From an uncultured Pseudodesulfovibrio sp. (GTDB taxonomy: Bacteria; Desulfobacterota; Desulfovibrionia; Desulfovibrionales; Desulfovibrionaceae): DNA of 64,000 nt. Under the pieces are notes generated by a model. That model was not told where the DNA came from. It searched no databases and saw only the letters and a program-made list of their open reading frames with translations. The first letter of the stretch is position 1, and every line of letters starts with the position of its first letter. This document shows, in pieces, positions 1 to 64,000 of the stretch. The position numbers were made by a program, and so were the translations under genes. The stretch covers positions 2,673,518 to 2,737,517 of the forward strand of contig NZ_OY782498.1 in NCBI RefSeq assembly GCF_963677845.1, in the 5' to 3' direction.

Positions 1-950
1 CCTTGAAGAATCAGGTCATACAAATCCTGAGTCAAATATGTCCCGACGACAGTCGTCTCTTGTCCCGTTTTTGTTCGTGCAAGGACCTCAGAAGCTACTG
101 CGGCTGCCACGGCGTTACCAACAAGATAGTGAGCAGGACCGACGTTTTTGAGACTCGCTTCGATCAAAGCACGTTGCACATCTCTGTCCGTATCCCCATA
201 ACACACGTCCAACACATCCACCTTGCCAGGATAGTATTCCAAAGCATCCTCAAAGCCTGCCAAAGTCTCAGGCGCCCATCCTGAATTTTGGGGGCCGGGA
301 AAAAAAACGACTGAGACAGCATCCAACCCAGCGTTCTCTGCATGTTCAGCAACATACTCACCAGCAAAATAACCCATTTCATAAAAGGAGACCAAAGCTT
401 TGGCTGAGACATCAGCCGAATGCACATCGTTGACCACCTCCACAACAGGCACGCCAGCATTTCTAGCATGCCTAACATCACTATCATTCCCGGTGTAACT
501 GATCGCTCCCAAGATAATACCATCGACACGCTCTTGGACAAATTGCCGCACTTGGGATTGCTGCCTCTCTAACTCTCCATACCCTCCGGCTTCCATCAGT
601 TTAATGGAAACACCGAGCCTTTTAGCTTCATCAAGAATGCCGTAACTTACGGCAGTCCAATAATGATCTTTAAAATGAGGAAGGCAAACACCTATGACGT
701 AAGGGAATTTAGCTGCGGCAGGAGGTAGCCATTCTTCAAGTTTGGGACGATCAAGACTCTTCGCGGCTCGTCCAGCCTCTTTGAATTTCACGTCATATGA
801 GCCGTAAAAGCTTTTAACCTGAATAGGCCACCATGGAACTTCTTCATCATTTGCCACAGAAGGAGTGCTCGCAAACATCCCAAAAAGGACACTCGCAATG
901 ACAATAAAAACAAGCACCACAGTATTTAATCGTTTCAAAACACACTGCAT
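1..950 (-). CDS. torT: TorT-like periplasmic TMAO-sensing binding protein (3' end outside window)
   Basis: Open frame on the minus strand running off the left edge, about 316 residues visible. After a hydrophobic signal segment the protein matches the periplasmic-binding fold of E. coli TorT as I recall it: PYVIGVCLPHFKDHYW, LMEAGGYGELERQQSQ, VDGIILG, PVVEVVND and YEMGYFAGEYV are all recognisable TorT-type blocks. TorT binds trimethylamine N-oxide and presents it to the sensor kinase TorS; it is not a transporter component. A TorS-type kinase would be expected further left, outside the window. I used the ATG at 950. An in-frame ATG at 977 would add a basic MFIKRKCVF extension, and neither start has a strong ribosome binding site. 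Confidence 0.8.
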   Translation of the reverse strand, partial: MQCVLKRLNTVVLVFIVIASVLFGMFASTPSVANDEEVPWWPIQVKSFYGSYDVKFKEAGRAAKSLDRPKLEEWLPPAAAKFPYVIGVCLPHFKDHYWTAVSYGILDEAKRLGVSIKLMEAGGYGELERQQSQVRQFVQERVDGIILGAISYTGNDSDVRHARNAGVPVVEVVNDVHSADVSAKALVSFYEMGYFAGEYVAEHAENAGLDAVSVVFFPGPQNSGWAPETLAGFEDALEYYPGKVDVLDVCYGDTDRDVQRALIEASLKNVGPAHYLVGNAVAAAVASEVLARTKTGQETTVVGTYLTQDLYDLILQ

Positions 951-1613
951 GAACACGCACTTTCGTTTTATAAACATTAAAAAAAGGACACCACGAATAA
1001 AGGATATTAACAAACGAAGTGATAAAAAAACAATCCCCTTAGAAATGAGCTCTCCGTCGAATTTTCTCTCACCCATTTATTCTATAGCCTAGAATGTATC
1101 ATGTAGATATAATGAATTAATTTCACTACTGATGGAGAACTCATCTCTCCAAAGCTCATGATACCACCATATTCTCCTCCCCTCTCTAAAAACAATATTC
1201 GTATGGAAAACATGTTTCGATAAAAAAATACAAATATATCAAACTCCAAAACGAAACGTATACCATGAAAACAAGGGAGAATAATCGTCTGTCAGTAGCT
1301 TATATCTCACTGTGTAGTATCCAAAATTCTTTCCAATTGGATTAAATATTTCAGTTCCTTTCACGAAGGAATCTATTTTTTTCTATTTTTCACTCACACT
1401 TTTGATCAAAAGCGTTCCGATGATTATTCATATTTTGCTTTTTTTCTCGAAATAAACTGCATCAAAAAAACACTTCAAAACAACGTTTGCTTGATTTTTT
1501 CCGATATTCAGGGCACAAGGACTCTGCTCAATCCAAGATTGGGTCTATGCCCATCCCGGACTCTCTCGCCCGACAGACCATGTCGGACGGACATACCCAT
1601 TTAGGAGGAAATT
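951..1613. other. A+T-rich intergenic region between torT and glnH
   Basis: Divergent spacer of about 660 bases. It must carry the promoters for torT (minus) and glnHPQ (plus), but I see no convincing -35/-10 pair. Two short hairpins lie in the last 90 bases before glnH: CAATC/GATTG (1529-1541) and CCGAC/GTCGG (1570-1586). They would be in the glnH leader. I cannot assign them to a known riboswitch class. Reading frames here have no recognisable product. Confidence 0.5.
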
Positions 1614-2360
1614 ATGAAACGGACTATGACTCTCTTCATTGCTTTGGCGATCGCACTGTCCATGATCACCACGGCTTTTGCAGGCAATCTCACAGTTGCC
1701 ACAGACACAAACTTCCCCCCGTTTGAATTCAAAGATCCCAAGACCGGCGAACATACCGGTTTCGATGTTGAAATTTGGGCCGCCATTGCCAAGGAAATCG
1801 GCGTACAATATGACCTGCAGCCCATGGCTTTCAAAGGTATCGTTCCCGGCCTGCAGTCTGCACAGCTCGACGCAGGTATTGCTGGCATGTCCATCACCGA
1901 CAAGCGCAAAGAAGTTATCGATTTTTCTGATGGTTACTACGATTCAGGCCTCTTGCTTCTCGTAAAGGCTGACGAAACCGCTATCAAGGATATTAAAACC
2001 TTGGACGGTAAAGTCGTCGCAACCAAGCAAGGAACCACTAGCGTTGAGTTCCTCAAGGAAAACGCCAATCCCAAAGAAGTTAAATTATTCCCCAATGACA
2101 ACGCCATGTTCATGGAATTGCTGACCGGCGGCGTGGATGCAGTCATGTTCGACAAGCCGGTTGTTGAGTCTTTCGTATCCAAACGCGGCAAAGGCGAAGT
2201 CAAGATCGTCGGTGATCTGTACGCAGGTCAACCTTACGGCATCGGCTTCCCCAAGGGTTCCGAACTGGTTGCCAAGGTCAACGCTGCTTTGAAGACACTC
2301 AAGGCCAACGGCACATACAGCACTCTTTACAAGAAATGGTTTGGTGTTGCCCCTCGTTAG
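1614..2360 (+). CDS. glnH: Glutamine/polar amino acid ABC transporter, periplasmic binding protein
   Basis: 248 residues, preceded by a strong AGGAGGA site at 1602-1608. Residues 1-23 are a signal peptide ending TAFA. The mature part follows E. coli GlnH closely: VATDTNFPPFEF, GFDVEIWAAIAKE, GLQSAQLDAGIAGMSIT, IDFSDGYYDSG, LDGKVVATKQGT, YGIGFPKGS and NGTYSTLYKKWFG. It captures the amino acid in the periplasm and delivers it to GlnP/GlnQ, encoded next. Glutamine is the likeliest ligand by similarity, but polar amino acid specificity cannot be settled from sequence alone. A terminator-like hairpin directly after the stop would favour excess binding protein over permease. Confidence 0.92.
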   Translation: MKRTMTLFIALAIALSMITTAFAGNLTVATDTNFPPFEFKDPKTGEHTGFDVEIWAAIAKEIGVQYDLQPMAFKGIVPGLQSAQLDAGIAGMSITDKRKEVIDFSDGYYDSGLLLLVKADETAIKDIKTLDGKVVATKQGTTSVEFLKENANPKEVKLFPNDNAMFMELLTGGVDAVMFDKPVVESFVSKRGKGEVKIVGDLYAGQPYGIGFPKGSELVAKVNAALKTLKANGTYSTLYKKWFGVAPR

Positions 2361-2386
2361 TCTCTAATAATACTTGTTTTATCCTT

Positions 2387-2419
2387 GGGGGCGGCATAGG
2401 CCGCCCCCACTGTTTTTTT
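2387..2419 (+). terminator. Intra-operon terminator/attenuator between glnH and glnP
   Basis: Perfect 9-bp arms GGGGGCGGC (2387-2395) and GCCGCCCCC (2400-2408), 4-base loop, then a run of seven T at 2413-2419. It sits between the binding-protein gene and the permease gene, so most transcripts should end after glnH. Confidence 0.85.
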
Positions 2420-2434
2420 ACACAGGGTGATATT

Positions 2435-3103
2435 ATGGCTTTTGAATTCGAACCGTCCGTAATGATAGAATCTCTGCCCCTGCTCATGGGGGGCGCGAAG
2501 ATGACCGTTATCCTGACCGTGGGCGGTCTGTTTTTCGGTTTCATCCTCGGTGTCGCCGCAGGCATGATGAAACTATCCCGAAATATTTTTGTGCGTAAAC
2601 TGGCCGGCATTTATGTCGAAACAATTCGCGGCACCCCCATGCTCGTTCAGGCAATGTTTCTCTATTTCGGCGTTCCCATGGCTCTGGGCATACGCATACC
2701 AGCCGTTGTAGCGGGCATTATCATCATCGCCGTCAACTCCGGCGCATACATTGCTGAAATTGTGCGAGGTGCGGTCCAATCCATCAACCAAGGACAAGGA
2801 GAGGCTGGGCGCTCCATCGGCCTGAACCGTTTTCAGACCATGCGCTACGTAATCTGGCCTCAGGCTCTGCGCCGCATGATCCCGCCCCTTGGTAATCAGT
2901 TCATCATCAGCCTCAAGGACACCTCCCTGCTCATGATCATCGGTGTAGGCGAACTGCTCCGCACCGGAGACGAAATTGTGGCCGTCAACTTCCGTTCATT
3001 TGAGGTCTACCTCACCTGCGGTCTGGTCTATCTTGTTATGACAATGAGTATTGCCAAAGCCCTCAGAATCGTTGAAAAACGCATGGAAACCGTGGGCAAA
3101 TAG
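2435..3103 (+). CDS. glnP: Amino acid ABC transporter permease (GlnP/HisM family)
   Basis: 222 residues from the ATG at 2435, just after the terminator hairpin. An in-frame earlier start would run through that hairpin and is not credible. Several hydrophobic segments are visible (about residues 20-43, 58-80 and 85-100, and near the C terminus). The EAA-type cytoplasmic loop that docks on the ATPase is clear: residues near 130-150 include GQGEAGRSIGLNRFQTM, followed by YVIWPQALRRMIPPL. It forms the inner-membrane channel of the glnHPQ uptake system, probably as a homodimer because no second permease gene is present. glnQ follows nine bases downstream. Confidence 0.92.
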   Translation: MAFEFEPSVMIESLPLLMGGAKMTVILTVGGLFFGFILGVAAGMMKLSRNIFVRKLAGIYVETIRGTPMLVQAMFLYFGVPMALGIRIPAVVAGIIIIAVNSGAYIAEIVRGAVQSINQGQGEAGRSIGLNRFQTMRYVIWPQALRRMIPPLGNQFIISLKDTSLLMIIGVGELLRTGDEIVAVNFRSFEVYLTCGLVYLVMTMSIAKALRIVEKRMETVGK

Positions 3104-3112
3104 AGAAATCAT

Positions 3113-3844
3113 ATGATCCAAATAAAGAATCTTCACAAAAGTTTCGGGGACCTCAAAGTCCTTAAAGGCGTGGACATAAACGTTGAAGCAGGACAGGTCG
3201 TGGTCATTATCGGCCCATCCGGTTCCGGTAAATCCACAGTACTTCGCTGCATCAACAAGTTGGAAAAACCGACTTCCGGCACCATCATCGTGGACGGATT
3301 CGACATCATGGACCCCAAAACCGATATTAACATGGTCCGAACGGAAGCCACCATGGTTTTCCAACAGTTCAATCTGTTCCCACACATGTCAGTGCTGGAC
3401 AATGTCACACTTGGGCCGATCAAGGTCCGTGGTATGAAAAAAAGTGATGCCATGAGCCTTGGTATGAAACTTTTGAAAAAAGTCGGCTTAGGTGACAAAG
3501 CTGGGAACTATCCCGAACAGCTCTCCGGCGGCCAAAAACAACGTGTTGCCATTGCCCGTTCCTTGGCGCTTCAGCCCAAAGCAATCCTGTTCGACGAACC
3601 GACCTCTGCTCTTGACCCGGAATTGGTCGGAGAAGTGCTTGAGGTCATGAAACAACTCGCGCGCGAAGGCATGACCATGATCGTGGTGACGCATGAGATG
3701 GGTTTTGCCAAGGAAGTGGCTGATCGAGTCATCTTCATTGATGAGGGCAAAGTTCAGGTTGATACAGACCCGGAAACTTTTTTTGCCCATTCTGACAACC
3801 CTCGCCTCAAAGACTTTCTGGGGAAGGTTGTATCCCACGTATAA
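3113..3844 (+). CDS. glnQ: Amino acid ABC transporter ATP-binding protein
   Basis: 243 residues, full length for the GlnQ/HisP family. Walker [10 protein letters not shown] (34-42), Q-loop in [11 protein letters not shown], signature LSGGQKQR, Walker [12 protein letters not shown] and switch histidine in VVTHEMGFA are all intact. It hydrolyses ATP on the cytoplasmic face to drive GlnP. It closes the glnHPQ operon and is followed by a strong terminator at 3873-3903. Confidence 0.95.
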
Positions 3845-3872
3845 ATATTTCTTGCGTTTGCTTGAAGAAAAG

Positions 3873-3903
3873 AAGGGCCGCTTTGAAAGCGGCCCTTTTT
3901 ATT
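3873..3903 (+). terminator. Rho-independent terminator of glnHPQ
   Basis: Perfect inverted repeat: AAGGGCCGCTTT (3873-3884) against AAAGCGGCCCTT (3886-3897), followed by T residues. It lies about 30 bases after the glnQ stop. Confidence 0.9.
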
Positions 3904-3933
3904 GGAAAGATGCGCCTTTGGCGAGAGTCATTT

Positions 3934-3953
3934 TTGGGTGCTGAAGCACCCAA
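3934..3953. repeat. Hairpin repeat GGGTGCT-GA-AGCACCC, copy 1
   Basis: Perfect palindrome: TTGGGTGCT, two-base centre GA, AGCACCCAA. The core recurs at 4266-4283, where both copies are followed by CAAGG. Confidence 0.75.
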
Positions 3954-4265
3954 GGCTTTCCATGCCCTGCCAGGCGGGCCTTCTTTTTTGGCAGCGCCCA
4001 AAAAAGAAGCAAAAAAGGTCGCTTGCGCTAGTTTGGCCGCCCCCATGATTGACGGCAAGAATCTGATCCAATCGAGTCGGCTCCACCCTATTAAAAGTAT
4101 AAGTTCTGCCTCTCACCTCATTTATCAGTTTAAGACAAATTATTTGATCCCTAACAAGAGCCACCTCCTTCGATTGGTCAGCTTCTAAACCGCCAATCAA
4201 GGGCTGGGTTCCGTCTTCGTCTGGTTGGGCGGGGAAGAGATCGTCTTCGGATGGAGAGCGGTGTC

Positions 4266-4283
4266 GGGGTGCTGAAGCACCCC
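4266..4283. repeat. Hairpin repeat GGGTGCT-GA-AGCACCC, copy 2
   Basis: Arms GGGGTGCT and AGCACCCC around GA, the same core as 3934-3953 with an extra G-C pair, again followed by CAAGG. Confidence 0.75.
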
Positions 4284-4384
4284 AAGGCCCTTTATGGATA
4301 ACGAAGAGCTTGGAATCAAAAGCGAATACTTATGACAAAAAAAACGGGCCACGATGACAAAAAAATTCAAAAAAATATGTGTGA

Positions 4385-4685
4385 TATCGAAGAACCTAGA
4401 ATCAAAAATGATCACCTACACCCCAAAAAACCTTACAACGACGAACAATTGATAGCGAACCTTAGAGCCTGTCCCCCGCGGCGTAATGTAAGCCCGACCG
4501 AGTCTGTACCACAGACAATACTGTCGGGCAGTGTAGCCGCGTACAGGCTCTTGGGTCCGCTATCAGGCGCACAACGAAGAAGGCGTTTTTTGCCTCCTTT
4601 TTTTCGCCTCAAAAAAAGCAGGTCGCCGTAAAGGCGAAACCTTTACAATAATACCGTTTGCATTTTCACTGCGGATGCACGCAAC
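4385..4685. repeat. Structured intergenic element, copy 1
   Basis: About 300 bases, repeated with clear divergence at 4764-5061. Its core (4451-4564) forms nested arms: GATAGCG/CGCTATC (4451-4457, 4558-4564), AGAGCCTGT/ACAGGCTCT (4464-4472, 4543-4551), CGCGGC/GCCGCG (4477-4482, 4536-4541), CCCGAC/GTCGGG (4493-4498, 4523-4528) and GTCTGT/ACAGAC (4502-4507, 4511-4516). Downstream come a GGCG-T6-GCC motif and a TCGCC/GGCGA hairpin. It could be a structured RNA or a non-autonomous repeat. Confidence 0.75.
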
Positions 4686-4763
4686 CCCCACTAAAAACGA
4701 AGTCCCTCTTTTCTCTTTCCTCACCGTCAGCAGCTAACTCTTTCAAATAAAATTGTTGATGCT

Positions 4764-5061
4764 TATCGAAGAGCCTAGAATCAAAAATGATCACCTACAC
4801 CGAGACGCCCCTTACATCGACGAACAATTGATAACGGGCCTTAGAGCCTGTCCAGCGCGGCGAAACATAGTCCGACCGAGTCTGTGCCACAGGCAATCCT
4901 GTCGGGCAGAGAAGCCGCGTACAGGCTCTTGGGTCCGCTATCAGGCGCACAACGAAAAGGCGTTTTTTGCCTCCTTTTTTCCGCCTCGAAAAAAGCAGGT
5001 CGCCGTAAAGGCGAAACCTTTGGAATAATATCGTGTGCCTTTTCACTGCGAAGCACGCAAC
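4764..5061. repeat. Structured intergenic element, copy 2
   Basis: Second copy, offset by about 379 bases in the same orientation. The nested arms are kept at 4830-4837/4935-4942 (one mismatch), 4843-4851/4921-4929, 4856-4861/4914-4919, 4872-4876/4901-4905 and 4880-4885/4889-4894. The innermost pair has one U-A changed to U-G, so pairing survives the substitution. Its distal end abuts the acs terminator. Confidence 0.75.
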
Positions 5062-5063
5062 GC

Positions 5064-5094
5064 AAAAAAAGGCCCCGCACAGTGTGCAGAGCCT
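5064..5094 (-). terminator. Terminator of acs
   Basis: Read on the minus strand: AGGCTCTGCACA, then TGTGCGGGGCCT with two G-U pairs, then seven T. It begins about 24 bases after the acs stop. Confidence 0.85.
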
Positions 5095-5117
5095 TTTCAT
5101 TCTTATTGTTGTAACAA

Positions 5118-7100
5118 CTATCCGACGAGGTCTTTGTTTCCTTCAACCAAATCAGTAACAACACCCGGATCGGCGAGTGTCGAGGTGTCACCAAACTCGT
5201 TTGAACCTTCAACGATCTTGCGTAAAACACGGCGCATAATCTTGCCGGAACGAGTCTTGGGCAGGCCATCCGCAAACTGAATGAATTCAGGCGTTGCGAT
5301 AGGGCCAATCTCCTTACGTACCCAAATCTTGAGTTCCTTGACCATATCGTCGTCAGGCTCCAAACCGGACCTGAGAGTGACGTAGGCGTAAATAGTTTCG
5401 CCCTTGATGTCGTGGGGCATACCGACGACTGCGGCTTCCGTCACATCCTTGTGTGCAACCAGTGCTGACTCGATTTCTGCGGTACCCATGCGGTGACCGG
5501 ACACGTTGATGACGTCATCCAGACGACCCATGATCCAAAAATACCCATCATCATCTACGCGGGCACCATCACCGGCTTCATAGGCTCCGGGGAATCCGGC
5601 AAAATAGGTGGACTTGTACCGTTCAGGGTCGCCCCAGACATTACGAAGCATACCGGGCCACGGTTTGTCGATAATGAGATGGCCACCTTCATTGGGACCG
5701 GCAGGCGAACCATCGCGCCGCACAATTTTGGCAGAAATACCGGGCAGGGCTTTTGTAGCGGAACCGGGTTTGAGTGGTGTAGCGTAAGGCATCGCGGAAA
5801 TCATAATACCACCGGTCTCGGTCTGCCACCATGTATCCACGATGGGTAACTTACCGCCACCAACATTGTTATGATACCAAAGCCATGCTTCCGGGTTAAT
5901 GGGTTCACCCACAGACCCAAGCAGACGCAGAGAAGAGAGATCGTACTTCTTGGTCCACTCTTCACCTTCACGCATGAGCGCACGAATAACAGTTGGTGCG
6001 GTGTAGAAAATATTAACCTTGAATTTGTCCACGATCTGCCAAAAACGATCCGGCTTAGGATAACTCGGCACACCTTCGAACATGACGGATGTAGCACCCA
6101 GAGCCAACGGACCATATACAATATAGGAATGACCGGTGATCCAACCAATATCAGCTGTGCACCAGTAGACATCGTCGTCTTTCACGTCGAACACGTACTG
6201 AGTGGTATGCGCTGCATAGGTCAGATATCCGCCGGTGGTGTGCAGCACGCCCTTGGGCTTACCGGTGGAGCCGGAAGTGTACAAAATGAAAAGAGGATCT
6301 TCGGATTCCATTTTTTCGAAATCGCACTCGGAGGTAATATCATCGGCACTGATTTCATCGTGCCACCAGGAATCACGGCCTTCTACCATGTTGACTTCGT
6401 TGCCACCGCGCTGGACCACGATGCACTGCTCGACCGTGGGGCAATCCTTGAGCGCTTCATCAGCGTTGGGCTTGAGCGGGATGGTCTTACCTGCGCGCAA
6501 AACTGCGTCGGAGGTAATCAGAACCTTGGCCTGACAATCATCGATGCGTGATTGCAACGCGATAGAAGAAAATCCTGCGAAAACGATGGAATGCAATGCG
6601 CCAAGACGGGTGCAAGCGAGCATGGCAATGGCCAGCTCGGGAATCATGGGCATGTAAAGCGCAACACGATCACCACGTTTGACGCCTTTCTTTTTCAAGA
6701 CATTGGCGAAACGGCAAACCTCGGTGTGCAACATCTGATAGGTGTAGACCCGGGTATCTTCTTCGGGTTCGCCCTGCCAGATAAGCGCGGCTTTATTACG
6801 ACGACCATTGGTCAAATGCCGATCCAGACAATTATAGGAAACATTAGTCGTACCGCCAGCGAACCATTTGAATTCAGGTTTGTCGTAGTCTGCTTCAAGT
6901 ACGGAATCAAAATCGGAAAACCAGGTCAAAAGTTCCTTGGCTCTGTCTCCCCAGTAGCCTTCAGGATCATTGAGCGCCTTTTCATTGGCCGCGTCATAGG
7001 CTTCCATGTTCTGAATCCATGCCTGGGCCTGCATTGAGGTGTCAGGTTCGAATATCTGCCCGTCTTTTTGCAGACTCTCGATTTTCTTCTCTTCGCTCAT
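5118..7100 (-). CDS. acs: Acetyl-CoA synthetase (AMP-forming)
   Basis: 660 residues, the usual length for Acs. It activates acetate with ATP and CoA to acetyl-CoA, AMP and pyrophosphate in the cytoplasm. Seen: the N-terminal ACS motif region with [12 protein letters not shown]; the AMP-binding P-loop [50 protein letters not shown]; and the C-terminal [11 protein letters not shown], whose lysine is the adenylation residue regulated by acetylation in Salmonella. The ATG has an AGGAG ribosome site a few bases upstream. It is transcribed alone, with three direct repeats in its upstream region (7248-7319) and a terminator at 5064-5094. Confidence 0.97.
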
Positions 7101-7247
7101 TCTGGTATCTCCTGATCTATGGTTGTGTCTTCAAGGTCTCCGTCGAAATGGACCGCAACCTTCTGAAATGTCGTTCCCATTGCGGGGATGGCCGCGCTGG
7201 ACACGTTATCATTTATTCAAAGAAACGTGCAACCGCGTCATTTTTTA

Positions 7248-7319
7248 GGTGAACGGTTCAAATACGCCCGGTGAACGGTGGATCATTCGGAAGGTCGGAC
7301 TCACTCCTCGGTAAACGGT
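7248..7319. promoter_or_regulatory. Three direct repeats GGT(G/A)AACGGT upstream of acs
   Basis: GGTGAACGGT at 7248-7257 and 7270-7279, and GGTAAACGGT at 7310-7319. Spacings of 22 and 40 bases are close to two and four helical turns, as expected for a protein bound to one DNA face. They lie 148-219 bases upstream of the acs start. The binding factor is unknown. Confidence 0.4.
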
Positions 7320-7383
7320 GAATATTCAACCCTCGACGGCATCAAGCTCACCGCATTGCACGATTCGCCCGCCTCATCCGAAG

Positions 7384-8748
7384 TCAGCGACCACACACAG
7401 CTCGAACAAAGAAACGACATGTTCTATCCTGCCACCAGACAAAACCCAATTCGGCGTCCGCATACCATGCTGCGGTAAAGGCCTTAGTGTCAGATGACCA
7501 AAGCCGCGCCTTACGTGGATCAAACACAGGTTCCAAACAGAATTCGCCCGGCTCGGTACGACCTGTAAATACTGTGGTCAATTCATCCACTGTAGGTAAA
7601 CGCCAATCCGTGTGCCCGGCAAAACCATGACGATTCAACCGAGCTACGTGGGCGTGCGCACGCTCCCAGGTCAAAGGGTACCGCGACCCTGCTTTTTCCC
7701 AAACCCGACCAGATACGCGATCCAAAACTGTTCCATCACCGGAATCCTTAAACTCGCCGGGACCATATTCATTAGGTCTCCACAATTCATCAAGGTCAAA
7801 AAAAGCACGGGCACCTTTGCTGCCAACTTTTACGGATTCATGGCGCGGTAACCATTCTGGATCATGGCGTTCAGGCTCAAACAACAAATCCGGGGCCACA
7901 CAGGTAGCATCTTTTTGAGACAACCATGCCGTTTCCAAAATATTGAGAGCGTCAATCATGGCCATGGCATCCTGAAATCTTTTTTCTGGATTCACCGCTA
8001 ACGCCTGATCGAAAAAATCATCCCAAGCACAATCAAGATCCGCATGAATGTCGCACAACCGTTGAGAGTTGCCACGTTCTTCCGGCAAAACTCCGGTGAG
8101 CATACGATAGAGCGTCACTCCCACAGAATAAATATCGGAACGGGCATCAGCGCTTTCTGGATCAGCTTCCTGCTCAGGAGCGGTATAATATGGGGAACCA
8201 ACAACCATGCCCTTATGCCTGACGGGCTTTTCTCCACGCAATTTGCTCAGACCAAAATCAATAAGTTTGACCTGCCCCGGCCCACCGTGGTCCTCGGCAA
8301 GCATCACGTTAAATGGCTTGACGTCTCGATGGACAACCCCCTCAAAATGCAGCCTATCCAGACCATGCAGCATGCCTCGTGCAATATACAGAGAGGCCTC
8401 AACACCAAGACGGCGCGATTCCAACTCAACCTCGTAATTTTCGCCCATAAGCACACCGAGATTGCCGCAAAAATATTCCATGGTAAAATGCGGTGGTGTA
8501 TCGAGATCTCCGGTGCCCACATCCAGAATAGAGGCCACATTGCCATGGCTGATGCTCGCCATAGTGGCCGCTTCCTTGAAAAACATTTCCCTGAGCGTAT
8601 CCTCGCCCACAATATCCTCAAGCATCTCTGCGGGTTTTAAAACCTTGAGCGCGACAATACGCCCGGTCACTGGCATAGCCGCTTTATACACCGCACCCAT
8701 GCCGCCCCGCCCAAGAAGGCCCCGTATTTCATACCGTCCGATTTGCAT
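7384..8748 (-). CDS. Hanks-type serine/threonine protein kinase with C-terminal DUF1566 domain
   Basis: 454 residues. The N-terminal kinase domain (about 1-270) is complete: glycine loop GRGGMGAVY, lysine 35 in VALKVL, catalytic HRDVKPFN with Asp142, metal-binding DFG with Asp164, activation-segment GSPYYTAPEQ and DARSDIYSVGVTLYRMLTG. The C-terminal part (about 310-454) matches DUF1566/Lcl, a C-type-lectin-like fold: LTWERAHAHVARLN, GHTDWRLPTVDELT, LWSSDTKAFTAAWYAD and FFVRAVCGR. There is no transmembrane segment between the domains, so the whole protein appears cytoplasmic, although DUF1566 domains usually occur in exported proteins. It lies upstream of acs on the same strand, but the 283-base gap argues against one transcript. 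Substrates unknown. Confidence 0.88.
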   Translation of the reverse strand: MQIGRYEIRGLLGRGGMGAVYKAAMPVTGRIVALKVLKPAEMLEDIVGEDTLREMFFKEAATMASISHGNVASILDVGTGDLDTPPHFTMEYFCGNLGVLMGENYEVELESRRLGVEASLYIARGMLHGLDRLHFEGVVHRDVKPFNVMLAEDHGGPGQVKLIDFGLSKLRGEKPVRHKGMVVGSPYYTAPEQEADPESADARSDIYSVGVTLYRMLTGVLPEERGNSQRLCDIHADLDCAWDDFFDQALAVNPEKRFQDAMAMIDALNILETAWLSQKDATCVAPDLLFEPERHDPEWLPRHESVKVGSKGARAFFDLDELWRPNEYGPGEFKDSGDGTVLDRVSGRVWEKAGSRYPLTWERAHAHVARLNRHGFAGHTDWRLPTVDELTTVFTGRTEPGEFCLEPVFDPRKARLWSSDTKAFTAAWYADAELGFVWWQDRTCRFFVRAVCGR

Positions 8749-8892
8749 TTACTGATACTATCTCAACCAACGCAGCTCCGTCCACACTCATAACCCTGAG
8801 CTGACCATTCACCCTTGCGCTTGGATATCGTTTAGATTATCTCTAGACATGGTTCACTATCCATAAAAATGAAGAAAAGGGGGAGTTATCCC

Positions 8893-9519
8893 ATGAAAAA
8901 AAACATATTGGCCCTGATTGTGTTGGCAACGTCCGCGCTGGTACTCAGTGGGTGTTTCCGTAAACACATTGAATCGGCACCTCCAGTCAAACAACCGGCT
9001 CGACAGGTCGAAGTGAAAGCCGCACCATCTCCGCAAAAAGCCGAAGAACAGCCAGAAATCATTGAAGAGACATACGTCGTTGATGCTCCGGCAGAAGCGG
9101 CTGTTCAGCCGGCTGATGTGGGTGAAAACGATTTGGCCGAGGAACCATTGCCCCAAGCTGAGACTGCAAAAGATGAAGCCAAGACGGCCATTGCAGCGGA
9201 AAAAGAAGTCATAACCGAAGAAGTTACTGTCACCGAAAAAATGACTATTACTGAAGAGGTCACATCCCCAACCGAAACGGAACCCGGTATGTACTATGTC
9301 CAAATCGGTGCTTTTTCCGACTTGGAAAATGCAAACAAAGTCCTCGCACAGCTCCTTTCGGATGGGTACAAGGACTCTGTATTGTCCAAAACAGATACGG
9401 GTCTATTCCGCGTACAGGCAGGCTCATTCCCGGACGAAACTTCGGCCGAAAACGCACTTGCCAAACTCAAGACAGACTACCCCGAAGGGTTTGTATTCAA
9501 GAAATCGGCCGACAAATAA
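8893..9519 (+). CDS. SPOR-domain lipoprotein
   Basis: 208 residues from the ATG at 8893, which has a GGGGGAG site upstream; an earlier in-frame ATG at 8869 would spoil the signal peptide. Lipobox LSGC gives a lipidated Cys21. A Glu/Ala/Pro-rich linker (about 25-130, including EEVTVTEKMTITEEVT) leads to a C-terminal SPOR domain (about 133-205: YYVQIGAFSDLENANKVLAQL ending in the second half FRVQAGSF). SPOR domains bind glycan strands stripped of stem peptides at division septa, so this is probably a periplasmic envelope or division lipoprotein. Inner versus outer membrane location is not decided by the sequence. Confidence 0.88.
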   Translation: MKKNILALIVLATSALVLSGCFRKHIESAPPVKQPARQVEVKAAPSPQKAEEQPEIIEETYVVDAPAEAAVQPADVGENDLAEEPLPQAETAKDEAKTAIAAEKEVITEEVTVTEKMTITEEVTSPTETEPGMYYVQIGAFSDLENANKVLAQLLSDGYKDSVLSKTDTGLFRVQAGSFPDETSAENALAKLKTDYPEGFVFKKSADK

Positions 9520-9571
9520 TCTCGACAGACAATTCAAGAGGCTCGAAGCAATTCGGGCCTTGTAAACAATC

Positions 9572-9856
9572 CTAACGATTCAGTTCGGCGCGGAACTTGC
9601 GAGACAACCTGAATACAACCACTTTGCGCGGCGGCAAAGTAATCGTCTGGGTGGTCTGGGGATTGCGCCCCTTGCGTGCCCGCTTGTCATACGCTTCAAA
9701 CTTGCCAAAACCGCTGATCAGAAGAGCGTGGTCTTTCTTGACTGCTGTCTTCATGATCTCAAGGATGGATTCAACCAGGTCCTTGATTTCGGCGCGATTC
9801 TTGTCAGTGCGTTCGTAAATGTAATCTACGATGCCAGCTTTTGTGAGGGTGCCCAT
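9572..9856 (-). CDS. HU/IHF-family DNA-binding protein
   Basis: 94 residues, typical for the family. MTLTKA-like start (MGTLTKAGIVDYIYE), the helical dimer region, GFGKFEAYDKRARKGRNPQT and the DNA-minor-groove arm, then a VVFRLSRKFR tail. The arm sequence GRNPQT is shared by IHF-alpha and HU; overall the protein looks slightly more IHF-alpha-like. It bends DNA and organises the nucleoid. A GGAGGCG ribosome site precedes the ATG. The HIT-family gene ends 29 bases upstream on the same strand, so the two may be co-transcribed. Confidence 0.9.
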   Translation of the reverse strand: MGTLTKAGIVDYIYERTDKNRAEIKDLVESILEIMKTAVKKDHALLISGFGKFEAYDKRARKGRNPQTTQTITLPPRKVVVFRLSRKFRAELNR

Positions 9857-9885
9857 TGATCGCCTCCAGAAAAGGTTTTCAGAAA

Positions 9886-10311
9886 TTACTTCACAATTTT
9901 TACGATTTCAGCCGCAAGCCGATTCATCTCGTCAGGGTCTTTATACGGAGTCTGCTCCCACAGGCGCAATCCGTCGTCCGAGAATCTCGGAATGAGATGA
10001 TAATGTGCATGATGCACCAACTGTCCGGCAGCCTCGTAATTATTCTGCATAAGGTTCAGGCCGTCGGCTCCGGTAGCCTCAATGACTGCCTTGCCCACGA
10101 CAGACAAAGCCTCAAGCAAATCGCTTCCCATTTCTACGGGAATGTCCATCAATGTGGGGTAATGCCCCTTGGGTAGCACCAAGGCATGCCCCGCATTCAC
10201 AGGTGCGATATCGAGAAAAGCCAGACAGGTTTCCGACTCAAACACTTTGGCACAGGGAATTTCCCCTGCCACAATTTTACAAAAAATACAGTCAGAATCC
10301 ACGTGAGCCAT
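9886..10311 (-). CDS. HIT-family nucleotide hydrolase/transferase
   Basis: 141 residues. It has the start typical of the HinT branch (SDCIFCKIVAGEIPC, with a CxxC pair at residues 8 and 11) and the histidine triad HAHYH (101, 103, 105) in HHAHYHLIPRF. Family members hydrolyse purine nucleotide phosphoramidates or dinucleoside polyphosphates, the middle-to-last His carrying the covalent nucleotide. The exact substrate cannot be read from sequence. It is followed on the minus strand by the HU-like gene. Confidence 0.9.
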   Translation of the reverse strand: MAHVDSDCIFCKIVAGEIPCAKVFESETCLAFLDIAPVNAGHALVLPKGHYPTLMDIPVEMGSDLLEALSVVGKAVIEATGADGLNLMQNNYEAAGQLVHHAHYHLIPRFSDDGLRLWEQTPYKDPDEMNRLAAEIVKIVK

Positions 10312-10634
10312 TCCTTCTTTCCACTCCGTTCGGTCTGAAACCTAAGCCTTTCAACGGCATGGAAACATTCCGTTCCATCGGAGAATTTTTGACAGTTACC
10401 CGTTTTTATAACCGGGAAATCCAGTTAAATCAAGTCAGTTGGCGTTTTTTATAGAAAGCCTTGCACAGCAAGGGCTAGCGGCCAGTCTAGAAATGTTCTG
10501 GAAAAATAACACGTTGCCCCGCTTAACCTGTTGAAATACCTGTTTGAATTTTAAAAACGTTCAATTTCAGAGAGTTATAGCTTGTGGAGAGGTTTTATTC
10601 AACCATTGCAGACAACTAATAATAAAAATGGACT
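10312..10634. other. Intergenic spacer between HIT and acyltransferase genes
   Basis: About 320 bases carrying the promoter of the HIT gene and the 3' region of the acyltransferase gene (both minus). A weak TTGAA/TTCAA inverted repeat is near 10543-10563. I see no gene, RNA or strong terminator. Confidence 0.4.
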
Positions 10635-11258
10635 TTATACGTCTTTTTTTGATTTTGCCGGGATTCCCATGACAGTCGAGGCCGAAAGAACGTCCTCAAC
10701 AACAACAGCCCCGGCACCAACAACGCTGTCCGTTCCAATCGTAAGACATTGAATAATACACGCCCCGAGCCCAACAAAAGCCTTCTTGTTGACGACCACA
10801 CCTCCAGCCAATTTCGCGCCGGGTGCCACATGGACATGCGAATCAATTAAGCATTCGTGCTCTACAACGCAGCCGGTATTGAGAATAACGTTGTCCCCAA
10901 TAACTGCGCCTGTATTCAAAATAACACCGGGACAAACAACACAACCACCCCCAAGAATTACGTCAGGAGCTATTATTGCACTGGGATGCACTGCATTCAC
11001 CAAGTTTTCACCGTCGGCGATCAATCGATCAAAAAGGCGTTGCCGAATATGATTATCTCCCACAGCCACAATCACGCCATCATGATCCACAGAGGACACG
11101 CAATCATCGTCACCTAATATAGGCAAATCCAAAGGACCAAGAACTCCAGCCTTGCTCTCCTTGGTCACATATCCTAATGGCTGCACGCCTTCCATGGCTG
11201 CCAAAACAGACGCGACCATCCGGGCATGTCCACCGTTACCAATAATCAATATCTTCAT
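10635..11258 (-). CDS. NeuD/PglD-family sugar O- or N-acyltransferase
   Basis: 207 residues. N-terminal small Rossmann-like part begins KILIIGNGGHARMV (the GxGGHA hallmark of NeuD/PglD). The rest is a left-handed beta-helix of hexapeptide repeats (IIAPDVILGGGCVVCPGVILN and similar), with His134 in VVEHEC as the expected general base, and the C-terminal GIPAK motif. Such enzymes move an acetyl group from acetyl-CoA to a nucleotide-linked amino sugar or sialic acid for surface glycans. It stands alone here, with no aminotransferase or glycosyltransferase beside it, so the acceptor is unknown. Confidence 0.85.
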   Translation of the reverse strand: MKILIIGNGGHARMVASVLAAMEGVQPLGYVTKESKAGVLGPLDLPILGDDDCVSSVDHDGVIVAVGDNHIRQRLFDRLIADGENLVNAVHPSAIIAPDVILGGGCVVCPGVILNTGAVIGDNVILNTGCVVEHECLIDSHVHVAPGAKLAGGVVVNKKAFVGLGACIIQCLTIGTDSVVGAGAVVVEDVLSASTVMGIPAKSKKDV

Positions 11259-11429
11259 GTCGTTGCTCCAATTATGCTCTCTGATCTACCTGCTTTGTCT
11301 TTTTCCTGTCAACGAACAGGCAACGGACTGCTTGACGCATCATTCTCGGACGCGATATCTCGGATATCACCAAACATGACATATTATGGACGGGGCAACC
11401 ATCCTCGCCATCCATACAAGGAGAATATA

Positions 11430-12356
11430 ATGACCAAGATTGGCGTACTCTTTCCGGGACAAGGTTCCCAAGAAAAAGGAATGGGACGGGACGTTGCCGA
11501 AAGCGACAACGCGGCTCTGGACCTTTGGAAACTGGCTGAAAATGAATCAGGCCTGCCCCTTCGCGAAATATACTGGGATGGCGAGGCCGCAGACATGGCC
11601 GACACACGGGCTTTGCAACCTGCGTTAACCGTGGTCAATCTATCCTTATGGTTAACAGTAAAGAACAAGCTGACTCCCGCAGCAACAGCAGGACACAGTC
11701 TGGGCGAATTCGCATCTCTTGGCGCTGCAGGCATCCTGAGCATGCAAGACTGCATCAAGGCTGTCACCCTGCGTGGTCGGCTCATGGCCGAATCCGGTGG
11801 CGCAGGCCATGGCATGGCCGCTGTGGTCAAGCTCCAACAGGACATCGTGGAAGAGATTGTCGACAAGGCGGCTAAAACCACAGGTAAAGAATTGCGCATC
11901 GCCAATTACAATACTCCGGCTCAGTTCGTCATCAGCGGTGAAAAAGAAGCACTCGATGCTGCCGAGGCACTCGTCAAGGAAGCAAAAGGGCGCGCAATTC
12001 GATTGGCCGTATCCGGCGCATTCCACAGCCCGCTTATCCAGGAAGCAGCCGACGAATTCAGTACTTTTCTCGGCACACTCTCCTGGAGCGCTCCAGCTTT
12101 TCCGGTACATCACAACGCTACGGCTCTCCCGCAGCCCGACCCTGAACAAATCTTGACCACCATGCAAAGCCAGATGACCTCCAGCGTGCTCTGGATTCAA
12201 ACCATGCAGGCCATGTGGGTAACGGGCATTCGGGAATTTGTTGAAGTTGGCCCCAAGGGAGTTCTCTTCAAAATGCTCAAGGCGAACCTCGGCTCCATGG
12301 AAGAAAAATGGTCTGGCCGGAACATCGGCAATCTGGAACAAGCCGAAGAACTGTAA
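11430..12356 (+). CDS. fabD: Malonyl-CoA:ACP transacylase family protein
   Basis: 308 residues from the ATG at 11430, preceded by AAGGAG. Motifs of FabD: FPGQGSQ near the N terminus, GHSLGEF with nucleophile Ser90, and GAFHSPL with His199. It transfers malonyl from CoA to acyl-carrier protein for fatty acid synthesis. It is not next to other fab genes; aroE follows after 8 bases, so the two form a small operon. The sequence diverges somewhat from textbook FabD (for example DNAALDLWKLAENESG), so it could be a second, specialised acyltransferase. Confidence 0.85.
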   Translation: MTKIGVLFPGQGSQEKGMGRDVAESDNAALDLWKLAENESGLPLREIYWDGEAADMADTRALQPALTVVNLSLWLTVKNKLTPAATAGHSLGEFASLGAAGILSMQDCIKAVTLRGRLMAESGGAGHGMAAVVKLQQDIVEEIVDKAAKTTGKELRIANYNTPAQFVISGEKEALDAAEALVKEAKGRAIRLAVSGAFHSPLIQEAADEFSTFLGTLSWSAPAFPVHHNATALPQPDPEQILTTMQSQMTSSVLWIQTMQAMWVTGIREFVEVGPKGVLFKMLKANLGSMEEKWSGRNIGNLEQAEEL

Positions 12357-12364
12357 AAATTACC

Positions 12365-13174
12365 ATGTTCAAAAGCTACGGAATAATAGGCTGGCCGCTG
12401 GGGCACACCATGAGCCCAACCCTGCACAATTGGGGGTTTGGCGAACTCGACGTGGAGGCCAGCTATGCGGCATGGCCGGTCTCGCCGGACGACTTGTCTT
12501 CATTCATGGGGCAAATTCGCACCCGGCCTATTTCCGGTCTCAGCGTGACCATTCCGCACAAACAAACAGTCATGGACCATCTGGACGCAATCTCCGACCG
12601 TGCGGCACAGGTCGGCGCAGTCAATACTCTCTATTGGAACGATGCTACTCTGTGTGGTGAAAACACTGATGTCATCGGTTTTATCGCCCCCCTTCGCTCA
12701 TTGAAGCAACACCCTGACTCGGCCCTTGTGCTGGGTGCAGGCGGTGCGGCACGGGCCGCCATTGTCGGGCTGAAAGAATTGGGCGTACAACACATCGGCG
12801 TAACCAACAGGACATACGACAAAACTAAAAAGCTGGCCGAAGAATTCAAAATCAAATGCATTGAGTGGGATACACGCACCACCACCGCATGGGAATTGGT
12901 TTGCAACACGACTCCGCTGGGCATGTCTGGTGATCTCGAAAGGCTTTCACCGTGGCCTGTGGACGCTTTCACCCCGAACATGGTGGCCTATGACATTGTC
13001 TACAACCCGCTTGAAACCCGTTTTTTGCGGGAAGCCAACATAGCTGGTTGCAACACTATTTCTGGATTGGAAATGTTTCTACACCAAGGGCTGGCGCAAT
13101 TTCGACTCTGGACCGGACTGGATATGGACGAAACCGGGGCAAGGGCATTGTTGCTCAATGCCTTGAAGAGTTGA
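12365..13174 (+). CDS. aroE: Shikimate dehydrogenase
   Basis: 269 residues from the ATG at 12365, directly after fabD; the start is supported by the standard N terminus YGIIGWPLGHTMSPTLHN. Substrate-site lysine in VTIPHKQ, Asn/Asp in GAVNT and NTDVIGF, NADP-binding loop LGAGGAARA followed by TNRTYDKT, and C-terminal GLEMFLHQGLAQF. It reduces 3-dehydroshikimate to shikimate in aromatic amino acid synthesis. Confidence 0.95.
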   Translation: MFKSYGIIGWPLGHTMSPTLHNWGFGELDVEASYAAWPVSPDDLSSFMGQIRTRPISGLSVTIPHKQTVMDHLDAISDRAAQVGAVNTLYWNDATLCGENTDVIGFIAPLRSLKQHPDSALVLGAGGAARAAIVGLKELGVQHIGVTNRTYDKTKKLAEEFKIKCIEWDTRTTTAWELVCNTTPLGMSGDLERLSPWPVDAFTPNMVAYDIVYNPLETRFLREANIAGCNTISGLEMFLHQGLAQFRLWTGLDMDETGARALLLNALKS

Positions 13175-13228
13175 CCAGTTTCGCGAAACAACATAATTCT
13201 TCTGATCATTTCAAGCAAAGGTGACACA

Positions 13229-13891
13229 ATGAATATCGCACGAAACATCCTTTTATCAGTGGTGACGTCCTGCATGCTCCTTGCAGCGATGGCTATCTTT
13301 CCATCCAACGCACAAGCCGGCCCCAACCCTGTCGTGGTCATGGAGACATCCGCAGGACGTATCATCGTGATGCTCTACCCCAAAGATGCACCCAAAACAG
13401 TTGCCAACTTTCTCAAATACGTTGATTCAGGATTTTACGATAAAACGGTCTTTCATCGGGTCATTCGCCAACGTAAGCCCCCGGCAGGCTCAGACGACTC
13501 TTCCATGAATATTGTTCAGGGCGGAGGGTATACATATCAGCTCAAAAGAAAGACCACACTGCCCCCTATTGCCAACGAAGCCGCCACAGGGTTGTTAAAC
13601 AAGAAAGGCACGATCGCCATGGCACGATCAGACAAACCGCTTTCTACAACCTCTGAGTTCTTCTTCAACGTGGAAGACAACCCTATTCTCGACTACAAGC
13701 AGACCGCTGAACAAATCGGCACAGGCACTTACTCGGGAAGTACCACCATGGGGTACTGTGCCTTCGGTAAAGTCATCAGAGGTATGGATGTCGTCAACAA
13801 GATCCTCGAATCACAGACAGCCCGTTCCGGCAGAATGAGTGACGTACCGGTCAAATTGACCGTCATCAATAAGGTATACCAGCCTCAATAG
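13229..13891 (+). CDS. Periplasmic cyclophilin-type peptidyl-prolyl isomerase
   Basis: 220 residues with a signal peptide ending NAQA (about residue 29), so exported. Cyclophilin motifs: METSAGRIIVMLYPKDAPKTVANFLKYV, FHRVI (catalytic Arg region), VQGGGY, GTIAMARSD and SEFFFNV, then FGKVIRGMDVV. It catalyses proline cis-trans isomerisation of exported proteins, as PpiA does. AAAGGTGAC lies just upstream of the ATG. A terminator follows at 13914-13944. Confidence 0.93.
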   Translation: MNIARNILLSVVTSCMLLAAMAIFPSNAQAGPNPVVVMETSAGRIIVMLYPKDAPKTVANFLKYVDSGFYDKTVFHRVIRQRKPPAGSDDSSMNIVQGGGYTYQLKRKTTLPPIANEAATGLLNKKGTIAMARSDKPLSTTSEFFFNVEDNPILDYKQTAEQIGTGTYSGSTTMGYCAFGKVIRGMDVVNKILESQTARSGRMSDVPVKLTVINKVYQPQ

Positions 13892-13913
13892 TTGGAAGGA
13901 ATATCAGATTCAG

Positions 13914-13944
13914 GGACGGTCCAGAAACGGGCCGTCCTTTTTTT
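13914..13944 (+). terminator. Terminator of the cyclophilin gene
   Basis: GGACGGTCC (13914-13922) pairs with GGGCCGTCC (13929-13937) with one G-U, then seven T. It lies between this gene and the convergent cheD. Confidence 0.88.
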
Positions 13945-13958
13945 ATGCAGACCAAAAA

Positions 13959-14438
13959 TCAATCAAGATCGCGGAATATGCCTTTTGAACGAACAACAAC
14001 TCGACCTGTATCCATATGAAGAAACATACTTCGAGGTATGGTTCCTCCAAATTCTTCAGCAGCCAGTCGGGCATTATTATAAGTGAGTACCCCTCGCAAT
14101 GCTTCGGCATTTTCCACACCAATGGGAATATGATATTGACTCCGAATATTGGCTCCGCCGGCTCCCTTGAATACCAGGCGACTCTGCTTGGCACCTGCTT
14201 CAACTAAACGGCGAACCATGACAGGAACGCCAGTAGTGACAAACTTGAAAGGATTGCTCCGGTCTCCTTCCGGGGCCTCCCCCGGCGACGGCAACAGACA
14301 ATGAATCAGGCCGCCGATGTGTGCCTTAGGGTCATAGGCAGAGACCCCAATGCATGATCCCAGAGAATAGGTGACGAGCATGTCCTCAGGGTCAACTGAA
14401 AACCGCATGTCTGATATGCCGACAATAATGGTACTCAT
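13959..14438 (-). CDS. cheD: Chemoreceptor glutamine deamidase CheD
   Basis: 159 residues from the ATG at 14438, which has a GAGAG site upstream. The catalytic Cys29 lies in YSLGSCIGV and the partner His46 in GLIHCLLP, at nearly the positions known for Thermotoga CheD (27 and 44). Further family blocks are VMVRRLVEAGA, RLVFKGAGGANI and GENAEALRGVL-like. It deamidates receptor glutamines and interacts with CheC/CheX in adaptation. No other chemotaxis gene lies beside it. Confidence 0.92.
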   Translation of the reverse strand: MSTIIVGISDMRFSVDPEDMLVTYSLGSCIGVSAYDPKAHIGGLIHCLLPSPGEAPEGDRSNPFKFVTTGVPVMVRRLVEAGAKQSRLVFKGAGGANIRSQYHIPIGVENAEALRGVLTYNNARLAAEEFGGTIPRSMFLHMDTGRVVVRSKGIFRDLD

Positions 14439-14537
14439 GATAGTTCTCTCGTACGTATCAATATAGGGCCTGCCTCTCACCGAGTAAAGGAAAGCCTCCT
14501 TGCAATAGAGCTGATTTTATCCAATAGTCGTTCCACT

Positions 14538-15284
14538 ATGCACAAAGACTCCATAGCCGTATTGGCAGATATCCATGGCAATAGCCTTGCACTCGAAGCA
14601 GTTCTTGCCCATGCCCGGGCACACGGCATAAATCATTTCTGCAATCTCGGAGACACTTTTTATGGCCCATTGGACCCGGCAGGCACATGGGCCATACTTA
14701 AAAGTGAGGACATGCCAGCCATCCTCGGCAATCAGGACAGAATCCTCATCGAGGGTGGCCCGGATTGGGAAAAGGTGCCTACTTTTCGACGCACATTGAA
14801 AAGTATCGGCAAAAAGGGGCTGGAATGGCTGAAAACACTTCCAGTAACATTCCATCCAGAACCCGACATTCTTCTTTGTCATGGAACGCCCAAAGACGAC
14901 ATGACGTATCTGTTGGAAGACGTGACCACCGGCCTGCCTGCCATGCGAGACCACGCAAAACTTCGTGAACATCTCATGCCCGAAGCGAACGGTTGTTCAC
15001 TGGTTCTGGCCGGACATTCTCATCACGCGGGGCTGATCATGTGCGACGACATCACCATCGTCAACCCCGGCAGCGTAGGGCTTCCCGCCTATGACGACGA
15101 CACTCCGCCGCACATAATGGCCAGCGGTTCACCCCATGCAAGATACGCAATTCTCACGCGAAACCGCTCTGGGTGGAAAACCGAATTCATGACGGTAGAA
15201 TATGATTGGAGTAGTGCCGCAGCCATGGCAAAGCAGAACGGCAGAGACGATTGGGCCCAATGGCTTACTACCGGGATAGCCTAA
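14538..15284 (+). CDS. Calcineurin-like metallophosphoesterase
   Basis: 248 residues. The metal-binding series of YfcE/MJ0936-type phosphodiesterases is complete: LADIHGN near the N terminus, LGDTFYGP, GNQD, CHGTP and GHSHHAG followed by NPGSVGLP. Two metal ions in the cytoplasm hydrolyse a phosphomono- or diester; the natural substrate is not evident. It is divergent from cheD and unlinked to the amidase gene downstream (138-base gap). Confidence 0.88.
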   Translation: MHKDSIAVLADIHGNSLALEAVLAHARAHGINHFCNLGDTFYGPLDPAGTWAILKSEDMPAILGNQDRILIEGGPDWEKVPTFRRTLKSIGKKGLEWLKTLPVTFHPEPDILLCHGTPKDDMTYLLEDVTTGLPAMRDHAKLREHLMPEANGCSLVLAGHSHHAGLIMCDDITIVNPGSVGLPAYDDDTPPHIMASGSPHARYAILTRNRSGWKTEFMTVEYDWSSAAAMAKQNGRDDWAQWLTTGIA

Positions 15285-15422
15285 TTCTTTCCAATTATCG
15301 CATTCTTTTCTGGACTTTTTTTAGATTTTTCTGAAAAATGCAGCCAAACTGTATGTTCTGACATATATGACTTAGACGAATCGTCTGTTGGAGTATCTTT
15401 CAATCAGCCTTGGTCTGGAACA

Positions 15423-17237
15423 ATGAAGCTGCATTACGCTGCGAAATCACATTTTTTGCTCTTATTCACGGCTTTCTTTTTTGCCGTCATTTTCCTGTGC
15501 CCAAACACAGGTCTCACCGCTTCAGCCAAATCCTACTTTATCGTTGGCCACTCTGATTTCCATGCGTTGACCAAAAACAGTAAACGAGCCAAATATCGCT
15601 CCAACTGGGAAAAAGTTGAGAAGTCCTTTTCCCGCTGTCTCAAGGCGGACCCCAATGGCCCATATGCGCCAAAAGCGTTATATTACATTGGCCGGGTTCA
15701 CGAAGAACTTGGCATACAAAGCGGTTTGAAATCCGATTTTCGGCGGGCCGTAGACTATTTTGGTCGGGTACTTGCTCGTTATCCTCGCCACGGATGGGCT
15801 GATGATTGCCTGTACCGAAGGGCCGGAGTTTATGCCAAACGGCTCAGGGAAACCACTAATGCCCGGCTGGATCTGGCAACCATCATTGTTGATTATCCGC
15901 GTTCGGATATGAAAAATAAAGCCAAGACCGCCCTCAAAAGGCTGGGCAAATACGACTGGGCTATCGCGAAAGTTTCAGGGGGGTCGGCCTCCGGGAACAA
16001 ATCACTGAATGCTGTTGCCACAAAAGCGACAACAAAAAAGTCCACAACCAAAACTAAATCGACAAGCATTAAACCGAAAGACCCTTCCGGCATGGCTCAT
16101 CTGGACGTGGTCCGATATACCTCCAGTAACGAATACACCCGCGTGGTTCTTGAACTCGATGATCAAGCCAAATATCGCTATCAGGTACTCCAGCCCAATG
16201 CGGCAGTAAATCGGCCGCACAGACTTTACGTCGATATCAGCAATTCTCGCCTGGGCCATGATGTCACGGCGTCCACGACGGTTTCCGACGGCATTCTGCG
16301 TTCCATCCGTACAGGACAATACAACAAAAACACCACCCGCGTCGTTCTCGATTTCCTGAATCTTCAGGAATACAAAGTTTTTCCGCTTCAAAATCCGTAT
16401 CGAATTGTCATTGATGTCTACGCACCCGATGAAAAAACTCTTGCCGCGCGTAAAGCGGCAGCCAAGGCTGCTCCCAAAAAGACCACGGCAAATTCCAAAT
16501 ACCGCCCGCCTTACGGAAGTAAAAAAATGGCCGGAGACCTTCTCGAACAGCTCGGCCTGACCGTCAAGACGATCATGATCGATCCAGGGCATGGCGGCAA
16601 GGACCCCGGAGCCGTTTCCAATGGTCTGCGCGAAAAGGATATAAATCTCCGCTTTGCAAAGCTTCTCGGTAAAAAACTCAAGGCAAAAGGTTTCAATATT
16701 ACGTACACCCGGACCACGGACGTGTTTATTGCTCTGGAAAAGAGAACAGCCATGGCCAACGTCAAAAAAGCCGACCTATTCCTATCCATTCACTGCAACG
16801 CTAACCGAAGTCGCAGTATTCATGGAATGGAAACATACAGCTTGAACCTTGCTAAATCCAAAGACGCTGTCCGTATTGCAGCTCGTGAAAACGCAGTGGA
16901 CCCGCGCTCAATATCCGACCTCCAATTCATTCTGACCGACTTGATGGTCAACTCCAAAATCAAAGAATCACGGGACCTTGCTTCGGATGTTCAGTCAAGC
17001 ACAATCAAACGGGTTCGCAAAAAATACTCCCTCAAAAACATGGGCACCCGCGAGGCTCCTTTCTACGTGTTGATGGGGGCAAAAATGCCTTCCGTGCTGG
17101 TCGAATTGGGATACATCACCAACAAGACAGAAGCCAAGCGACTCAAGTCCGACAGGTATCTTGACTATCTCGCAAACGGCATTGTTGAAGGAATTTTGGC
17201 CTACAAAAGTAAAATCGAACGTTACGCTTCATTATAA
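15423..17237 (+). CDS. amiC: N-acetylmuramoyl-L-alanine amidase with TPR-like and AMIN domains
   Basis: 604 residues. Signal peptide (1-31), a TPR-like helical region (about 35-180, WEKVEKSFSRCLKADPN and RRAVDYFGRVLARYP), a Lys/Thr-rich linker, an AMIN domain (about 220-340) and a C-terminal amidase_3 domain (about 380-600). Zinc ligands are the His of DPGHGG (about 385), Glu of LREKD (about 403) and His of LSIHCNA (about 455); the catalytic Glu is in VLVELGYITN. It cuts the amide bond between MurNAc and the stem peptide in the periplasm during cell separation. The N-terminal TPR-type region is an addition to the AMIN-amidase plan of E. coli AmiC. Confidence 0.92.
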   Translation: MKLHYAAKSHFLLLFTAFFFAVIFLCPNTGLTASAKSYFIVGHSDFHALTKNSKRAKYRSNWEKVEKSFSRCLKADPNGPYAPKALYYIGRVHEELGIQSGLKSDFRRAVDYFGRVLARYPRHGWADDCLYRRAGVYAKRLRETTNARLDLATIIVDYPRSDMKNKAKTALKRLGKYDWAIAKVSGGSASGNKSLNAVATKATTKKSTTKTKSTSIKPKDPSGMAHLDVVRYTSSNEYTRVVLELDDQAKYRYQVLQPNAAVNRPHRLYVDISNSRLGHDVTASTTVSDGILRSIRTGQYNKNTTRVVLDFLNLQEYKVFPLQNPYRIVIDVYAPDEKTLAARKAAAKAAPKKTTANSKYRPPYGSKKMAGDLLEQLGLTVKTIMIDPGHGGKDPGAVSNGLREKDINLRFAKLLGKKLKAKGFNITYTRTTDVFIALEKRTAMANVKKADLFLSIHCNANRSRSIHGMETYSLNLAKSKDAVRIAARENAVDPRSISDLQFILTDLMVNSKIKESRDLASDVQSSTIKRVRKKYSLKNMGTREAPFYVLMGAKMPSVLVELGYITNKTEAKRLKSDRYLDYLANGIVEGILAYKSKIERYASL

Positions 17238-17256
17238 TTTTTTATTGTATATGCTT

Positions 17257-17294
17257 AAAGAGGCTCCCGGCATAAACCGGGAGCCTCTTTTTAT
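17257..17294. terminator. Bidirectional terminator between amiC and fdhD
   Basis: Perfect 14-bp arms AAAGAGGCTCCCGG (17257-17270) and CCGGGAGCCTCTTT (17277-17290), 6-base loop, T-rich on both strands. It can end the amidase transcript and the convergent fdh operon. Confidence 0.9.
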
Positions 17295-17349
17295 TACAAC
17301 GGGAAAAAACATTTTCTTCATAAAGACTCAAAGAGTCTCGGCAAAACCA

Positions 17350-18135
17350 CTATTGAAAGCGCCAGCCATTGGAATACACGTCAAATGTATCCTTTCTGAT
17401 ACGACCCGCCAAAGTGATGTTATTCCGTTCAGCGTAATTGATGGCAGAACTGGTTGCGGCAGAAAATCCGCAAAGAATGGGGATATTGGCAGTCGCGGCC
17501 TTGAGGGTCAGTTCAAGTGCCAGCCGTGATGACAACATGGCAATATTCACGCGGTCAAGAGTCCCTTCCAGAAGTGCTCGTCCAATAGCCTTGTCAAAAG
17601 CATTGTGCCGCCCCACATCTTCACCAAAAGCAATCAACTCGCCATCAAAAGAAAACAATGCCGCGGCATGAGTTGAACGTGTGTTCTTGTACAAATTCTG
17701 TCGTCGCTCAAAGGTCTGCTTCAACTGAAAAAGTCTTTCTGGCGCGATATGCGCAGGCCTTGGCGAAGGAAATATACGATGAATTCCATCCAATGTTTTA
17801 AGCGTCACCTCCGCACGGGAGGAAGACCTATAGTGGAAAGAACAATCCAGCACATCCGCGCTCTCTCGAATCATGGAACACGTAAAAAGATGCCCCACGA
17901 TCAACGACAAGTCATCGCCGGGGGTCCTTGTCAGCAGACCGAACTCCCGACCATTCACGACGACACTGATATCCGACTCCACGGCGACAAGCCCCTCCTT
18001 GAAGGAGAGCTTGCCACCGGCAAATTGCTGGAGCGTAACCGGACAGGCAAGTTGTACCGATTGGGTGGGGTCAGGGGTCTCTGGCTGCCAATCCTCAACT
18101 TCATTCTTCAATGCGTACAATTTTACATGCGGCAT
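17350..18135 (-). CDS. fdhD: FdhD-family formate dehydrogenase sulfurtransferase, CxxC motif absent
   Basis: 261 residues, last gene of the fdh operon. FdhD passes sulfur from a cysteine desulfurase to the bis-MGD cofactor of formate dehydrogenase. Family blocks are present: RTPGDDLSLIVGHLF, STHAAALF, FGEDVGRHNAFDKAIGRAL, SSRLALELTLKAA and ILCGFSAATSSA. The Cys-x-x-Cys pair expected between about residues 115 and 135 (Cys121/Cys124 in E. coli) is missing; that stretch reads IFPSPRPAHIAPE. Other cysteines (31, 86, 98 and one near 230) are not in a CxxC. It may work by another route or need a second FdhD elsewhere. Confidence 0.88.
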   Translation of the reverse strand: MPHVKLYALKNEVEDWQPETPDPTQSVQLACPVTLQQFAGGKLSFKEGLVAVESDISVVVNGREFGLLTRTPGDDLSLIVGHLFTCSMIRESADVLDCSFHYRSSSRAEVTLKTLDGIHRIFPSPRPAHIAPERLFQLKQTFERRQNLYKNTRSTHAAALFSFDGELIAFGEDVGRHNAFDKAIGRALLEGTLDRVNIAMLSSRLALELTLKAATANIPILCGFSAATSSAINYAERNNITLAGRIRKDTFDVYSNGWRFQ

Positions 18136-18152
18136 GTCCTGCCTCCGATCCG

Positions 18153-19067
18153 TTATTCAAGCGTATTCCACAGAGTCGAAGTAAGAGGACTCAATTTGTT
18201 CTCATGGGCATAGATATCGAGATGGATAAGGCCCAATTGGATAGCATCCAGATTCGGACGGGGCTCACATTCGCGCATATCAATATTCAGCAAATACTTA
18301 CCACATTTATGGCACGCTTCAATGCGTTCATATTGCGTATTATCGACATAAAAAACTTCACGGGTTTCATTGTCATCATTGCCGCAGGACGGACATACGT
18401 TCCGCTTGAAACGCCAGTCATGACCACACAGGGAGCAATGAAGAAACTTCTTGCCACCGCCACCGACCAATTGATCGAGATCAGTGACTTCTTTAGGGGA
18501 AAGGTGAGAAATGGACGGCGAGGAGCCACACACGGGGCAATGCCCATGCTCCCATGTCAGGGAAGAAAGGGACTCACCCAGGGTTTCGACGATAGCACAA
18601 AGGACAGGCGCGGAAACAATCTCTGAAATATACAAGAGCGTGTCAGACGACACGATTTCTGGACATACGGAGGTGTTCTCAAAGTGCTTCCAATCGCCCT
18701 CAATTCGAGCCTGGGCAAGTCCCGAAAGAATATCGGGGTTTACCAGATGGCCCGTCAGAGATTTCTGCGTTTCTTCATCCAGTTCGAGCACTTCGGATAA
18801 TATGGGAAGCAAGACCTTAGCCGAATCGGTCAAAGCCTCGCCCCACTTGGTCATATCAATTCCCGCCAAAACAGGCGCCCCGGCAGCAACTCTTGCAGGA
18901 TCGATGTCAGGTATTTTCACCCCTTTTTTCATCAGATCATCACGCAGTTTAGCAACGGCAAGAAAAATCTGACCGAACCGGTCAGCGAGTTCACCATAGG
19001 CCGGAGTACGTTTACGGATAGACTCAAGGGTCGTTTCAACCGCCTTGCTGGCAGATACATTGCTCAT
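18153..19067 (-). CDS. fdhE: Formate dehydrogenase accessory protein FdhE
   Basis: 304 residues from the ATG at 19067, chosen because GGAG sits six bases before it; a start at 19079 is possible. The C-terminal half carries rubredoxin-like zinc or iron knuckles: CPVCGSSPS, CSLCGHDW, CPSCGND and CHKCGKYLLNID. FdhE is needed for assembly of active formate dehydrogenase before export; E. coli FdhE binds iron and interacts with the catalytic subunit. It lies 84 bases after fdhB and 17 bases before fdhD, in the same transcript. Confidence 0.92.
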   Translation of the reverse strand: MSNVSASKAVETTLESIRKRTPAYGELADRFGQIFLAVAKLRDDLMKKGVKIPDIDPARVAAGAPVLAGIDMTKWGEALTDSAKVLLPILSEVLELDEETQKSLTGHLVNPDILSGLAQARIEGDWKHFENTSVCPEIVSSDTLLYISEIVSAPVLCAIVETLGESLSSLTWEHGHCPVCGSSPSISHLSPKEVTDLDQLVGGGGKKFLHCSLCGHDWRFKRNVCPSCGNDDNETREVFYVDNTQYERIEACHKCGKYLLNIDMRECEPRPNLDAIQLGLIHLDIYAHENKLSPLTSTLWNTLE

Positions 19068-19151
19068 GAAGTGCTCCATGCACCCTACCTGATAGGGGCG
19101 GAATGCTCCGTGCATCGGCATCCCGCCCCATCAAGTGGAGAGGATTAATTG

Positions 19152-19886
19152 TTACGCTTTCATCGCCCTGAAGGGTCTGGCCAATGTTGCGAGGAACTGC
19201 TTCTTGCTCATGGGACCGACTGTTGCTTGAGCAACGGAGAACTCATGATAGTTCTCGGGGTCGTCAATAAGCAGGTAGATAACGTTCACTTCGTCAGGAT
19301 CGGCAAGACGCGCCTTGGGGTATTCCTTTTTCAATGTTGCCAACCGGGCATTCGCGAGCTTGAGCATATCGCTCCGCTCTCCGAACTGCATAGCGCCGGT
19401 GGGACACACCTTGACGCATGCCGGCGGCATTCCGTTATGAATTCTGTCATTACACATGGTACATTTTGCCATGACCCCGGTCTTTTCATTGCGACGCGGA
19501 ATGTTGTACGGACAGGCTTCCTTGATTTCCTCGTACTGTTCCTTGGTGAAGCCCTTGGTCTTATCGGTAAAGATGACCGCTCCGGTCTCCTCATCCTTGA
19601 CGATGGCTTCCTCAATATACATGTCACCCATTTCCTTGCAGGGAGCCAGGTCACAATGGCGGCACTGGTCAGGGAAAAAGTTCCACCGGACCTTACCATC
19701 TTCGAGGTGCTCGTTGAAACGAACAAGTTTATAGTTATTGGCATTCAGATCCTGCGGATTCTGATGGCTGCCCCACTTATACTGCGTGGTCTTGTTGGCA
19801 GGCAGCTCATGCCACTCCTTACAGGCTATTTGACAACCGCGGCACGCTGTGCAGCGGGACGTATCGACTAATATCGTCTTGGGCAT
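19152..19886 (-). CDS. fdhB: Formate dehydrogenase beta subunit, iron-sulfur protein
   Basis: 244 residues, separated from fdhA by 11 bases with AAAGGAG before the ATG. Twelve cysteines group as CTACRGCQIAC, CRHCDLAPC, a single Cys in EACPYN, CTMC and ACVKVC, enough for three [4Fe-4S] clusters, as in periplasmic FdhAB of Desulfovibrio. There is no C-terminal membrane anchor and no signal peptide, which fits co-export with the Tat-bearing alpha subunit. It passes electrons from FdhA, probably to periplasmic cytochrome c3; no cytochrome gene is in the operon. Confidence 0.95.
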   Translation of the reverse strand: MPKTILVDTSRCTACRGCQIACKEWHELPANKTTQYKWGSHQNPQDLNANNYKLVRFNEHLEDGKVRWNFFPDQCRHCDLAPCKEMGDMYIEEAIVKDEETGAVIFTDKTKGFTKEQYEEIKEACPYNIPRRNEKTGVMAKCTMCNDRIHNGMPPACVKVCPTGAMQFGERSDMLKLANARLATLKKEYPKARLADPDEVNVIYLLIDDPENYHEFSVAQATVGPMSKKQFLATLARPFRAMKA

Positions 19887-19897
19887 GGCGTACTCCT

Positions 19898-22800
19898 TTA
19901 GGTTGCCAGCTCGGTGAGCTTGTTGGCCTTGCGAATGTTTACGCAGCAGGCTTTGAATTCGGGAATTGTCGTATTCGGATCACCAACAAACGGTGTCAAC
20001 CTGTTCGTGGAATCACCGGTTCCCGGGGTCGTCCAGCCAAAGCAGAACGGCATGCCTATTTCATGAATAGTCCGTCCATGAATTTTGAGAGGCCGCATGC
20101 GAATCGTGACCATGGCAAAAGCCTCGACACGACCACGAATGGACTCAACAATCACGCCGTCACCATTCTTGATGCCCTTTTCCTGTGCCAGTTCCGGGCT
20201 CATCTCAACGTAGAGCTGCGGCTCGGCTTCAAGCAGGTTCGGAATGTTGCGGGTCTCACCGCCACCACACCAATGTTCGGTCACGCTGTAAGTCGTCAGC
20301 ACGACGGGATACTTAGGGTCTGCCGGAGCAGCCAGTTTATCCATCTCGGAGTCAACGAACTTGTAAACCGGGCTGCTGAGCTGCTTGGAGAACATATTCG
20401 TCTTCACAGGTGTTTCAACCGGTTCGTAGTGTTCGGAGAACGGACCATCCTGACGGCCGGGACCGAATATCTGACCAAACCCATGCTTGGACATGATGAA
20501 CGGATTCTTGCCCTTGCCGGTAGCCATCGGCGGCCAGCCGCCATCAGGCACATCACCGATCCACTTGCCATCTTTCCATTCGATGACAGCTTTGGCCTTG
20601 TTGTAAGGCTTACCGTTGAGATCAACAGAAGCACGGTTGTACAGAATGCGACGGTTAACCGGCCAACACCATGCCCATTTGGGGAACAAACCAATGTTCT
20701 TCTGCATAGCGGTCTGTTCAGTGCTGCGACGTTTGGCCTTGTTGCCATCTTTTTCAGTATAACTGCCTGCGTACAGCCAGTTCAGACTGCTGGTGGAACC
20801 ATCGTCGGCCAGAGCGGTAAAGGTCGGAACCTGCTGGCCCTTCTTGTACTTTGTACCCTTGAATTCGACATCACGAGTAAAGCGCCCATTGATACGTGCA
20901 CACATATCTTCCGGGTCATACTTTTCAGGATAATCGAGCTTGGTCAGGGCTTCAGGCAGCTTACCGCCTTCTTTCCCATAAAGCTTCTGCACACGCTTCA
21001 TGATGCCGCAGAACATGTCCCCGAAAGGCTTGGCTTCGAACGCGGGCTTGGTTGCAGCATAGTGCCAAAGCAGCCAACGACCCGAGTTTGTGACGGAACC
21101 ATCTTTCTCCAACCTGTGAGCGGAAGGCAGCAGGAAGACTTCGGTCTTGACCTTCTTGGGATCAACGCCGGGACGCTTCCAGTTATCCGTGGTCTCGGAA
21201 TGGTGCAACTCGGAAGTCACGAGCCAGTCGAGATTATCCAGTGCTTTTCTGACCTTATTGGTATTAGGCACACTGTTCATGGGGTTCAAACCAATGATGA
21301 TACCGCCACGAATCTTGTTGTGATACATGCGATCAAACAGATACATGTACGAGTAATCTTCACCCTTCTCGATCTTGGGCAGGTACTCGTAACAGAAGCC
21401 GTTTTCCTTGGTGGCGTTGTCGCCATACCAAGCCTTGAGCAGGCTGGCGAAGTACTTGGGCTTGTGCTGCCACCAGTTGGCAGACTGCGGGTCATTGGAT
21501 ACCGGTGTGTTACCCTTGATGTATTCATCATAGGTCTGCCAGCCGTTGTGCGGCATGGCCATATAACCGGGAATGATGTGGTACAGCAGGGTGTGGTCAG
21601 TAGAACCCTGAACATTAGGTTCACCGCGCAGGGCGTTGATACCGCCACCGGCAACACCTATGTTACCGAGCAGAAGCTGAATGATACCTGCGGAACGAAT
21701 GTTCTGCACGCCGACAGTATGCTGGGTCCAACCCAAAGCGTACATGACGGTACCGGCCTTGTCCGGGCGACCGGTTGCAGCAAAGTTCTCATAGACCTTC
21801 ATCAGGTCGTCAGCCGACACGCCTGTGGTCTCTGAAACCGTCTTAACGTCATAACGGGAGTAATGCTTCTTAAGCAGTTGGAATACGCAACGGGGATTCT
21901 TCAAGCTCTTATCGCGCTTGGGAACGCCGTTAGCATCCATCTCGAAGCCCCATTTGGACTTGTCGTAGGAACGGGTCTTCTCATCGTAGCCGGTGAACAG
22001 ACCGTTCTCGAAACCGAAGTCCTTGCCAACGATCAATGACGCGTTGGTGTACTCGGTGATGTATTCATGGAAGTATTTCTTGTTCTCGACAATGTACTTG
22101 ATCATGCCCCCGAGGAAAGCGATATCCGTACCGGACCGCAAGGGAACATGGAAGTCCGATCTGGCGGATGTGCGCGAGAACTTCGGGTCCACATGCATAA
22201 CAGTGGCGCCCTTGTCCTTGGCTTGTAACACCCATTTGAATGAGATCGGATGATGTTCGGCAGCATTACTGCCCATTATAAGGATTGAATCGGCATTCTT
22301 GATGTCGATCCAGTGGTTGGTCATCGCACCGCGTCCGAACGACTCTCCCAGAGCCGCAACAGTTGCGCTGTGTCAGATCCTTGCCTGGTGGTCCATGTGG
22401 ACAACACCCAGGCCGCGCATTGCCTGATGGGCAAGTGCACATTCTTCGTTACCCGCATGGGACGTGCCCAGCAGGAACATGGATTCAAGTCGGTTGACTG
22501 TGTCGCCCTTCTTGTTCTTTAAAATCAAATCCTTGTCGCGAGTGTCCTTGATGCGGCGCGCAATGCGATCCAGCATCCAGTCCCAGCTCTTCTCTTCCCA
22601 TTTGTCGCTGTATGGAGCGCGATATAAGGGCTTTTGCAAACGATGATGGCTGGTGGTCATGCTGAACATGGCCGCGCCCTTGGCACAAAGTGCGCCTTCG
22701 TTGATCGGATAATCCGGATCACCTTCCGCGTTGACGAGCTTGCCGTTTTTGACATGCCCGATAACGTGACAACTCACCGAACAGAACGGACAAACGGTCA

Positions 22801-22939
22801 CAACCTCTTTAGCACCCGAAATTTTTAACGTTCCGGCGTAGGCCTTGACCGGAGTGAGACTCACTCCGAGCTGCCCGAGGGTGAGACACGCCGCGCTGGT
22901 TCCTGCGAGCTTGATAAAGCTTCGGCGGTCGAGTTTCAT
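19898..22939 (-). CDS. fdhA: Formate dehydrogenase alpha subunit, selenocysteine-containing, Tat-exported
   Basis: 1013 residues if the in-frame TGA at 22373-22375 is read as selenocysteine 189. The context is diagnostic: HQARI-Sec-HSATVAALGESFGRGAMTNHW, with family similarity continuing on both sides. Twin-arginine signal DRRSFIKL (Arg5, Arg6), a [4Fe-4S] site with Cys50, Cys53, Cys57 and Cys85 (VCPFCSVSC ... ALCAKG), then molybdopterin-oxidoreductase domains to a C-terminal dinucleotide-binding region. It oxidises formate (or reduces CO2) at a Mo- or W-bis-MGD centre in the periplasm. A GGAGG site precedes the ATG, and a palindromic operator candidate lies about 105 bases upstream. The apparent break is not a pseudogene. 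Confidence 0.96.
22339..22375 (-). promoter_or_regulatory. UGA selenocysteine codon and SECIS hairpin candidate in fdhA
   Basis: TGA at 22375-22373. Downstream on the mRNA, GCGGCUCU (22357-22350) pairs with AGAGUCGU (22346-22339), with two G-U pairs, around a GGG loop at 22349-22347. The loop begins 23 nucleotides after the UGA and starts with G, consistent with bacterial SECIS geometry recognised by SelB. The pairing was drawn by eye, not computed. Confidence 0.75.
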
Positions 22940-23044
22940 ACCTATGGCCTCCTTGATAATTGCCGCGCCCTATGACGCTCGGCAGTGTTATTCTCGAACG
23001 GAGTGTTCAAGTGCAATTACCATAGCATAAAATTCAATTAAATC

Positions 23045-23066
23045 AATATGTTATATTTAACATATT
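23045..23066. promoter_or_regulatory. Palindromic operator candidate upstream of fdhA (ModE-type)
   Basis: Half-sites AATATGTTA (23045-23053) and TAACATATT (23058-23066) are perfect reverse complements around four bases. It lies between the ModE-like gene's stop and the fdhA start. A site with the same half-sites and spacing lies upstream of modA at 60540-60561, which makes a shared regulator likely. Confidence 0.6.
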
Positions 23067-23085
23067 AAAAGGCGCAGGACATTTT

Positions 23086-23505
23086 TTACTCATACTTTTC
23101 AAGGGAAAAAGGAAAACATTCCTGCCCCTTGGAGAGGGCGTAGGATTCGACATCCTGGTACCATTTATCGAACTCCTTCGCGATACCACATCCGAACTGC
23201 GTAAGGTGGTATCCGGCCCGTCTACTCGTGGCCCTCTCAATGAGTTTTCGACCGATCAATTCCTCAGTGGTTTTGATCTTTCCCCAAGCTCCACGATAGG
23301 ACATTCCCAAAGATTCGGCGGCGGCTTTGAGGGACCCACAACGCTCAACCTGACGAAGCAATTGCAAGCGTCCAAGGCCGAACAAAACACCTTCTTTGGT
23401 TTCGACCCACAAATGCATCCGCATAGTTGGACCCAGCGCGGAAGCGAGGGGCGTTCCAACGCCTGTCGCAGCACCAGCGGATTCGATCATTTCGGATTTC
23501 AGCAT
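23086..23505 (-). CDS. ModE-type winged-helix regulator without molybdate-binding domains
   Basis: 139 residues. A LysR/ModE N-terminal HTH is clear at about 46-100: GRLQLLRQVERCGSLKAAAE, SLGMSYRGAWGKIKT and IERATSRRAGYHLTQFG. Full-length ModE (about 260 residues) has C-terminal TOBE domains that bind molybdate or tungstate; here only a short tail follows, so either another protein senses the metal or this is a different kind of regulator. The ATG at 23505 is fixed by GGAGGT five bases upstream, inside the end of the FmdE-MoeA gene. It probably acts on the palindromes at 23045 and 60540; that is inference from position. Confidence 0.82.
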   Translation of the reverse strand: MLKSEMIESAGAATGVGTPLASALGPTMRMHLWVETKEGVLFGLGRLQLLRQVERCGSLKAAAESLGMSYRGAWGKIKTTEELIGRKLIERATSRRAGYHLTQFGCGIAKEFDKWYQDVESYALSKGQECFPFSLEKYE

Positions 23506-23508
23506 AGC

Positions 23509-25173
23509 TTACCTCCCAAAAGGACATTTGGGGAATGTGCATGCAGTACACTCCATACACATTCCGCCGTTGCCCATCCTCGCGAAATCAGCACGAGCAA
23601 TGGGCAAATCAGCCATAAGCCTGGGCAACAATATGTCCAGACTGGTTGTTTTGTGGAAAAGGGCGCAGGCCGGGACACCCAGCACACGGGCGTTCCCAAT
23701 GCTTCCGACCAAAGTCATGGCACCGGGTAAAACCGGCATTCCGTGCACCATCTCTGTCAGTCCGGCAGCCATCAATCCTTGTCGCGTGACATCATCCGGG
23801 TCCACAGACAAACCGGCGGTGGTGATAATCAAATCACATCCGAGCCTTTCCAATCCACGGACCGCGCCAGCTATTTCACTGGCGTCATCTGGTCGAATCA
23901 ATGTCTCTATAATAGAACCACCAAGATTGACGACTTTGGCTTCCAGGACCTCGGCGAACCGATCCTTGATCAATCCCTTAAAAACTTCGTTGCCAGTGAT
24001 GAGTAAACCGACCTTGGTCTTCTTCAACGGGGCGAGGGAAAACAGCGGGGCATCATTAAGAATGGCGAGTGCCCGCCCGAAAATCGATTGTTCGAGAAAA
24101 AGAGGAATAGCTCTGGTGGCAGCGGCCCTTCTGCCCTTACGAACCAGACTATAGCTATGGCGGCTGGCAGCCATAACGCTACCCAATGAGTTGAAAGCCG
24201 TCAGCAATGGTTCGTTGACCACAAGCATACCGTCCTGCTTGGCCAGCAAATTCACACGCCCTTCACGCGGATCACCCTCAGCCACAATACCGTCACCACA
24301 CATTGCTTTGGCGAAGGTTCTCGCGGCATCATCCTCATGAATGAAACCAGCCGGTGCTTCCTGATCCACATACAGATTAAAACGCCCCATCTGCTGCAAC
24401 CGGCAGACGTCCCCAGCAGTGACCACATGACCACGGGAAAATTCAACGCCCTTTGATTCGCCGGGGACGATGCGCGTCATATCGTGCGCGATAGTCTTGC
24501 CAACGCTTTCTTCAAGCGGAGTTGAAGGGATGGCTGTTTCGATGTCTGTGGCAACCGGCAGACTTCTGTCACCAACATACGGAGAATCCCCGGCGCAGGA
24601 ACGACAAATCGCACCATGAAATTCAGGATAAGCATCACCACAAATCGGACAAAGGGCGATGGTACCCTTGCTCCGTTTGGCAACAACGTCCGGCTTGATC
24701 AACACGTTTTCGACCGACAACATCTCTAGACCATGATCACGAATTTCCCGCCGCAATTCCTTGGAATTCTGGTCCTGCTTGGGCTTGGTTTTCATCAACC
24801 AGCACAATGTGTGTGGGAAACATGTCAGCTTGCTCGGGTCAAGTCGTACCCTAACGCCTTCACCAGTGAATTTATCAAATAATGACACTGCATACACGCC
24901 GGTATTCCGAATCCGTAGCCAGCCGTTGCCGATGGTACAGGGTGTCAACAACTGTACGGCATCAGGCAAGCACCAGGAGGTTTCGGAAATGGCATCAAAC
25001 AACACGCCCTCAGGAATATGTCGCTTGGCTTCTTCAACCATATACCCGCCCAGCAATAACCCGGGGGCAGGATAGTTATGAAACCAGGTGGCGAGGTCCA
25101 CAAACCCGTCAAAGGTAAAAGCCTGCCCCTCTGACAGTACAGGAGTTGTTGTCTCGGTCATTTGAGTATGCAT
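23509..25173 (-). CDS. FmdE-MoeA fusion, molybdenum/tungsten cofactor protein of the fdh operon
   Basis: 554 residues from the ATG at 25173 (GGAGA upstream). The N-terminal part (about 12-190) looks FmdE-like (FDGFVDLATWFHNYPAPGLL, GGYMVEEAKRHIP) and ends in a zinc ribbon CPICGDAY...CRSCAG. The remainder is MoeA-like: domain with TPLEESVGKTIAHDM, then a MoCF-binding fold with LLITGNEVFKG, CDLIITTAGLSVDPDD and MPVLPGAMT. MoeA inserts molybdate or tungstate into adenylylated molybdopterin. The last residues form a cysteine tail, CMECTACTFPKC. It is the first gene of the fdh operon, so it probably supplies metal-loaded cofactor to FdhA. Confidence 0.85.
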   Translation of the reverse strand: MHTQMTETTTPVLSEGQAFTFDGFVDLATWFHNYPAPGLLLGGYMVEEAKRHIPEGVLFDAISETSWCLPDAVQLLTPCTIGNGWLRIRNTGVYAVSLFDKFTGEGVRVRLDPSKLTCFPHTLCWLMKTKPKQDQNSKELRREIRDHGLEMLSVENVLIKPDVVAKRSKGTIALCPICGDAYPEFHGAICRSCAGDSPYVGDRSLPVATDIETAIPSTPLEESVGKTIAHDMTRIVPGESKGVEFSRGHVVTAGDVCRLQQMGRFNLYVDQEAPAGFIHEDDAARTFAKAMCGDGIVAEGDPREGRVNLLAKQDGMLVVNEPLLTAFNSLGSVMAASRHSYSLVRKGRRAAATRAIPLFLEQSIFGRALAILNDAPLFSLAPLKKTKVGLLITGNEVFKGLIKDRFAEVLEAKVVNLGGSIIETLIRPDDASEIAGAVRGLERLGCDLIITTAGLSVDPDDVTRQGLMAAGLTEMVHGMPVLPGAMTLVGSIGNARVLGVPACALFHKTTSLDILLPRLMADLPIARADFARMGNGGMCMECTACTFPKCPFGR

Positions 25174-25191
25174 TATTCTCCAATAGATATT

Positions 25192-25213
25192 ATTGTGCTC
25201 ACTTGAGCACAAT
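25192..25213. promoter_or_regulatory. Perfect palindrome upstream of FmdE-MoeA
   Basis: ATTGTGCTCA (25192-25201) and TGAGCACAAT (25204-25213) are exact reverse complements with a two-base centre. It ends only 18 bases before the ATG at 25173 (minus), where a repressor would block transcription. It is not a Rex or Crp/FNR box by spacing. Confidence 0.55.
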
Positions 25214-25626
25214 TACCCCCTAGGGAGAATGCCAGGATAGACACAACACCTATGAACTTACTCAAGGTTTGACACAACAATAAAAATTAATACCAATATT
25301 TCAAGTCTATGCACACATGGCAACAAATCTACCACCAACTCCAGACCTTAGAGGTCATAAAAAGAAACCAATTAATCTCAGATGGTTGTCTTGCCAAAAA
25401 GCAAAATCAAAAAAAAACAAAATACTGGTGTCAAACCGTTGTTAAGTTGTAAAGATCTTCTTTTTTATATTCCTATATTGAGATTTTGCACAAATTATCG
25501 CCCCAAAAGTACACACACGTTGCTCCTCAATATAAAATAGAACTGTCAATTGTTCATTTTGAAATAATAATTGCGAACCTATTATTCTATGACATGCTGA
25601 CAAGAATGACAGACAGGAGAAATAAA
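25214..25626. other. Divergent intergenic region between the fdh operon and the signalling operon
   Basis: About 410 A+T-rich bases. GACACAAC occurs twice, near 25238 and 25270. I see no small gene. Promoters for both operons are expected here but none stands out. Confidence 0.4.
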
Positions 25627-26736
25627 ATGAAACGGAGCATCATATTTGTATGCATACTTCTCTTTGTAGTATTCTTCGGCCCCAATTTTATGGGCTGTTC
25701 ACAGCCCGAATCTTTACAGATTGGAGCCATTTTAATCCTGACAGATCGAAATGGAAACCAACTTTCAGTTGAGAGGGAAATTCTCGACGGCATGCATATG
25801 GCGATAAAGGAAATCAATGAAGACGGGGGCATTGTTGGAACAAGAATCGAACTGATCTACAAAGACTGTCAAGGAGTCCCGGAACTGGCAAAAAAACAAT
25901 TTCGAGAACTTGCAGCACAATCCCCTGCGGCTGTCATCACCATATATACCCATATAACAGAAGCACTCGTTCCCGAGGCTACAGAGTTGGAAACCATTCA
26001 ACTTGCGACCATGGCAACGGGTGAAGGAATTACAGACAACGGGCCATACTCATTCAGATATTGGCCTCAAGCCTCGGATGAGGGCCGTGCCATATTGCCT
26101 TTGGTGGATAAACTCGGAGTTCGCAAACTCGGGCTGATCAATATTGATAACACTTACGGAAATTCCGTTTCAAATGAACTCTCCAGACTACTGGCAACAA
26201 AAGATGTGACAACACAGAAAATAGTCTACAGCGAGATTACCCCTTCGCTCAACAAAAGGCTTGAAGCGCTTACAGACTGTGACGCCATCAGCTTCACCTG
26301 TTTTCCCAAAGACATTGAGCCACTGGCTAAAATCATACGTCAAAAATATCCAAAGATGCCTTTGATCGGCCCCAACAGCATTTCAAGCCCCCATTACCTT
26401 AAAAATCCAGTTTTTGACGGAATTTATGTTGCGGCTCCACTCGTGTACAACCCGGCCTCCCCTTACCTCGGAAACGTCGGAACAAAATTCGAAAAAACAT
26501 ACGGGCTCCCTTTGAGTCAATACTCAGCAATCGGCTATGATATTATTATTTTACTATCTCAAATTATTAGCAAAAACGGAGCTTCAGCAGAAGCCATTAA
26601 AAATACCTTTGAAGCGGGATTTATTTTCCCAGGGCTCTTCGGCGACGTGGTCAACAATAAAGGGTCACACCATATGACGTACCAACTCATCCCGGCCAAA
26701 ATCAAAAATGAACAGCTGATATATCAAAGGCGCTAG
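25627..26736 (+). CDS. LivJ-type (Peripla_BP_6) substrate-binding lipoprotein
   Basis: 369 residues from the ATG at 25627, with ACAGGAGA just upstream. The signal ends in FMGC, giving a lipidated Cys24. The mature protein matches the type I periplasmic-binding fold for amino acids and amides: IGAILILTDRNGNQLSVERE, DGMHMAIKEINEDGGIVGTRIELIYKDCQG, YTHITEALVPEATE, LGLINIDNTYGNSV and SAIGYDIIILL. No permease or ATPase is nearby; the next gene, starting two bases later, is a histidine kinase. It is therefore more likely a ligand-sensing partner than a transporter component. The ligand is unknown. Confidence 0.85.
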   Translation: MKRSIIFVCILLFVVFFGPNFMGCSQPESLQIGAILILTDRNGNQLSVEREILDGMHMAIKEINEDGGIVGTRIELIYKDCQGVPELAKKQFRELAAQSPAAVITIYTHITEALVPEATELETIQLATMATGEGITDNGPYSFRYWPQASDEGRAILPLVDKLGVRKLGLINIDNTYGNSVSNELSRLLATKDVTTQKIVYSEITPSLNKRLEALTDCDAISFTCFPKDIEPLAKIIRQKYPKMPLIGPNSISSPHYLKNPVFDGIYVAAPLVYNPASPYLGNVGTKFEKTYGLPLSQYSAIGYDIIILLSQIISKNGASAEAIKNTFEAGFIFPGLFGDVVNNKGSHHMTYQLIPAKIKNEQLIYQRR

Positions 26737-26737
26737 T

Positions 26738-28891
26738 ATGTACCTGACCACCCGATTTATCACAGGGATCGTCATCTTTGTCCTCATGCTGTTCAGTCTG
26801 ACAGCCATGGTCTATCAGCAAAGCCACAAGGCCCTCCAAGACCGTGTCGAGCATGACGGGATGCTGGTGGCAAACTTCATATCAAACAACCTCCACAACA
26901 ACTTCACATTCATTGAAGAAGACATGAAACTCTTTCTGATATCTTCGATGAGTGACGTCCCTCCTCATGCCCAATCATTAAAGAATATCTTTACCAACAA
27001 ACTACTCCAGCGTCGTTTCATCCGTTTTTTCGAAACTGAATATGGATACCGTATTTACGAAAAAGTCATGGTTTTCGACAACAAAGGGAATATTATTTCA
27101 TCCACAGATGAAGCGATCGACGAAACATCTCAAAAATTCTGGTGGCAAAAGAGTCTCACTGACAAAAAAGGACTCACTCTTGTACAGGATTTACAAGGGC
27201 AACAAAAATTGAGCATTTCCATAAAAATCCACAATTCAAAAAAAGAAGTCGTCGGTGTCATGCAGGCCGTATGTTCTGTTGCATCTCTTGTTCGTGGCGG
27301 GGGCATGAACCTCAAGAACATGAACGCACGACAAATCGACCTCCTCACCCAAGAAGGGACCATACTTTATTCAACGGCGCTGCATACTCCATTCATGCAG
27401 TTCCCAGACCATCTGTTGCTCGAAAAGATACTCCAAGGTGAACGAACATTTGTTCGAACAAATGCCAACGGAATCAAAGAGCTAATAATAGCTCTTCCTC
27501 ATTCTCATTTGTCCTCAGAACACTTTACCAAAATTTTGCTCCTTTACCTTGATTACAACACCCTGTTTCAACCGGTCTTACAACTACGTCTCTGGATTTG
27601 GGCAGGGGCTTTTGCTCTGATATTGATCGCAGGCATCTTCTTCATTCTCGTCAGGAACATCACTATCCAAGAAGCAAACGCTTCCGCTCTCATCAAAAAT
27701 GAAAAAATCCTCCAAAGTATCCTCACCGGCATTGAAGCGCTGGTCATATTCGTTGACAAAGAAACACACACGATCACATGGGCAAACTCCATGAGCAATG
27801 AACTTCTCGGGATCCCTGCAGAGGAAATGATCGGCGAAAAATGTTACAAATACATCTGCCATTGCGAACAAGGCAGACAAAAAAATGAATGCCCTGCCGA
27901 CAACAAAAAAACCCTACACACCGAATTTTCTCTACAAAAAAGAAACAAAACCATCATCCCCATAATGAAAACCGTACTGAACGCGCAAATAGAAGATCGG
28001 CCTCATTATATTGCCATAATATTCGATATCACCCACAGGAAATCCGTTGAACGCCAACTCTTGCAAGCACAAAAACTTGAAAGTGTCGGCAATCTGGCTG
28101 CAGGGATAGCACATGAAATCAACACGCCTTCACAATACATCTCTGAAAATCTCAGATTCATCAACACAGCCATGAAATCACTGGTACACTTTTACGATAT
28201 ATTCCAACAAACCAGTCTGAAAGGGACGCAACCGTCTCACTCGACTCTCGTCAAGCAACTCGAAGCGCATGGCAAGGACGCCGACATGGACTATTTGCTT
28301 GAAGAGGTCCCGCAGGCCTTGTCTCAATCTCTGGAAGGAATCCAGAACATCACAGACATTGTCCAAGCTATGAAACGCTTTGCTCATCCGGGCAACCGGG
28401 AAAAATTGATGGCAGACATCAACGACTCTTTAAAAAAAACCAGTGTCGTATGCCGAAACGAGTGGAAATATCATGCGAAATTGGTCTATGATCTTGATGA
28501 GAATCTCCCCATGGTGGAATGTCGAATCAATGACATCAACCAAGTATTTCTCAACCTTATCGTCAATGCAGCACATGCTGTTTCGGCGAAACACAAGGAG
28601 ACTGAAGAAAAAGGGTCGATTATACTGACGACTTTTCAACAAAGGGATAACGTCTTTATCGTGGTCAGTGACACAGGAATGGGAATACCCAACTCGCTTC
28701 TGAATCGAATATTCGACCCTTTTTTTACCACCAAAGAGGTGGGCGCGGGCACAGGACAAGGACTCGCAATCAGCTATTCAATAATTGTCGATGGGCACGA
28801 CGGGACAATTACTGTTGAAAGCGACGAAGGCATAGGTACCCAATTCACCATTCGACTGCCCATAAAGACTCAAGGAGACTCCGATGGATGA
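26738..28891 (+). CDS. Membrane sensor histidine kinase with PAS domain
   Basis: 717 residues. Transmembrane segments at about 7-27 and 285-307 enclose a periplasmic sensory region of roughly 260 residues, Cache-like by layout. A PAS domain follows (about 325-445, WANSMSNELLGIPAEEMIGEKCYKY, with several cysteines). The H-box is GNLAAGIAHEINTPSQY, then the N-box NQVFLNLIVNAAHAV, G1 DTGMGIP and G2 GTGQGLA. It presumably reads the LivJ-type lipoprotein encoded upstream and phosphorylates the response regulators encoded downstream. Its stop overlaps the start of the next gene by 8 bases. Confidence 0.9.
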   Translation: MYLTTRFITGIVIFVLMLFSLTAMVYQQSHKALQDRVEHDGMLVANFISNNLHNNFTFIEEDMKLFLISSMSDVPPHAQSLKNIFTNKLLQRRFIRFFETEYGYRIYEKVMVFDNKGNIISSTDEAIDETSQKFWWQKSLTDKKGLTLVQDLQGQQKLSISIKIHNSKKEVVGVMQAVCSVASLVRGGGMNLKNMNARQIDLLTQEGTILYSTALHTPFMQFPDHLLLEKILQGERTFVRTNANGIKELIIALPHSHLSSEHFTKILLLYLDYNTLFQPVLQLRLWIWAGAFALILIAGIFFILVRNITIQEANASALIKNEKILQSILTGIEALVIFVDKETHTITWANSMSNELLGIPAEEMIGEKCYKYICHCEQGRQKNECPADNKKTLHTEFSLQKRNKTIIPIMKTVLNAQIEDRPHYIAIIFDITHRKSVERQLLQAQKLESVGNLAAGIAHEINTPSQYISENLRFINTAMKSLVHFYDIFQQTSLKGTQPSHSTLVKQLEAHGKDADMDYLLEEVPQALSQSLEGIQNITDIVQAMKRFAHPGNREKLMADINDSLKKTSVVCRNEWKYHAKLVYDLDENLPMVECRINDINQVFLNLIVNAAHAVSAKHKETEEKGSIILTTFQQRDNVFIVVSDTGMGIPNSLLNRIFDPFFTTKEVGAGTGQGLAISYSIIVDGHDGTITVESDEGIGTQFTIRLPIKTQGDSDG

Positions 28892-30137
28892 CCGGATTCG
28901 CATACTCTTCGTGGATGATGAACCCAATGTGCTCGCTGCGCTTAAGCGCATGCTCAGAAGCAAACACAAAGAATGGGAAATGCTCTTTGTGGAAAACGGC
29001 GCAGATGCAATCTCCCTCATAAAACAAAACGCGTTCGACATTATTGTTTCCGACATTCGTATGCCAGGAATTGATGGAGGAGAACTGCTCAATCGCGTGA
29101 AGGACCTGTCTCCCAAAACAATCCGAATCGCGCTCTCTGGACAGGTAGACATGACCGAGGTGATGCAAAGCATCAGGGCTGTACACCAATACATTTCAAA
29201 ACCATGTGAAGCCGATTACCTTATCGACAGAATAGAAGGAGCACTTCACTCTCAGGCGGTATTGACCGACCAACGAATGCTGGAAATGGTCACAGAAGTT
29301 GAAGCTTTGCCGGTCATCCCTGAAGTCTTTCAAAACACGGAGGCCGAGCTACGAAAAAAGGAACCCTCCATAGATATTATCGCAGGATACATCACACAGG
29401 ATGTTGGACTTGTGACCAAGATTATCAAACTGATCAACTCTCCGTACTTCGGACTGCCCACGCAAGTTGATTCGGTAGAGAAAGCCATCACCATGCTTGG
29501 ACTCGACACCATACGAGCTCTTATTCTATCAACACATCTTTTCACCATGTATGGTGACAACACCTTGCCGGGCTTCTCGCTCTCCCTGCTTTGGGAACAC
29601 AGTTTCAGGGTCTCCAACATCGCTCGCCTCATCGCTAGTTATGAAAAAGAACCACAAAAGGTCATCATCCAATGCCGAATGGCCGGACTTCTTCACGACG
29701 TGGGAAAACTGGTCATGGCCAACTCCTTCCCCAAAAAATACAGGGAAGTACTTACACATGTTTCACTCCCCGGCGGCCTGTCTGTCCACTCAGCAGAAAA
29801 AAAAGTCTTCGGGACAACTCATGCTGAAATCGGCGCGTATCTGATGGGCCTATGGGGCATGTCCAACAACGTGGTGCATGCCATAGGGCATCATCACGGT
29901 TTTAACAAACCCGACGGGAGTGTTGCCATGTACCTGTCAATTGCCAACACCATTGACCACAACTTCGTCGTCTTCAACGACCAATATGAACGTATCAAGT
30001 TCGAAAAAGGCCTAGCCCCGATAATTCTGGATCAAAACAAATTGGCTCTTTGGGTGCCCCACATTAATGATAATTGGCCAGGAGATTATCCTCTCACTGA
30101 TTTTAACCCTGAAATCATCAACGAACTGATCGCATAG
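28884..30137 (+). CDS. Response regulator with HDOD output domain
   Basis: 417 residues. Receiver domain (1-120) with the acidic pair in FVDDEP, phospho-acceptor Asp in IIVSDIRMPG and the conserved KPC lysine. Output is HDOD (about 135-340): ALPVIPEVFQNTE, ITQDVGLVTKIIKLINSPYFGLP, IDSVEKAI-like VDSVEKAITMLGL, and GLLHDVGKLVMANSF. HDOD domains are HD-related and usually non-enzymatic; they tie two-component input to second-messenger or chemotaxis outputs. Co-transcribed with the kinase (8-base overlap). Confidence 0.9.
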   Translation: MDDRIRILFVDDEPNVLAALKRMLRSKHKEWEMLFVENGADAISLIKQNAFDIIVSDIRMPGIDGGELLNRVKDLSPKTIRIALSGQVDMTEVMQSIRAVHQYISKPCEADYLIDRIEGALHSQAVLTDQRMLEMVTEVEALPVIPEVFQNTEAELRKKEPSIDIIAGYITQDVGLVTKIIKLINSPYFGLPTQVDSVEKAITMLGLDTIRALILSTHLFTMYGDNTLPGFSLSLLWEHSFRVSNIARLIASYEKEPQKVIIQCRMAGLLHDVGKLVMANSFPKKYREVLTHVSLPGGLSVHSAEKKVFGTTHAEIGAYLMGLWGMSNNVVHAIGHHHGFNKPDGSVAMYLSIANTIDHNFVVFNDQYERIKFEKGLAPIILDQNKLALWVPHINDNWPGDYPLTDFNPEIINELIA

Positions 30138-30146
30138 GAGTCAAGT

Positions 30147-31295
30147 ATGCCTACACGAATTCTTCTCGTGGATGACGAGCCCAATGTTCTTTCTGCCTTA
30201 CGTCGTCAACTCCGCGACCTTTATGAAATTGAAGTACAGACCGACCCGACCATGGCTCTTCTTGATATCGACAAAAGAAAACCGTTCGCAGCCGTTGTTT
30301 CCGACTTCAGAATGCCCAAGATGAATGGCATCGAATTCCTGAATGAATTCAAGCAAAAAAGCCCGGACACAACTCGCCTCATGCTGACAGGGTATGCAGA
30401 TCTGGAAAACGCTATCAGAGCCGTTAACGACGGTAATGTGTTCAGATTCCTGACAAAACCATGTGACAATGAAACGTTCGTCAACAACGTCAAAGACGCT
30501 GTCAAACAATACGAACTGGTCACGGCAAAGAAAATCCTGCTTGAAAAGACCCTGAAAGGCAGCGTTGAACTACTGAGTGAAATAACCGCATTGGTTAACC
30601 CTGAAGCCGGCGAACGCATCAACAGGGTAAGACGATATGTCCGTTACATGATGAAACAAAAGGGTGTTAAGGATTGTTGGAGATACGACATTGCAACCAT
30701 GCTGTCTCAACTCGGAACGCTCATTCTGCCTCCTGGAACCATCGAAAACCTTTGCGAGGGGGAAGAACTCTCCCCTGAACAGGTCCAGTTGTTTGAAATG
30801 CATCCCGTTATCGCCCAAAACCTCATCACAAAACTACCACGGCTCAAATCCATCGGCGATATGATTGCATACCAACTCAAAGGATTTGACGGATCAGGAA
30901 CGCCGAGAGATCCCGTAAAGGGTGAGGACATTCCCCTTGGTGGACGCATACTCCGGCTTGCGCTTGATTATGATTTAGCCTTGCAGTGTGAGGAAAATTC
31001 ACAAAAAGCCTTTCTTCGGCTTGAAAAAGAAGCAGATGTATATGACCCGGAACTCCTCTATTATCTGGAAGGCATGCTCGGTGTCGAAGCGCGATATGAG
31101 ATTCAGTCAGTGCTTTTCAGCGAACTCAGACCAGGCATGATTCTGCATGAGGATATCATTTCAACTCAGGGTGCAATGCTGCTGCGAAAGAGCTTAGAGC
31201 TCGACAAAGGAAAAATCGATCGAATACATATGTTTGCCAAAGAAGTAGGCATCAATAAAACCATTACAGTCCTTGTCCCGGAAGCAGGAGAATAG
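30147..31295 (+). CDS. Response regulator with degenerate HD-GYP domain
   Basis: 382 residues. The receiver (1-120: LLVDDEPN, VVSDFRMPKMNG, FLTKPCD) looks functional. The C-terminal domain aligns by eye with HD-GYP but has lost the metal ligands: the HDIGK block reads SQLGTLILPPGTI and the HHER block reads YQLKGFDGSGTP. MHPVIAQNLI and PLGGRILRLALDYD keep the scaffold. It is probably an inactive homologue that binds c-di-GMP or partners the intact HD-GYP protein encoded next. The intergenic gap on both sides is nine bases or less. Confidence 0.85.
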   Translation: MPTRILLVDDEPNVLSALRRQLRDLYEIEVQTDPTMALLDIDKRKPFAAVVSDFRMPKMNGIEFLNEFKQKSPDTTRLMLTGYADLENAIRAVNDGNVFRFLTKPCDNETFVNNVKDAVKQYELVTAKKILLEKTLKGSVELLSEITALVNPEAGERINRVRRYVRYMMKQKGVKDCWRYDIATMLSQLGTLILPPGTIENLCEGEELSPEQVQLFEMHPVIAQNLITKLPRLKSIGDMIAYQLKGFDGSGTPRDPVKGEDIPLGGRILRLALDYDLALQCEENSQKAFLRLEKEADVYDPELLYYLEGMLGVEARYEIQSVLFSELRPGMILHEDIISTQGAMLLRKSLELDKGKIDRIHMFAKEVGINKTITVLVPEAGE

Positions 31296-32303
31296 ATGCA
31301 CACTGGAAAAGACTACAAGCATGTAAAAGTATTGTTGGTGGATGACGAAGAAAAAATACTGCAAAGCCATCGCCGCACACTTAGAACACACTTCCAGATT
31401 CATACGGCCTTGGGAGGAAAAGCTGCCCTTGAAATTCTTGAAAATAACGGGCCATTTGCGGTTATCGTTTCCGACATCAAGATGCCATCCATGACTGGGG
31501 TCGAACTTCTGTCAATCGTACGAGAAAAATACCCGGATACCATCAGAATAGTACTGACAGGATACGCCGATCTGGAACTCGCTATTAATGCGGTCAATCG
31601 TGGAGACATCTTCCGATTCATGACCAAACCATGCGCCAAAGAGGATCTCATCGCCGCTATTACCGAAGGGATCAAACAATATCACATGACCAAAACGACC
31701 CAGGAATACGCTGTGGTCAAACGCCTTCAAAAAGGACTTGAAGGGACTTTGCGAGCTTTCACTCGACTTGTTGAATTCAGAGATCCCTACACCGCCGGGC
31801 ACATGGACAGAGTCGCCGGGATTGCGACGAACATCGCCGAACGCATGGAGCTTGAACGAGATCGAATCGAAGCGATCAGGCTTGCCTCCCTCGTTCACGA
31901 CATTGGCAAAATTGCCGTCCCAGCCGGGATACTAAACAAACCGGGAGAGCTCAATGATGCAGAATTCGCCTTGATAAAGGCACATCCTCTGGTTGGAGCG
32001 GAAATTTTTGAAACACTCGATACGGATTGGCCCATATCGAGGATCATACTTGAACACCACGAACGCATTGACGGTTCTGGCTATCCCAATGGGCTGCTCG
32101 GCAATCAAATGTTACTGGAATCAATGATCTTGTCTGTGGCCGATGTTGTTGATGCCATCACGACACACAGACCATACAGGCAAAGTCTTGGTCGTCAAAA
32201 GGCAATTGATTATCTCAAAAAAAACAGCGGAGTAGAGTTCGCGCCGGAAGTGGTCTCTATTGCTGTCGATATGCTTGAAAACGACTGGATTCTGGACAGT
32301 TAG
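31296..32303 (+). CDS. Response regulator with HD-GYP c-di-GMP phosphodiesterase domain
   Basis: 335 residues. Receiver (1-125) with VDDEE, VVSDIKMPS and FMTKPCA. The HD-GYP domain (about 150-335) is intact: FRDPYTAGHMDRVAG, LVHDIGKIAVPAGIL, KAHPLVGAEIF, the HHERIDGSGYP motif and DVVDAITTHRPYR. It should hydrolyse cyclic-di-GMP. Last gene of the operon that starts with the LivJ-type lipoprotein; its start follows the previous stop directly. Its 3' end overlaps the convergent PAS kinase gene by four bases. Confidence 0.92.
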   Translation: MHTGKDYKHVKVLLVDDEEKILQSHRRTLRTHFQIHTALGGKAALEILENNGPFAVIVSDIKMPSMTGVELLSIVREKYPDTIRIVLTGYADLELAINAVNRGDIFRFMTKPCAKEDLIAAITEGIKQYHMTKTTQEYAVVKRLQKGLEGTLRAFTRLVEFRDPYTAGHMDRVAGIATNIAERMELERDRIEAIRLASLVHDIGKIAVPAGILNKPGELNDAEFALIKAHPLVGAEIFETLDTDWPISRIILEHHERIDGSGYPNGLLGNQMLLESMILSVADVVDAITTHRPYRQSLGRQKAIDYLKKNSGVEFAPEVVSIAVDMLENDWILDS

Positions 32304-34900
32304 TTTTCCTCCGGGCCAAACGGCAATCGAACGACAAAGGTCGTTCCCTCACCCGGTTCCGTTAATACATCGATATTGCCGCCATGCATGTTGACCACAA
32401 CATTATGCGCAATAGCCAATCCCTGTCCCGTCCCCTTGCCAACGTCCTTTGTGGTAAAAAACGGATCAAAAATCTTATCAATAACATCCTGTGGGATACC
32501 AGTTCCCGTATCTGACACTTCCAAGACAGCCATATCTCCAGACTGATAGGTTTTGATAAAGATTACACCCTGCTCATCACTGGTTTCCTTCTTTTTCTCA
32601 ATGGCATGTGCGCCATTAATAATAAGATTGAGGACGACCTGTCCCACTTCTCCCTTGAGACAATAAACAGCAGGGAGGTCCTCATCATATTCGGCCTTGA
32701 CTTCAGCTACATACTTCCATTCATTGGCGGAAACCGTCACCGCATCCTTGGCGATCTCATTTAAACGATGATAGCTTTTGTTCATCTCCCCCGGATGAGC
32801 CAACTGCTTCACAGATCGAACAATTTCCGCCACACGTTTAAGCCCGGATTCAGACTCGGTGAGGGCCTGTGGAATATCTTCTTTGAGATATTCCAACTCT
32901 TTTTCATCAAGAAGATTCTCCGCAAGCTCATGGAGGGAAGCACACGAAACTCCCTCCTCCATCGTCAACACCTCTTCAATAAGCTTTCGACATTGGTCGA
33001 GCATTTTTTCATAGGTGACAAAGGAATCCTTAAGGAATTGTATATTACTGGAGACATACTGTGTCGGCGTATTGATTTCATGGGCGATACCCGCAGCAAG
33101 CTCACCAATGGATTCCAGCTTTTGCGACTGTCTCAACTGCGCTTCTATAATAAGTTGATCAGAAATATCCCTGGCAACACCGACGTAACCGATAATACTG
33201 CCCAGATCATCCCGAATAGGCCCAATGCTAAACTCCTGTGTATACCTTTGCCCATTCTTCTTAAGATTCAAAGAGCGCCCGCTCCAAACATTACCACTTG
33301 TCACAGTCTCCCATAAATCTTCATAGAAGGCGGCGTCCTGTTCTCCACTGTTCAAAATTCGAGGATTTTCACCGACAACCTCTTCACGTTTGTACCCTGT
33401 CATTTCTTCAAAAGCTGGATTTACATACGTTATATTCGCTCTTAAATCAGTAATGATGACCATTTCGCCGGCCTGTTCAATCGCTGCGGACAAACGACTT
33501 TTGGCGAGCTCGGCCTCTTTGATCTGTGTTATGTCAGTGAAGGTGAGGACATTGCCAACGATATCGTTATTGGAATTTTTTAATTCAACAATTTGACCAA
33601 GAACCCAAAACACCTCTCTCTTATTTGAAAGCATCCTCAATTCTCTTCGCCGTTTACTGACCCGCGACGAAGAAAACCAACTACCAAGGATAGATATACG
33701 CTCATCAGGATGGATGCGTTGTATCCATCCCCGTCCAGACAGTTCGACAGAGCTTGCCCCCGTTAGCCGGTGCATTTGTTCATTGGCATAAAGCAAATGC
33801 CCTTCCATATTCGTAATGACAATACCAACCGGAGATGCTTTGGCAATCCCCCTGAAACGCTCTTCCACTTCACGGCGGGCAGCATTGGCAAGATGTTCGG
33901 ACGTGCTGTCATTACCTATACAAAGAATCTCAACGGGTTCACCCTCTTCAGAAATGATACGAGCCCCCCAAGATATCCATTTCTGAGTTCCATCAAAAAG
34001 GCGCACTTCCGTTTCATATTGAAATTTTTTACTCTTCACCATCCCCATCAAAACGTCCTGTGCTCCCGCAGAAACATCTTTAACTATATATTGTGAAAAA
34101 TCATGGCCGACGAGACTTCCCTTATCTTGAAAAAACATCACATTCGCATAGTTGTTGGCAAAAAGAACGACTCCGTCTTCCCGGACCCTAAGGATAATAT
34201 TACGAGCACCCTCTACCACATCCCGATAAGACTTCTCGCTTTGATGAAGTTCCTTGATAATAGGTTCACTCAATCTAAAAAATATAAAAAGGAAAAGAAG
34301 GGTTAAAACAAGACCAACACCAAAAACAATCAAATTGGCCTGTATAAACGGAGCACGAATTTCCTCAATATCAATTTTAGCAACTAAACCGATAACACCA
34401 AATTGCAATGAAAGAGTTGTGTATGCAGCCAGAACGTCCACACCCGAATAGTCCAAACCGATAACCGTACCGGATTCTCCGCTAAGAGCTTTTTTCATTG
34501 GGGCTGCATATGGACTGATCCATGGAAGAGACTTTATGGCCGCCCCATCTTCCACGATCCTACCATTCACAACAAGAAATTCAATGGTATCCCCTGACCG
34601 TTTGGCGATCGTAAATTCCCTGGAGCTACTTTCACTCTGAACATTTCTGTGCGCACGGCTCAAATGTTCCAGCAAGACGTCTATCGGATTTATTACTTTT
34701 CCTTCGGCCTCAAGTTGCATGGTTACCCAACTCAACTCGGCGGCAAGGCTGGCTTCACTCTCAACTACTTCAAACAACCGAGCCCGTTGCTCTCTAAGCG
34801 AAGTCTCGTAAAGACGCCATGAACTAAAAACGGAAACCACTCCCACAAGTAGCACCATCAAAGCGGCAAGCAGCAAAAACCGTTTTTTCCTTCTCAGCAT
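32300..34900 (-). CDS. Multi-PAS membrane histidine kinase
   Basis: 866 residues. N-terminal transmembrane helix (about 7-27) and a second at about 190-212 flank a sensory region. Three PAS domains follow (about 225-340, 350-465, 475-595; the last contains ITYVNPAFEEMTGYKREEVVG with a PAC segment). The H-box GELAAGIAHEINTPTQYV, N-box QVVLNLIINGAHAIE and G-boxes DTGTGIP and GTGQGLA are complete. The kinase core is of the same HEINTPxQY type as the kinase at 26738. The hemerythrin gene lies 17 bases upstream on the same strand, so an oxygen or redox input is plausible. No receiver domain is attached. Confidence 0.9.
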   Translation of the reverse strand: MLRRKKRFLLLAALMVLLVGVVSVFSSWRLYETSLREQRARLFEVVESEASLAAELSWVTMQLEAEGKVINPIDVLLEHLSRAHRNVQSESSSREFTIAKRSGDTIEFLVVNGRIVEDGAAIKSLPWISPYAAPMKKALSGESGTVIGLDYSGVDVLAAYTTLSLQFGVIGLVAKIDIEEIRAPFIQANLIVFGVGLVLTLLFLFIFFRLSEPIIKELHQSEKSYRDVVEGARNIILRVREDGVVLFANNYANVMFFQDKGSLVGHDFSQYIVKDVSAGAQDVLMGMVKSKKFQYETEVRLFDGTQKWISWGARIISEEGEPVEILCIGNDSTSEHLANAARREVEERFRGIAKASPVGIVITNMEGHLLYANEQMHRLTGASSVELSGRGWIQRIHPDERISILGSWFSSSRVSKRRRELRMLSNKREVFWVLGQIVELKNSNNDIVGNVLTFTDITQIKEAELAKSRLSAAIEQAGEMVIITDLRANITYVNPAFEEMTGYKREEVVGENPRILNSGEQDAAFYEDLWETVTSGNVWSGRSLNLKKNGQRYTQEFSIGPIRDDLGSIIGYVGVARDISDQLIIEAQLRQSQKLESIGELAAGIAHEINTPTQYVSSNIQFLKDSFVTYEKMLDQCRKLIEEVLTMEEGVSCASLHELAENLLDEKELEYLKEDIPQALTESESGLKRVAEIVRSVKQLAHPGEMNKSYHRLNEIAKDAVTVSANEWKYVAEVKAEYDEDLPAVYCLKGEVGQVVLNLIINGAHAIEKKKETSDEQGVIFIKTYQSGDMAVLEVSDTGTGIPQDVIDKIFDPFFTTKDVGKGTGQGLAIAHNVVVNMHGGNIDVLTEPGEGTTFVVRLPFGPEEN

Positions 34901-34917
34901 CCAACCCTCACCTTCGG

Positions 34918-35415
34918 TTATTCATCGTCAGATGAATCGGTAGCACTGTTGTCCTTCTCCTCTGCAACGTCAGACGCATCATTCTCTTTAGATTTCTCTG
35001 CTTCATCAAAAGCGACAATATACGTTGCAAAATCTCGATCAAAAGTAAGGATATGACCCAGCAACCAGTCTTTCATGAAGTCGAGAACTTCTTCAGCATT
35101 CACATTTTCATTTTTATACAATTGTCGCTGATAATTTTTCACCGAAAGCTTCAGTCGCAAATGTTCCGCCGCATGCTGCCCGCGTTCAGGAAACCGCATC
35201 TGTTCCATCATTGCTTCTTCATTCGAAAAATGAAAAACAGTATACTCCCGAAGCTTCTGCACGACGTTCTGAATCGTCCGTTTTCCACGCCCAATAGACA
35301 CGGCATTGATCAACCCATTCGCGATTCTGATAAGCTCTTTGTGTTGCTCATCAACATCCTTCTGCCCTAGACTCAACTCAGGACTCCACTTCAATCTACT
35401 CACTTGATTTTCCAT
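34918..35415 (-). CDS. Bacteriohemerythrin
   Basis: 165 residues. The diiron ligand series is present: HKELIRIANGL (after QKDVDEQH), HFSNEEAMMEQ, HAAEHLRLK and HILTFDRDFA. The helical bundle occupies about 8-135, followed by an acidic Ser/Asp/Glu-rich tail with no clear role. Hemerythrins bind O2 reversibly and in anaerobes may scavenge or deliver it. The PAS histidine kinase follows 17 bases downstream, which suggests the pair senses or handles oxygen together. Confidence 0.92.
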   Translation of the reverse strand: MENQVSRLKWSPELSLGQKDVDEQHKELIRIANGLINAVSIGRGKRTIQNVVQKLREYTVFHFSNEEAMMEQMRFPERGQHAAEHLRLKLSVKNYQRQLYKNENVNAEEVLDFMKDWLLGHILTFDRDFATYIVAFDEAEKSKENDASDVAEEKDNSATDSSDDE

Positions 35416-35536
35416 GCCCTGTTGAAAATTATTCCACTATTTCAACAATACGTAAAACGACGCAAAAAGACAATTTTTTCGACAACGTCCTTCATATGCA
35501 TACTGATCAAGACACCCTCAAGCGGCAAAATCCAAC

Positions 35537-35570
35537 AAAAAAACCCTTACAGTATAATGCAAGGGCTTTT
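35537..35570 (-). terminator. Terminator downstream of the yjdM gene
   Basis: Read on the minus strand: CCCTT and AAGGG arms (35561-35565 and 35544-35548) with partial pairing between them, then seven T. It lies about 65 bases past the stop of the 35633 gene. Confidence 0.7.
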
Positions 35571-35632
35571 TTAACGGTGGCAAACTGCCAAATTCTTCAA
35601 ACTTTCCAGCGGCTCTATTCACCGCCTCAGAG

Positions 35633-35971
35633 TCATGAACTTTTTTTAACGACTGATGTCTTGAGCATCATTGAGCCGAATCCCGGGATCTTACAGGAAA
35701 TGTCATGAATACCATCTTCTGGCTCCACCAACCTGATATTTTTGACCTTTGTACCCTTCTTAATGTCAGAGGATGCACCTTTAACCTTTAAGGTCTGAGT
35801 AACGACAACAGTGTCCCCATCGACCAGAACATTACCATTGGCATCTTTGTAGACTTTTTCTGCCACGTCTTCGGCTTGAAACTCAAAACTGCATTCCGGG
35901 CAAACAAGAATGCTGCCATCAAAATACACATACTCACACTGACATTTCGGACAATTCGGTATATTTTCCAT
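35633..35971 (-). CDS. yjdM: YjdM/PhnA-family zinc-ribbon protein
   Basis: 112 residues. N-terminal zinc ribbon NCPKCQCEYVYFDGSILVCPECSFEF, then the PhnA C-terminal domain with DANGNVLVDGDTVVVTQTLKVKG, KKGTKVKNIRLV and IPGFGSMMLKTSVVKK. The family was first linked to alkylphosphonate use, but YjdM itself is of uncertain function. It is monocistronic with its own terminator. Confidence 0.93.
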   Translation of the reverse strand: MENIPNCPKCQCEYVYFDGSILVCPECSFEFQAEDVAEKVYKDANGNVLVDGDTVVVTQTLKVKGASSDIKKGTKVKNIRLVEPEDGIHDISCKIPGFGSMMLKTSVVKKSS

Positions 35972-36107
35972 AATTTCCCAACTGGTTGTTGTTATCCATT
36001 TTTCTTAAAGGGGCGCAATACATTAAATGGGCATACTCATCAAATCATAAAAAGCGGTCGACAACCGGGCGATAAACAGTCTCACCCGTTTCTTCTAATT
36101 ATGATTT

Positions 36108-37397
36108 TTAGAAATCGTATACCTGCAAGAGTAAATCTGTTTGCGTGACAACTCCGACTAACTTGTCCCCGTCAACCACAGCGAGTAATCCTTCCTTTGC
36201 CTTGGTCATAAGAAGAACGGCCTCTCGACAGCAAGTGCTTGGGGCAAGCTTCGAAATATTGCGTCTGGCGTAACCTTTGACCGGAACATTGGCCCGACCA
36301 CTTTTTTCCGCTTTTGCGCAATCCATCACCGACAACCCACCAATCAAAGTCATCTTTTCGCAGATCATCAATCCTGAAATCTTTTTGAGGGAAAGCTTTT
36401 CGGAAGCTTGAGCCATGGTTGCGTCAGCTTCCACGATAAATTTGGACGGATCGGACATAACCGCACGTACCTCGGTCGCATCATTACAAGCACGGTCTAT
36501 AAGAGATTGAACCTGCATGGCAGCTTCTGCCGGACTGGCATCTTTGATGATTGCAGAACCGGCACCCGGATGGCCGCCTCCTCCCAATGTCCGCATTACT
36601 TGTCCGATGTCGATGAACTGCGGCTTACCCCGTCCAATAATCATGCACTTTTGCGAGTCTGACTGGAATATGCCAAAAGCAGCATCTACTCCTCTGAATT
36701 CTCTGAACTTATTAACAAGCGAGGAAAGAGATGTCATACCGTTGTTAATTGTCAAAGCGCAAATTCCCACACTTACGGTACCAACATTGATGATTTCCGA
36801 CTCTTCAAGAATCCTCCCAAAAAGTTCGGTGTGAGCATCGTCCATAGCGTCATCCAAGTAGGCAGATACCACGTTGAGGTCGGCACCATTTTCGATGAGA
36901 TAACTCACCATGGCCGCATCCCTGCCCGTAACACAAGGATAGCGAAGACACCCAGTGTCGGAGTAAATACCGAGAAGGAAAAGTGTTGCATGCATGGGGG
37001 ACATCGGAGTGTCGCGTTCTTGCATCTTTTCCAGGAGCAGAGTCACTGCCGCGCCGACTTCTTCACGATGGGTTTCACTGCTGTCAATGGTCACGCCTTC
37101 CATGTGATGATCCCAGCAAATGACTTCAAGATCCTCTCTTTCAGCAAGAGAATCCATCTTGTCCAAACGCTTCCAGTTGTTGGCATCGACCACAATAAGA
37201 GAAGTCACTTCATCAAGATCAAACCCTTTTCTGGGGACAATTCTCAAAATATTTTGATGGATTGCCAAAAACTGCTTCACTTCGGGATTGACCATGCTGG
37301 GGAGCACTCCAACGGCTCCCGGATAAAGAAACGTACAGGCAACAACTGAAGCCAAGGCATCAAAATCAGTCCGAGTATGTGTTGTAACAAATTGCAT
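36108..37397 (-). CDS. DHH-family phosphoesterase with two CBS domains
   Basis: 429 residues from the ATG at 37397 (TGGAGAG upstream). DHH motifs: THTRTDFDALAS, VVDANNW, CWDHHMEG and GIYSDTGCLRYP; DHHA1: GGGGHPGAGSAI. C-terminal CBS pair (about 305-429), ending VVDGDKLVGVVTQTDLL. This matches the front half of the long DHH-CBS-nucleotidyltransferase proteins (A-adding tRNA enzymes) found in some Deltaproteobacteria, but the polymerase domain is missing. The phosphoesterase could act on short oligonucleotides or dinucleotides, with CBS domains sensing adenine nucleotides. Substrate not determined. Confidence 0.85.
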   Translation of the reverse strand: MQFVTTHTRTDFDALASVVACTFLYPGAVGVLPSMVNPEVKQFLAIHQNILRIVPRKGFDLDEVTSLIVVDANNWKRLDKMDSLAEREDLEVICWDHHMEGVTIDSSETHREEVGAAVTLLLEKMQERDTPMSPMHATLFLLGIYSDTGCLRYPCVTGRDAAMVSYLIENGADLNVVSAYLDDAMDDAHTELFGRILEESEIINVGTVSVGICALTINNGMTSLSSLVNKFREFRGVDAAFGIFQSDSQKCMIIGRGKPQFIDIGQVMRTLGGGGHPGAGSAIIKDASPAEAAMQVQSLIDRACNDATEVRAVMSDPSKFIVEADATMAQASEKLSLKKISGLMICEKMTLIGGLSVMDCAKAEKSGRANVPVKGYARRNISKLAPSTCCREAVLLMTKAKEGLLAVVDGDKLVGVVTQTDLLLQVYDF

Positions 37398-37618
37398 CGT
37401 ATTGACTCTCCAGAGGTACGCATCATGGACGTTATTGTATTTTGCCCCCACCATGTAACACAGTTGCAGGACACTGCAATCCACCCCAAAGTAAGGAAAT
37501 CCAAAACCGCAGATAAAACAACGGCACAAACATACTCATCATTTGCTTAAAAATTATAATCAATATATCGCTATGATGAATAACCGGCTTTTATTGATAA
37601 CTTTAATTTTATACCTCT

Positions 37619-38887
37619 ATGCGCACAATTGTACTTCTGTTTATTGCTCTCTTAACATTTCCCGCAAACCTTTTGGCTGCGGACGGCGTTGCGTACCCTT
37701 ATGACGACCCCTTTCAGGCCACCGTGTATGGTACTCCGCCGGAACTTATCCACGCAATAAAAGACCCCGTTAAACCAAAACTGCGTTCGCTCCGTATCAA
37801 GAATAGACAAGTGCCGAGCGTCTTCTCCTACAGCGATGAGATGTACTACAGTACCGCTTTGCAAGACGACGAGGCTCCGCTTATTTTCATCATCGCGGGC
37901 ACAGGCGCCGAGCACAATTCCTCGAAAATGAAATTTCTGACTCAAGCCTTTTATCAGGCCGGGTACCATGTCGTGGCCCTTTCTTCGCCAACGCATATGA
38001 ATTTCATTGTCAGTATTTCTGAATTCGCCGCACCGGGTTATGTGCCTCACGATGTGGACGATCTTTACAGGGTAATGCTCTGGATCAAGAAAGAGATTGA
38101 AGAGGAGAGGGAAGTAACCGACTATTTCATCACGGGGTACAGTCTCGGCGCAATGCATGCCGCCTTTCTTACCCACAAGGATTCAGAACTCGGCGACTTC
38201 AATTTCCGAAAAGCACTCATGATCAACCCGCCCGTCAGTCTCTATCACTCCGTAGGCCGACTGGATTCATGGCTCACCCCCGAAAATCTTGGAGACAGGA
38301 CGGAACACGAAGAGATCGAACGACTCGTCAATATTTTCTCCAACTACTATGAACGTGCGGACGTTACTGACCTCGACGACGATTTCATGTATGAAATGAT
38401 TACGCATGTTGACCTGAAAGACGAGGATTTGCGTGCGCTGATCGCCGTAGACTTCCGGGTCTCGTCATCATCCATGATATTTTCTTCCGATGTCTGTTTG
38501 CAGGCCGGATATATAGTTCCCCCCAATGCCTACCCTCTCACGGCAGGCACCTCTCTCATGCCGTATGCCGAAGAAGCCTTCGACATCAGCTTTGAAGAAT
38601 ACATGACAGAATTTCTTCTGCCCTATTTGCAGTATTTGTATCCAACGATGGATCGCTACGACATGCTCAAGAAATGCAGCCTGTATGACATCCGTACCTA
38701 TCTCAAAGAAACGGACAAAATCGTCCTTATCGGCAATCGTGACGACGTCATACTTAATGAGCAAGATCTCTCTTTCATCAAAAATGTCTTCGGCAACCGC
38801 GCGAAATTATTTTATAGTGGCGGACATTGCGGCAACATAATGTTTGGTCCATTTGTCGAATCCATGCTTGAGATGGTGAAGTCATGA
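37619..38887 (+). CDS. Exported alpha/beta hydrolase paired with MlaA
   Basis: 422 residues with a signal peptide ending LLAA (about residue 20). LIFIIAGTGAEHNSSKM looks like the oxyanion region, ITGYSLGAMHAAFL carries the GxSxG nucleophile elbow (about residue 182), and a late GGHCGN can supply the histidine. The gene overlaps mlaA by four bases (ATGA), so the two are translationally coupled. A periplasmic hydrolase coupled to MlaA suggests action on phospholipids or lysophospholipids of the outer membrane. Substrate is unproven. Confidence 0.8.
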   Translation: MRTIVLLFIALLTFPANLLAADGVAYPYDDPFQATVYGTPPELIHAIKDPVKPKLRSLRIKNRQVPSVFSYSDEMYYSTALQDDEAPLIFIIAGTGAEHNSSKMKFLTQAFYQAGYHVVALSSPTHMNFIVSISEFAAPGYVPHDVDDLYRVMLWIKKEIEEEREVTDYFITGYSLGAMHAAFLTHKDSELGDFNFRKALMINPPVSLYHSVGRLDSWLTPENLGDRTEHEEIERLVNIFSNYYERADVTDLDDDFMYEMITHVDLKDEDLRALIAVDFRVSSSSMIFSSDVCLQAGYIVPPNAYPLTAGTSLMPYAEEAFDISFEEYMTEFLLPYLQYLYPTMDRYDMLKKCSLYDIRTYLKETDKIVLIGNRDDVILNEQDLSFIKNVFGNRAKLFYSGGHCGNIMFGPFVESMLEMVKS

Positions 38888-39687
38888 TGCGACCCACAGC
38901 AGTCCTTCAATGCATCCTCGTATTCGCCTTGCTGTCGTTTCTCGGCGCATGTGGCGCGGCCACGACAACTCATATTGAACCAGCTCTCGATCTTCCCGTT
39001 TCAAAATTTCAAACCACTGCCAATCATTGGCCGGAAGCCCGCCAGCATGATCTGAAATTCATGGAAGTGTACGATCCATGGGAACCCATGAACCGACATC
39101 TCTACAATTTCAACGCGGGATTCGATGAGCATTTCATGCTTCCTGTCACCTCCGGGTACGAAGCCGTATTGCCTTCCCCTGTCCGGTCAGGTGTTTCCAA
39201 CTTCATACAGAATGTGAATGAGCTTCCAACACTTGTGAACTGCATATTGCAAGGTAAAATCGAAAAAAGCGCCATCACCTCATCACGATTCCTCATCAAC
39301 TCGACACTCGGTATCGCCGGAATCATGGACCTGGCCTCTGACAACCCCAATTATGCACTGCAAAAAGAAGATTTCGGGCAAACACTTGGTGTATGGGGCT
39401 TCGGTGACGGACCATATTTCGTCATGCCGATATTCGGCCCATCAAACGTGCGTGACACAGTCGGTTTCGGCGGAGATTTCATGCTCGTACTGATACAAAT
39501 GAAACATATGTATAGACTGCTCGGGGTGAACAACCCCCAAACCGTCGGATATGCAGAACTCGCTATTCGAGCTTTGAACAGACGATCAAACACGGCTTTC
39601 CGCTACCACGAAACAGGCTCGCCCTTCGAATATGAAATGATCCGTTTTATTTACACAAAGAAACGCGAGCTGGATATCCAGCACTGA
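38884..39687 (+). CDS. mlaA: MlaA/VacJ outer-membrane lipoprotein
   Basis: 267 residues. Lipobox FLGAC (Cys23). MlaA blocks: YDPWEPMNRHLYNFNAGFDEHF, VRSGVSNFIQNVNELPTLVNCILQGK, RFLINSTLGIAGIMDLAS, DFGQTLGVWGFGDGPYFVMPIFGPSNVRD. MlaA forms a channel that removes mislocalised phospholipid from the outer leaflet and hands it to MlaC. The rest of the Mla system (MlaBCDEF) is not in the window. It overlaps the hydrolase gene by four bases. Confidence 0.95.
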   Translation: MMRPTAVLQCILVFALLSFLGACGAATTTHIEPALDLPVSKFQTTANHWPEARQHDLKFMEVYDPWEPMNRHLYNFNAGFDEHFMLPVTSGYEAVLPSPVRSGVSNFIQNVNELPTLVNCILQGKIEKSAITSSRFLINSTLGIAGIMDLASDNPNYALQKEDFGQTLGVWGFGDGPYFVMPIFGPSNVRDTVGFGGDFMLVLIQMKHMYRLLGVNNPQTVGYAELAIRALNRRSNTAFRYHETGSPFEYEMIRFIYTKKRELDIQH

Positions 39688-39816
39688 TAATCTCGGTTTT
39701 CATCACAAGAGTCCGAACATGAAGGTTCATTACCTTCACGATCTCGGACTCGATGAAACACGGGAGGCCATCGAAGGAACCTTATAAGCTAAAACTAAGC
39801 TAGGAAGTAGACCAAT

Positions 39817-39844
39817 GGGTCGGGATGAGAGTTCCGACCCTTTT
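39817..39844 (+). terminator. Terminator of the hydrolase-mlaA operon
   Basis: GGGTCGG (39817-39823) and CCGACCC (39834-39840), 10-base loop, then TTTT. It also marks the left border of the A+T-rich KAP gene region. Confidence 0.85.
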
Positions 39845-40005
39845 CTTTTGGTGGCTGACACTGCTCCAGCTTGAGAGTATACAGACTTCGAAATAGATCA
39901 ACAGATAAACAAACCATGACCAAATTGATACTTACCCCACTCAAATATTCTTTCTCACTGATTAAAGATTATTTTTCAAAACCAAAACCTATACTTGGTG
40001 GAACA

Positions 40006-41931
40006 ATGTCAAATCAACACATTACTGATTACCTGACCGACTACATCGAAACAAAAACGCCTACTGAACACGCTATCTTAATCAATGGCAAATGGGGTTC
40101 TGGAAAGACATGGCTTATTAAGACATTCATTAAAGATTACAAACCCCAAAATGATGATGTAAAATTAATCCTAATCAGCTTATATGGCATAACTTCATTA
40201 GAAGATATCAATAGTGAATACATAAGACAGGCTTATCCCATACTTAGTTCCAAAGGTATGATCTTGGGAAAAGCGGTTGGGAAAGCTATGCTAAAAGGAT
40301 TTTTAAAATTGGACATTGATGGGGACAAGAACAAAGACGGAGAAATCAATTTAAATGATTGCAGTGGATTAATCTCAAATAAAGATTTTGAATCCAATAA
40401 GCACATCCTTTTCTTCGATGATGTCGAAAGGTGTGAACTAAACATCGTCCAAGTCCTTGGGTATATAAATCACTTTGTCGAAATGCAGGGTTATAAGGCT
40501 GTTATACTTGCTAATGACGACAAGATCGCCAAACGCTGGGAAAAATCTAATAAGGATGACCAAGGCACTTATGCTGACATGAAAGAAAAACTTATTGGCA
40601 AGACTTTTAAGATAGAATCAAATCCCGCCGAAGCCATATTGTCATTTATAGATAACATCACTCACAAAAAAACAAAGCACATATGTAAAAAATCATCAGA
40701 TCAAATAATAAGCATCTACAAAGAATCGATGTACGAAAACCTAAGGCAAATTAAGCGAGCACTCTTGGAATTCGAATCTCTAATTAAGTCTCTACCTAAT
40801 GACATCCTAAACAATGACGATTTTAACAAACATTTTCTTTCTTTGTTTTTAGTATACACGATAGAATCGAACAAAACTATTTTTACTGGTGAAATAAGTA
40901 GCAACCTAGTTAGCTTACGAATGAGGAACAGAAAAAAGGACCTACCATCAAAACTCGAAGTAACAATAAACAAATACACAACAGTGGATGCTAAAGATCC
41001 ACTCCTCAATCAGGATGCATGGGATAACATAATTTTTTCAAATGCTGCACTTGATGTCGAATTGATAAAAACATCTATCCTTAACACACCCTACTTCTAC
41101 ACATCAAAAACCCCTGCTTGGAAACAACTGCGGAATCTTTATAGCCTTGAAGATGAAGAGTTTGATTCTCTAAAAGAAGTAGTCAAAGGTCAATTTCAAA
41201 ATTGTGATATCGCTTCGCCTCAAATACTTCTCCACATGTTCGGAATTCTATTGACCATTTCCAAGAATGATTTGCTCGGGATGAAGGAAGACAGGTTGGT
41301 GAAGCAGGCAAAGAAAAACATAGACAAACTACTCAATGATGGTCGGCTTTACACTGAGAAAATGCTGCCCTCGTGGAACGACCTCGACGACCTTGATTCA
41401 TTGGAAGATCTGCAATGCCGCTTCCACCAAAAAGAATTTAAGCAAGTTGTAAAATACTACAAACAGCAACAAGACGTCGGTAAACAAAAATTCCTAAAAA
41501 AAGCGTCAAATGAGCTAATCAAACTTATGACCGATGACCCACATGAATTCCTGCTGTCTGTAATTCGTACCAATCATGGGAATTGCAGGTTCTATGATAA
41601 GCCTATTCTTTCACATATCGACCCAGCACTTTTCGTGGAGACCTTTGCAAAACTGCCCAACCATCAAAAAGGAGAGATTAGAAGTGCCATCTCACTGAGG
41701 TACAGAGATTTCTTCACTGAAAAGTTAACTTCAGAATTGGAATGGCTTGTTGAAGTACAGAAGTTAATGATTGAAGAATCTAAAAAATGGGAAGGAAAGG
41801 TAAGCTCAATCCACTACAAAATGATGATTGAGCAAAAACTAGAGAATAGCATCGCCAACCTTAAAGAAAAATTGGAAAAGAAAAAGGTCAACGAAAAAAC
41901 TAGCGTAAAAGAAAAAGCCCTTACAACTTAA
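40006..41931 (+). CDS. KAP-family P-loop NTPase with an EF-hand-like loop
   Basis: 641 residues from the ATG at 40006 (GGTGGA upstream, HITDYL N terminus as in relatives); an ATG at 39916 would add 30 residues. Walker A GKWGSGKT (28-35) and Walker B HILFFDDVE (133-141) define the KAP NTPase. Between them (107-118) is DKNKDGEINLND, which fits the 12-residue EF-hand/dockerin calcium loop at positions 1, 3, 5, 6, 8 and 12. No transmembrane insert of the usual KAP kind is obvious. The C terminus is a Lys/Glu-rich helix. The gene is A+T-rich, isolated and beside tRNA genes, so it was probably acquired. KAP NTPases include PifA (phage exclusion) and QatA; a defence role is a guess. Confidence 0.82.
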   Translation: MSNQHITDYLTDYIETKTPTEHAILINGKWGSGKTWLIKTFIKDYKPQNDDVKLILISLYGITSLEDINSEYIRQAYPILSSKGMILGKAVGKAMLKGFLKLDIDGDKNKDGEINLNDCSGLISNKDFESNKHILFFDDVERCELNIVQVLGYINHFVEMQGYKAVILANDDKIAKRWEKSNKDDQGTYADMKEKLIGKTFKIESNPAEAILSFIDNITHKKTKHICKKSSDQIISIYKESMYENLRQIKRALLEFESLIKSLPNDILNNDDFNKHFLSLFLVYTIESNKTIFTGEISSNLVSLRMRNRKKDLPSKLEVTINKYTTVDAKDPLLNQDAWDNIIFSNAALDVELIKTSILNTPYFYTSKTPAWKQLRNLYSLEDEEFDSLKEVVKGQFQNCDIASPQILLHMFGILLTISKNDLLGMKEDRLVKQAKKNIDKLLNDGRLYTEKMLPSWNDLDDLDSLEDLQCRFHQKEFKQVVKYYKQQQDVGKQKFLKKASNELIKLMTDDPHEFLLSVIRTNHGNCRFYDKPILSHIDPALFVETFAKLPNHQKGEIRSAISLRYRDFFTEKLTSELEWLVEVQKLMIEESKKWEGKVSSIHYKMMIEQKLENSIANLKEKLEKKKVNEKTSVKEKALTT

Positions 41932-41942
41932 TGTAAGGGCTT
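41907..41942 (-). terminator. tRNA-operon terminator overlapping the KAP stop codon
   Basis: Arms AAGCCCTTACA (41915-41925) and TGTAAGGGCTT (41932-41942) with a 6-base loop. The T-rich run is on the minus strand, so it ends the tRNA-Val/tRNA-Asp transcript. The KAP stop lies inside the hairpin. Confidence 0.85.
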
Positions 41943-41952
41943 GATCTTCTAG

Positions 41953-42029
<77 letters not shown>

Positions 42030-42072
42030 GCACTATATATAAAGGGCGTTAAGCAATCCCTCTATGTCAAAT

Positions 42073-42148
42073 TGGTGGGCGCTACAGGGCTCGAACCTGT
42101 GACCCTCGCCTTGTAAGGGCGATGCTCTCCCAGCTGAGCTAAGCGCCC
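42073..42148 (-). tRNA. tRNA-Val (anticodon TAC)
   Basis: Acceptor stem GGGCGCT (42148-42142) pairs with AGCGCCC, discriminator A and encoded CCA (42075-42073). D-arm TAGCTCAGCTGGGAGAGC, anticodon loop CTTACAA giving TAC, and T-loop GTTCGAG. 76 nucleotides including CCA. Confidence 0.97.
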
Positions 42149-42329
42149 GCAGGAATGGAGTGTCTATCTTGGCTTGTTTCGCTTGTCAACCACATTTTGT
42201 AAAATGGTTGGCTGCGTTGCCGGAACTCCTCATCCGCGTTCAGCGAAAGGGATACTGCCCATCCGCCGCCTGTTTGTCAACGGGTTTTTTCAAAAAATTT
42301 CAACTTCGCAACCGACTGGAATATATCAG

Positions 42330-43613
42330 CTATTTGATCGCCCACAACAGACGACTCCCCTTTCGAGACAGCCAACCCAGCGAAAGCCCCCGGTAATAAA
42401 GGCCTACAGGTCCTTTCCCGGAAGCGAAACGAACACTTTGCCCGGTAAAAAGTTGCTCCAAAATAGCAATATCATCCACATCCAAAACATCAAATCGGGC
42501 CTGCTTTGGAGTTGACGGCAACAAGATTCTAGCCAGACCGCCGGGTAAAAACTTCAATCTATCACCTTTGCCTGCCACTTTGCCCAACGGAAAACCTTGC
42601 CAACGAATCGAGCCAGGAATCATTTTCAAGGCCTGTTCCGGCAAAAAGAAAGCCTTCCCCCCAAAATTGAACACTTCGCCAGCCGGAAGATTTTCCAAAT
42701 GCAGATGCTCGCCACCGATCATTCGAGAAAGCCGCAATTTGTTTCCGGGCAGCTCTCTTTTTTGCACACGAGAACCATCCGTTGCACTGTTCAACGCTTT
42801 TTTGCGGAAGCGCGCCAAGAAAAACCCCTGCCCCGCCGAGGCCTCATCTACCCGCAACACGCCATCCATCCCATCCAGAAGAGGCGCACCAAAAACAAAC
42901 CCCTCAGGCTCGTCAAGCGGCTCCAATTCAAGGTCCAGCGTTTCTAACGCCCAAGCCACCTGCTCCTCGTTTTCTTCTATATTAGTAGTACAGGTCGAAT
43001 ACAGAACCGTACCACCGGGCTTGAGTAAGCCTGCCGCCTTTTCAAGGAGCGTCTTTTGCAAAGCTATTAAAGGAGCTGTCTTGGAACCGGACCAGACATC
43101 CATGACTTTGGGATTTTTTTCGGCTGTTCCCCAACCGCTGCATGGAGGATCAAGTTGGATATATTCCCAAGATTGCTCAGGGAAAGGCAAATCCTGAGCC
43201 ATGGCCTTGGCCGTGACCGCATTGACTGACCCTGTGCGCCGAAGATTGGCCCTCAGAGTTCCCAACCTGTCCGCTGAAGGCTCGGATGCAAAAACAAACC
43301 CGTGCGGCCCGACAAGCCGAGACAAGAGGCTCGTCTTGCTGCCGGGGGCTGAACACATATCCAAGACGCTGGCTCCTAAAGGCGGATCAAGCGTCAGCGG
43401 CGGAAGCATTGATGATCGATCTTGAATATATATGAGTCCAAAACGGGACGCCAAACTTTCACCAAGAGGAAACGGCTCATGCGTCAACTTGCGAGCACCA
43501 AAATAAAACGGCTCTGGTTCAAAAGAAAAACCCTGAGCAACAAGCAGGCTCTCCACAAGAGGAATAGCCGTGTCATCACACACGAGGCGGAAAGTTCGTC
43601 CAAATTGCGTCAT
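42330..43613 (-). CDS. RsmB/RsmF-family RNA 5-methylcytosine methyltransferase
   Basis: 427 residues from the ATG at 43613 (GGGAG upstream). SAM site LDMCSAPGSKTSLL, motif IV LDPPCSGWGTAEKNP with one cysteine, and motif VI YSTCTTNIEENEEQV with the catalytic cysteine, the pair typical of NOL1/NOP2/Sun enzymes. The C-terminal region (about 290-427: NKLRLSRMIGGEHLHLE, GLYYRGLSLGWL) looks like the PUA-type tail of RsmF. It methylates a cytosine in rRNA or tRNA; the exact site is not evident. Confidence 0.9.
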   Translation of the reverse strand: MTQFGRTFRLVCDDTAIPLVESLLVAQGFSFEPEPFYFGARKLTHEPFPLGESLASRFGLIYIQDRSSMLPPLTLDPPLGASVLDMCSAPGSKTSLLSRLVGPHGFVFASEPSADRLGTLRANLRRTGSVNAVTAKAMAQDLPFPEQSWEYIQLDPPCSGWGTAEKNPKVMDVWSGSKTAPLIALQKTLLEKAAGLLKPGGTVLYSTCTTNIEENEEQVAWALETLDLELEPLDEPEGFVFGAPLLDGMDGVLRVDEASAGQGFFLARFRKKALNSATDGSRVQKRELPGNKLRLSRMIGGEHLHLENLPAGEVFNFGGKAFFLPEQALKMIPGSIRWQGFPLGKVAGKGDRLKFLPGGLARILLPSTPKQARFDVLDVDDIAILEQLFTGQSVRFASGKGPVGLYYRGLSLGWLSRKGSRLLWAIK

Positions 43614-43819
43614 ACAGACTCCCGGGTCGGTTATACAGGTCATCCATACAAACCGACCTGCTTCTCAAATGCATCAATAGCGGCTTCCATCCGACCTATC
43701 AAGCACCTTGAGCTTTGCATACCGAGACGGAAACTGGTACAAGGTCCTGCCGTACTGTAGAGTACGGTATCCAAAAAATGACACTCTTATCGGATATCAC
43801 CCATCTCTCGGAGGAATAT

Positions 43820-45472
43820 ATGACTCATCGACGTTTTATCACCGCCTGCATCGCCTTGATGGCGACTCTGCTCATGGCTCTACCCGCCCTTGCCTCTGGA
43901 GCCAAAAGTTTCGCGGTCGTGCCGTTCACTTACAACGGCCCCCAGAAATATTCATATTTCCCCAAAGCGCTCCAAGCAAGCTTGGAAAGTGACCTCGAAT
44001 GGTTGGGGCAAGTTGAACCGACCACCAAGGACACATCTTCCCTGACAACTCCTTCCAATAAGGCAGACGCGCTCAACGCTCTTCGCGGACTTGAGCTTGA
44101 TCATCTGGTATTTGGTGACATTTCCATCCTTGGGAAAAAAGCCCACATCAAGATGGAAGTCGTCAGCGAAGACGGCAAAGCCTGGATGAAAAAAGGTGAG
44201 ATGGGACTTGATGAAATAACCTCATGGTTAGACGACCAAAGCAAGGTCATTCAGGGCGATGTGTTCAACCGCCCGGGCTATGGAACCGCTGAAAAAACAG
44301 CTAAAAAAGAAATCGATACCGACAAGCCTGCTTCTCCCATGTCTTCCGCGTTCATCCCCGCCGACGGCACCTACAAGCAGGACAACCTGAATCCTCAATT
44401 CCGCTATGAAGGTGGGGCTGAAACCGCCGGGCGCTGGAGAAGCCAAACCTTGCGCTACTCTTCCTATGGAATGTACGTGGCTGATGGTGATGCCGACGGA
44501 CAGAACGAAGTTTTCATTCTCCAAAAATCCGCCATCTCTGCCTATCGTTTCAAGGAAGGCAAGTTACAACATTTATCCACCTTTGACTTGCCGTCCAACG
44601 TCATGAGTGTCCGTATGGAAATAGCCGACTTAAACAAAGACGGCATGCCGGAATTCATCATTGGCGGCTACCAGTTTGAATCCCAATATGGAATTAAAGC
44701 CCCGGACGGAGATCCTCGCTCAAGCATTCTTTCCTTTGAAGGCGGCAAATTCAAATACATCGTTAAAAGATATAGCAAATTCCTGGGCATCCTGAGAATC
44801 CCGCCTACTTACATGCCTATTTTGGTCGCCCAGAAAAAAGGACAGCGCTACCTGTTCGACAAACACATTTATGAAGCCTTCATCAAAGGCGATTCCATTT
44901 CATTGGGACAAAGAATTCAGGCTCCGCCTTTTGGCACAGTCTACAACATGACGTATCTGCCTCAGGAACTCGGTTACAACTATGTAATTCTCAGCAACAA
45001 ACACAAGCTCGTAACCTACAGCCAAACAATGGAACGACTGAACGAATCCGACGCGACTTTCAACAGTTCCGGAGTAGTTGTCCCCACGGCTGACAAAATG
45101 CTTGGCATGGGTCCCGGCGTCACTGAAGAACAAATCATGGCGTATAACATTCCCTTCAGAATGATTACGGCCCCGCTCACATCCAAAAAATACGAATTGC
45201 TGGTCAACAAAGATTTGTCGGCATCGGCTCAAATATTTTCCAGCTATCACTACTACACACAGGGCGAAATTCATTCACTGGCCTGGGATGGCGTAGGCAT
45301 GAACCTCGCGTGGAAAACCCGCCGCATCAAGGGACAGGTTTCCGACATCGCCTTGGCTGATCTGAACAACGATGGCAACAAACAGTTGTGTGTTCTCATC
45401 AACACTTTTGCAGGCATAGGCTACGGCAACCGCAAGACCGTAGTTGTGGCTTACGACCTCAACCTTCAGTAA
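43820..45472 (+). CDS. Exported FG-GAP/VCBS-repeat protein
   Basis: 550 residues from the ATG at 43820, preceded by GGAGGA. Signal peptide ends ALAS (about residue 26). An N-terminal domain (FAVVPFTYNGPQKYSYFPKAL) resembles FlgO/TolB-like periplasmic domains. Calcium-type repeat loops are visible: DGDADGQNEVFIL, DLNKDGMPEFIIGG and DLNNDGNKQLCVLI, as in FG-GAP or integrin-like propellers. It likely acts in the periplasm or on the surface; the ligand is unknown. The TRAP gene dctP begins 52 bases later in the same direction, so co-transcription is possible. Confidence 0.8.
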   Translation: MTHRRFITACIALMATLLMALPALASGAKSFAVVPFTYNGPQKYSYFPKALQASLESDLEWLGQVEPTTKDTSSLTTPSNKADALNALRGLELDHLVFGDISILGKKAHIKMEVVSEDGKAWMKKGEMGLDEITSWLDDQSKVIQGDVFNRPGYGTAEKTAKKEIDTDKPASPMSSAFIPADGTYKQDNLNPQFRYEGGAETAGRWRSQTLRYSSYGMYVADGDADGQNEVFILQKSAISAYRFKEGKLQHLSTFDLPSNVMSVRMEIADLNKDGMPEFIIGGYQFESQYGIKAPDGDPRSSILSFEGGKFKYIVKRYSKFLGILRIPPTYMPILVAQKKGQRYLFDKHIYEAFIKGDSISLGQRIQAPPFGTVYNMTYLPQELGYNYVILSNKHKLVTYSQTMERLNESDATFNSSGVVVPTADKMLGMGPGVTEEQIMAYNIPFRMITAPLTSKKYELLVNKDLSASAQIFSSYHYYTQGEIHSLAWDGVGMNLAWKTRRIKGQVSDIALADLNNDGNKQLCVLINTFAGIGYGNRKTVVVAYDLNLQ

Positions 45473-45524
45473 ACAACGGCTTTGAGAGGGCCGTTCGAAC
45501 CATAAGCATTTTGAGGAGAGAGAG

Positions 45525-46532
45525 ATGCGAAAAATCATGAGCCTGATGGCGGTCAGTATTGCACTGGTTTGCCTGATGGGTGCTTCAGCTATGGCCGGGA
45601 CCACCCTGACCTATGCGAACTTCCCGCCCGCCCCGACCTTCCCATGCATACAGATGGAGCATTGGAAAACTGAAGTCGAGAAACGGACCAACGGCGACAT
45701 CGCTGTTCAAACTTTCCCCGGCTCCACTTTATTGGGCGCAAAAAACATGCTTCGAGGCGTTCAGACGGGACAGGCCGACATTGGCTGTATTTCTACAGCA
45801 TACTACCCTGGAGTGTTTCCGCTCATCTCCGTGGTCAATCTGCCTGTGGCCTTTACCTCTACAGAGGTCGCCAGCCGGGTCATGTGGGATATGTTCCAAA
45901 AATATCAGCCGAAGGAATTCAAGGACGTCAAGGTCCTGACCATGTTCACCTCGGCCCCGTCCCACGTCATGAGCAAGGTCGCCGTCAAACAGTTATCAGA
46001 CCTCAAAGGGCTTGAACTCCGTGCTTCCGGTTCCATCTTGAAAATTCTGAGCGGCCTGGGGGCACAAGGCGTGGGCATGCCCATGTCCCAGACTCCTGAA
46101 GCTCTGCAAAAAGGTGTCGTTAAAGGACTTGTGTCCTCATACGACGTGCTGAAAGACCTAAACTTTGCCGAACAATGCCGCTATGAAACTGTCACCAACC
46201 TGCCAGTCTATCCCTTCGCCATCATCATGAACAAGGCTCGTTGGGAATCCCTGTCTGCCGAGACCAAGAAGGTCCTCGACGATCTGGGACGTGAACAGGC
46301 TGTGTGGACCGGCAAATACTTGGACGACTACACCAGTCAGGCTCTTGCCTGGGCCAAAGAAAAGTATCAGGTAGAGGTCTTTAAACTGACTGACGCCGAA
46401 TACGCAGAAATCAAGAAACAGGGTGAACCGCTCATCGCGGCCTGGAAGGCCGATGCGGCCAAGGCCGGACTTGATGCGGAAGCTATCCTCGCTGAAATGC
46501 TCGCCCTCAAGGCGAAATACGAAGCACAATAA
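45525..46532 (+). CDS. dctP: TRAP transporter substrate-binding protein
   Basis: 335 residues, with GAGGAGAGAGAG directly before the ATG. Signal peptide to AMA (about 24). DctP family features: TYANFPPAPTF, WKTEVEKRTNGDIAVQTFPGSTLLG, VQTGQADIGCIS, LSDLKGLELRASGS (ligand Arg), and GMPMSQTPEALQKGVVKGL. It captures an organic acid or related anion in the periplasm. A terminator hairpin after its stop favours excess over the DctQ/DctM permease. Confidence 0.93.
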   Translation: MRKIMSLMAVSIALVCLMGASAMAGTTLTYANFPPAPTFPCIQMEHWKTEVEKRTNGDIAVQTFPGSTLLGAKNMLRGVQTGQADIGCISTAYYPGVFPLISVVNLPVAFTSTEVASRVMWDMFQKYQPKEFKDVKVLTMFTSAPSHVMSKVAVKQLSDLKGLELRASGSILKILSGLGAQGVGMPMSQTPEALQKGVVKGLVSSYDVLKDLNFAEQCRYETVTNLPVYPFAIIMNKARWESLSAETKKVLDDLGREQAVWTGKYLDDYTSQALAWAKEKYQVEVFKLTDAEYAEIKKQGEPLIAAWKADAAKAGLDAEAILAEMLALKAKYEAQ

Positions 46533-46544
46533 AACGGTAATCAA

Positions 46545-46578
46545 GCGCCTCCGTACTCATTGCGGGGGCGCTTTTTTT
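46545..46578 (+). terminator. Intra-operon terminator between dctP and dctQ
   Basis: GCGCCTCCG (46545-46553) pairs with CGGGGGCGC (46563-46571) with one G-U, then seven T. Ten bases before the dctQ start, in the same arrangement as the glnH-glnP hairpin. Confidence 0.82.
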
Positions 46579-46587
46579 GAGAGCACC

Positions 46588-47076
46588 ATGATCGATACTC
46601 TGGATTCCATCAGCGGCTTCATTGCCAAAATACTTACAGCTCTGGCCGGAATATTTCTTGTGGCCATGATGCTTCTGGCCTGTGCCAACATGATATTGCG
46701 CGCAGTTTGGGCACCATTGCAGGGCACCTTCGAACTCATGGGGTTCATGGGTGCTGTCGTGGCCGCTTTTTCACTGGCCTTTGCCCAACGCAAAAAAGCC
46801 CACATAGCTGTGGGGATCCTGCTCGCACGGTTCCCGGCAATAATCCGAAGACTGACAGACGCAGCGACCAGCGCATGTTCCTGCGCCTTTTTCACTCTGG
46901 CCGGAATCGAAACATGGAAATGGGCCGCTTTTCTCGTGCAAACCAACGAAGTCTCGGAGACGCTTCAAATCGTTTACCATCCATTCGTTTTCGCGGCCTC
47001 GGCAGGTTGTCTCGCCCTTGCATTCGTTCTGGCCGTTGACACACTCAAAACCCTGACCGCAGAGAAGGTGGCGTAA
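46588..47076 (+). CDS. dctQ: TRAP transporter small permease
   Basis: 162 residues from the ATG at 46588, just after the terminator; longer frames begin inside dctP and are not credible. Four hydrophobic segments are visible (about 10-35, 42-65, 85-110 and 128-152), with the DctQ-type ANMILRAVWAPLQGTFELMGF and KKAHIAVGILLARFP. It partners DctM in the inner membrane. Its last base overlaps the dctM start. Confidence 0.92.
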   Translation: MIDTLDSISGFIAKILTALAGIFLVAMMLLACANMILRAVWAPLQGTFELMGFMGAVVAAFSLAFAQRKKAHIAVGILLARFPAIIRRLTDAATSACSCAFFTLAGIETWKWAAFLVQTNEVSETLQIVYHPFVFAASAGCLALAFVLAVDTLKTLTAEKVA

Positions 47077-48380
47077 TGGATCCGATCACAGCCGGAATCC
47101 TCGGCACCCTCATACTGCTCGCCTCTATCTTTTTTCTCCGTATTCCGGTGGGATTTGCCATGGGCATCATCGGATTCGGCGGATTCGCCTATGTCCTGAA
47201 CTGGAACGCGGCCACCGGCATGCTCGGCACCGAACTCTGGAACGTCTTCTCCAAATATGGCCTGACCGTTATTCCGCTCTTCATCCTCATGGGACAAATC
47301 TGTTTCTATTCCGGGGTCAACGAACGTTTATACAAATCCGCTTACGCCTGGATGGGTGAAATCCGTGGCGGTATCGCCATGACCACTGTTCTGGCCTGTG
47401 CCGGATTTGCGGCCATCTGCGGATCCAACTCGGCCACCGCCGCCACCATGTCCACCGTGGCACTGCCCGAGATGAAGAAATTCAAATATAGCCCAATCCT
47501 CTCCACCGGCGTGGTTGCTGCCGGCGCGACACTCGGCGTAGTAATCCCGCCATCCGTCGTCCTGATTATCATCGGATTACAAACCAGCCAGTCCATTGCA
47601 CAGCTCTTTGTCGGCGGTATGGTTCCCGGCGTACTGTTGACCGTGCTCTTCCTCTCCACCATCTGGTATCTCTGCAAAAAGAACCCGGACTGGGGTCCGG
47701 CCGGACCGAAGACCACATTCGCGGAAAAACTCCGCTCCCTGCCCGGTTCCATTGAAATGGTCATACTCTTTTTCCTGGTCATGGGCGGTTTGTTTCTTGG
47801 GTTCTTCACGCCCACCGAGGCCGGTGCAGCCGGTGCGGGACTCGCACTGCTCATTGCTGTTCTTTCCGGAAAAATGAGCTGGAAAAAATTCCACTTGGCC
47901 GTAAACGACTCGCTCAAGATTTCCTGTATGATCATGGTCATCATGCTCGGCGCGGTCATCTTTGGCCGATTTCTAGCTATCACGCGCCTGCCCTTCGAGG
48001 CCGCAGGCTGGGTAGCTGGATTGCCTATCCCGCCCCTCGTCATTATTGGGGTTATCTGTTTGATCTACGTCATTGGCGGCATGGTCATGGACGCACTCGC
48101 CTTGCTTCTCGTAACCATCCCGATCTTCTTCCCTGTGGTTACGGCCATGGGTTACGACCCGCTCTGGTTCGGTGTTCTTATCACCGTTGTCACGACACTT
48201 GGAGCCATCACCCCGCCCGTCGGTGTCAACACTTTCATTGTGGCGTCCATGGCAAAAGACGTACCCATGACCGACGTATTCAAAGGCGTATCCTATTTCG
48301 TTGCCGCTTATGTGTTATGTGTGGCGATTCTGATGCTCTTCCCCGGCCTCGTCACATTCTTGCCGAGACTGATGCAGTAA
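47076..48380 (+). CDS. dctM: TRAP transporter large permease
   Basis: 434 residues, usual for DctM. Multiple membrane helices with family blocks IPVGFAMGIIGF, SNSATAATMSTVALPEMKKF, GATLGVVIPPSVVLIIIG and GAITPPVGVNTFIVASMAKD. It is the Na+- or H+-coupled channel of the dctPQM importer. A large GC-rich hairpin follows at 48399-48457. Confidence 0.95.
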   Translation: MDPITAGILGTLILLASIFFLRIPVGFAMGIIGFGGFAYVLNWNAATGMLGTELWNVFSKYGLTVIPLFILMGQICFYSGVNERLYKSAYAWMGEIRGGIAMTTVLACAGFAAICGSNSATAATMSTVALPEMKKFKYSPILSTGVVAAGATLGVVIPPSVVLIIIGLQTSQSIAQLFVGGMVPGVLLTVLFLSTIWYLCKKNPDWGPAGPKTTFAEKLRSLPGSIEMVILFFLVMGGLFLGFFTPTEAGAAGAGLALLIAVLSGKMSWKKFHLAVNDSLKISCMIMVIMLGAVIFGRFLAITRLPFEAAGWVAGLPIPPLVIIGVICLIYVIGGMVMDALALLLVTIPIFFPVVTAMGYDPLWFGVLITVVTTLGAITPPVGVNTFIVASMAKDVPMTDVFKGVSYFVAAYVLCVAILMLFPGLVTFLPRLMQ

Positions 48381-48398
48381 GAACGATGCCTCCGGCGG

Positions 48399-48457
48399 CT
48401 GGGGGAAGGGAAGAGGGCAACCCTTTGGAAAGGGCTTTCCCTCTCCCCTTCCCCCAG
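48399..48457. repeat. Large GC-rich stem-loop after dctM
   Basis: Outer arm CTGGGGGAAGGGAAGAGGG pairs almost fully with the stretch ending CCCCTTCCCCCAG, and an inner CCCTTT/AAAGGG extends the fold. There is no T run, so it is not a typical intrinsic terminator; it may protect the 3' end or be a repeat. Confidence 0.65.
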
Positions 48458-48616
48458 ACCTCCATCCCATCTTCCTTCCTAAACTTTTTGTTGTGCCTTC
48501 GGTGAAAGCAAATGGCTGCATAGGGTGTGTTGTTTATCACTCATTTTGTGGTTCAGGTCAGCCTGTTAATCGCTCCGTGCTTGCCAATGGGGTAAGTCAA
48601 CCGGTATGGTCGTTAG

Positions 48617-51004
48617 ATGGCTGCATCTTCTTGGAAAAAAATAGCGAAATGGTCGCTCATCATCACGCCGTGGTTTCTTGCGGTTGTACTGGCAGCGGGA
48701 TGGGTATTGACTGTTTGGACTCCAAAATATCTGGAAGGAGTCGTCCCTCGGTTGGCCCTCGACATGGGTGTGGAACTGACTGAATTTCGGATCAACCACG
48801 CAGGTCTTTTCTCAGCAGACATCGGCCCGATACAGATTGGTAAAAAAGCTGATGCGCTCAAGCTCTCCAATGTTCATGTAACCTACACACCGGCTTCACT
48901 TAAATTAAAGCGCATAAACACTGTGGTTCTTGATGGCGTCAGTTTGGCCTGTTCGTATGAAGATGGGAAATTGACTTTACCATTACTCGACCTTCTGCCG
49001 AAATCTAAAAACAATGACGAAGCAGGCAATGCCGTTCCAGACATGCCATTTGATGAACTCGTCATCCAAAATTCCATTTTACATTGCACTATTGACGGCA
49101 AACCGATTTCCATTCCTTTTGACGCAGCCATCACACCGGACAAAATTATCCAGTTCAACATTCGACTTCGTCCACGCGATCAAATGATGGTCGTTAGCGG
49201 CAAACTTGGTCCCACGCTTGACGACCTGTCCTTTGCCGTAAACACCGACACATTTCGACTAGGACCGTTCAACGATTTTCTGCCAGTCCCCATCAACGGA
49301 GAAATGACCCTCGACATGAATGGTGCCATCAATCTGTCGCAGCCCGAAGCCATGACTGGCGAGTTCAAATTGTCCATAGGGAAAAGTGACCTTTCCAGTC
49401 TGGGTGTTCAATTAGTCAAGGATGCTGTCATCTCGGTGAAAGGGAAACTGGAAGAACAGGAAGTATTCTTTTCCATGCCTCCAGTCTCTGTCGTTACTCC
49501 CTTCCCAATTACAGCGGAAATCCGATCAGGCAGGATTGCCAAAGAATCTCTTTTCGCCCAATTCTCGCTGGCCGGGGCCGGGGTGGAAATGGGTGGGCGA
49601 CTTGAGGCTGACAAAATCGCTGATGACACAAACGGACTCTGGGACGTCGCATTTACGGCGGCCAATCCGAACAATCTGGTCGTCAACACCAGTGGTCGGG
49701 TTATCAATCTCGCCGGATTCATTTTCTCCATGCAGGGCACAGCAGGACCAAAGTCCGCAAATATGACACTCAATTGTGCAACAAACGGTGCTGGCCTTGG
49801 TGGTACGACTGTTCGTTCGGGCCGGATGCGGCTGACACTCCCGCTTGCATGGCCTGCCCCCAAACAGCATACGTCCGGCAAAATGAGCCTGTCCAATGTC
49901 CGCATGGATGATCGCACTCTGGGAAATATTTCAGCACGAATCCGGCAACAGGGAACCGATGTCGCTTACAACGGGACACTCTTTACAAAATTACTGCCTG
50001 ACCTGCGTATTCCTTTTTCCGGGGCAGCGTCGATGATCAGCAACCGTGCTTCGCTGAATTTCGGTATCAAGAAATACACGTTGCCCAACGGATTTTCTCC
50101 AGAGACACTGGCACCGGCACTAAAGGACATCATTCTGGCGGGAGTGCTGGATGTGGATGGCGCAATTACAATGAACAAAGACGGCCTGCACAGTCGACTG
50201 GGAGCCTTCTTTACCAACGGGCAAATGACCATGTCCGAAGGGGCAACTTCGATTTCCGGCATTCGTCTTTCCTTTGCCTCACCGGACCTGCTTTCCATGC
50301 GCAGTGCGCCTGCCCAAACACTTTCCTTTGACGAGATTAAAGCCGGTGGCATTGTTATCCGCAACGGTGAAATCGCGTACCAGCTTGAACCCAAAGGCGT
50401 TGTTCTTGTGGAACAGGCCGGATTTGACTGGGCTGGGGGCCATGTTTCCAGTCGTGCATTCCGGGTCGTTCCGGGGTCCGAAGAATACGCGGTCACCATG
50501 TTCTGCTCCGAACTCAGGCTTTCGGAAATTCTGTCTCAACTCGGACTGGCCGAAGCACAAGGCGAAGCAGCCATGTCCGGCGAGTTGCCCATCACATGGA
50601 AAAGCGGGAAAATTTCGTTCAACAGCGGATTTTTGCACTCCACACCAGGGCAAGGTGGGGTTATCAGAGTGCAAGCCATGGAAGATTTGGTGGCCGCCAT
50701 CCCTGAGGGCACCCCCCAACGCGGCCAGATCGAACTGGCACAGGCTGCCGTGCGTGATTTCGAGTACAAATGGGTGCGCATCAAAGCCGACACCGTGGGC
50801 GAAGACCTATTGGTACGCCTCTCTGTAGACGGCAAGCCTGCTGGGACTCTACCCTTCGTATACAAACGCGAATTCGGCGGGTTTATGCGCGTCACAGGCG
50901 ATGTCAAAGGATCAAATTTTCAAGGGCTGCGCCTCGATGTAAATTTCAGCGTACCCTTGGACCGCATTTTGCTTTATAAAGACATAGTGAACATGATCGA
51001 ATAG
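48617..51004 (+). CDS. ydbH: YdbH-family AsmA-like intermembrane phospholipid transport protein
   Basis: 795 residues. One N-terminal membrane anchor (about 13-33: LIITPWFLAVVLAAGWVL) then a long beta-rich periplasmic part, as in the AsmA-like bridge proteins. The C terminus holds the YdbH signature region (STPGQGGVIRVQAMEDLVAAIP, LVRLSVDGKPAGTLPFVYK and NFSVPLDRILLYKDIV). Assignment is strengthened by the next two genes, ynbE and ydbL, in the same order as in E. coli. There YdbH is reported to form a lipid-conducting bridge with outer-membrane YnbE. No close neighbour in the window is functionally linked otherwise. Confidence 0.9.
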   Translation: MAASSWKKIAKWSLIITPWFLAVVLAAGWVLTVWTPKYLEGVVPRLALDMGVELTEFRINHAGLFSADIGPIQIGKKADALKLSNVHVTYTPASLKLKRINTVVLDGVSLACSYEDGKLTLPLLDLLPKSKNNDEAGNAVPDMPFDELVIQNSILHCTIDGKPISIPFDAAITPDKIIQFNIRLRPRDQMMVVSGKLGPTLDDLSFAVNTDTFRLGPFNDFLPVPINGEMTLDMNGAINLSQPEAMTGEFKLSIGKSDLSSLGVQLVKDAVISVKGKLEEQEVFFSMPPVSVVTPFPITAEIRSGRIAKESLFAQFSLAGAGVEMGGRLEADKIADDTNGLWDVAFTAANPNNLVVNTSGRVINLAGFIFSMQGTAGPKSANMTLNCATNGAGLGGTTVRSGRMRLTLPLAWPAPKQHTSGKMSLSNVRMDDRTLGNISARIRQQGTDVAYNGTLFTKLLPDLRIPFSGAASMISNRASLNFGIKKYTLPNGFSPETLAPALKDIILAGVLDVDGAITMNKDGLHSRLGAFFTNGQMTMSEGATSISGIRLSFASPDLLSMRSAPAQTLSFDEIKAGGIVIRNGEIAYQLEPKGVVLVEQAGFDWAGGHVSSRAFRVVPGSEEYAVTMFCSELRLSEILSQLGLAEAQGEAAMSGELPITWKSGKISFNSGFLHSTPGQGGVIRVQAMEDLVAAIPEGTPQRGQIELAQAAVRDFEYKWVRIKADTVGEDLLVRLSVDGKPAGTLPFVYKREFGGFMRVTGDVKGSNFQGLRLDVNFSVPLDRILLYKDIVNMIE

Positions 51005-51016
51005 GGAGACAAAGCA

Positions 51017-51232
51017 ATGAAAATGACATTAATCACACTGGCGGCATGTGGATTACTCCTGACCGCATGGGGATGCTCCACAAGCCATAAGGTCGAAGTG
51101 GCCCCCGTAGAAGTCAAACCCATCCACATCACCATTGACGTCAACGTCAAGGTAGACAAGGAACTGGATGATTTCTTCTCTGACATCGACGATGCACCAG
51201 TAGCAGCACCGGAGGCACCCAATGCGCAATAA
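51017..51232 (+). CDS. ynbE: YnbE-family lipoprotein
   Basis: 71 residues. Signal with lipobox TAWGC (Cys20), then a short basic-acidic region with the conserved PIHITIDVNVKVDKELDDFF. In E. coli YnbE multimerises and extends the YdbH beta-groove to the outer membrane. AGGGAGAC precedes the ATG; 12 bases after ydbH, 11 bases overlap with ydbL. Confidence 0.92.
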   Translation: MKMTLITLAACGLLLTAWGCSTSHKVEVAPVEVKPIHITIDVNVKVDKELDDFFSDIDDAPVAAPEAPNAQ

Positions 51233-51584
51233 AACACAACTCATCATTGTCATGGCCCTCATCGCCTGCCTCGCAGGTGGCTCGGCTCTTGCCGGAGGAA
51301 TCAAGGACCGTATCAAAGCCCGCAGACCTGCTGTAATGGCCCTGCTGGGTGACGGAACCGTGGGCGAAAACAATCAGGGTTTCCTTGAATTCAAGGGAGC
51401 AAAAAAACAAGCTGACGTGGTTGCCGCCGAAAACAAAGACCGGTCCACAGTCTATCAGGCCATTGCCAAAAAAGCAGGCACGACTCCTCAGTTGGTCGGC
51501 CAACGACGCGCTGCCAAGATTGCTCAGTCTGCCCGCCCCGGCACATGGCTTCAAAACCCAAGCGGAAGTTGGTATAAAAAATAA
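51222..51584 (+). CDS. ydbL: YdbL-family periplasmic protein (DUF1318)
   Basis: 120 residues. Signal peptide to SALA (about 25), then the DUF1318 blocks IKDRIKARRPAVMALLGDGTVGENNQGFLEF, NKDRSTVYQAIAKKAGTT and ARPGTWLQNPSGSWYKK. In E. coli YdbL modulates YdbH-YnbE. Its GGAGG site and start lie inside ynbE. A strong terminator follows at 51605-51645. Confidence 0.93.
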   Translation: MRNKTQLIIVMALIACLAGGSALAGGIKDRIKARRPAVMALLGDGTVGENNQGFLEFKGAKKQADVVAAENKDRSTVYQAIAKKAGTTPQLVGQRRAAKIAQSARPGTWLQNPSGSWYKK

Positions 51585-51604
51585 CCCCTCACCTTAATCA
51601 ATTC

Positions 51605-51645
51605 GGCGGCGTTATGACATCTCGACATAACGCCGCCTTCTCTTT
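51605..51645 (+). terminator. Terminator of ydbH-ynbE-ydbL
   Basis: Perfect 12-bp arms GGCGGCGTTATG (51605-51616) and CATAACGCCGCC (51626-51637), then TTCTCTTT. Confidence 0.88.
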
Positions 51646-51656
51646 ACTCTCATCAC

Positions 51657-52559
51657 ATGCCTAAAGCACAATTCATTACCGTTTCCGATGCCGAGTCAGG
51701 CCAAAAGCTGCTCCAACTCCTTGAACGACGACTGACTGGAGATGTTCCGCGTTCAGCGATTCAAAAATGGATACGCAAAGGACAGGTGCGCGTGGACAAA
51801 GGGCGCAAAAAACCCTTTGACCGTATCACTGCCGGGCAGATCGTCCGAATCCCGCCGTACACTCCCGGCGAATCCAAAGCCACTGTCTCAGCCGGCAACC
51901 TTGTTACGGCCTACGAAGACGACGATTACATGGCCATTGCCAAACCAGCAGGACTGGCGGCTCACGGCGGAGACAAGATCACCGACTCGGTCACAGCTCG
52001 ACTCCGCTCCATCCATTCGGACGCAGAGTTCATGCCGACACTGGCGCATCGGCTGGACCGAGACACTTCCGGCCTTTTGCTCGCAGCGAAGAGCTATGAG
52101 GCTCTGCGCACACTCAATGACCTGTTTGCATCAGGCGATGTCGGCAAACTCTACCTTGCATGGGTGGAAGGCGAATGGAGGGAACGAGAGACAATACTCC
52201 TTGAAGACCGTATGGGAAAAAAAGGAGTGCCGGGGCAGGAAAAAGTCCGCACAGGCAAAGGTAAAACCGCCCTCGCCAAAGTGACAGGTCTGGTTTCCGG
52301 ACGTCGGCAAAGCCTCGTGGCGGTACGATTAATCACTGGACGCACCCATCAAATTCGGGTGCAGTTGGCATCACGTAAACACCCTGTCTGCGGGGATCAT
52401 AAATACGGAAAATCCAAAGACCGTACAGCCATGCGTCTGCATTGTTATGCCATGCAAATAATGGAAAAAACCATCACTCTCGCTCCGCTCTGGTCTGGCA
52501 AGTGGGAAGTTCCAACCGATGCGTTGCGGGAAGCCTTATCGCTTTTATACGACGACTAG
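51657..52559 (+). CDS. RluA-family RNA pseudouridine synthase (RluC-like)
   Basis: 300 residues. N-terminal S4 domain (about 15-75: LLQLLERRLTGDVPRSAIQKWIRKGQVRV), then the synthase core with the catalytic aspartate in HRLDRDTSGLLLAAK, followed by KLYLAWVEG and TGRTHQIRVQLAS, and HPVCGDHKYG. It isomerises uridines in rRNA. The S4 domain and length fit RluC or RluD; the target site is not certain. Confidence 0.93.
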   Translation: MPKAQFITVSDAESGQKLLQLLERRLTGDVPRSAIQKWIRKGQVRVDKGRKKPFDRITAGQIVRIPPYTPGESKATVSAGNLVTAYEDDDYMAIAKPAGLAAHGGDKITDSVTARLRSIHSDAEFMPTLAHRLDRDTSGLLLAAKSYEALRTLNDLFASGDVGKLYLAWVEGEWRERETILLEDRMGKKGVPGQEKVRTGKGKTALAKVTGLVSGRRQSLVAVRLITGRTHQIRVQLASRKHPVCGDHKYGKSKDRTAMRLHCYAMQIMEKTITLAPLWSGKWEVPTDALREALSLLYDD

Positions 52560-52568
52560 CCGTCAGAT

Positions 52569-53120
52569 CTACTTGATTACCATGTGGATATTTTCATCCG
52601 CACTTTTGTCAAAGTCTGCCAGCATATCGAACCGGTCTACCATGACTTCATCGAGTGTTGTCCAATCGGAACACATCGACTCATCCGTGGTGGGTGTCTG
52701 CAACTTGACTGCTGACACCACATCCATGTCCAACGTTGTGACATAGGTCCGAACCAGCTTACAGTAATGGCTCTGAAAGATGGTTTTGGGAGGATAACTC
52801 TTGATGCTGTTAGCAGGAGCATCAAGGGTGAAACCGATCAGGTCCTCGAACTCGACGCGGGGCATTTTTGAAACAAGAATGGCTGATTTATCTTTTGCCC
52901 GAAACAAATAGCCTCGAAAATCCGTCCCCTTGAACGAGCGCTTCACAAAAGAATCATATGTATATTCACTGCCTATTTCCACGATCACGGACTGACCGGT
53001 TTCAGCAACCGTAAAGATCACGCGGTTGTCATTCCGTGCTTCAACCACCGGACTCTTGGTCGCACAACCGACAACAAGAATCAGGAAAAGAAGGGGGAAT
53101 ACTATCTTGAAACATTTCAT
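52569..53120 (-). CDS. Lipoprotein of unknown function
   Basis: 183 residues. Signal with lipobox LVVGC (Cys19); the mature part has RVIFTVAETGQSVIVEIGSEYTY and two further cysteines (HYCKL and SMCSDW). I do not recognise the family. It is followed upstream on the minus strand by a glycine-zipper lipoprotein 10 bases away, so they form one transcript. Confidence 0.72.
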   Translation of the reverse strand: MKCFKIVFPLLFLILVVGCATKSPVVEARNDNRVIFTVAETGQSVIVEIGSEYTYDSFVKRSFKGTDFRGYLFRAKDKSAILVSKMPRVEFEDLIGFTLDAPANSIKSYPPKTIFQSHYCKLVRTYVTTLDMDVVSAVKLQTPTTDESMCSDWTTLDEVMVDRFDMLADFDKSADENIHMVIK

Positions 53121-53130
53121 GGTCGTCTCC

Positions 53131-53559
53131 TTATTTCCAGCCGATCACTTCGTACCCTTTCTCTCTCAGGCACTTGTCGACAAAATTCTTGTGAATGGAA
53201 GCCGGGTCGCCAGATTTGGCGGCCTCATACACAGTGGAACCGGCGGCAGCGGCTCCGGCTGAAGCACCAGCCGTTCGCAACACGTCGTTCCCCATGATCG
53301 CACCAAAAACAGCTCCGGCCGCGGCGGCGACACCCGCTGAAGTCGCAACATTCTTCGCGGATTCACCAGAATCCCGAGCCGTTGCGCCTGCGGCCTCGGC
53401 CTTCATGATACAATCATCAATATCAGCCTGCGCTACCTGCATTCCCACGGAGTCCAAATGATCATTGGGGTACAGTACAGGTCGTTTTGGCCCACAGCCC
53501 GCAGCAAAGAGCAACAGGGAAGCCATTCCCAGCAACAACAAAAATCGCACTTGTCTCAT
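53131..53559 (-). CDS. Glycine-zipper lipoprotein
   Basis: 142 residues from the ATG at 53559 (GGAGGT upstream). Lipobox FAAGC (Cys22). The middle has repeated small residues, SAGVAAAAGAVFGAIMGN and TAGASAGAAAAGSTVYEAA, a glycine-zipper of the kind found in membrane-associated envelope lipoproteins. DCIMKAE before and DKCLREKGYEVIGWK after complete a typical small outer-membrane lipoprotein. Function unknown. Confidence 0.78.
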   Translation of the reverse strand: MRQVRFLLLLGMASLLLFAAGCGPKRPVLYPNDHLDSVGMQVAQADIDDCIMKAEAAGATARDSGESAKNVATSAGVAAAAGAVFGAIMGNDVLRTAGASAGAAAAGSTVYEAAKSGDPASIHKNFVDKCLREKGYEVIGWK

Positions 53560-53728
53560 CTCGCAACCTCCAAAAATAATCAATGAGATCATACTGTATA
53601 CATCGCTCGGGTCAATGGCTAAAGTGCTATTGTACGACCAAAGGTTGCACAACCTTGCAGGCTCATATGAAAATCGGTATATAGACAAAGTCTAGAAACC
53701 AAGAGTCACTCTGAGTAAGGAGTTTTCC

Positions 53729-54286
53729 ATGCACCGTTTTCTCCCCATATTTCTGCTGCTCGCTACGCTAGCGTTCGGCGCAATGGCTTCCGGCTGTGCC
53801 GTTTATGACGTGGCAGTAGAAGAGCGTAACGCAGGCGACTGGGCCGACGACAAAACAATTTCCTTTGTCATTGAAAAGGACTTTCTGGCCGATGACCAAG
53901 TCAAATATCTCGACTTTGACGCATACAGCTACGAAGGTCACGTCTACATTATCGGTGAATACGAAAATCGGGCTCAGGTCGATCAAGCCGTCAAAATTGC
54001 CAAGGCCGTCAAAGGTGTCCGTACTGTCACAACGTACGTTCTGCCCAAACGAGCTCATGACTACTGCGGCACAACAGACAGTCTGGATATATATGCCAAA
54101 CTCAAAGAGAAGCTGATCAGCGACAAGAACATCTGGTCCACCAACATCGAATTTGAAGTGGTTCAGTGCAATGTCGTCATGGTCGGCCTACTCGGCAGCA
54201 GTAACGAAATCTCGAGAGCCATCAGCCATGCGAAGAGCGTTCCCGGCGTTCGCAACGTCAAATCGTTCCTCAAGGTCAAGAGGTAG
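53729..54286 (+). CDS. BON-domain lipoprotein
   Basis: 185 residues. Lipobox MASGC (Cys23). Two BON domains (about 40-110 and 115-185): DAYSYEGHVYIIGEYENRAQVDQAV, VKGVRTVTTYV, and then NIEFEVVQCNVVMVGLLGSSNEISRAI, VPGVRNVKSFLKV. It resembles DolP/OsmY, which act at the outer membrane and periplasm and bind anionic phospholipid. The NlpC lipoprotein gene follows 6 bases later. Confidence 0.87.
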   Translation: MHRFLPIFLLLATLAFGAMASGCAVYDVAVEERNAGDWADDKTISFVIEKDFLADDQVKYLDFDAYSYEGHVYIIGEYENRAQVDQAVKIAKAVKGVRTVTTYVLPKRAHDYCGTTDSLDIYAKLKEKLISDKNIWSTNIEFEVVQCNVVMVGLLGSSNEISRAISHAKSVPGVRNVKSFLKVKR

Positions 54287-54292
54287 ACAATC

Positions 54293-54820
54293 ATGGGCGA
54301 CGCGATGAAAACACACTCCATGGCTCGCCCTTTTCTTCTATTCTCGGCACTCTGCATTCTTGCCGTGACCATGCTCTCTGGGTGCGGGACAAAATCTCCT
54401 ACGCCCATATCACCCGATTCAGTCGTCCACAGTCAACCAGCCTCGCCAAAGGCTGCCTCGATCATTCGCACGGCGCGAGTATTGGTGGGGTATCCATACA
54501 AATGGGGTGGACACATGCCAGAAACAGGATTCGACTGTTCAGGACTTATCTGGTTCGTGTACCGACAAAACGGCATCAACCTGCCCCGCGTATCGTGGCA
54601 GCAGTTCGGCACGGGAGCATCGGTCAAACGAAGTGACATCCGTCCCGGTGATCTCGTTTTCTATGATGTGAAAAAAACAGGGAAGTCCCTGCATGTCGGC
54701 ATTGTTACGGACCGCGCCACCTTTGTGCATGCTCCCAGCTCCGGTAAACAGGTTATGGAATCAAGTCTGAACTCACCATACTGGGCACAGCACTATTTGG
54801 GAGCACGCCGCGTTCTCTAA
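54293..54820 (+). CDS. NlpC/P60 cell-wall hydrolase lipoprotein
   Basis: 175 residues; a start at 54305 is possible. Lipobox LSGC. NlpC/P60 domain (about 60-175): LVGYPYKWGGHMPETGFDCSGL with nucleophile Cys, RVSWQQFGTG, DLVFYDVKK, LHVGIVTD with the catalytic His, and FVHAPSSG. It cleaves a peptide bond in peptidoglycan stem peptides. Its stop overlaps the convergent DUF697 gene by four bases. Confidence 0.92.
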   Translation: MGDAMKTHSMARPFLLFSALCILAVTMLSGCGTKSPTPISPDSVVHSQPASPKAASIIRTARVLVGYPYKWGGHMPETGFDCSGLIWFVYRQNGINLPRVSWQQFGTGASVKRSDIRPGDLVFYDVKKTGKSLHVGIVTDRATFVHAPSSGKQVMESSLNSPYWAQHYLGARRVL

Positions 54821-56202
54821 TCTTCGTCAGCTTTTTCTTTCGGCGTACGGTTCTTGCCGGGGACAATATTCCGAATTGTCCGAGCGGTCTTCTCAACAGA
54901 TCTGCCGGCCGAACGAATAAAATTCTTGGCCTTATCCGCTGCTGCGTCAACCTTTTCCACGGCAGGAGCAAACTCGCGCGTAACTCTTTGCGTAGATTGC
55001 TCGACCTTATGGATTGATCGCTTTACACCGTTAGCGGCCTTATCCACCACTTTCTCGGCGCTACGGGCAACAGACTTGGCTCCGTCTCCGACCGACCGGG
55101 CAGAGCCTTTGACACCATCACCCACGGCCTTCGCAGATCCCTTCACGCCTTGTTTTACGGCTCTGGCCGACCCCTTCACACCACGCCCGACAGACTTCGC
55201 GGAGTTGGAAACGCCACGCCCCACGGATTTGGCTCCCGACCCGACCGCTCCGGCTGTGCCCGTCACAGACGAGCCCATGGTTTTGACCGCTTTCTTCGCA
55301 CCTTTCTTTACGGCGCCAGTCGATCCCTTAATTAAAAGCTTGGTCACCTGAGTCACGGTTTCACTGCTGATGGACATAAACATTTTAGCGGCCTCAAGGG
55401 TCGCAGACCGACGCATAAGGCCTTTGGAATCCAAATCCAGGCTCATGTAATTCCGAGCGACGATACCGCACCGCATGGCGAGAAGCGCATTGGTGGAACC
55501 GCTCAAAATCGACGTGGTCACGGTCCCGGCAATGGCCTCGGCACCGGGCATGGCCCCCACCGCTGAACTGGCAATCATCGGTCCCATCAATTCATGGATA
55601 TATTCTTCGATGCCAAATTCTTCGATGCTCCCGGCCAGAAAAGAAGTCGCCGCGATATTGGCGTAAAGATTGATAAGCTCCCGATAATGCGGACGTTGAT
55701 TGTACAGCTTGGATATCCGCCACGCCAGACGCGAGATGAGGAACAGAACCACCAGAGAATCAAGCCGCCCGTTTTGAGAAACAGCCGTGCCAACAAACAC
55801 ACGCTTGGCCGTGCTTCGAATTTCTTGATCCGCCCGGTCTCGCAACACAGCAAGCCCGGTTTCCAAATCTGATTCGTCAGCTACACGAACATCGGCATTT
55901 TTCAGAATACGATTTTTCCCAAGTCGTTTCACGAGCGCCTGCCGAAACTTCACCATTTCTTCAGGCGAAGGTTCGGCATGAACCATCATGGGCCTCGGCC
56001 TCAACAAGGCAGTCGCTACCAGCCAACCGAATGAAACAACAACGATCAACAAAAGTCCCCAGAACACCCACGGGGTTGCAGCCACGTTGATGCGCCCGGC
56101 AAAATCGGACAGCCCGACGATACAATCATATATGAAGGCGAAAAACGCCCCTATGACAATGACTCCAATTAGGGTCAAAAAATTCTTCATCTGTTTGGAC
56201 AT
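54817..56202 (-). CDS. DUF697-type membrane protein with alanine/lysine-rich repeat tail
   Basis: 461 residues from the ATG at 56202 (GGAGG upstream). Two membrane helices near the N terminus (about 8-28 and 43-64), then a DUF697-like helical region (about 100-275: RVFVGTAVSQNGRLDSLVVLFLISRLAWRISK, NIAATSFLAGSIEEFGIEEYIHEL). From about residue 300 it becomes a repeat of KSVGRGVKGSA-type 11-residue units, predicted amphipathic like LEA or apolipoprotein helices. Function is unknown; the tail could lie on a membrane surface. Confidence 0.78.
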   Translation of the reverse strand: MSKQMKNFLTLIGVIVIGAFFAFIYDCIVGLSDFAGRINVAATPWVFWGLLLIVVVSFGWLVATALLRPRPMMVHAEPSPEEMVKFRQALVKRLGKNRILKNADVRVADESDLETGLAVLRDRADQEIRSTAKRVFVGTAVSQNGRLDSLVVLFLISRLAWRISKLYNQRPHYRELINLYANIAATSFLAGSIEEFGIEEYIHELMGPMIASSAVGAMPGAEAIAGTVTTSILSGSTNALLAMRCGIVARNYMSLDLDSKGLMRRSATLEAAKMFMSISSETVTQVTKLLIKGSTGAVKKGAKKAVKTMGSSVTGTAGAVGSGAKSVGRGVSNSAKSVGRGVKGSARAVKQGVKGSAKAVGDGVKGSARSVGDGAKSVARSAEKVVDKAANGVKRSIHKVEQSTQRVTREFAPAVEKVDAAADKAKNFIRSAGRSVEKTARTIRNIVPGKNRTPKEKADED

Positions 56203-56323
56203 GCATTCCTCCACGAACAAGATAAGGCCATGCCTTCAAATGGCAAAGCAAGAACTTGTCCGATACATTTCAAAACCCTGTAAGCAAAACACCCCGGCTG
56301 TTCAAGAATGTGCAATAAAAACA

Positions 56324-56373
56324 CAAAAAAAGGTCAAACCCTCGACATACTCGCCGTACGCAAGGGCTTGACC
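56324..56373 (-). terminator. Terminator of the 56400 gene
   Basis: On the minus strand GGTCAAGCCCTTG (56373-56361) pairs with CGAGGGTTTGACC (56344-56332) with wobble pairs, then seven T. Confidence 0.8.
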
Positions 56374-56399
56374 GTTATGAAACAATGCAGTGAACGTTT

Positions 56400-56855
56400 T
56401 TACTCTTCGGGAGTCAGCGGCTTATAATACATACCAATCTTGATGCGGTCAGTGGAGTACTGGCTCTTGAGCTTGATCTTGAGCTCTTCATTTTCCCAAC
56501 GGTAAACATCCCAATTGTCGATTTTTTTATGATCTGGAACACCATAGGAGTCCATAAGCGTGGTAACCACTTTCTTGACGTCTTTGGCTTTGTCGATCTC
56601 AATCAATGCCGTATAGAGCTTACCACCTAAAAATCCATAGGTGACCTCCCCCTGCTCCACTTCAAAAATACCACACGGGTCCACCTTGGTGACAGAATAA
56701 TACTTCACACCGTCCACGGTGTGGGAAAAAGTAATCTGTTCCACAGTAGAAATGGGTTTTCCCCAGGGAATGGCATTACACTCATCCGCAGCATATGCGG
56801 ATACAGAGAATGCTACGGCCAGCAGGGCAGTGAAAACAAATACGCGTATTTTCAA
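56400..56855 (-). CDS. Exported hypothetical protein
   Basis: 151 residues with a TTG start at 56855, chosen because AAGGAG lies seven bases upstream and the signal peptide (KIRVFVFTALLAVAF ending SAYAA) begins there. The mature protein (about 125 residues) has CNAIPWGKPISTVEQITF, VDPCGIFEV, TYGFLGGKLYTALIEI and a two-cysteine core. I do not recognise the family. It is monocistronic with its own terminator. Confidence 0.68.
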   Translation of the reverse strand: MKIRVFVFTALLAVAFSVSAYAADECNAIPWGKPISTVEQITFSHTVDGVKYYSVTKVDPCGIFEVEQGEVTYGFLGGKLYTALIEIDKAKDVKKVVTTLMDSYGVPDHKKIDNWDVYRWENEELKIKLKSQYSTDRIKIGMYYKPLTPEE

Positions 56856-56920
56856 ACCAGTCTCCTTGGTCTTTGGTTCATTCCATGACAGGGCCATACT
56901 CACGGAGAGCACAATCCGTG

Positions 56921-57154
56921 TCAACTGTTGGTTTTCGTTCCCTTATAGGTAAACGCCTTTTTATCCATGGTATAATACGACCCGCGATCAATACCCACAG
57001 CTTTTCCGCAAGGACAAAACACCTTGCCGTCCCGTTCTTCCATATTCCACACCTTTTTGATGCGATCCTTGTGGCAACGGTGCACTTCTCCTTGGCCGAT
57101 CTTATAATACTTCCAGAGTTTGCGACGACAGGCTGAACATTTGAGTGTGAGCAT
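56921..57154 (-). CDS. Small zinc-ribbon-like protein
   Basis: 77 residues from the ATG at 57154. Cysteine pairs LKCSACRRKLWKYYKIG and, further on, VFCPCGKAVG suggest a zinc ribbon. A longer frame upstream is not supported by a ribosome site. Function unknown; short proteins of this kind occur in sulfate reducers. Confidence 0.62.
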   Translation of the reverse strand: MLTLKCSACRRKLWKYYKIGQGEVHRCHKDRIKKVWNMEERDGKVFCPCGKAVGIDRGSYYTMDKKAFTYKGTKTNS

Positions 57155-57210
57155 GTCCAAATGATAGCGCACTGAAAGACAACCGTAAACGCCTTGTCTC
57201 CAGATCACAG

Positions 57211-57242
57211 AAAAAGGCCATGCAGACTCACTGCATGGCCTT
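57211..57242 (-). terminator. Terminator of the mod operon
   Basis: Perfect arms GGCCATGCAG (minus, 57240-57231) and CTGCATGGCC (57225-57216) with a 5-base loop, then five T. It lies about 30 bases after the trmO-like stop. Confidence 0.88.
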
Positions 57243-57270
57243 GATAAAACATTTTTCAACGCAACCGGGC

Positions 57271-57765
57271 TTACTCGGATTTTGCCACAAAACGATGATC
57301 CGATCGCAATGTCTCGGCCTTATCCGCATTTTGATCCAACCAACCAAAACGATCTGCCGGAGCAACGTCGAACTTGGCAACATAGGGTTTGATATCCAGA
57401 AGAGGCGTTCCATCGAGAACATCAATACCACGAATTCGCAGGATATTACCTTCAATGGACTCCAACCGGACCACGGACATGCCGATCATGTTTGGTCGTC
57501 GAGGGGCCCGCGTGGAGAATAATCCGCGTGGTACTGTGTCCATGAACGGCGTAACCTTGAGCTTGAAGTCGCTGTTCTTGTGCAGGTGATACAATAGATG
57601 GATATGAGAGAATCCATCCAAGTCCTCCAACCCTTCCACGAACTCTTCATTCAACCGAATTTCACCGACCACATCTTTGGCCCCGGTGGGCTGGATAGGC
57701 ATATCGTCCAAGGACGTAAACGGTGTATGAATCACACCAATAGGAGTAAAAACGACGCTATTCAT
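57271..57765 (-). CDS. TrmO/TsaA-family SAM-dependent methyltransferase
   Basis: 164 residues from the ATG at 57765 (GGAGAG upstream). Blocks of the TsaA beta-barrel family: PIGVIHTPFTSLDDMPIQPTGA, LEDLDGFSHIHLLYHLHK, RGLFSTRAPRRPNMIGMS and ILRIRGIDVLDGTPLLDIKPY. TrmO methylates t6A37 of certain tRNAs. It ends the mod operon, 20 bases after modC, an association seen in other anaerobes; relevance to metal uptake is unclear. Confidence 0.87.
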   Translation of the reverse strand: MNSVVFTPIGVIHTPFTSLDDMPIQPTGAKDVVGEIRLNEEFVEGLEDLDGFSHIHLLYHLHKNSDFKLKVTPFMDTVPRGLFSTRAPRRPNMIGMSVVRLESIEGNILRIRGIDVLDGTPLLDIKPYVAKFDVAPADRFGWLDQNADKAETLRSDHRFVAKSE

Positions 57766-57785
57766 ATGAGGCTCTCCGCTGTGTT

Positions 57786-58847
57786 TCAGGCAAGTGTTAC
57801 GTTTGCTGCCTTGACGCCAAGGCACATGGTGTCATCCCGGTGAATATCCAACTCCTGAAATGCGCTGGCAGTAATGACTGCTGGAATGCGCACACCCTGC
57901 GACCGGAACGACAAGTGATACAGGATGCCTTCCTGATAATAGTCTTCAAGCGTCGCGTCCACAAGGTTCTGAATAGATGTCTTTTGCGGTCGATCACGGA
58001 AAACCATTACATTTTCAGGCCGCAGAAACACACGGACATTGTCACCGCTCTGGGCAGACTCAATAGAATTCAAGACCAAACCACCGACGTCAACCTGACA
58101 CTGGCCGTTAGCTCCGGGCTGAACTGTCCCTTCAAAAACACTCGCCCCCACAAAATCAGCGACAAACCGATTGCTCGGCCTATTGAACACATCATGCGTG
58201 GTGGCATGCTGTTCCAATCGCCCATTTCGCATGATGGCAACCTTATCAGCCAGCGCCCAGACGTCATCCATATCATGAGTAATATGCAGAACGGTAATAT
58301 CACGCTCACGCATAATCCGACGTAAAAGAGCGCGCGTGGTGTGTCGAGTTTGCGGATCCAGAGCCGAAAGGGGTTCATCCATAAGCAAAAGACGAGGTTC
58401 GACCACCAAAGCACGAGCCAAAGCTGCGCGTTGCTGCTCCCCGCCAGATAATGTTGTGGGTTTGCGATGCAATACATGGGTGATGTTCAGGGCTTCGGCC
58501 ATCTCCATGATCTTCGCCTTTCGGCTCACCTTGTCTCGATCAACTTTTTTCAGACCATACTCAATATTTTGAAACACGTTCTTGTGAGGCAGGAGAGCAT
58601 AGTCCTGATATACGATGCCAATACGCCGTTTTTCCGGCGGGTCATCCGTGATATCGCGCCCTTCCAGAAACACCCGACCTTTGGACGGTTTGTAAAACCC
58701 GATAATACACTCGAGCAAAATAGTCTTTCCGGAGCCGGTCGGTCCCATGACGGTCAGATATTCGCCACGTTCAAATTCCAGAGACACACCTTTGAGCGAG
58801 AATTCTCCGAGATCGATATGCATGTCTTCAACGCGCAGGAAACTCAT
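57786..58847 (-). CDS. modC: Molybdate/tungstate ABC transporter ATP-binding protein
   Basis: 353 residues. Walker A GPTGSGKT (35-42), signature LSGGEQQR, Walker B LLLMDEPLSALD and HITHDM. The C-terminal third carries a TOBE-like region (GASVFEGTVQPG, VFLRPENVMVF and TLEDYYQEGILYHL) that can bind oxyanion. It overlaps modB by four bases (ATGA). Molybdate versus tungstate is not decided. Confidence 0.92.
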   Translation of the reverse strand: MSFLRVEDMHIDLGEFSLKGVSLEFERGEYLTVMGPTGSGKTILLECIIGFYKPSKGRVFLEGRDITDDPPEKRRIGIVYQDYALLPHKNVFQNIEYGLKKVDRDKVSRKAKIMEMAEALNITHVLHRKPTTLSGGEQQRAALARALVVEPRLLLMDEPLSALDPQTRHTTRALLRRIMRERDITVLHITHDMDDVWALADKVAIMRNGRLEQHATTHDVFNRPSNRFVADFVGASVFEGTVQPGANGQCQVDVGGLVLNSIESAQSGDNVRVFLRPENVMVFRDRPQKTSIQNLVDATLEDYYQEGILYHLSFRSQGVRIPAVITASAFQELDIHRDDTMCLGVKAANVTLA

Positions 58848-59626
58848 AATTTCGCCTCCGTTTTTTCAAAAATGAAAATGGCGATGAAGGACACACCTAT
58901 CAGTAGGATTCCACTGGTCAAGGCCATGCCCATGTTGCCGTAAGAGATGTTCAAATAGAGGGTAATGGGGAGAGTTTCTGTCCGCATGTACGAACCACCC
59001 GCCAGAATCAACACAGTGCCGAACGTTCCGATACACCGGGCAAAGGCGATGACTGTTGAAGCGAGAATACCGCTCCCGGCCAAAGGAATCGAGACTCGAA
59101 GGAACGTCTCGAACTGCGTATAGCCGAGACTTCTGGATACGAATTCCATGCGAGGATTGATATAGTCAAACGTGGACTTCATGATCCGCACCGAATATGG
59201 CAGGGCCGTAAAAAACTGGGCCGCAACAATACCTTTCTTGGTAAAGACAAAATCCAACCCTACGGAACTCAAAGCCTTGCCAATAGGAGTCTTCCCAAAC
59301 AGCAAGAGCAGGCACAAGCCGAGAACCAATTCTGGGAAGGCCACAGGAAGATCAATAATTGTCTTCACCACGCCCTTACCCCAAAAATCCAGCCGGGAAA
59401 GAGTGTACCCAATAGGAAGCGCAAACAGCATGACCAACACCGTGGACACAAACCCCGTGACCAACGAAAGACGCAATGAAAGCTGCATCTCCTCACTCCA
59501 GATATTGGTCATAATATCTTCAAAGGTCGGCACAGTCAGCAGCGCTCCTATCGCGCACAGCAGAAAGAACGTAATGAAAAAGGAACTGAAAAGAAGCCCC
59601 GCTTTGAACGGCGTTACTTTGTGCAT
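58844..59626 (-). CDS. modB: Molybdate/tungstate ABC transporter permease
   Basis: 260 residues. About six membrane helices. The EAA loop docks ModC: RSLGYTQFETFLRVSIPLAGSGILASTVIAFARCIGTFGTVLILAG. The start overlaps the end of modA by 13 bases and the end overlaps modC by four, so translation of the operon is coupled. Confidence 0.93.
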   Translation of the reverse strand: MHKVTPFKAGLLFSSFFITFFLLCAIGALLTVPTFEDIMTNIWSEEMQLSLRLSLVTGFVSTVLVMLFALPIGYTLSRLDFWGKGVVKTIIDLPVAFPELVLGLCLLLLFGKTPIGKALSSVGLDFVFTKKGIVAAQFFTALPYSVRIMKSTFDYINPRMEFVSRSLGYTQFETFLRVSIPLAGSGILASTVIAFARCIGTFGTVLILAGGSYMRTETLPITLYLNISYGNMGMALTSGILLIGVSFIAIFIFEKTEAKL

Positions 59627-60393
59627 GCTTCAAAGCCCCACTTCTCCCAAACAACAAGCCCTTCGGCAGAGGCTATATAATCATTGAGTTCAAGAGCCAG
59701 GGGATTATCTTTTGCAGAAACATGGACGGCGGTCGGAATTGTCTTGATCATATTGCGTTTGTCATCAATACGCACAACCTGCACCTTGCCCTTGCCCTCG
59801 GCCCATGTGGTAACATCAAGCCAGTTAATGGCGGCATCAGCCTGTTCCAGAGCAGTATAAATAAGAAGCTGGTTACAGGTAGGGGCGTACACAACCACGT
59901 TCGGTGTCACTTGCTCCCACATCCCGGCCTTGCTCAACATCTTCTTGGACACTTTGCCAATAGCGGCAGCCTTGGGGTCTCCCAAAGCGACCTTGACGCC
60001 CGGACGGGCCAGATCATCCAAAGTCTGAATATTCGCAGGATTGCCACCCGGCACGACCATAACAGGCACATGCTTGACGATGGGCTTCATGCTCGGCTCA
60101 TACACCCAGCCGTTTTTGATGGCATCGCGTGTGTATTTCTCGGCACCGGGAATAAAGACATCACATGTTTGTCCCACGCCAAGCATTCCAAAAATTTCAC
60201 CGGAACTGCCATAATGCACATCGATATGTACATCGTGCGATTTCTCGAAGTTCTGACGAAGCTCTTCCATCGGCTTCATCAACCCGGCTCCGGCAAAAAT
60301 ACGCAAATCATCGGCATATGCATTGGTAAACATGCCGGTAACGGCAAGGCACAAGAAAAAGACAAAAGTCATGGGCAAAAAACGGCGAGACAT
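59614..60393 (-). CDS. modA: Molybdate/tungstate-binding periplasmic protein
   Basis: 259 residues from the ATG at 60393, with GGAG seven bases upstream; a GTG start at 60399 is less likely. Signal peptide to YADD (about 28). ModA features: LRIFAGAGLMKPMEELRQNF, VHYGSSGEIFGMLGVGQTCDVFIPG, VMVVPGGNPANIQTLDDL, VALGDPKAAAIGK and AINWLDVTTWAEG. It binds the oxyanion tetrahedrally in the periplasm. The upstream region carries a candidate ModE-type operator at 60540-60561. Confidence 0.93.
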   Translation of the reverse strand: MSRRFLPMTFVFFLCLAVTGMFTNAYADDLRIFAGAGLMKPMEELRQNFEKSHDVHIDVHYGSSGEIFGMLGVGQTCDVFIPGAEKYTRDAIKNGWVYEPSMKPIVKHVPVMVVPGGNPANIQTLDDLARPGVKVALGDPKAAAIGKVSKKMLSKAGMWEQVTPNVVVYAPTCNQLLIYTALEQADAAINWLDVTTWAEGKGKVQVVRIDDKRNMIKTIPTAVHVSAKDNPLALELNDYIASAEGLVVWEKWGFEACTK

Positions 60394-60738
60394 GACCACA
60401 CTCCAGAAAAGTTACAGATACAGTAGTTCGGCTCCATTCCGCCATGAAACAGACCAATAAGACCGCCGTACCGACTTCCCTCAAATTCGACCTCGGCCCA
60501 GACTACGGACTACGCAAAAGTACACAGACCTGCGCGCTTAATATGTTACGAAGAACATAATGCATCCCTTCATAATGAGCAAGAATTTCAGCCCTACACA
60601 GGAGAATGACACGAACCTCAAAGGTATGGATTAGCAAAAGAAAAAAATGAGGAAGGAAGTATAGGCTATAGCGACTCTGAACGTTTTTGCATAATAGCAC
60701 CAACCCCATTTATGATTGAACTATCTCATCTTTCATTT
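60394..60738. other. modA promoter region
   Basis: About 345 bases between modA and otsA (both minus). The only strong element is the palindrome at 60540-60561, about 147 bases upstream of modA. No gene seen. Confidence 0.5.
60540..60561. promoter_or_regulatory. Palindromic operator candidate upstream of modA
   Basis: ATATGTT (60541-60547), six bases, AACATAA (60554-60560). Compared with the site at 23045-23066, 16 of 22 positions agree and the spacer length is identical. A ModE-type regulator is the obvious candidate. Confidence 0.55.
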
Positions 60739-62211
60739 CTACACCTGTTCAAAATGCACGGTCTCCACTTCAGGAAAATCGCCTAAAGTTTTAGCGATGC
60801 CCGCCTGAAGGAAGGAATCCACCCACCAGAAAATGTTGTTTTTACGAACCTGCTCACGCAATTTGGACATATGAAGGGAACGCTCTTCCTTACTCCAATG
60901 AAATGCCCTGTGTATTCCTTTGGCAATACCATCCATATCATAAGGATTAACCAGATAAGCATGTTTCTGAAGTTGAGCCGCTGCACCGGCAAACTCACTG
61001 AGGACGAGAACACCATCTTCCGAGGTGTTACAAGCACAATATTCTTTGGCTACCAGATTCATGCCATCGCGCAAAGGAGTGACAAGACCGATATCAGCGG
61101 CAGCGTAATAAGCCACCAATTCATCATGGGGCAAATTACGATAGTGATAATGGACAGGCACCCAACCGGGAAAAGAAAACTCACCATTGACCCGGCCCAC
61201 TAACTGTTCAATCTCAGTGCGCAAATCCTTGTACTCGTCAACTTCTTCACGACTTGGCACGGCAATCTGCACGAAATTCATTCGTCCCTTCAAATCAGGA
61301 TACCGCCGCAACAATGTCTGGATGGACCGGATTCGTTCAGGAATACCTTTCGTATAATCCAGCCGATCCACACCGAGAATAATCTTGCGATGACGCAACG
61401 CCTCTTTCAATTCAAACGCTTTTCGCGCTACATCCGGTCGCTTGGCCAAATCCGAGAACTGATTATAATCAATAGAAATAGGAAAAGCCCCAAGTCGGAA
61501 CTTCCGATTACCCGCATGCACTGTCACCACAGCACCACGTCCCTCGACCCTTGCATCAGGCATGAGTCTTTGCAAACACCCCACAAAATTCCGACGATCC
61601 TGAATAGTCTGAAATCCCACAAGGTCATAATCGATTAATGCCTGAATGAGTTTCCAACGCCACGGCAACTTCATGAAAATATCCGGCGTGGGAAAAGGAA
61701 TATGCAGGAAAAAACCGATATTCCGTTTCACCCCCATGCTCTTCAAGAAAAAAGCCTGATGCATGAGATGGTAGTCCTGAATCCAAATATAATCGTCCTG
61801 ATCAGACTTGCGGGCCACGACTTCGGCAAACTTGAAATTCACGTCCAGATACGCCCGCCAATACTTAGGGAAAAACCGACAGCGTGTCTGTAAATCATGG
61901 AACAAAGGCCAGATAATCTCGTTCGAAAAACCAAAATAGTACCCGTCAACCTCTTCCTTGGTCAAAGGGACGGTGCACAACTCATAGCCAGCTTCCTTTG
62001 AAAAATCAGCGAGTAAACCATCAACGTCAACATCCGGTTCAGATGCGCCGGACCAGCCTATCCAGACGCCGCCTCGATTTTTCAGCACCGGAGCCATGGC
62101 CGTGACCAACCCACCAGAACCGGGGTTGACCTTCCACTGACCATTTTCTTTTTTCAGCGCTGCGGGAAGGCGATTTGAGACCACCACAAGTTTCTGCATT
62201 CCGGATTCCAT
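60739..62211 (-). CDS. otsA: Trehalose-6-phosphate synthase (GT20)
   Basis: 490 residues from the ATG at 62211 (GGGAG upstream). GT20 motifs: [60 protein letters not shown] and [11 protein letters not shown]. It makes trehalose 6-phosphate from UDP- or ADP-glucose and glucose 6-phosphate for osmoprotection. No otsB phosphatase is adjacent, and a closely related function such as glucosylglycerol-phosphate synthase cannot be excluded. Confidence 0.9.
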
Positions 62212-62334
62212 CAATCATCTCCCAATTCAGGTATGAAGAATGGATTTTCTTCATTAATAGACTGTTACCGCTCTTTGATGGGGATTTCAACCTCACGAGT
62301 AAAACAGAACGGTAAAAATTATGGTCCCAAACAG

Positions 62335-62362
62335 TTGACAAGAGCGACCGCATACTTATCTT
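62335..62362 (+). promoter_or_regulatory. Sigma-70-type promoter upstream of groES
   Basis: -35 TTGACA (62335-62340), 16-base spacer, -10 TATCTT (62357-62362). The leader holds a CGCCGC/GCGGCG hairpin at 62382-62401. No CIRCE element (TTAGCACTC-type inverted repeat) is visible. Confidence 0.65.
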
Positions 62363-62426
62363 TTGCCGCAGTCGACATTATACGCCGCGCAGGGTTGCGG
62401 CGAATATACTATAAGGAGATAATTTC

Positions 62427-62687
62427 ATGGGTTTGAAACCATTGCATGATCGCGTCATCGTCAAGAGGAAGGAAGAAGAGGAAAGGACTGCCGGGGGCAT
62501 CTACATCCCGGACTCCGCCAAAGAGAAGCCGCAGAACGGCGTTATCATGGCAGCCGGTCCCGAGTGCAAGACCGTTCAGGACGGCGACATCATCCTGTTC
62601 GCCAAGTATGCGGGCAGCGAATTCTCCATGGACGGCGACGAGCTGATCATCATGAGAGAAGACGACATCCTCGGCGTCTTTGCATAA
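62427..62687 (+). CDS. groES: Co-chaperonin GroES, shortened
   Basis: 86 residues, about ten fewer than usual (95-97). KPLHDRVIVKRKEEE, the mobile loop ERTAGGIYIPDSAKEKP, and the C-terminal ILFAKYAGSEFSMDGDELIIMREDDILGVF are normal. The missing residues are in the middle: GVIMAAGPECKTVQDGD replaces the usual longer segment containing DGK...VKxGD. AAGGAG precedes the ATG. It caps the GroEL ring encoded next. Confidence 0.93.
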   Translation: MGLKPLHDRVIVKRKEEEERTAGGIYIPDSAKEKPQNGVIMAAGPECKTVQDGDIILFAKYAGSEFSMDGDELIIMREDDILGVFA

Positions 62688-62721
62688 ACTGTCCAACAAG
62701 GCTCGATTGCTTCGTTGCTTT

Positions 62722-62773
62722 AAAAGAATCAAATCCACGCGAAGGAAACTCCGCTTCGGTCCTTGATCCTTTT
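62722..62773 (+). other. Intercistronic stem-loop between groES and groEL
   Basis: AAAAGAATCAA (62722-62732) pairs with TTGATCCTTTT (62763-62773) with one mismatch; an inner CGAAG/CTTCG (62740-62744, 62754-62758) extends it. It could set the groES:groEL ratio by processing or partial termination. Confidence 0.55.
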
Positions 62774-62852
62774 CTGCCCCTCGCACTCGAACCTTTCTGC
62801 ACAGTTTCACGATGTTTTTTTGTAGTTAACAAACAAATTTCACAGGGAATAA

Positions 62853-64000
<1,148 letters not shown>

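Follow-up and report, generated by a model that had tools for sequence, protein, structure and literature searches.

Among the closest described systems is ModE of Escherichia coli with its modABC operator, which resembles the case studied here in its ModE-type HTH, for some of the sites in arms of the type TTATRT/AYATAA placed 8 bp apart, and in that ModE is annotated as a dual regulator, just as both activation and repression are proposed below. The E. coli modA operator is an exact fit to TTATRT-N8-AYATAA, a pattern with a single match (≤2 mismatches) in 3 kb. The E. coli system differs in that the proteins here have no TOBE domains, the arms read TTATGY rather than TTATAT, the HTH gene often lies beside an FmdE/MoCF gene, and sites also occur at fdh and aor genes. 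In 2013, Kazakov reportedly described TunR as a Mo/W regulator in Desulfovibrio; a homolog of this regulator of sulfate reducers is encoded in the present genome, whereas the DNA-binding domain, motif and targets discussed here are different. The ModE-like protein of Campylobacter jejuni is not known to have a TOBE domain. This protein, PDB 2ijl and the single-domain ModE homologs of Desulfovibrio are, like the proteins here, HTH-only or short and linked to Mo/W genes. Passages of PMC545781 report such homologs in Desulfovibrio, state that no E. coli-type sites were found for them, call their Mo-sensing mechanism not clear, and assign the motif cgGTCACg-N14-cGTGACCg to Desulfovibrio ModE; a C. 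jejuni ModE-like protein is reported in a title cited in PMC7759655. According to passages citing Rajeev 2019, tupR/DVU3193 of D. vulgaris regulates tupABC (PMC10102598) and the tungsten aldehyde oxidoreductase is under TaoR control (PMC11980592). TaoR is, as in the present case, linked to aor and tup; it differs in its HTH_17 and PBP-like domains, which were not found together at any place in this genome.

We analyzed a window of 64,000 nucleotides (the whole stretch of DNA under study) from an uncultured Pseudodesulfovibrio sp., which contains the following features:

17350..18135, minus strand: fdhD-like accessory gene (profile match under cut-off)
18153..19121, minus strand: fdhE-like accessory gene (profile match under cut-off)
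19152..19886, minus strand: fdhB-like iron-sulfur subunit (TIGR01582, under cut-off)
19898..22939, minus strand: fdhA, formate dehydrogenase catalytic subunit (TIGR01553), split by an in-frame TGA into two ORFs of the same frame
23019..23046, minus strand: putative fdhA promoter, TTGATT (23041-23046), 16 bp, TATGGT (23019-23024), with TGC before TATGGT
23045..23066, no strand: fdhA palindrome, sub-type TRTGYTA-N4-TAACAYA, adjoining the putative fdhA -35 hexamer
23086..23505, minus strand: 139-aa single-domain ModE-like HTH protein, the proposed regulator (Pfam HTH_1 at 45-105)
23509..25170, minus strand: FmdE, zinc finger and MoCF_biosynth fusion gene, adjoining the HTH gene
25192..25213, no strand: third palindrome, ATTGTGCTCA-CT-TGAGCACAAT, about 25 bp upstream of the FmdE/MoCF ATG
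57786..58847, minus strand: modC/wtpC-type ATPase (best matches under cut-offs)
58844..59626, minus strand: modB/wtpB-type permease (TIGR01581 above cut-off)
59614..60393, minus strand: modA, molybdate-type substrate-binding protein (TIGR01256 above cut-off)
60540..60561, no strand: modABC palindrome, upstream of modABC
60554..60582, minus strand: putative modA promoter, TTGCTC (60577-60582), 17 bp, TATGTT (60554-60559)

The palindromes at fdhA and at modABC both hold up as real: they are conserved and switch-like, and the genes at which they lie use or import Mo or W. The first, 23045-23066 (AATATGTTATATTTAACATATT), lies roughly 20 bp beyond the HTH stop codon and about 105 bp ahead of the fdhA ATG, and its inverted repeat (9 + 4 + 9) is perfect; the second, 60540-60561 (AATATGTTACGAAGAACATAAT), is an imperfect repeat with half-sites ATATGTT and AACATA and a 6-bp spacing equal to that at fdhA. 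The original prediction had described these shared half-sites and their identical six-base spacing, and the sequences agree with it, as do the neighbours it named, with profile matches for the HTH protein, for fdhA and for a ModA/ModB/ModC-type transporter. Its list of two palindromes was correct for both and incomplete, since it missed the third, at 25192-25213 in the fdh cluster. That site precedes the FmdE/MoCF-HTH-fdh cluster, where relatives have modA-type sites (the likely FmdE/MoCF ATG is at 25170; the mechanical ORF begins at 25212). TATGTT-N6-AACATA occurs twice in the window, and these are its only exact occurrences in the 3.70-Mb genome. ModA and ModB exceed curated NCBIfam cut-offs (modA; Mo_ABC_porter), and among the best 25 matches listed for ModC, none reaches its cut-off, the top one being WtpC. 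The in-frame TGA of fdhA (22373-22375) presumably encodes selenocysteine. An RNA leader at modA was rejected, as no Rfam match was found in 56000-64000 up to E 1; at gathering scores, the Rfam scan of the whole window gave two tRNAs and nothing else.

The 139-aa protein has a LysR/ModE-type HTH (Pfam HTH_1), of the winged ModE type, and matches TIGR00637 ModE_repress (E 2.5e-15; 56.3 bits, under the cut-off of 98.5) and the PDB ModE structure 1b9m (E 4.7e-6). The two C-terminal TOBE domains of ModE are absent: no profile match to TOBE was found in the protein, just as had been predicted, and the sole TOBE places in the genome belong to the TunR-like protein. With an HTH only and adjoining Mo/W genes, it has the features of a single-domain ModE-like regulator. 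The genome encodes two such paralogs, this fdh-linked protein and a tup-linked one of 128 aa, and either could therefore be the binder; the local protein is a candidate by association only. Both keep an SYRxAW stretch.

Conservation of the sites was examined in relatives, where some genomes appear under two names (L035/G065, L036/L056/L144/G004, L037/G080, L039/G060 and L040/G078). A survey of every pair of neighbouring HTH and fdhA genes in 48 stretches found a site, of one type or the other, upstream of fdhA in 20 of 21 regions (one genome counted twice), with none in L152. Upstream of modA, a site is recognisable in all eight orthologous promoters, one of them with a degenerate arm and three rows being nearly identical; in one promoter, the arms show the symmetric change TATGCT..AGCATA. 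The window palindromes belong to a wider motif, TTATGYY-N6-RRCATAA, which the fdhA and modA sites of the window miss by two and one outer bases, respectively. The TTATGTY-type sites of the genus also fit TTATRT-N8-AYATAA, and TTATGCY sites differ from it by one base per arm.

This wider motif was found at 103 places in 36 genomes of the genus, against 5 for the reversed pattern. After near-identical copies were dropped, 74 distinct sites (listed places and those with loci) were examined, 60 of which lie within 1.6 kb of Mo/W genes and 51 directly upstream of them, compared with 1 of 20 control loci; no reference Mo/W gene is near the other 14. In the genome itself, 32 places were found at 0-1 mismatch, 14 of them intergenic. 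The expectation that such a scan would converge on Mo/W genes was borne out for six of the 14, which precede fdhA1, fdhA2, fdhE2, modA, aor and a moeA-like gene, and not for the other eight, whose genes have no apparent Mo/W function (binomial P for 6/14, 2e-7 to 3e-5, a post hoc value hinging on an assumed 2-5% share of Mo/W promoters). Two exact sites, at 1980393 and 3647697, fall within ORFs and were counted as chance. Altogether, members of the motif family in this genome are found at fdh, fdhE/D, aor, moeA-like, FmdE/MoCF and mod genes. Taken as a whole, the interpretation given in the original prediction is partly supported. Its common Mo/W regulon, as a prediction from sequence, has good support from the clustering in this genome and in the genus, while the letter-for-letter identity of the two window sites, on which the proposal was built, is partly coincidence because in relatives the sites diverge into two sub-types.

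The motif goes with genes for single-domain ModE-like HTH proteins and not with tunR genes, whose motif is different. Of 67 HTH matches, the 55 with fetched flanks were counted, and the motif lies within 350 bp (≤1 mismatch) of 19 of them and of none of the other 36; 119 permuted half-sites gave a mean of 0.8 at HTH genes, with three near-identical ones reaching 13, 17 and 21 and the others at most 3. The TTATGYY-type motif was found at 14/30 HTH genes versus 1/30 tunR genes, and GTCACG-N14-CGTGAC at 0/30 versus 19/30. Contrary to the assignment made in passages of PMC545781, the latter motif is thus found here with tunR genes, and TTATGYY-N6-RRCATAA with HTH genes. Six genomes with TunR and without the HTH have no motif sites (control 2), seven with the HTH and without TunR show a weak excess of 9 sites (control 5), and 12 with neither have 5 sites (control 7).

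Overall, the palindromes are probably operators of single-domain ModE-like HTH proteins, be it the 139-aa protein, its 128-aa paralog or both. Conservation, Mo/W-gene enrichment, linkage to HTH genes, the different tunR motif and the positions relative to promoter-like hexamers were all observed by computation; from these we infer DNA binding, the direction of regulation and a metal signal. The targets of ModE-like HTH dimers would be inverted repeats of the form RTGYY-N6-RRCAY, in which the ModE box is varied while its arm spacing is kept. The fdhA site adjoins a -35-like hexamer, and the regulator would accordingly be an activator of formate dehydrogenase; an arm of the modABC site coincides with the putative -10 hexamer TATGTT (60554-60559, minus strand), so it would repress import; and since a site lies just before FmdE/MoCF-HTH, it would repress its own operon. 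The regulon would also take in the second fdh operon with its fdhE, the aor-tup cluster and the moeA-like gene. Consensus sigma-70 scans gave no promoter in the fdhA or modA region; the promoter reading is therefore based on conserved hexamers. At fdhA, these are TTG in 15/15 and TAnnnT in 13/15 aligned rows, comprising the window, L035-L041 and seven family rows picked for a visible site rather than a full sample; the modA TTG hexamer is present in 7/7 same-genus rows and absent in G020 (L085).

Because the fdhA sites (11 typed) have 2-4 mismatches to TTATGYY-N6-RRCATAA and the modA sites (six typed) 0-1, with the five modA sites besides that of the window differing from the fdhA type by 2-4, different regulators are possible. 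There may be two related operator types, the fdhA type being read by the fdh-linked HTH protein and the TTATGYY type (modA, aor, moeA, fdh2 and FmdE) by the tup-linked paralog, and the match between the window sites would then be a chance of letters. This alternative, to which the drift into sub-types lends weight, has a minor though real share of the probability. Against it, one and the same fdh-linked HTH gene lies between sites of the two types in 7/7 loci selected for an upstream TTATGYY site (one downstream fdhA-type site with a mismatch), in three family loci (L145, L149 and L156) the site between the HTH gene and fdhA is itself closer to the TTATGYY type, and the SYRxAW stretch is common to both paralogs.

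Binding by a TaoR-type regulator (HTH_17 plus PBP-like domain) or a CRP/FNR-type factor is improbable. Passages of PMC11980592 and PMC10102598 do place aldehyde oxidoreductase and tupABC genes under TaoR and tupR/DVU3193, and the HcpR motif TTGTGA-N6-TCACAA, given in a passage of PMC545781, likewise has a 6-bp spacing. However, TaoR was rejected since no place in this genome matches both domains (E 1e-4 and 0.01), and six taoR-like genes elsewhere, with a PBP-like match and, judged by eye, an excisionase-like N-terminus, have no such site (≤1 mismatch) in 6-8 kb. TunR, with its integrase-like domain and two TOBE domains, is a very improbable binder even though a TunR-like protein is encoded in the genome: GTCACG-N14-CGTGAC is present at tunR and modA2 and at neither window site, and 29/30 tunR genes have no palindrome within 350 bp (1 mismatch), on which grounds it was rejected. 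Chance palindromes in AT-rich intergenic DNA are a negligible explanation, since, although the window has no strong excess of ATATGTT-N6-AACATA at ≤2 mismatches (4 strand matches versus 1.17 expected; at least 4 in 6/100 shuffles), TATGTT-N6-AACATA occurred in 0 of 100 dinucleotide shuffles and the sites are conserved in relatives and enriched at Mo/W genes.

If single-domain ModE-like proteins read these operators, sensing of the metal would have to fall to a partner or to the HTH domain, given that no TOBE domain was found. The FmdE/MoCF gene and the HTH gene are neighbours in the window and also in 11 of the 40 family loci that were fetched; in three of these 11, the stretch has no fdh. TTATGYY-N6-RRCATAA (≤2 mismatches) is present in 12/17 FmdE upstream regions and in none of the other five; a separate comparison was given 11 sequences, eight with an FmdE match and five picked for having a site. 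It is conceivable, though doubtful, that the FmdE/MoCF protein is the missing sensor, binding Mo/W-pterin cofactor via its MoCF domain and switching the HTH protein; the regulon would then read finished cofactor rather than free oxyanion.

In the titles, abstract beginnings and some passages covered by a literature search, no paper was found that assigns this motif to these HTH proteins. Single-domain ModE-like proteins gain a candidate operator and a candidate regulon of W/Mo enzymes and importers, and a dual-mode design, in which activation and repression would be combined, is offered as testable.

Both palindromes of the original prediction were found at their predicted positions in the window sequence. 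The pattern TATGTT-N6-AACATA has just these two exact matches in the 64-kb window, where 100 shuffles gave none, and the 3.70-Mb genome as a whole contains no others. The relevant features are:

23045-23066, palindrome upstream of fdhA
23086-23505, minus strand, 139-residue single-domain ModE-like protein (HTH)
25192-25213, third element, perfect palindrome, ~25 bp before the FmdE/MoCF ATG
60540-60561, palindrome upstream of modABC
Minus-strand fdh cluster, in order: FmdE/MoCF fusion, HTH, fdhA, fdhB, fdhE, fdhD

The HTH protein matched one Pfam family, HTH_1, and its closest named relative is from Pseudodesulfovibrio sp. OB3 (96% identical), so the bacterium is probably a Pseudodesulfovibrio too. 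ModA and ModB scored above curated cut-offs, and the best matches of ModC below. fdhA appears as two ORFs around an in-frame TGA (22373-22375), presumably a selenocysteine codon. The genome also encodes another modA (25% identical) and a 128-aa paralog of the single-domain ModE-like protein (39% identical), whose gene shares a cluster with aor, a moeB-like gene and tupA. A further protein, integrase-like by eye with two TOBE domains, we take to be TunR-like.

Across the 36 genus genomes, TTATGYY-N6-RRCATAA was found at 103 places (reversed pattern, 5). Of 74 distinct sites examined against our own set of Mo/W reference genes, 60 had such a gene within 1.6 kb and 14 had none; 51 lay directly upstream of one, and 1 of 20 control loci lay near one. 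In the window's own genome, TATGTY-N6-RACATA has 5 exact places, two inside ORFs, versus 0 for the reversed pattern. Allowing ≤1 mismatch gives 32 places (control, 22), 18 of them within ORFs. Of the 14 in intergenic DNA, six precede Mo/W genes (fdhA1, fdhA2, fdhE2, modA, aor and a moeA-like gene), and the neighbours of the other 8 have no evident Mo/W function. Between the fdhA2 site and fdhE2 lies a transposase-like ORF, recognized by eye (L135:5884-6912, own genome ~363.9-364.9 kb). In 3/3 clusters looked at, aor has its site, and the tup-linked HTH gene is preceded by one that is half-degenerate. Given the genus enrichment and own-genome sites, a common Mo/W regulon that would include both window palindromes is well supported.

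The window modA has orthologs in 7/36 genus genomes, its own included, and in G020 of a 59-genome family sample (61% identity). The palindrome is present in all 8 promoters, of which three are almost identical in sequence; in one promoter an arm is degenerate, and in one the two arms have changed symmetrically. Between palindrome and modA (60400-60535), several but not all orthologs share TTTGAGGGAA.TCGG..CGGCG; Rfam gave no match for this stretch.

Among 48 stretches, with one genome counted twice, a site of either type was present in 20 of 21 HTH-fdhA regions checked, the locus L152 having neither. Sites in relatives follow TRTGYTA-N4-TAACAYA at fdhA and TTATGYY-N6-RRCATAA at modA. The two own-genome copies are each close to both sub-types, so the letter-by-letter agreement between them is partly a coincidence. 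Aligned relatives show TTATGYY-type sites at the place of the third element, and one is present in 12/17 FmdE upstream regions (≤2 mismatches). Upstream of this palindrome (~25230-25280), 8 aligned rows share GTGYCAAACCT..A..AAGT..TTGTG. An fdhA-type site follows the HTH gene in 7/7 loci picked for a TTATGYY site before it, and loci L145, L149 and L156 have sites nearer the TTATGYY type between HTH and fdhA. Because both types flank the HTH gene and TTATGYY-like sites occur at fdhA, the arrangement argues for one regulatory unit, without proving one protein.

TaoR (HTH_17 plus PBP-like, according to an excerpt of PMC11980592) is an unlikely binder: the own genome has no such candidate, and the palindrome is missing from all six taoR-like genes examined in other genomes. 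GTCACG-N14-CGTGAC, assigned to Desulfovibrio ModE in an excerpt of PMC545781, lies here instead upstream of modA2 and tunR (own-genome pieces, L132:7401, L133:7705), a separate TunR-like circuit. Within 350 bp, it was found at 0/30 HTH and 19/30 tunR genes, and the palindrome at 14/30 HTH versus 1/30 tunR genes. The E. coli modA operator fits TTATRT-N8-AYATAA exactly. Sites numbered 52 in 34 genomes with TunR and HTH (control 10), 9 in 7 with HTH only (control 5), 0 in 6 with TunR only (control 2) and 5 in 12 with neither (control 7). The palindrome accompanies 19/55 HTH genes, where permuted half-sites average 0.8 and near-identical permutations score 13-21. A single-domain ModE-like HTH protein is the probable binder.

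Consensus promoter scans returned none at either site. In an alignment of 15 rows, which include 7 picked for a visible site, TTG directly follows the fdhA palindrome in every row; the palindrome abuts TTGnnn-N16-TAnnnT, the second hexamer recurring in 13/15. Its centre would lie at about -43, an activator position. In 7/7 genus rows a TTG hexamer precedes the modA arm TATGTT by 17 bp, a spacing absent from G020; the arm would then serve as the -10 hexamer, a repressor position. The FmdE/MoCF gene adjoins HTH in the window and in 11/40 fetched family loci, and its product is a candidate partner for the signal.
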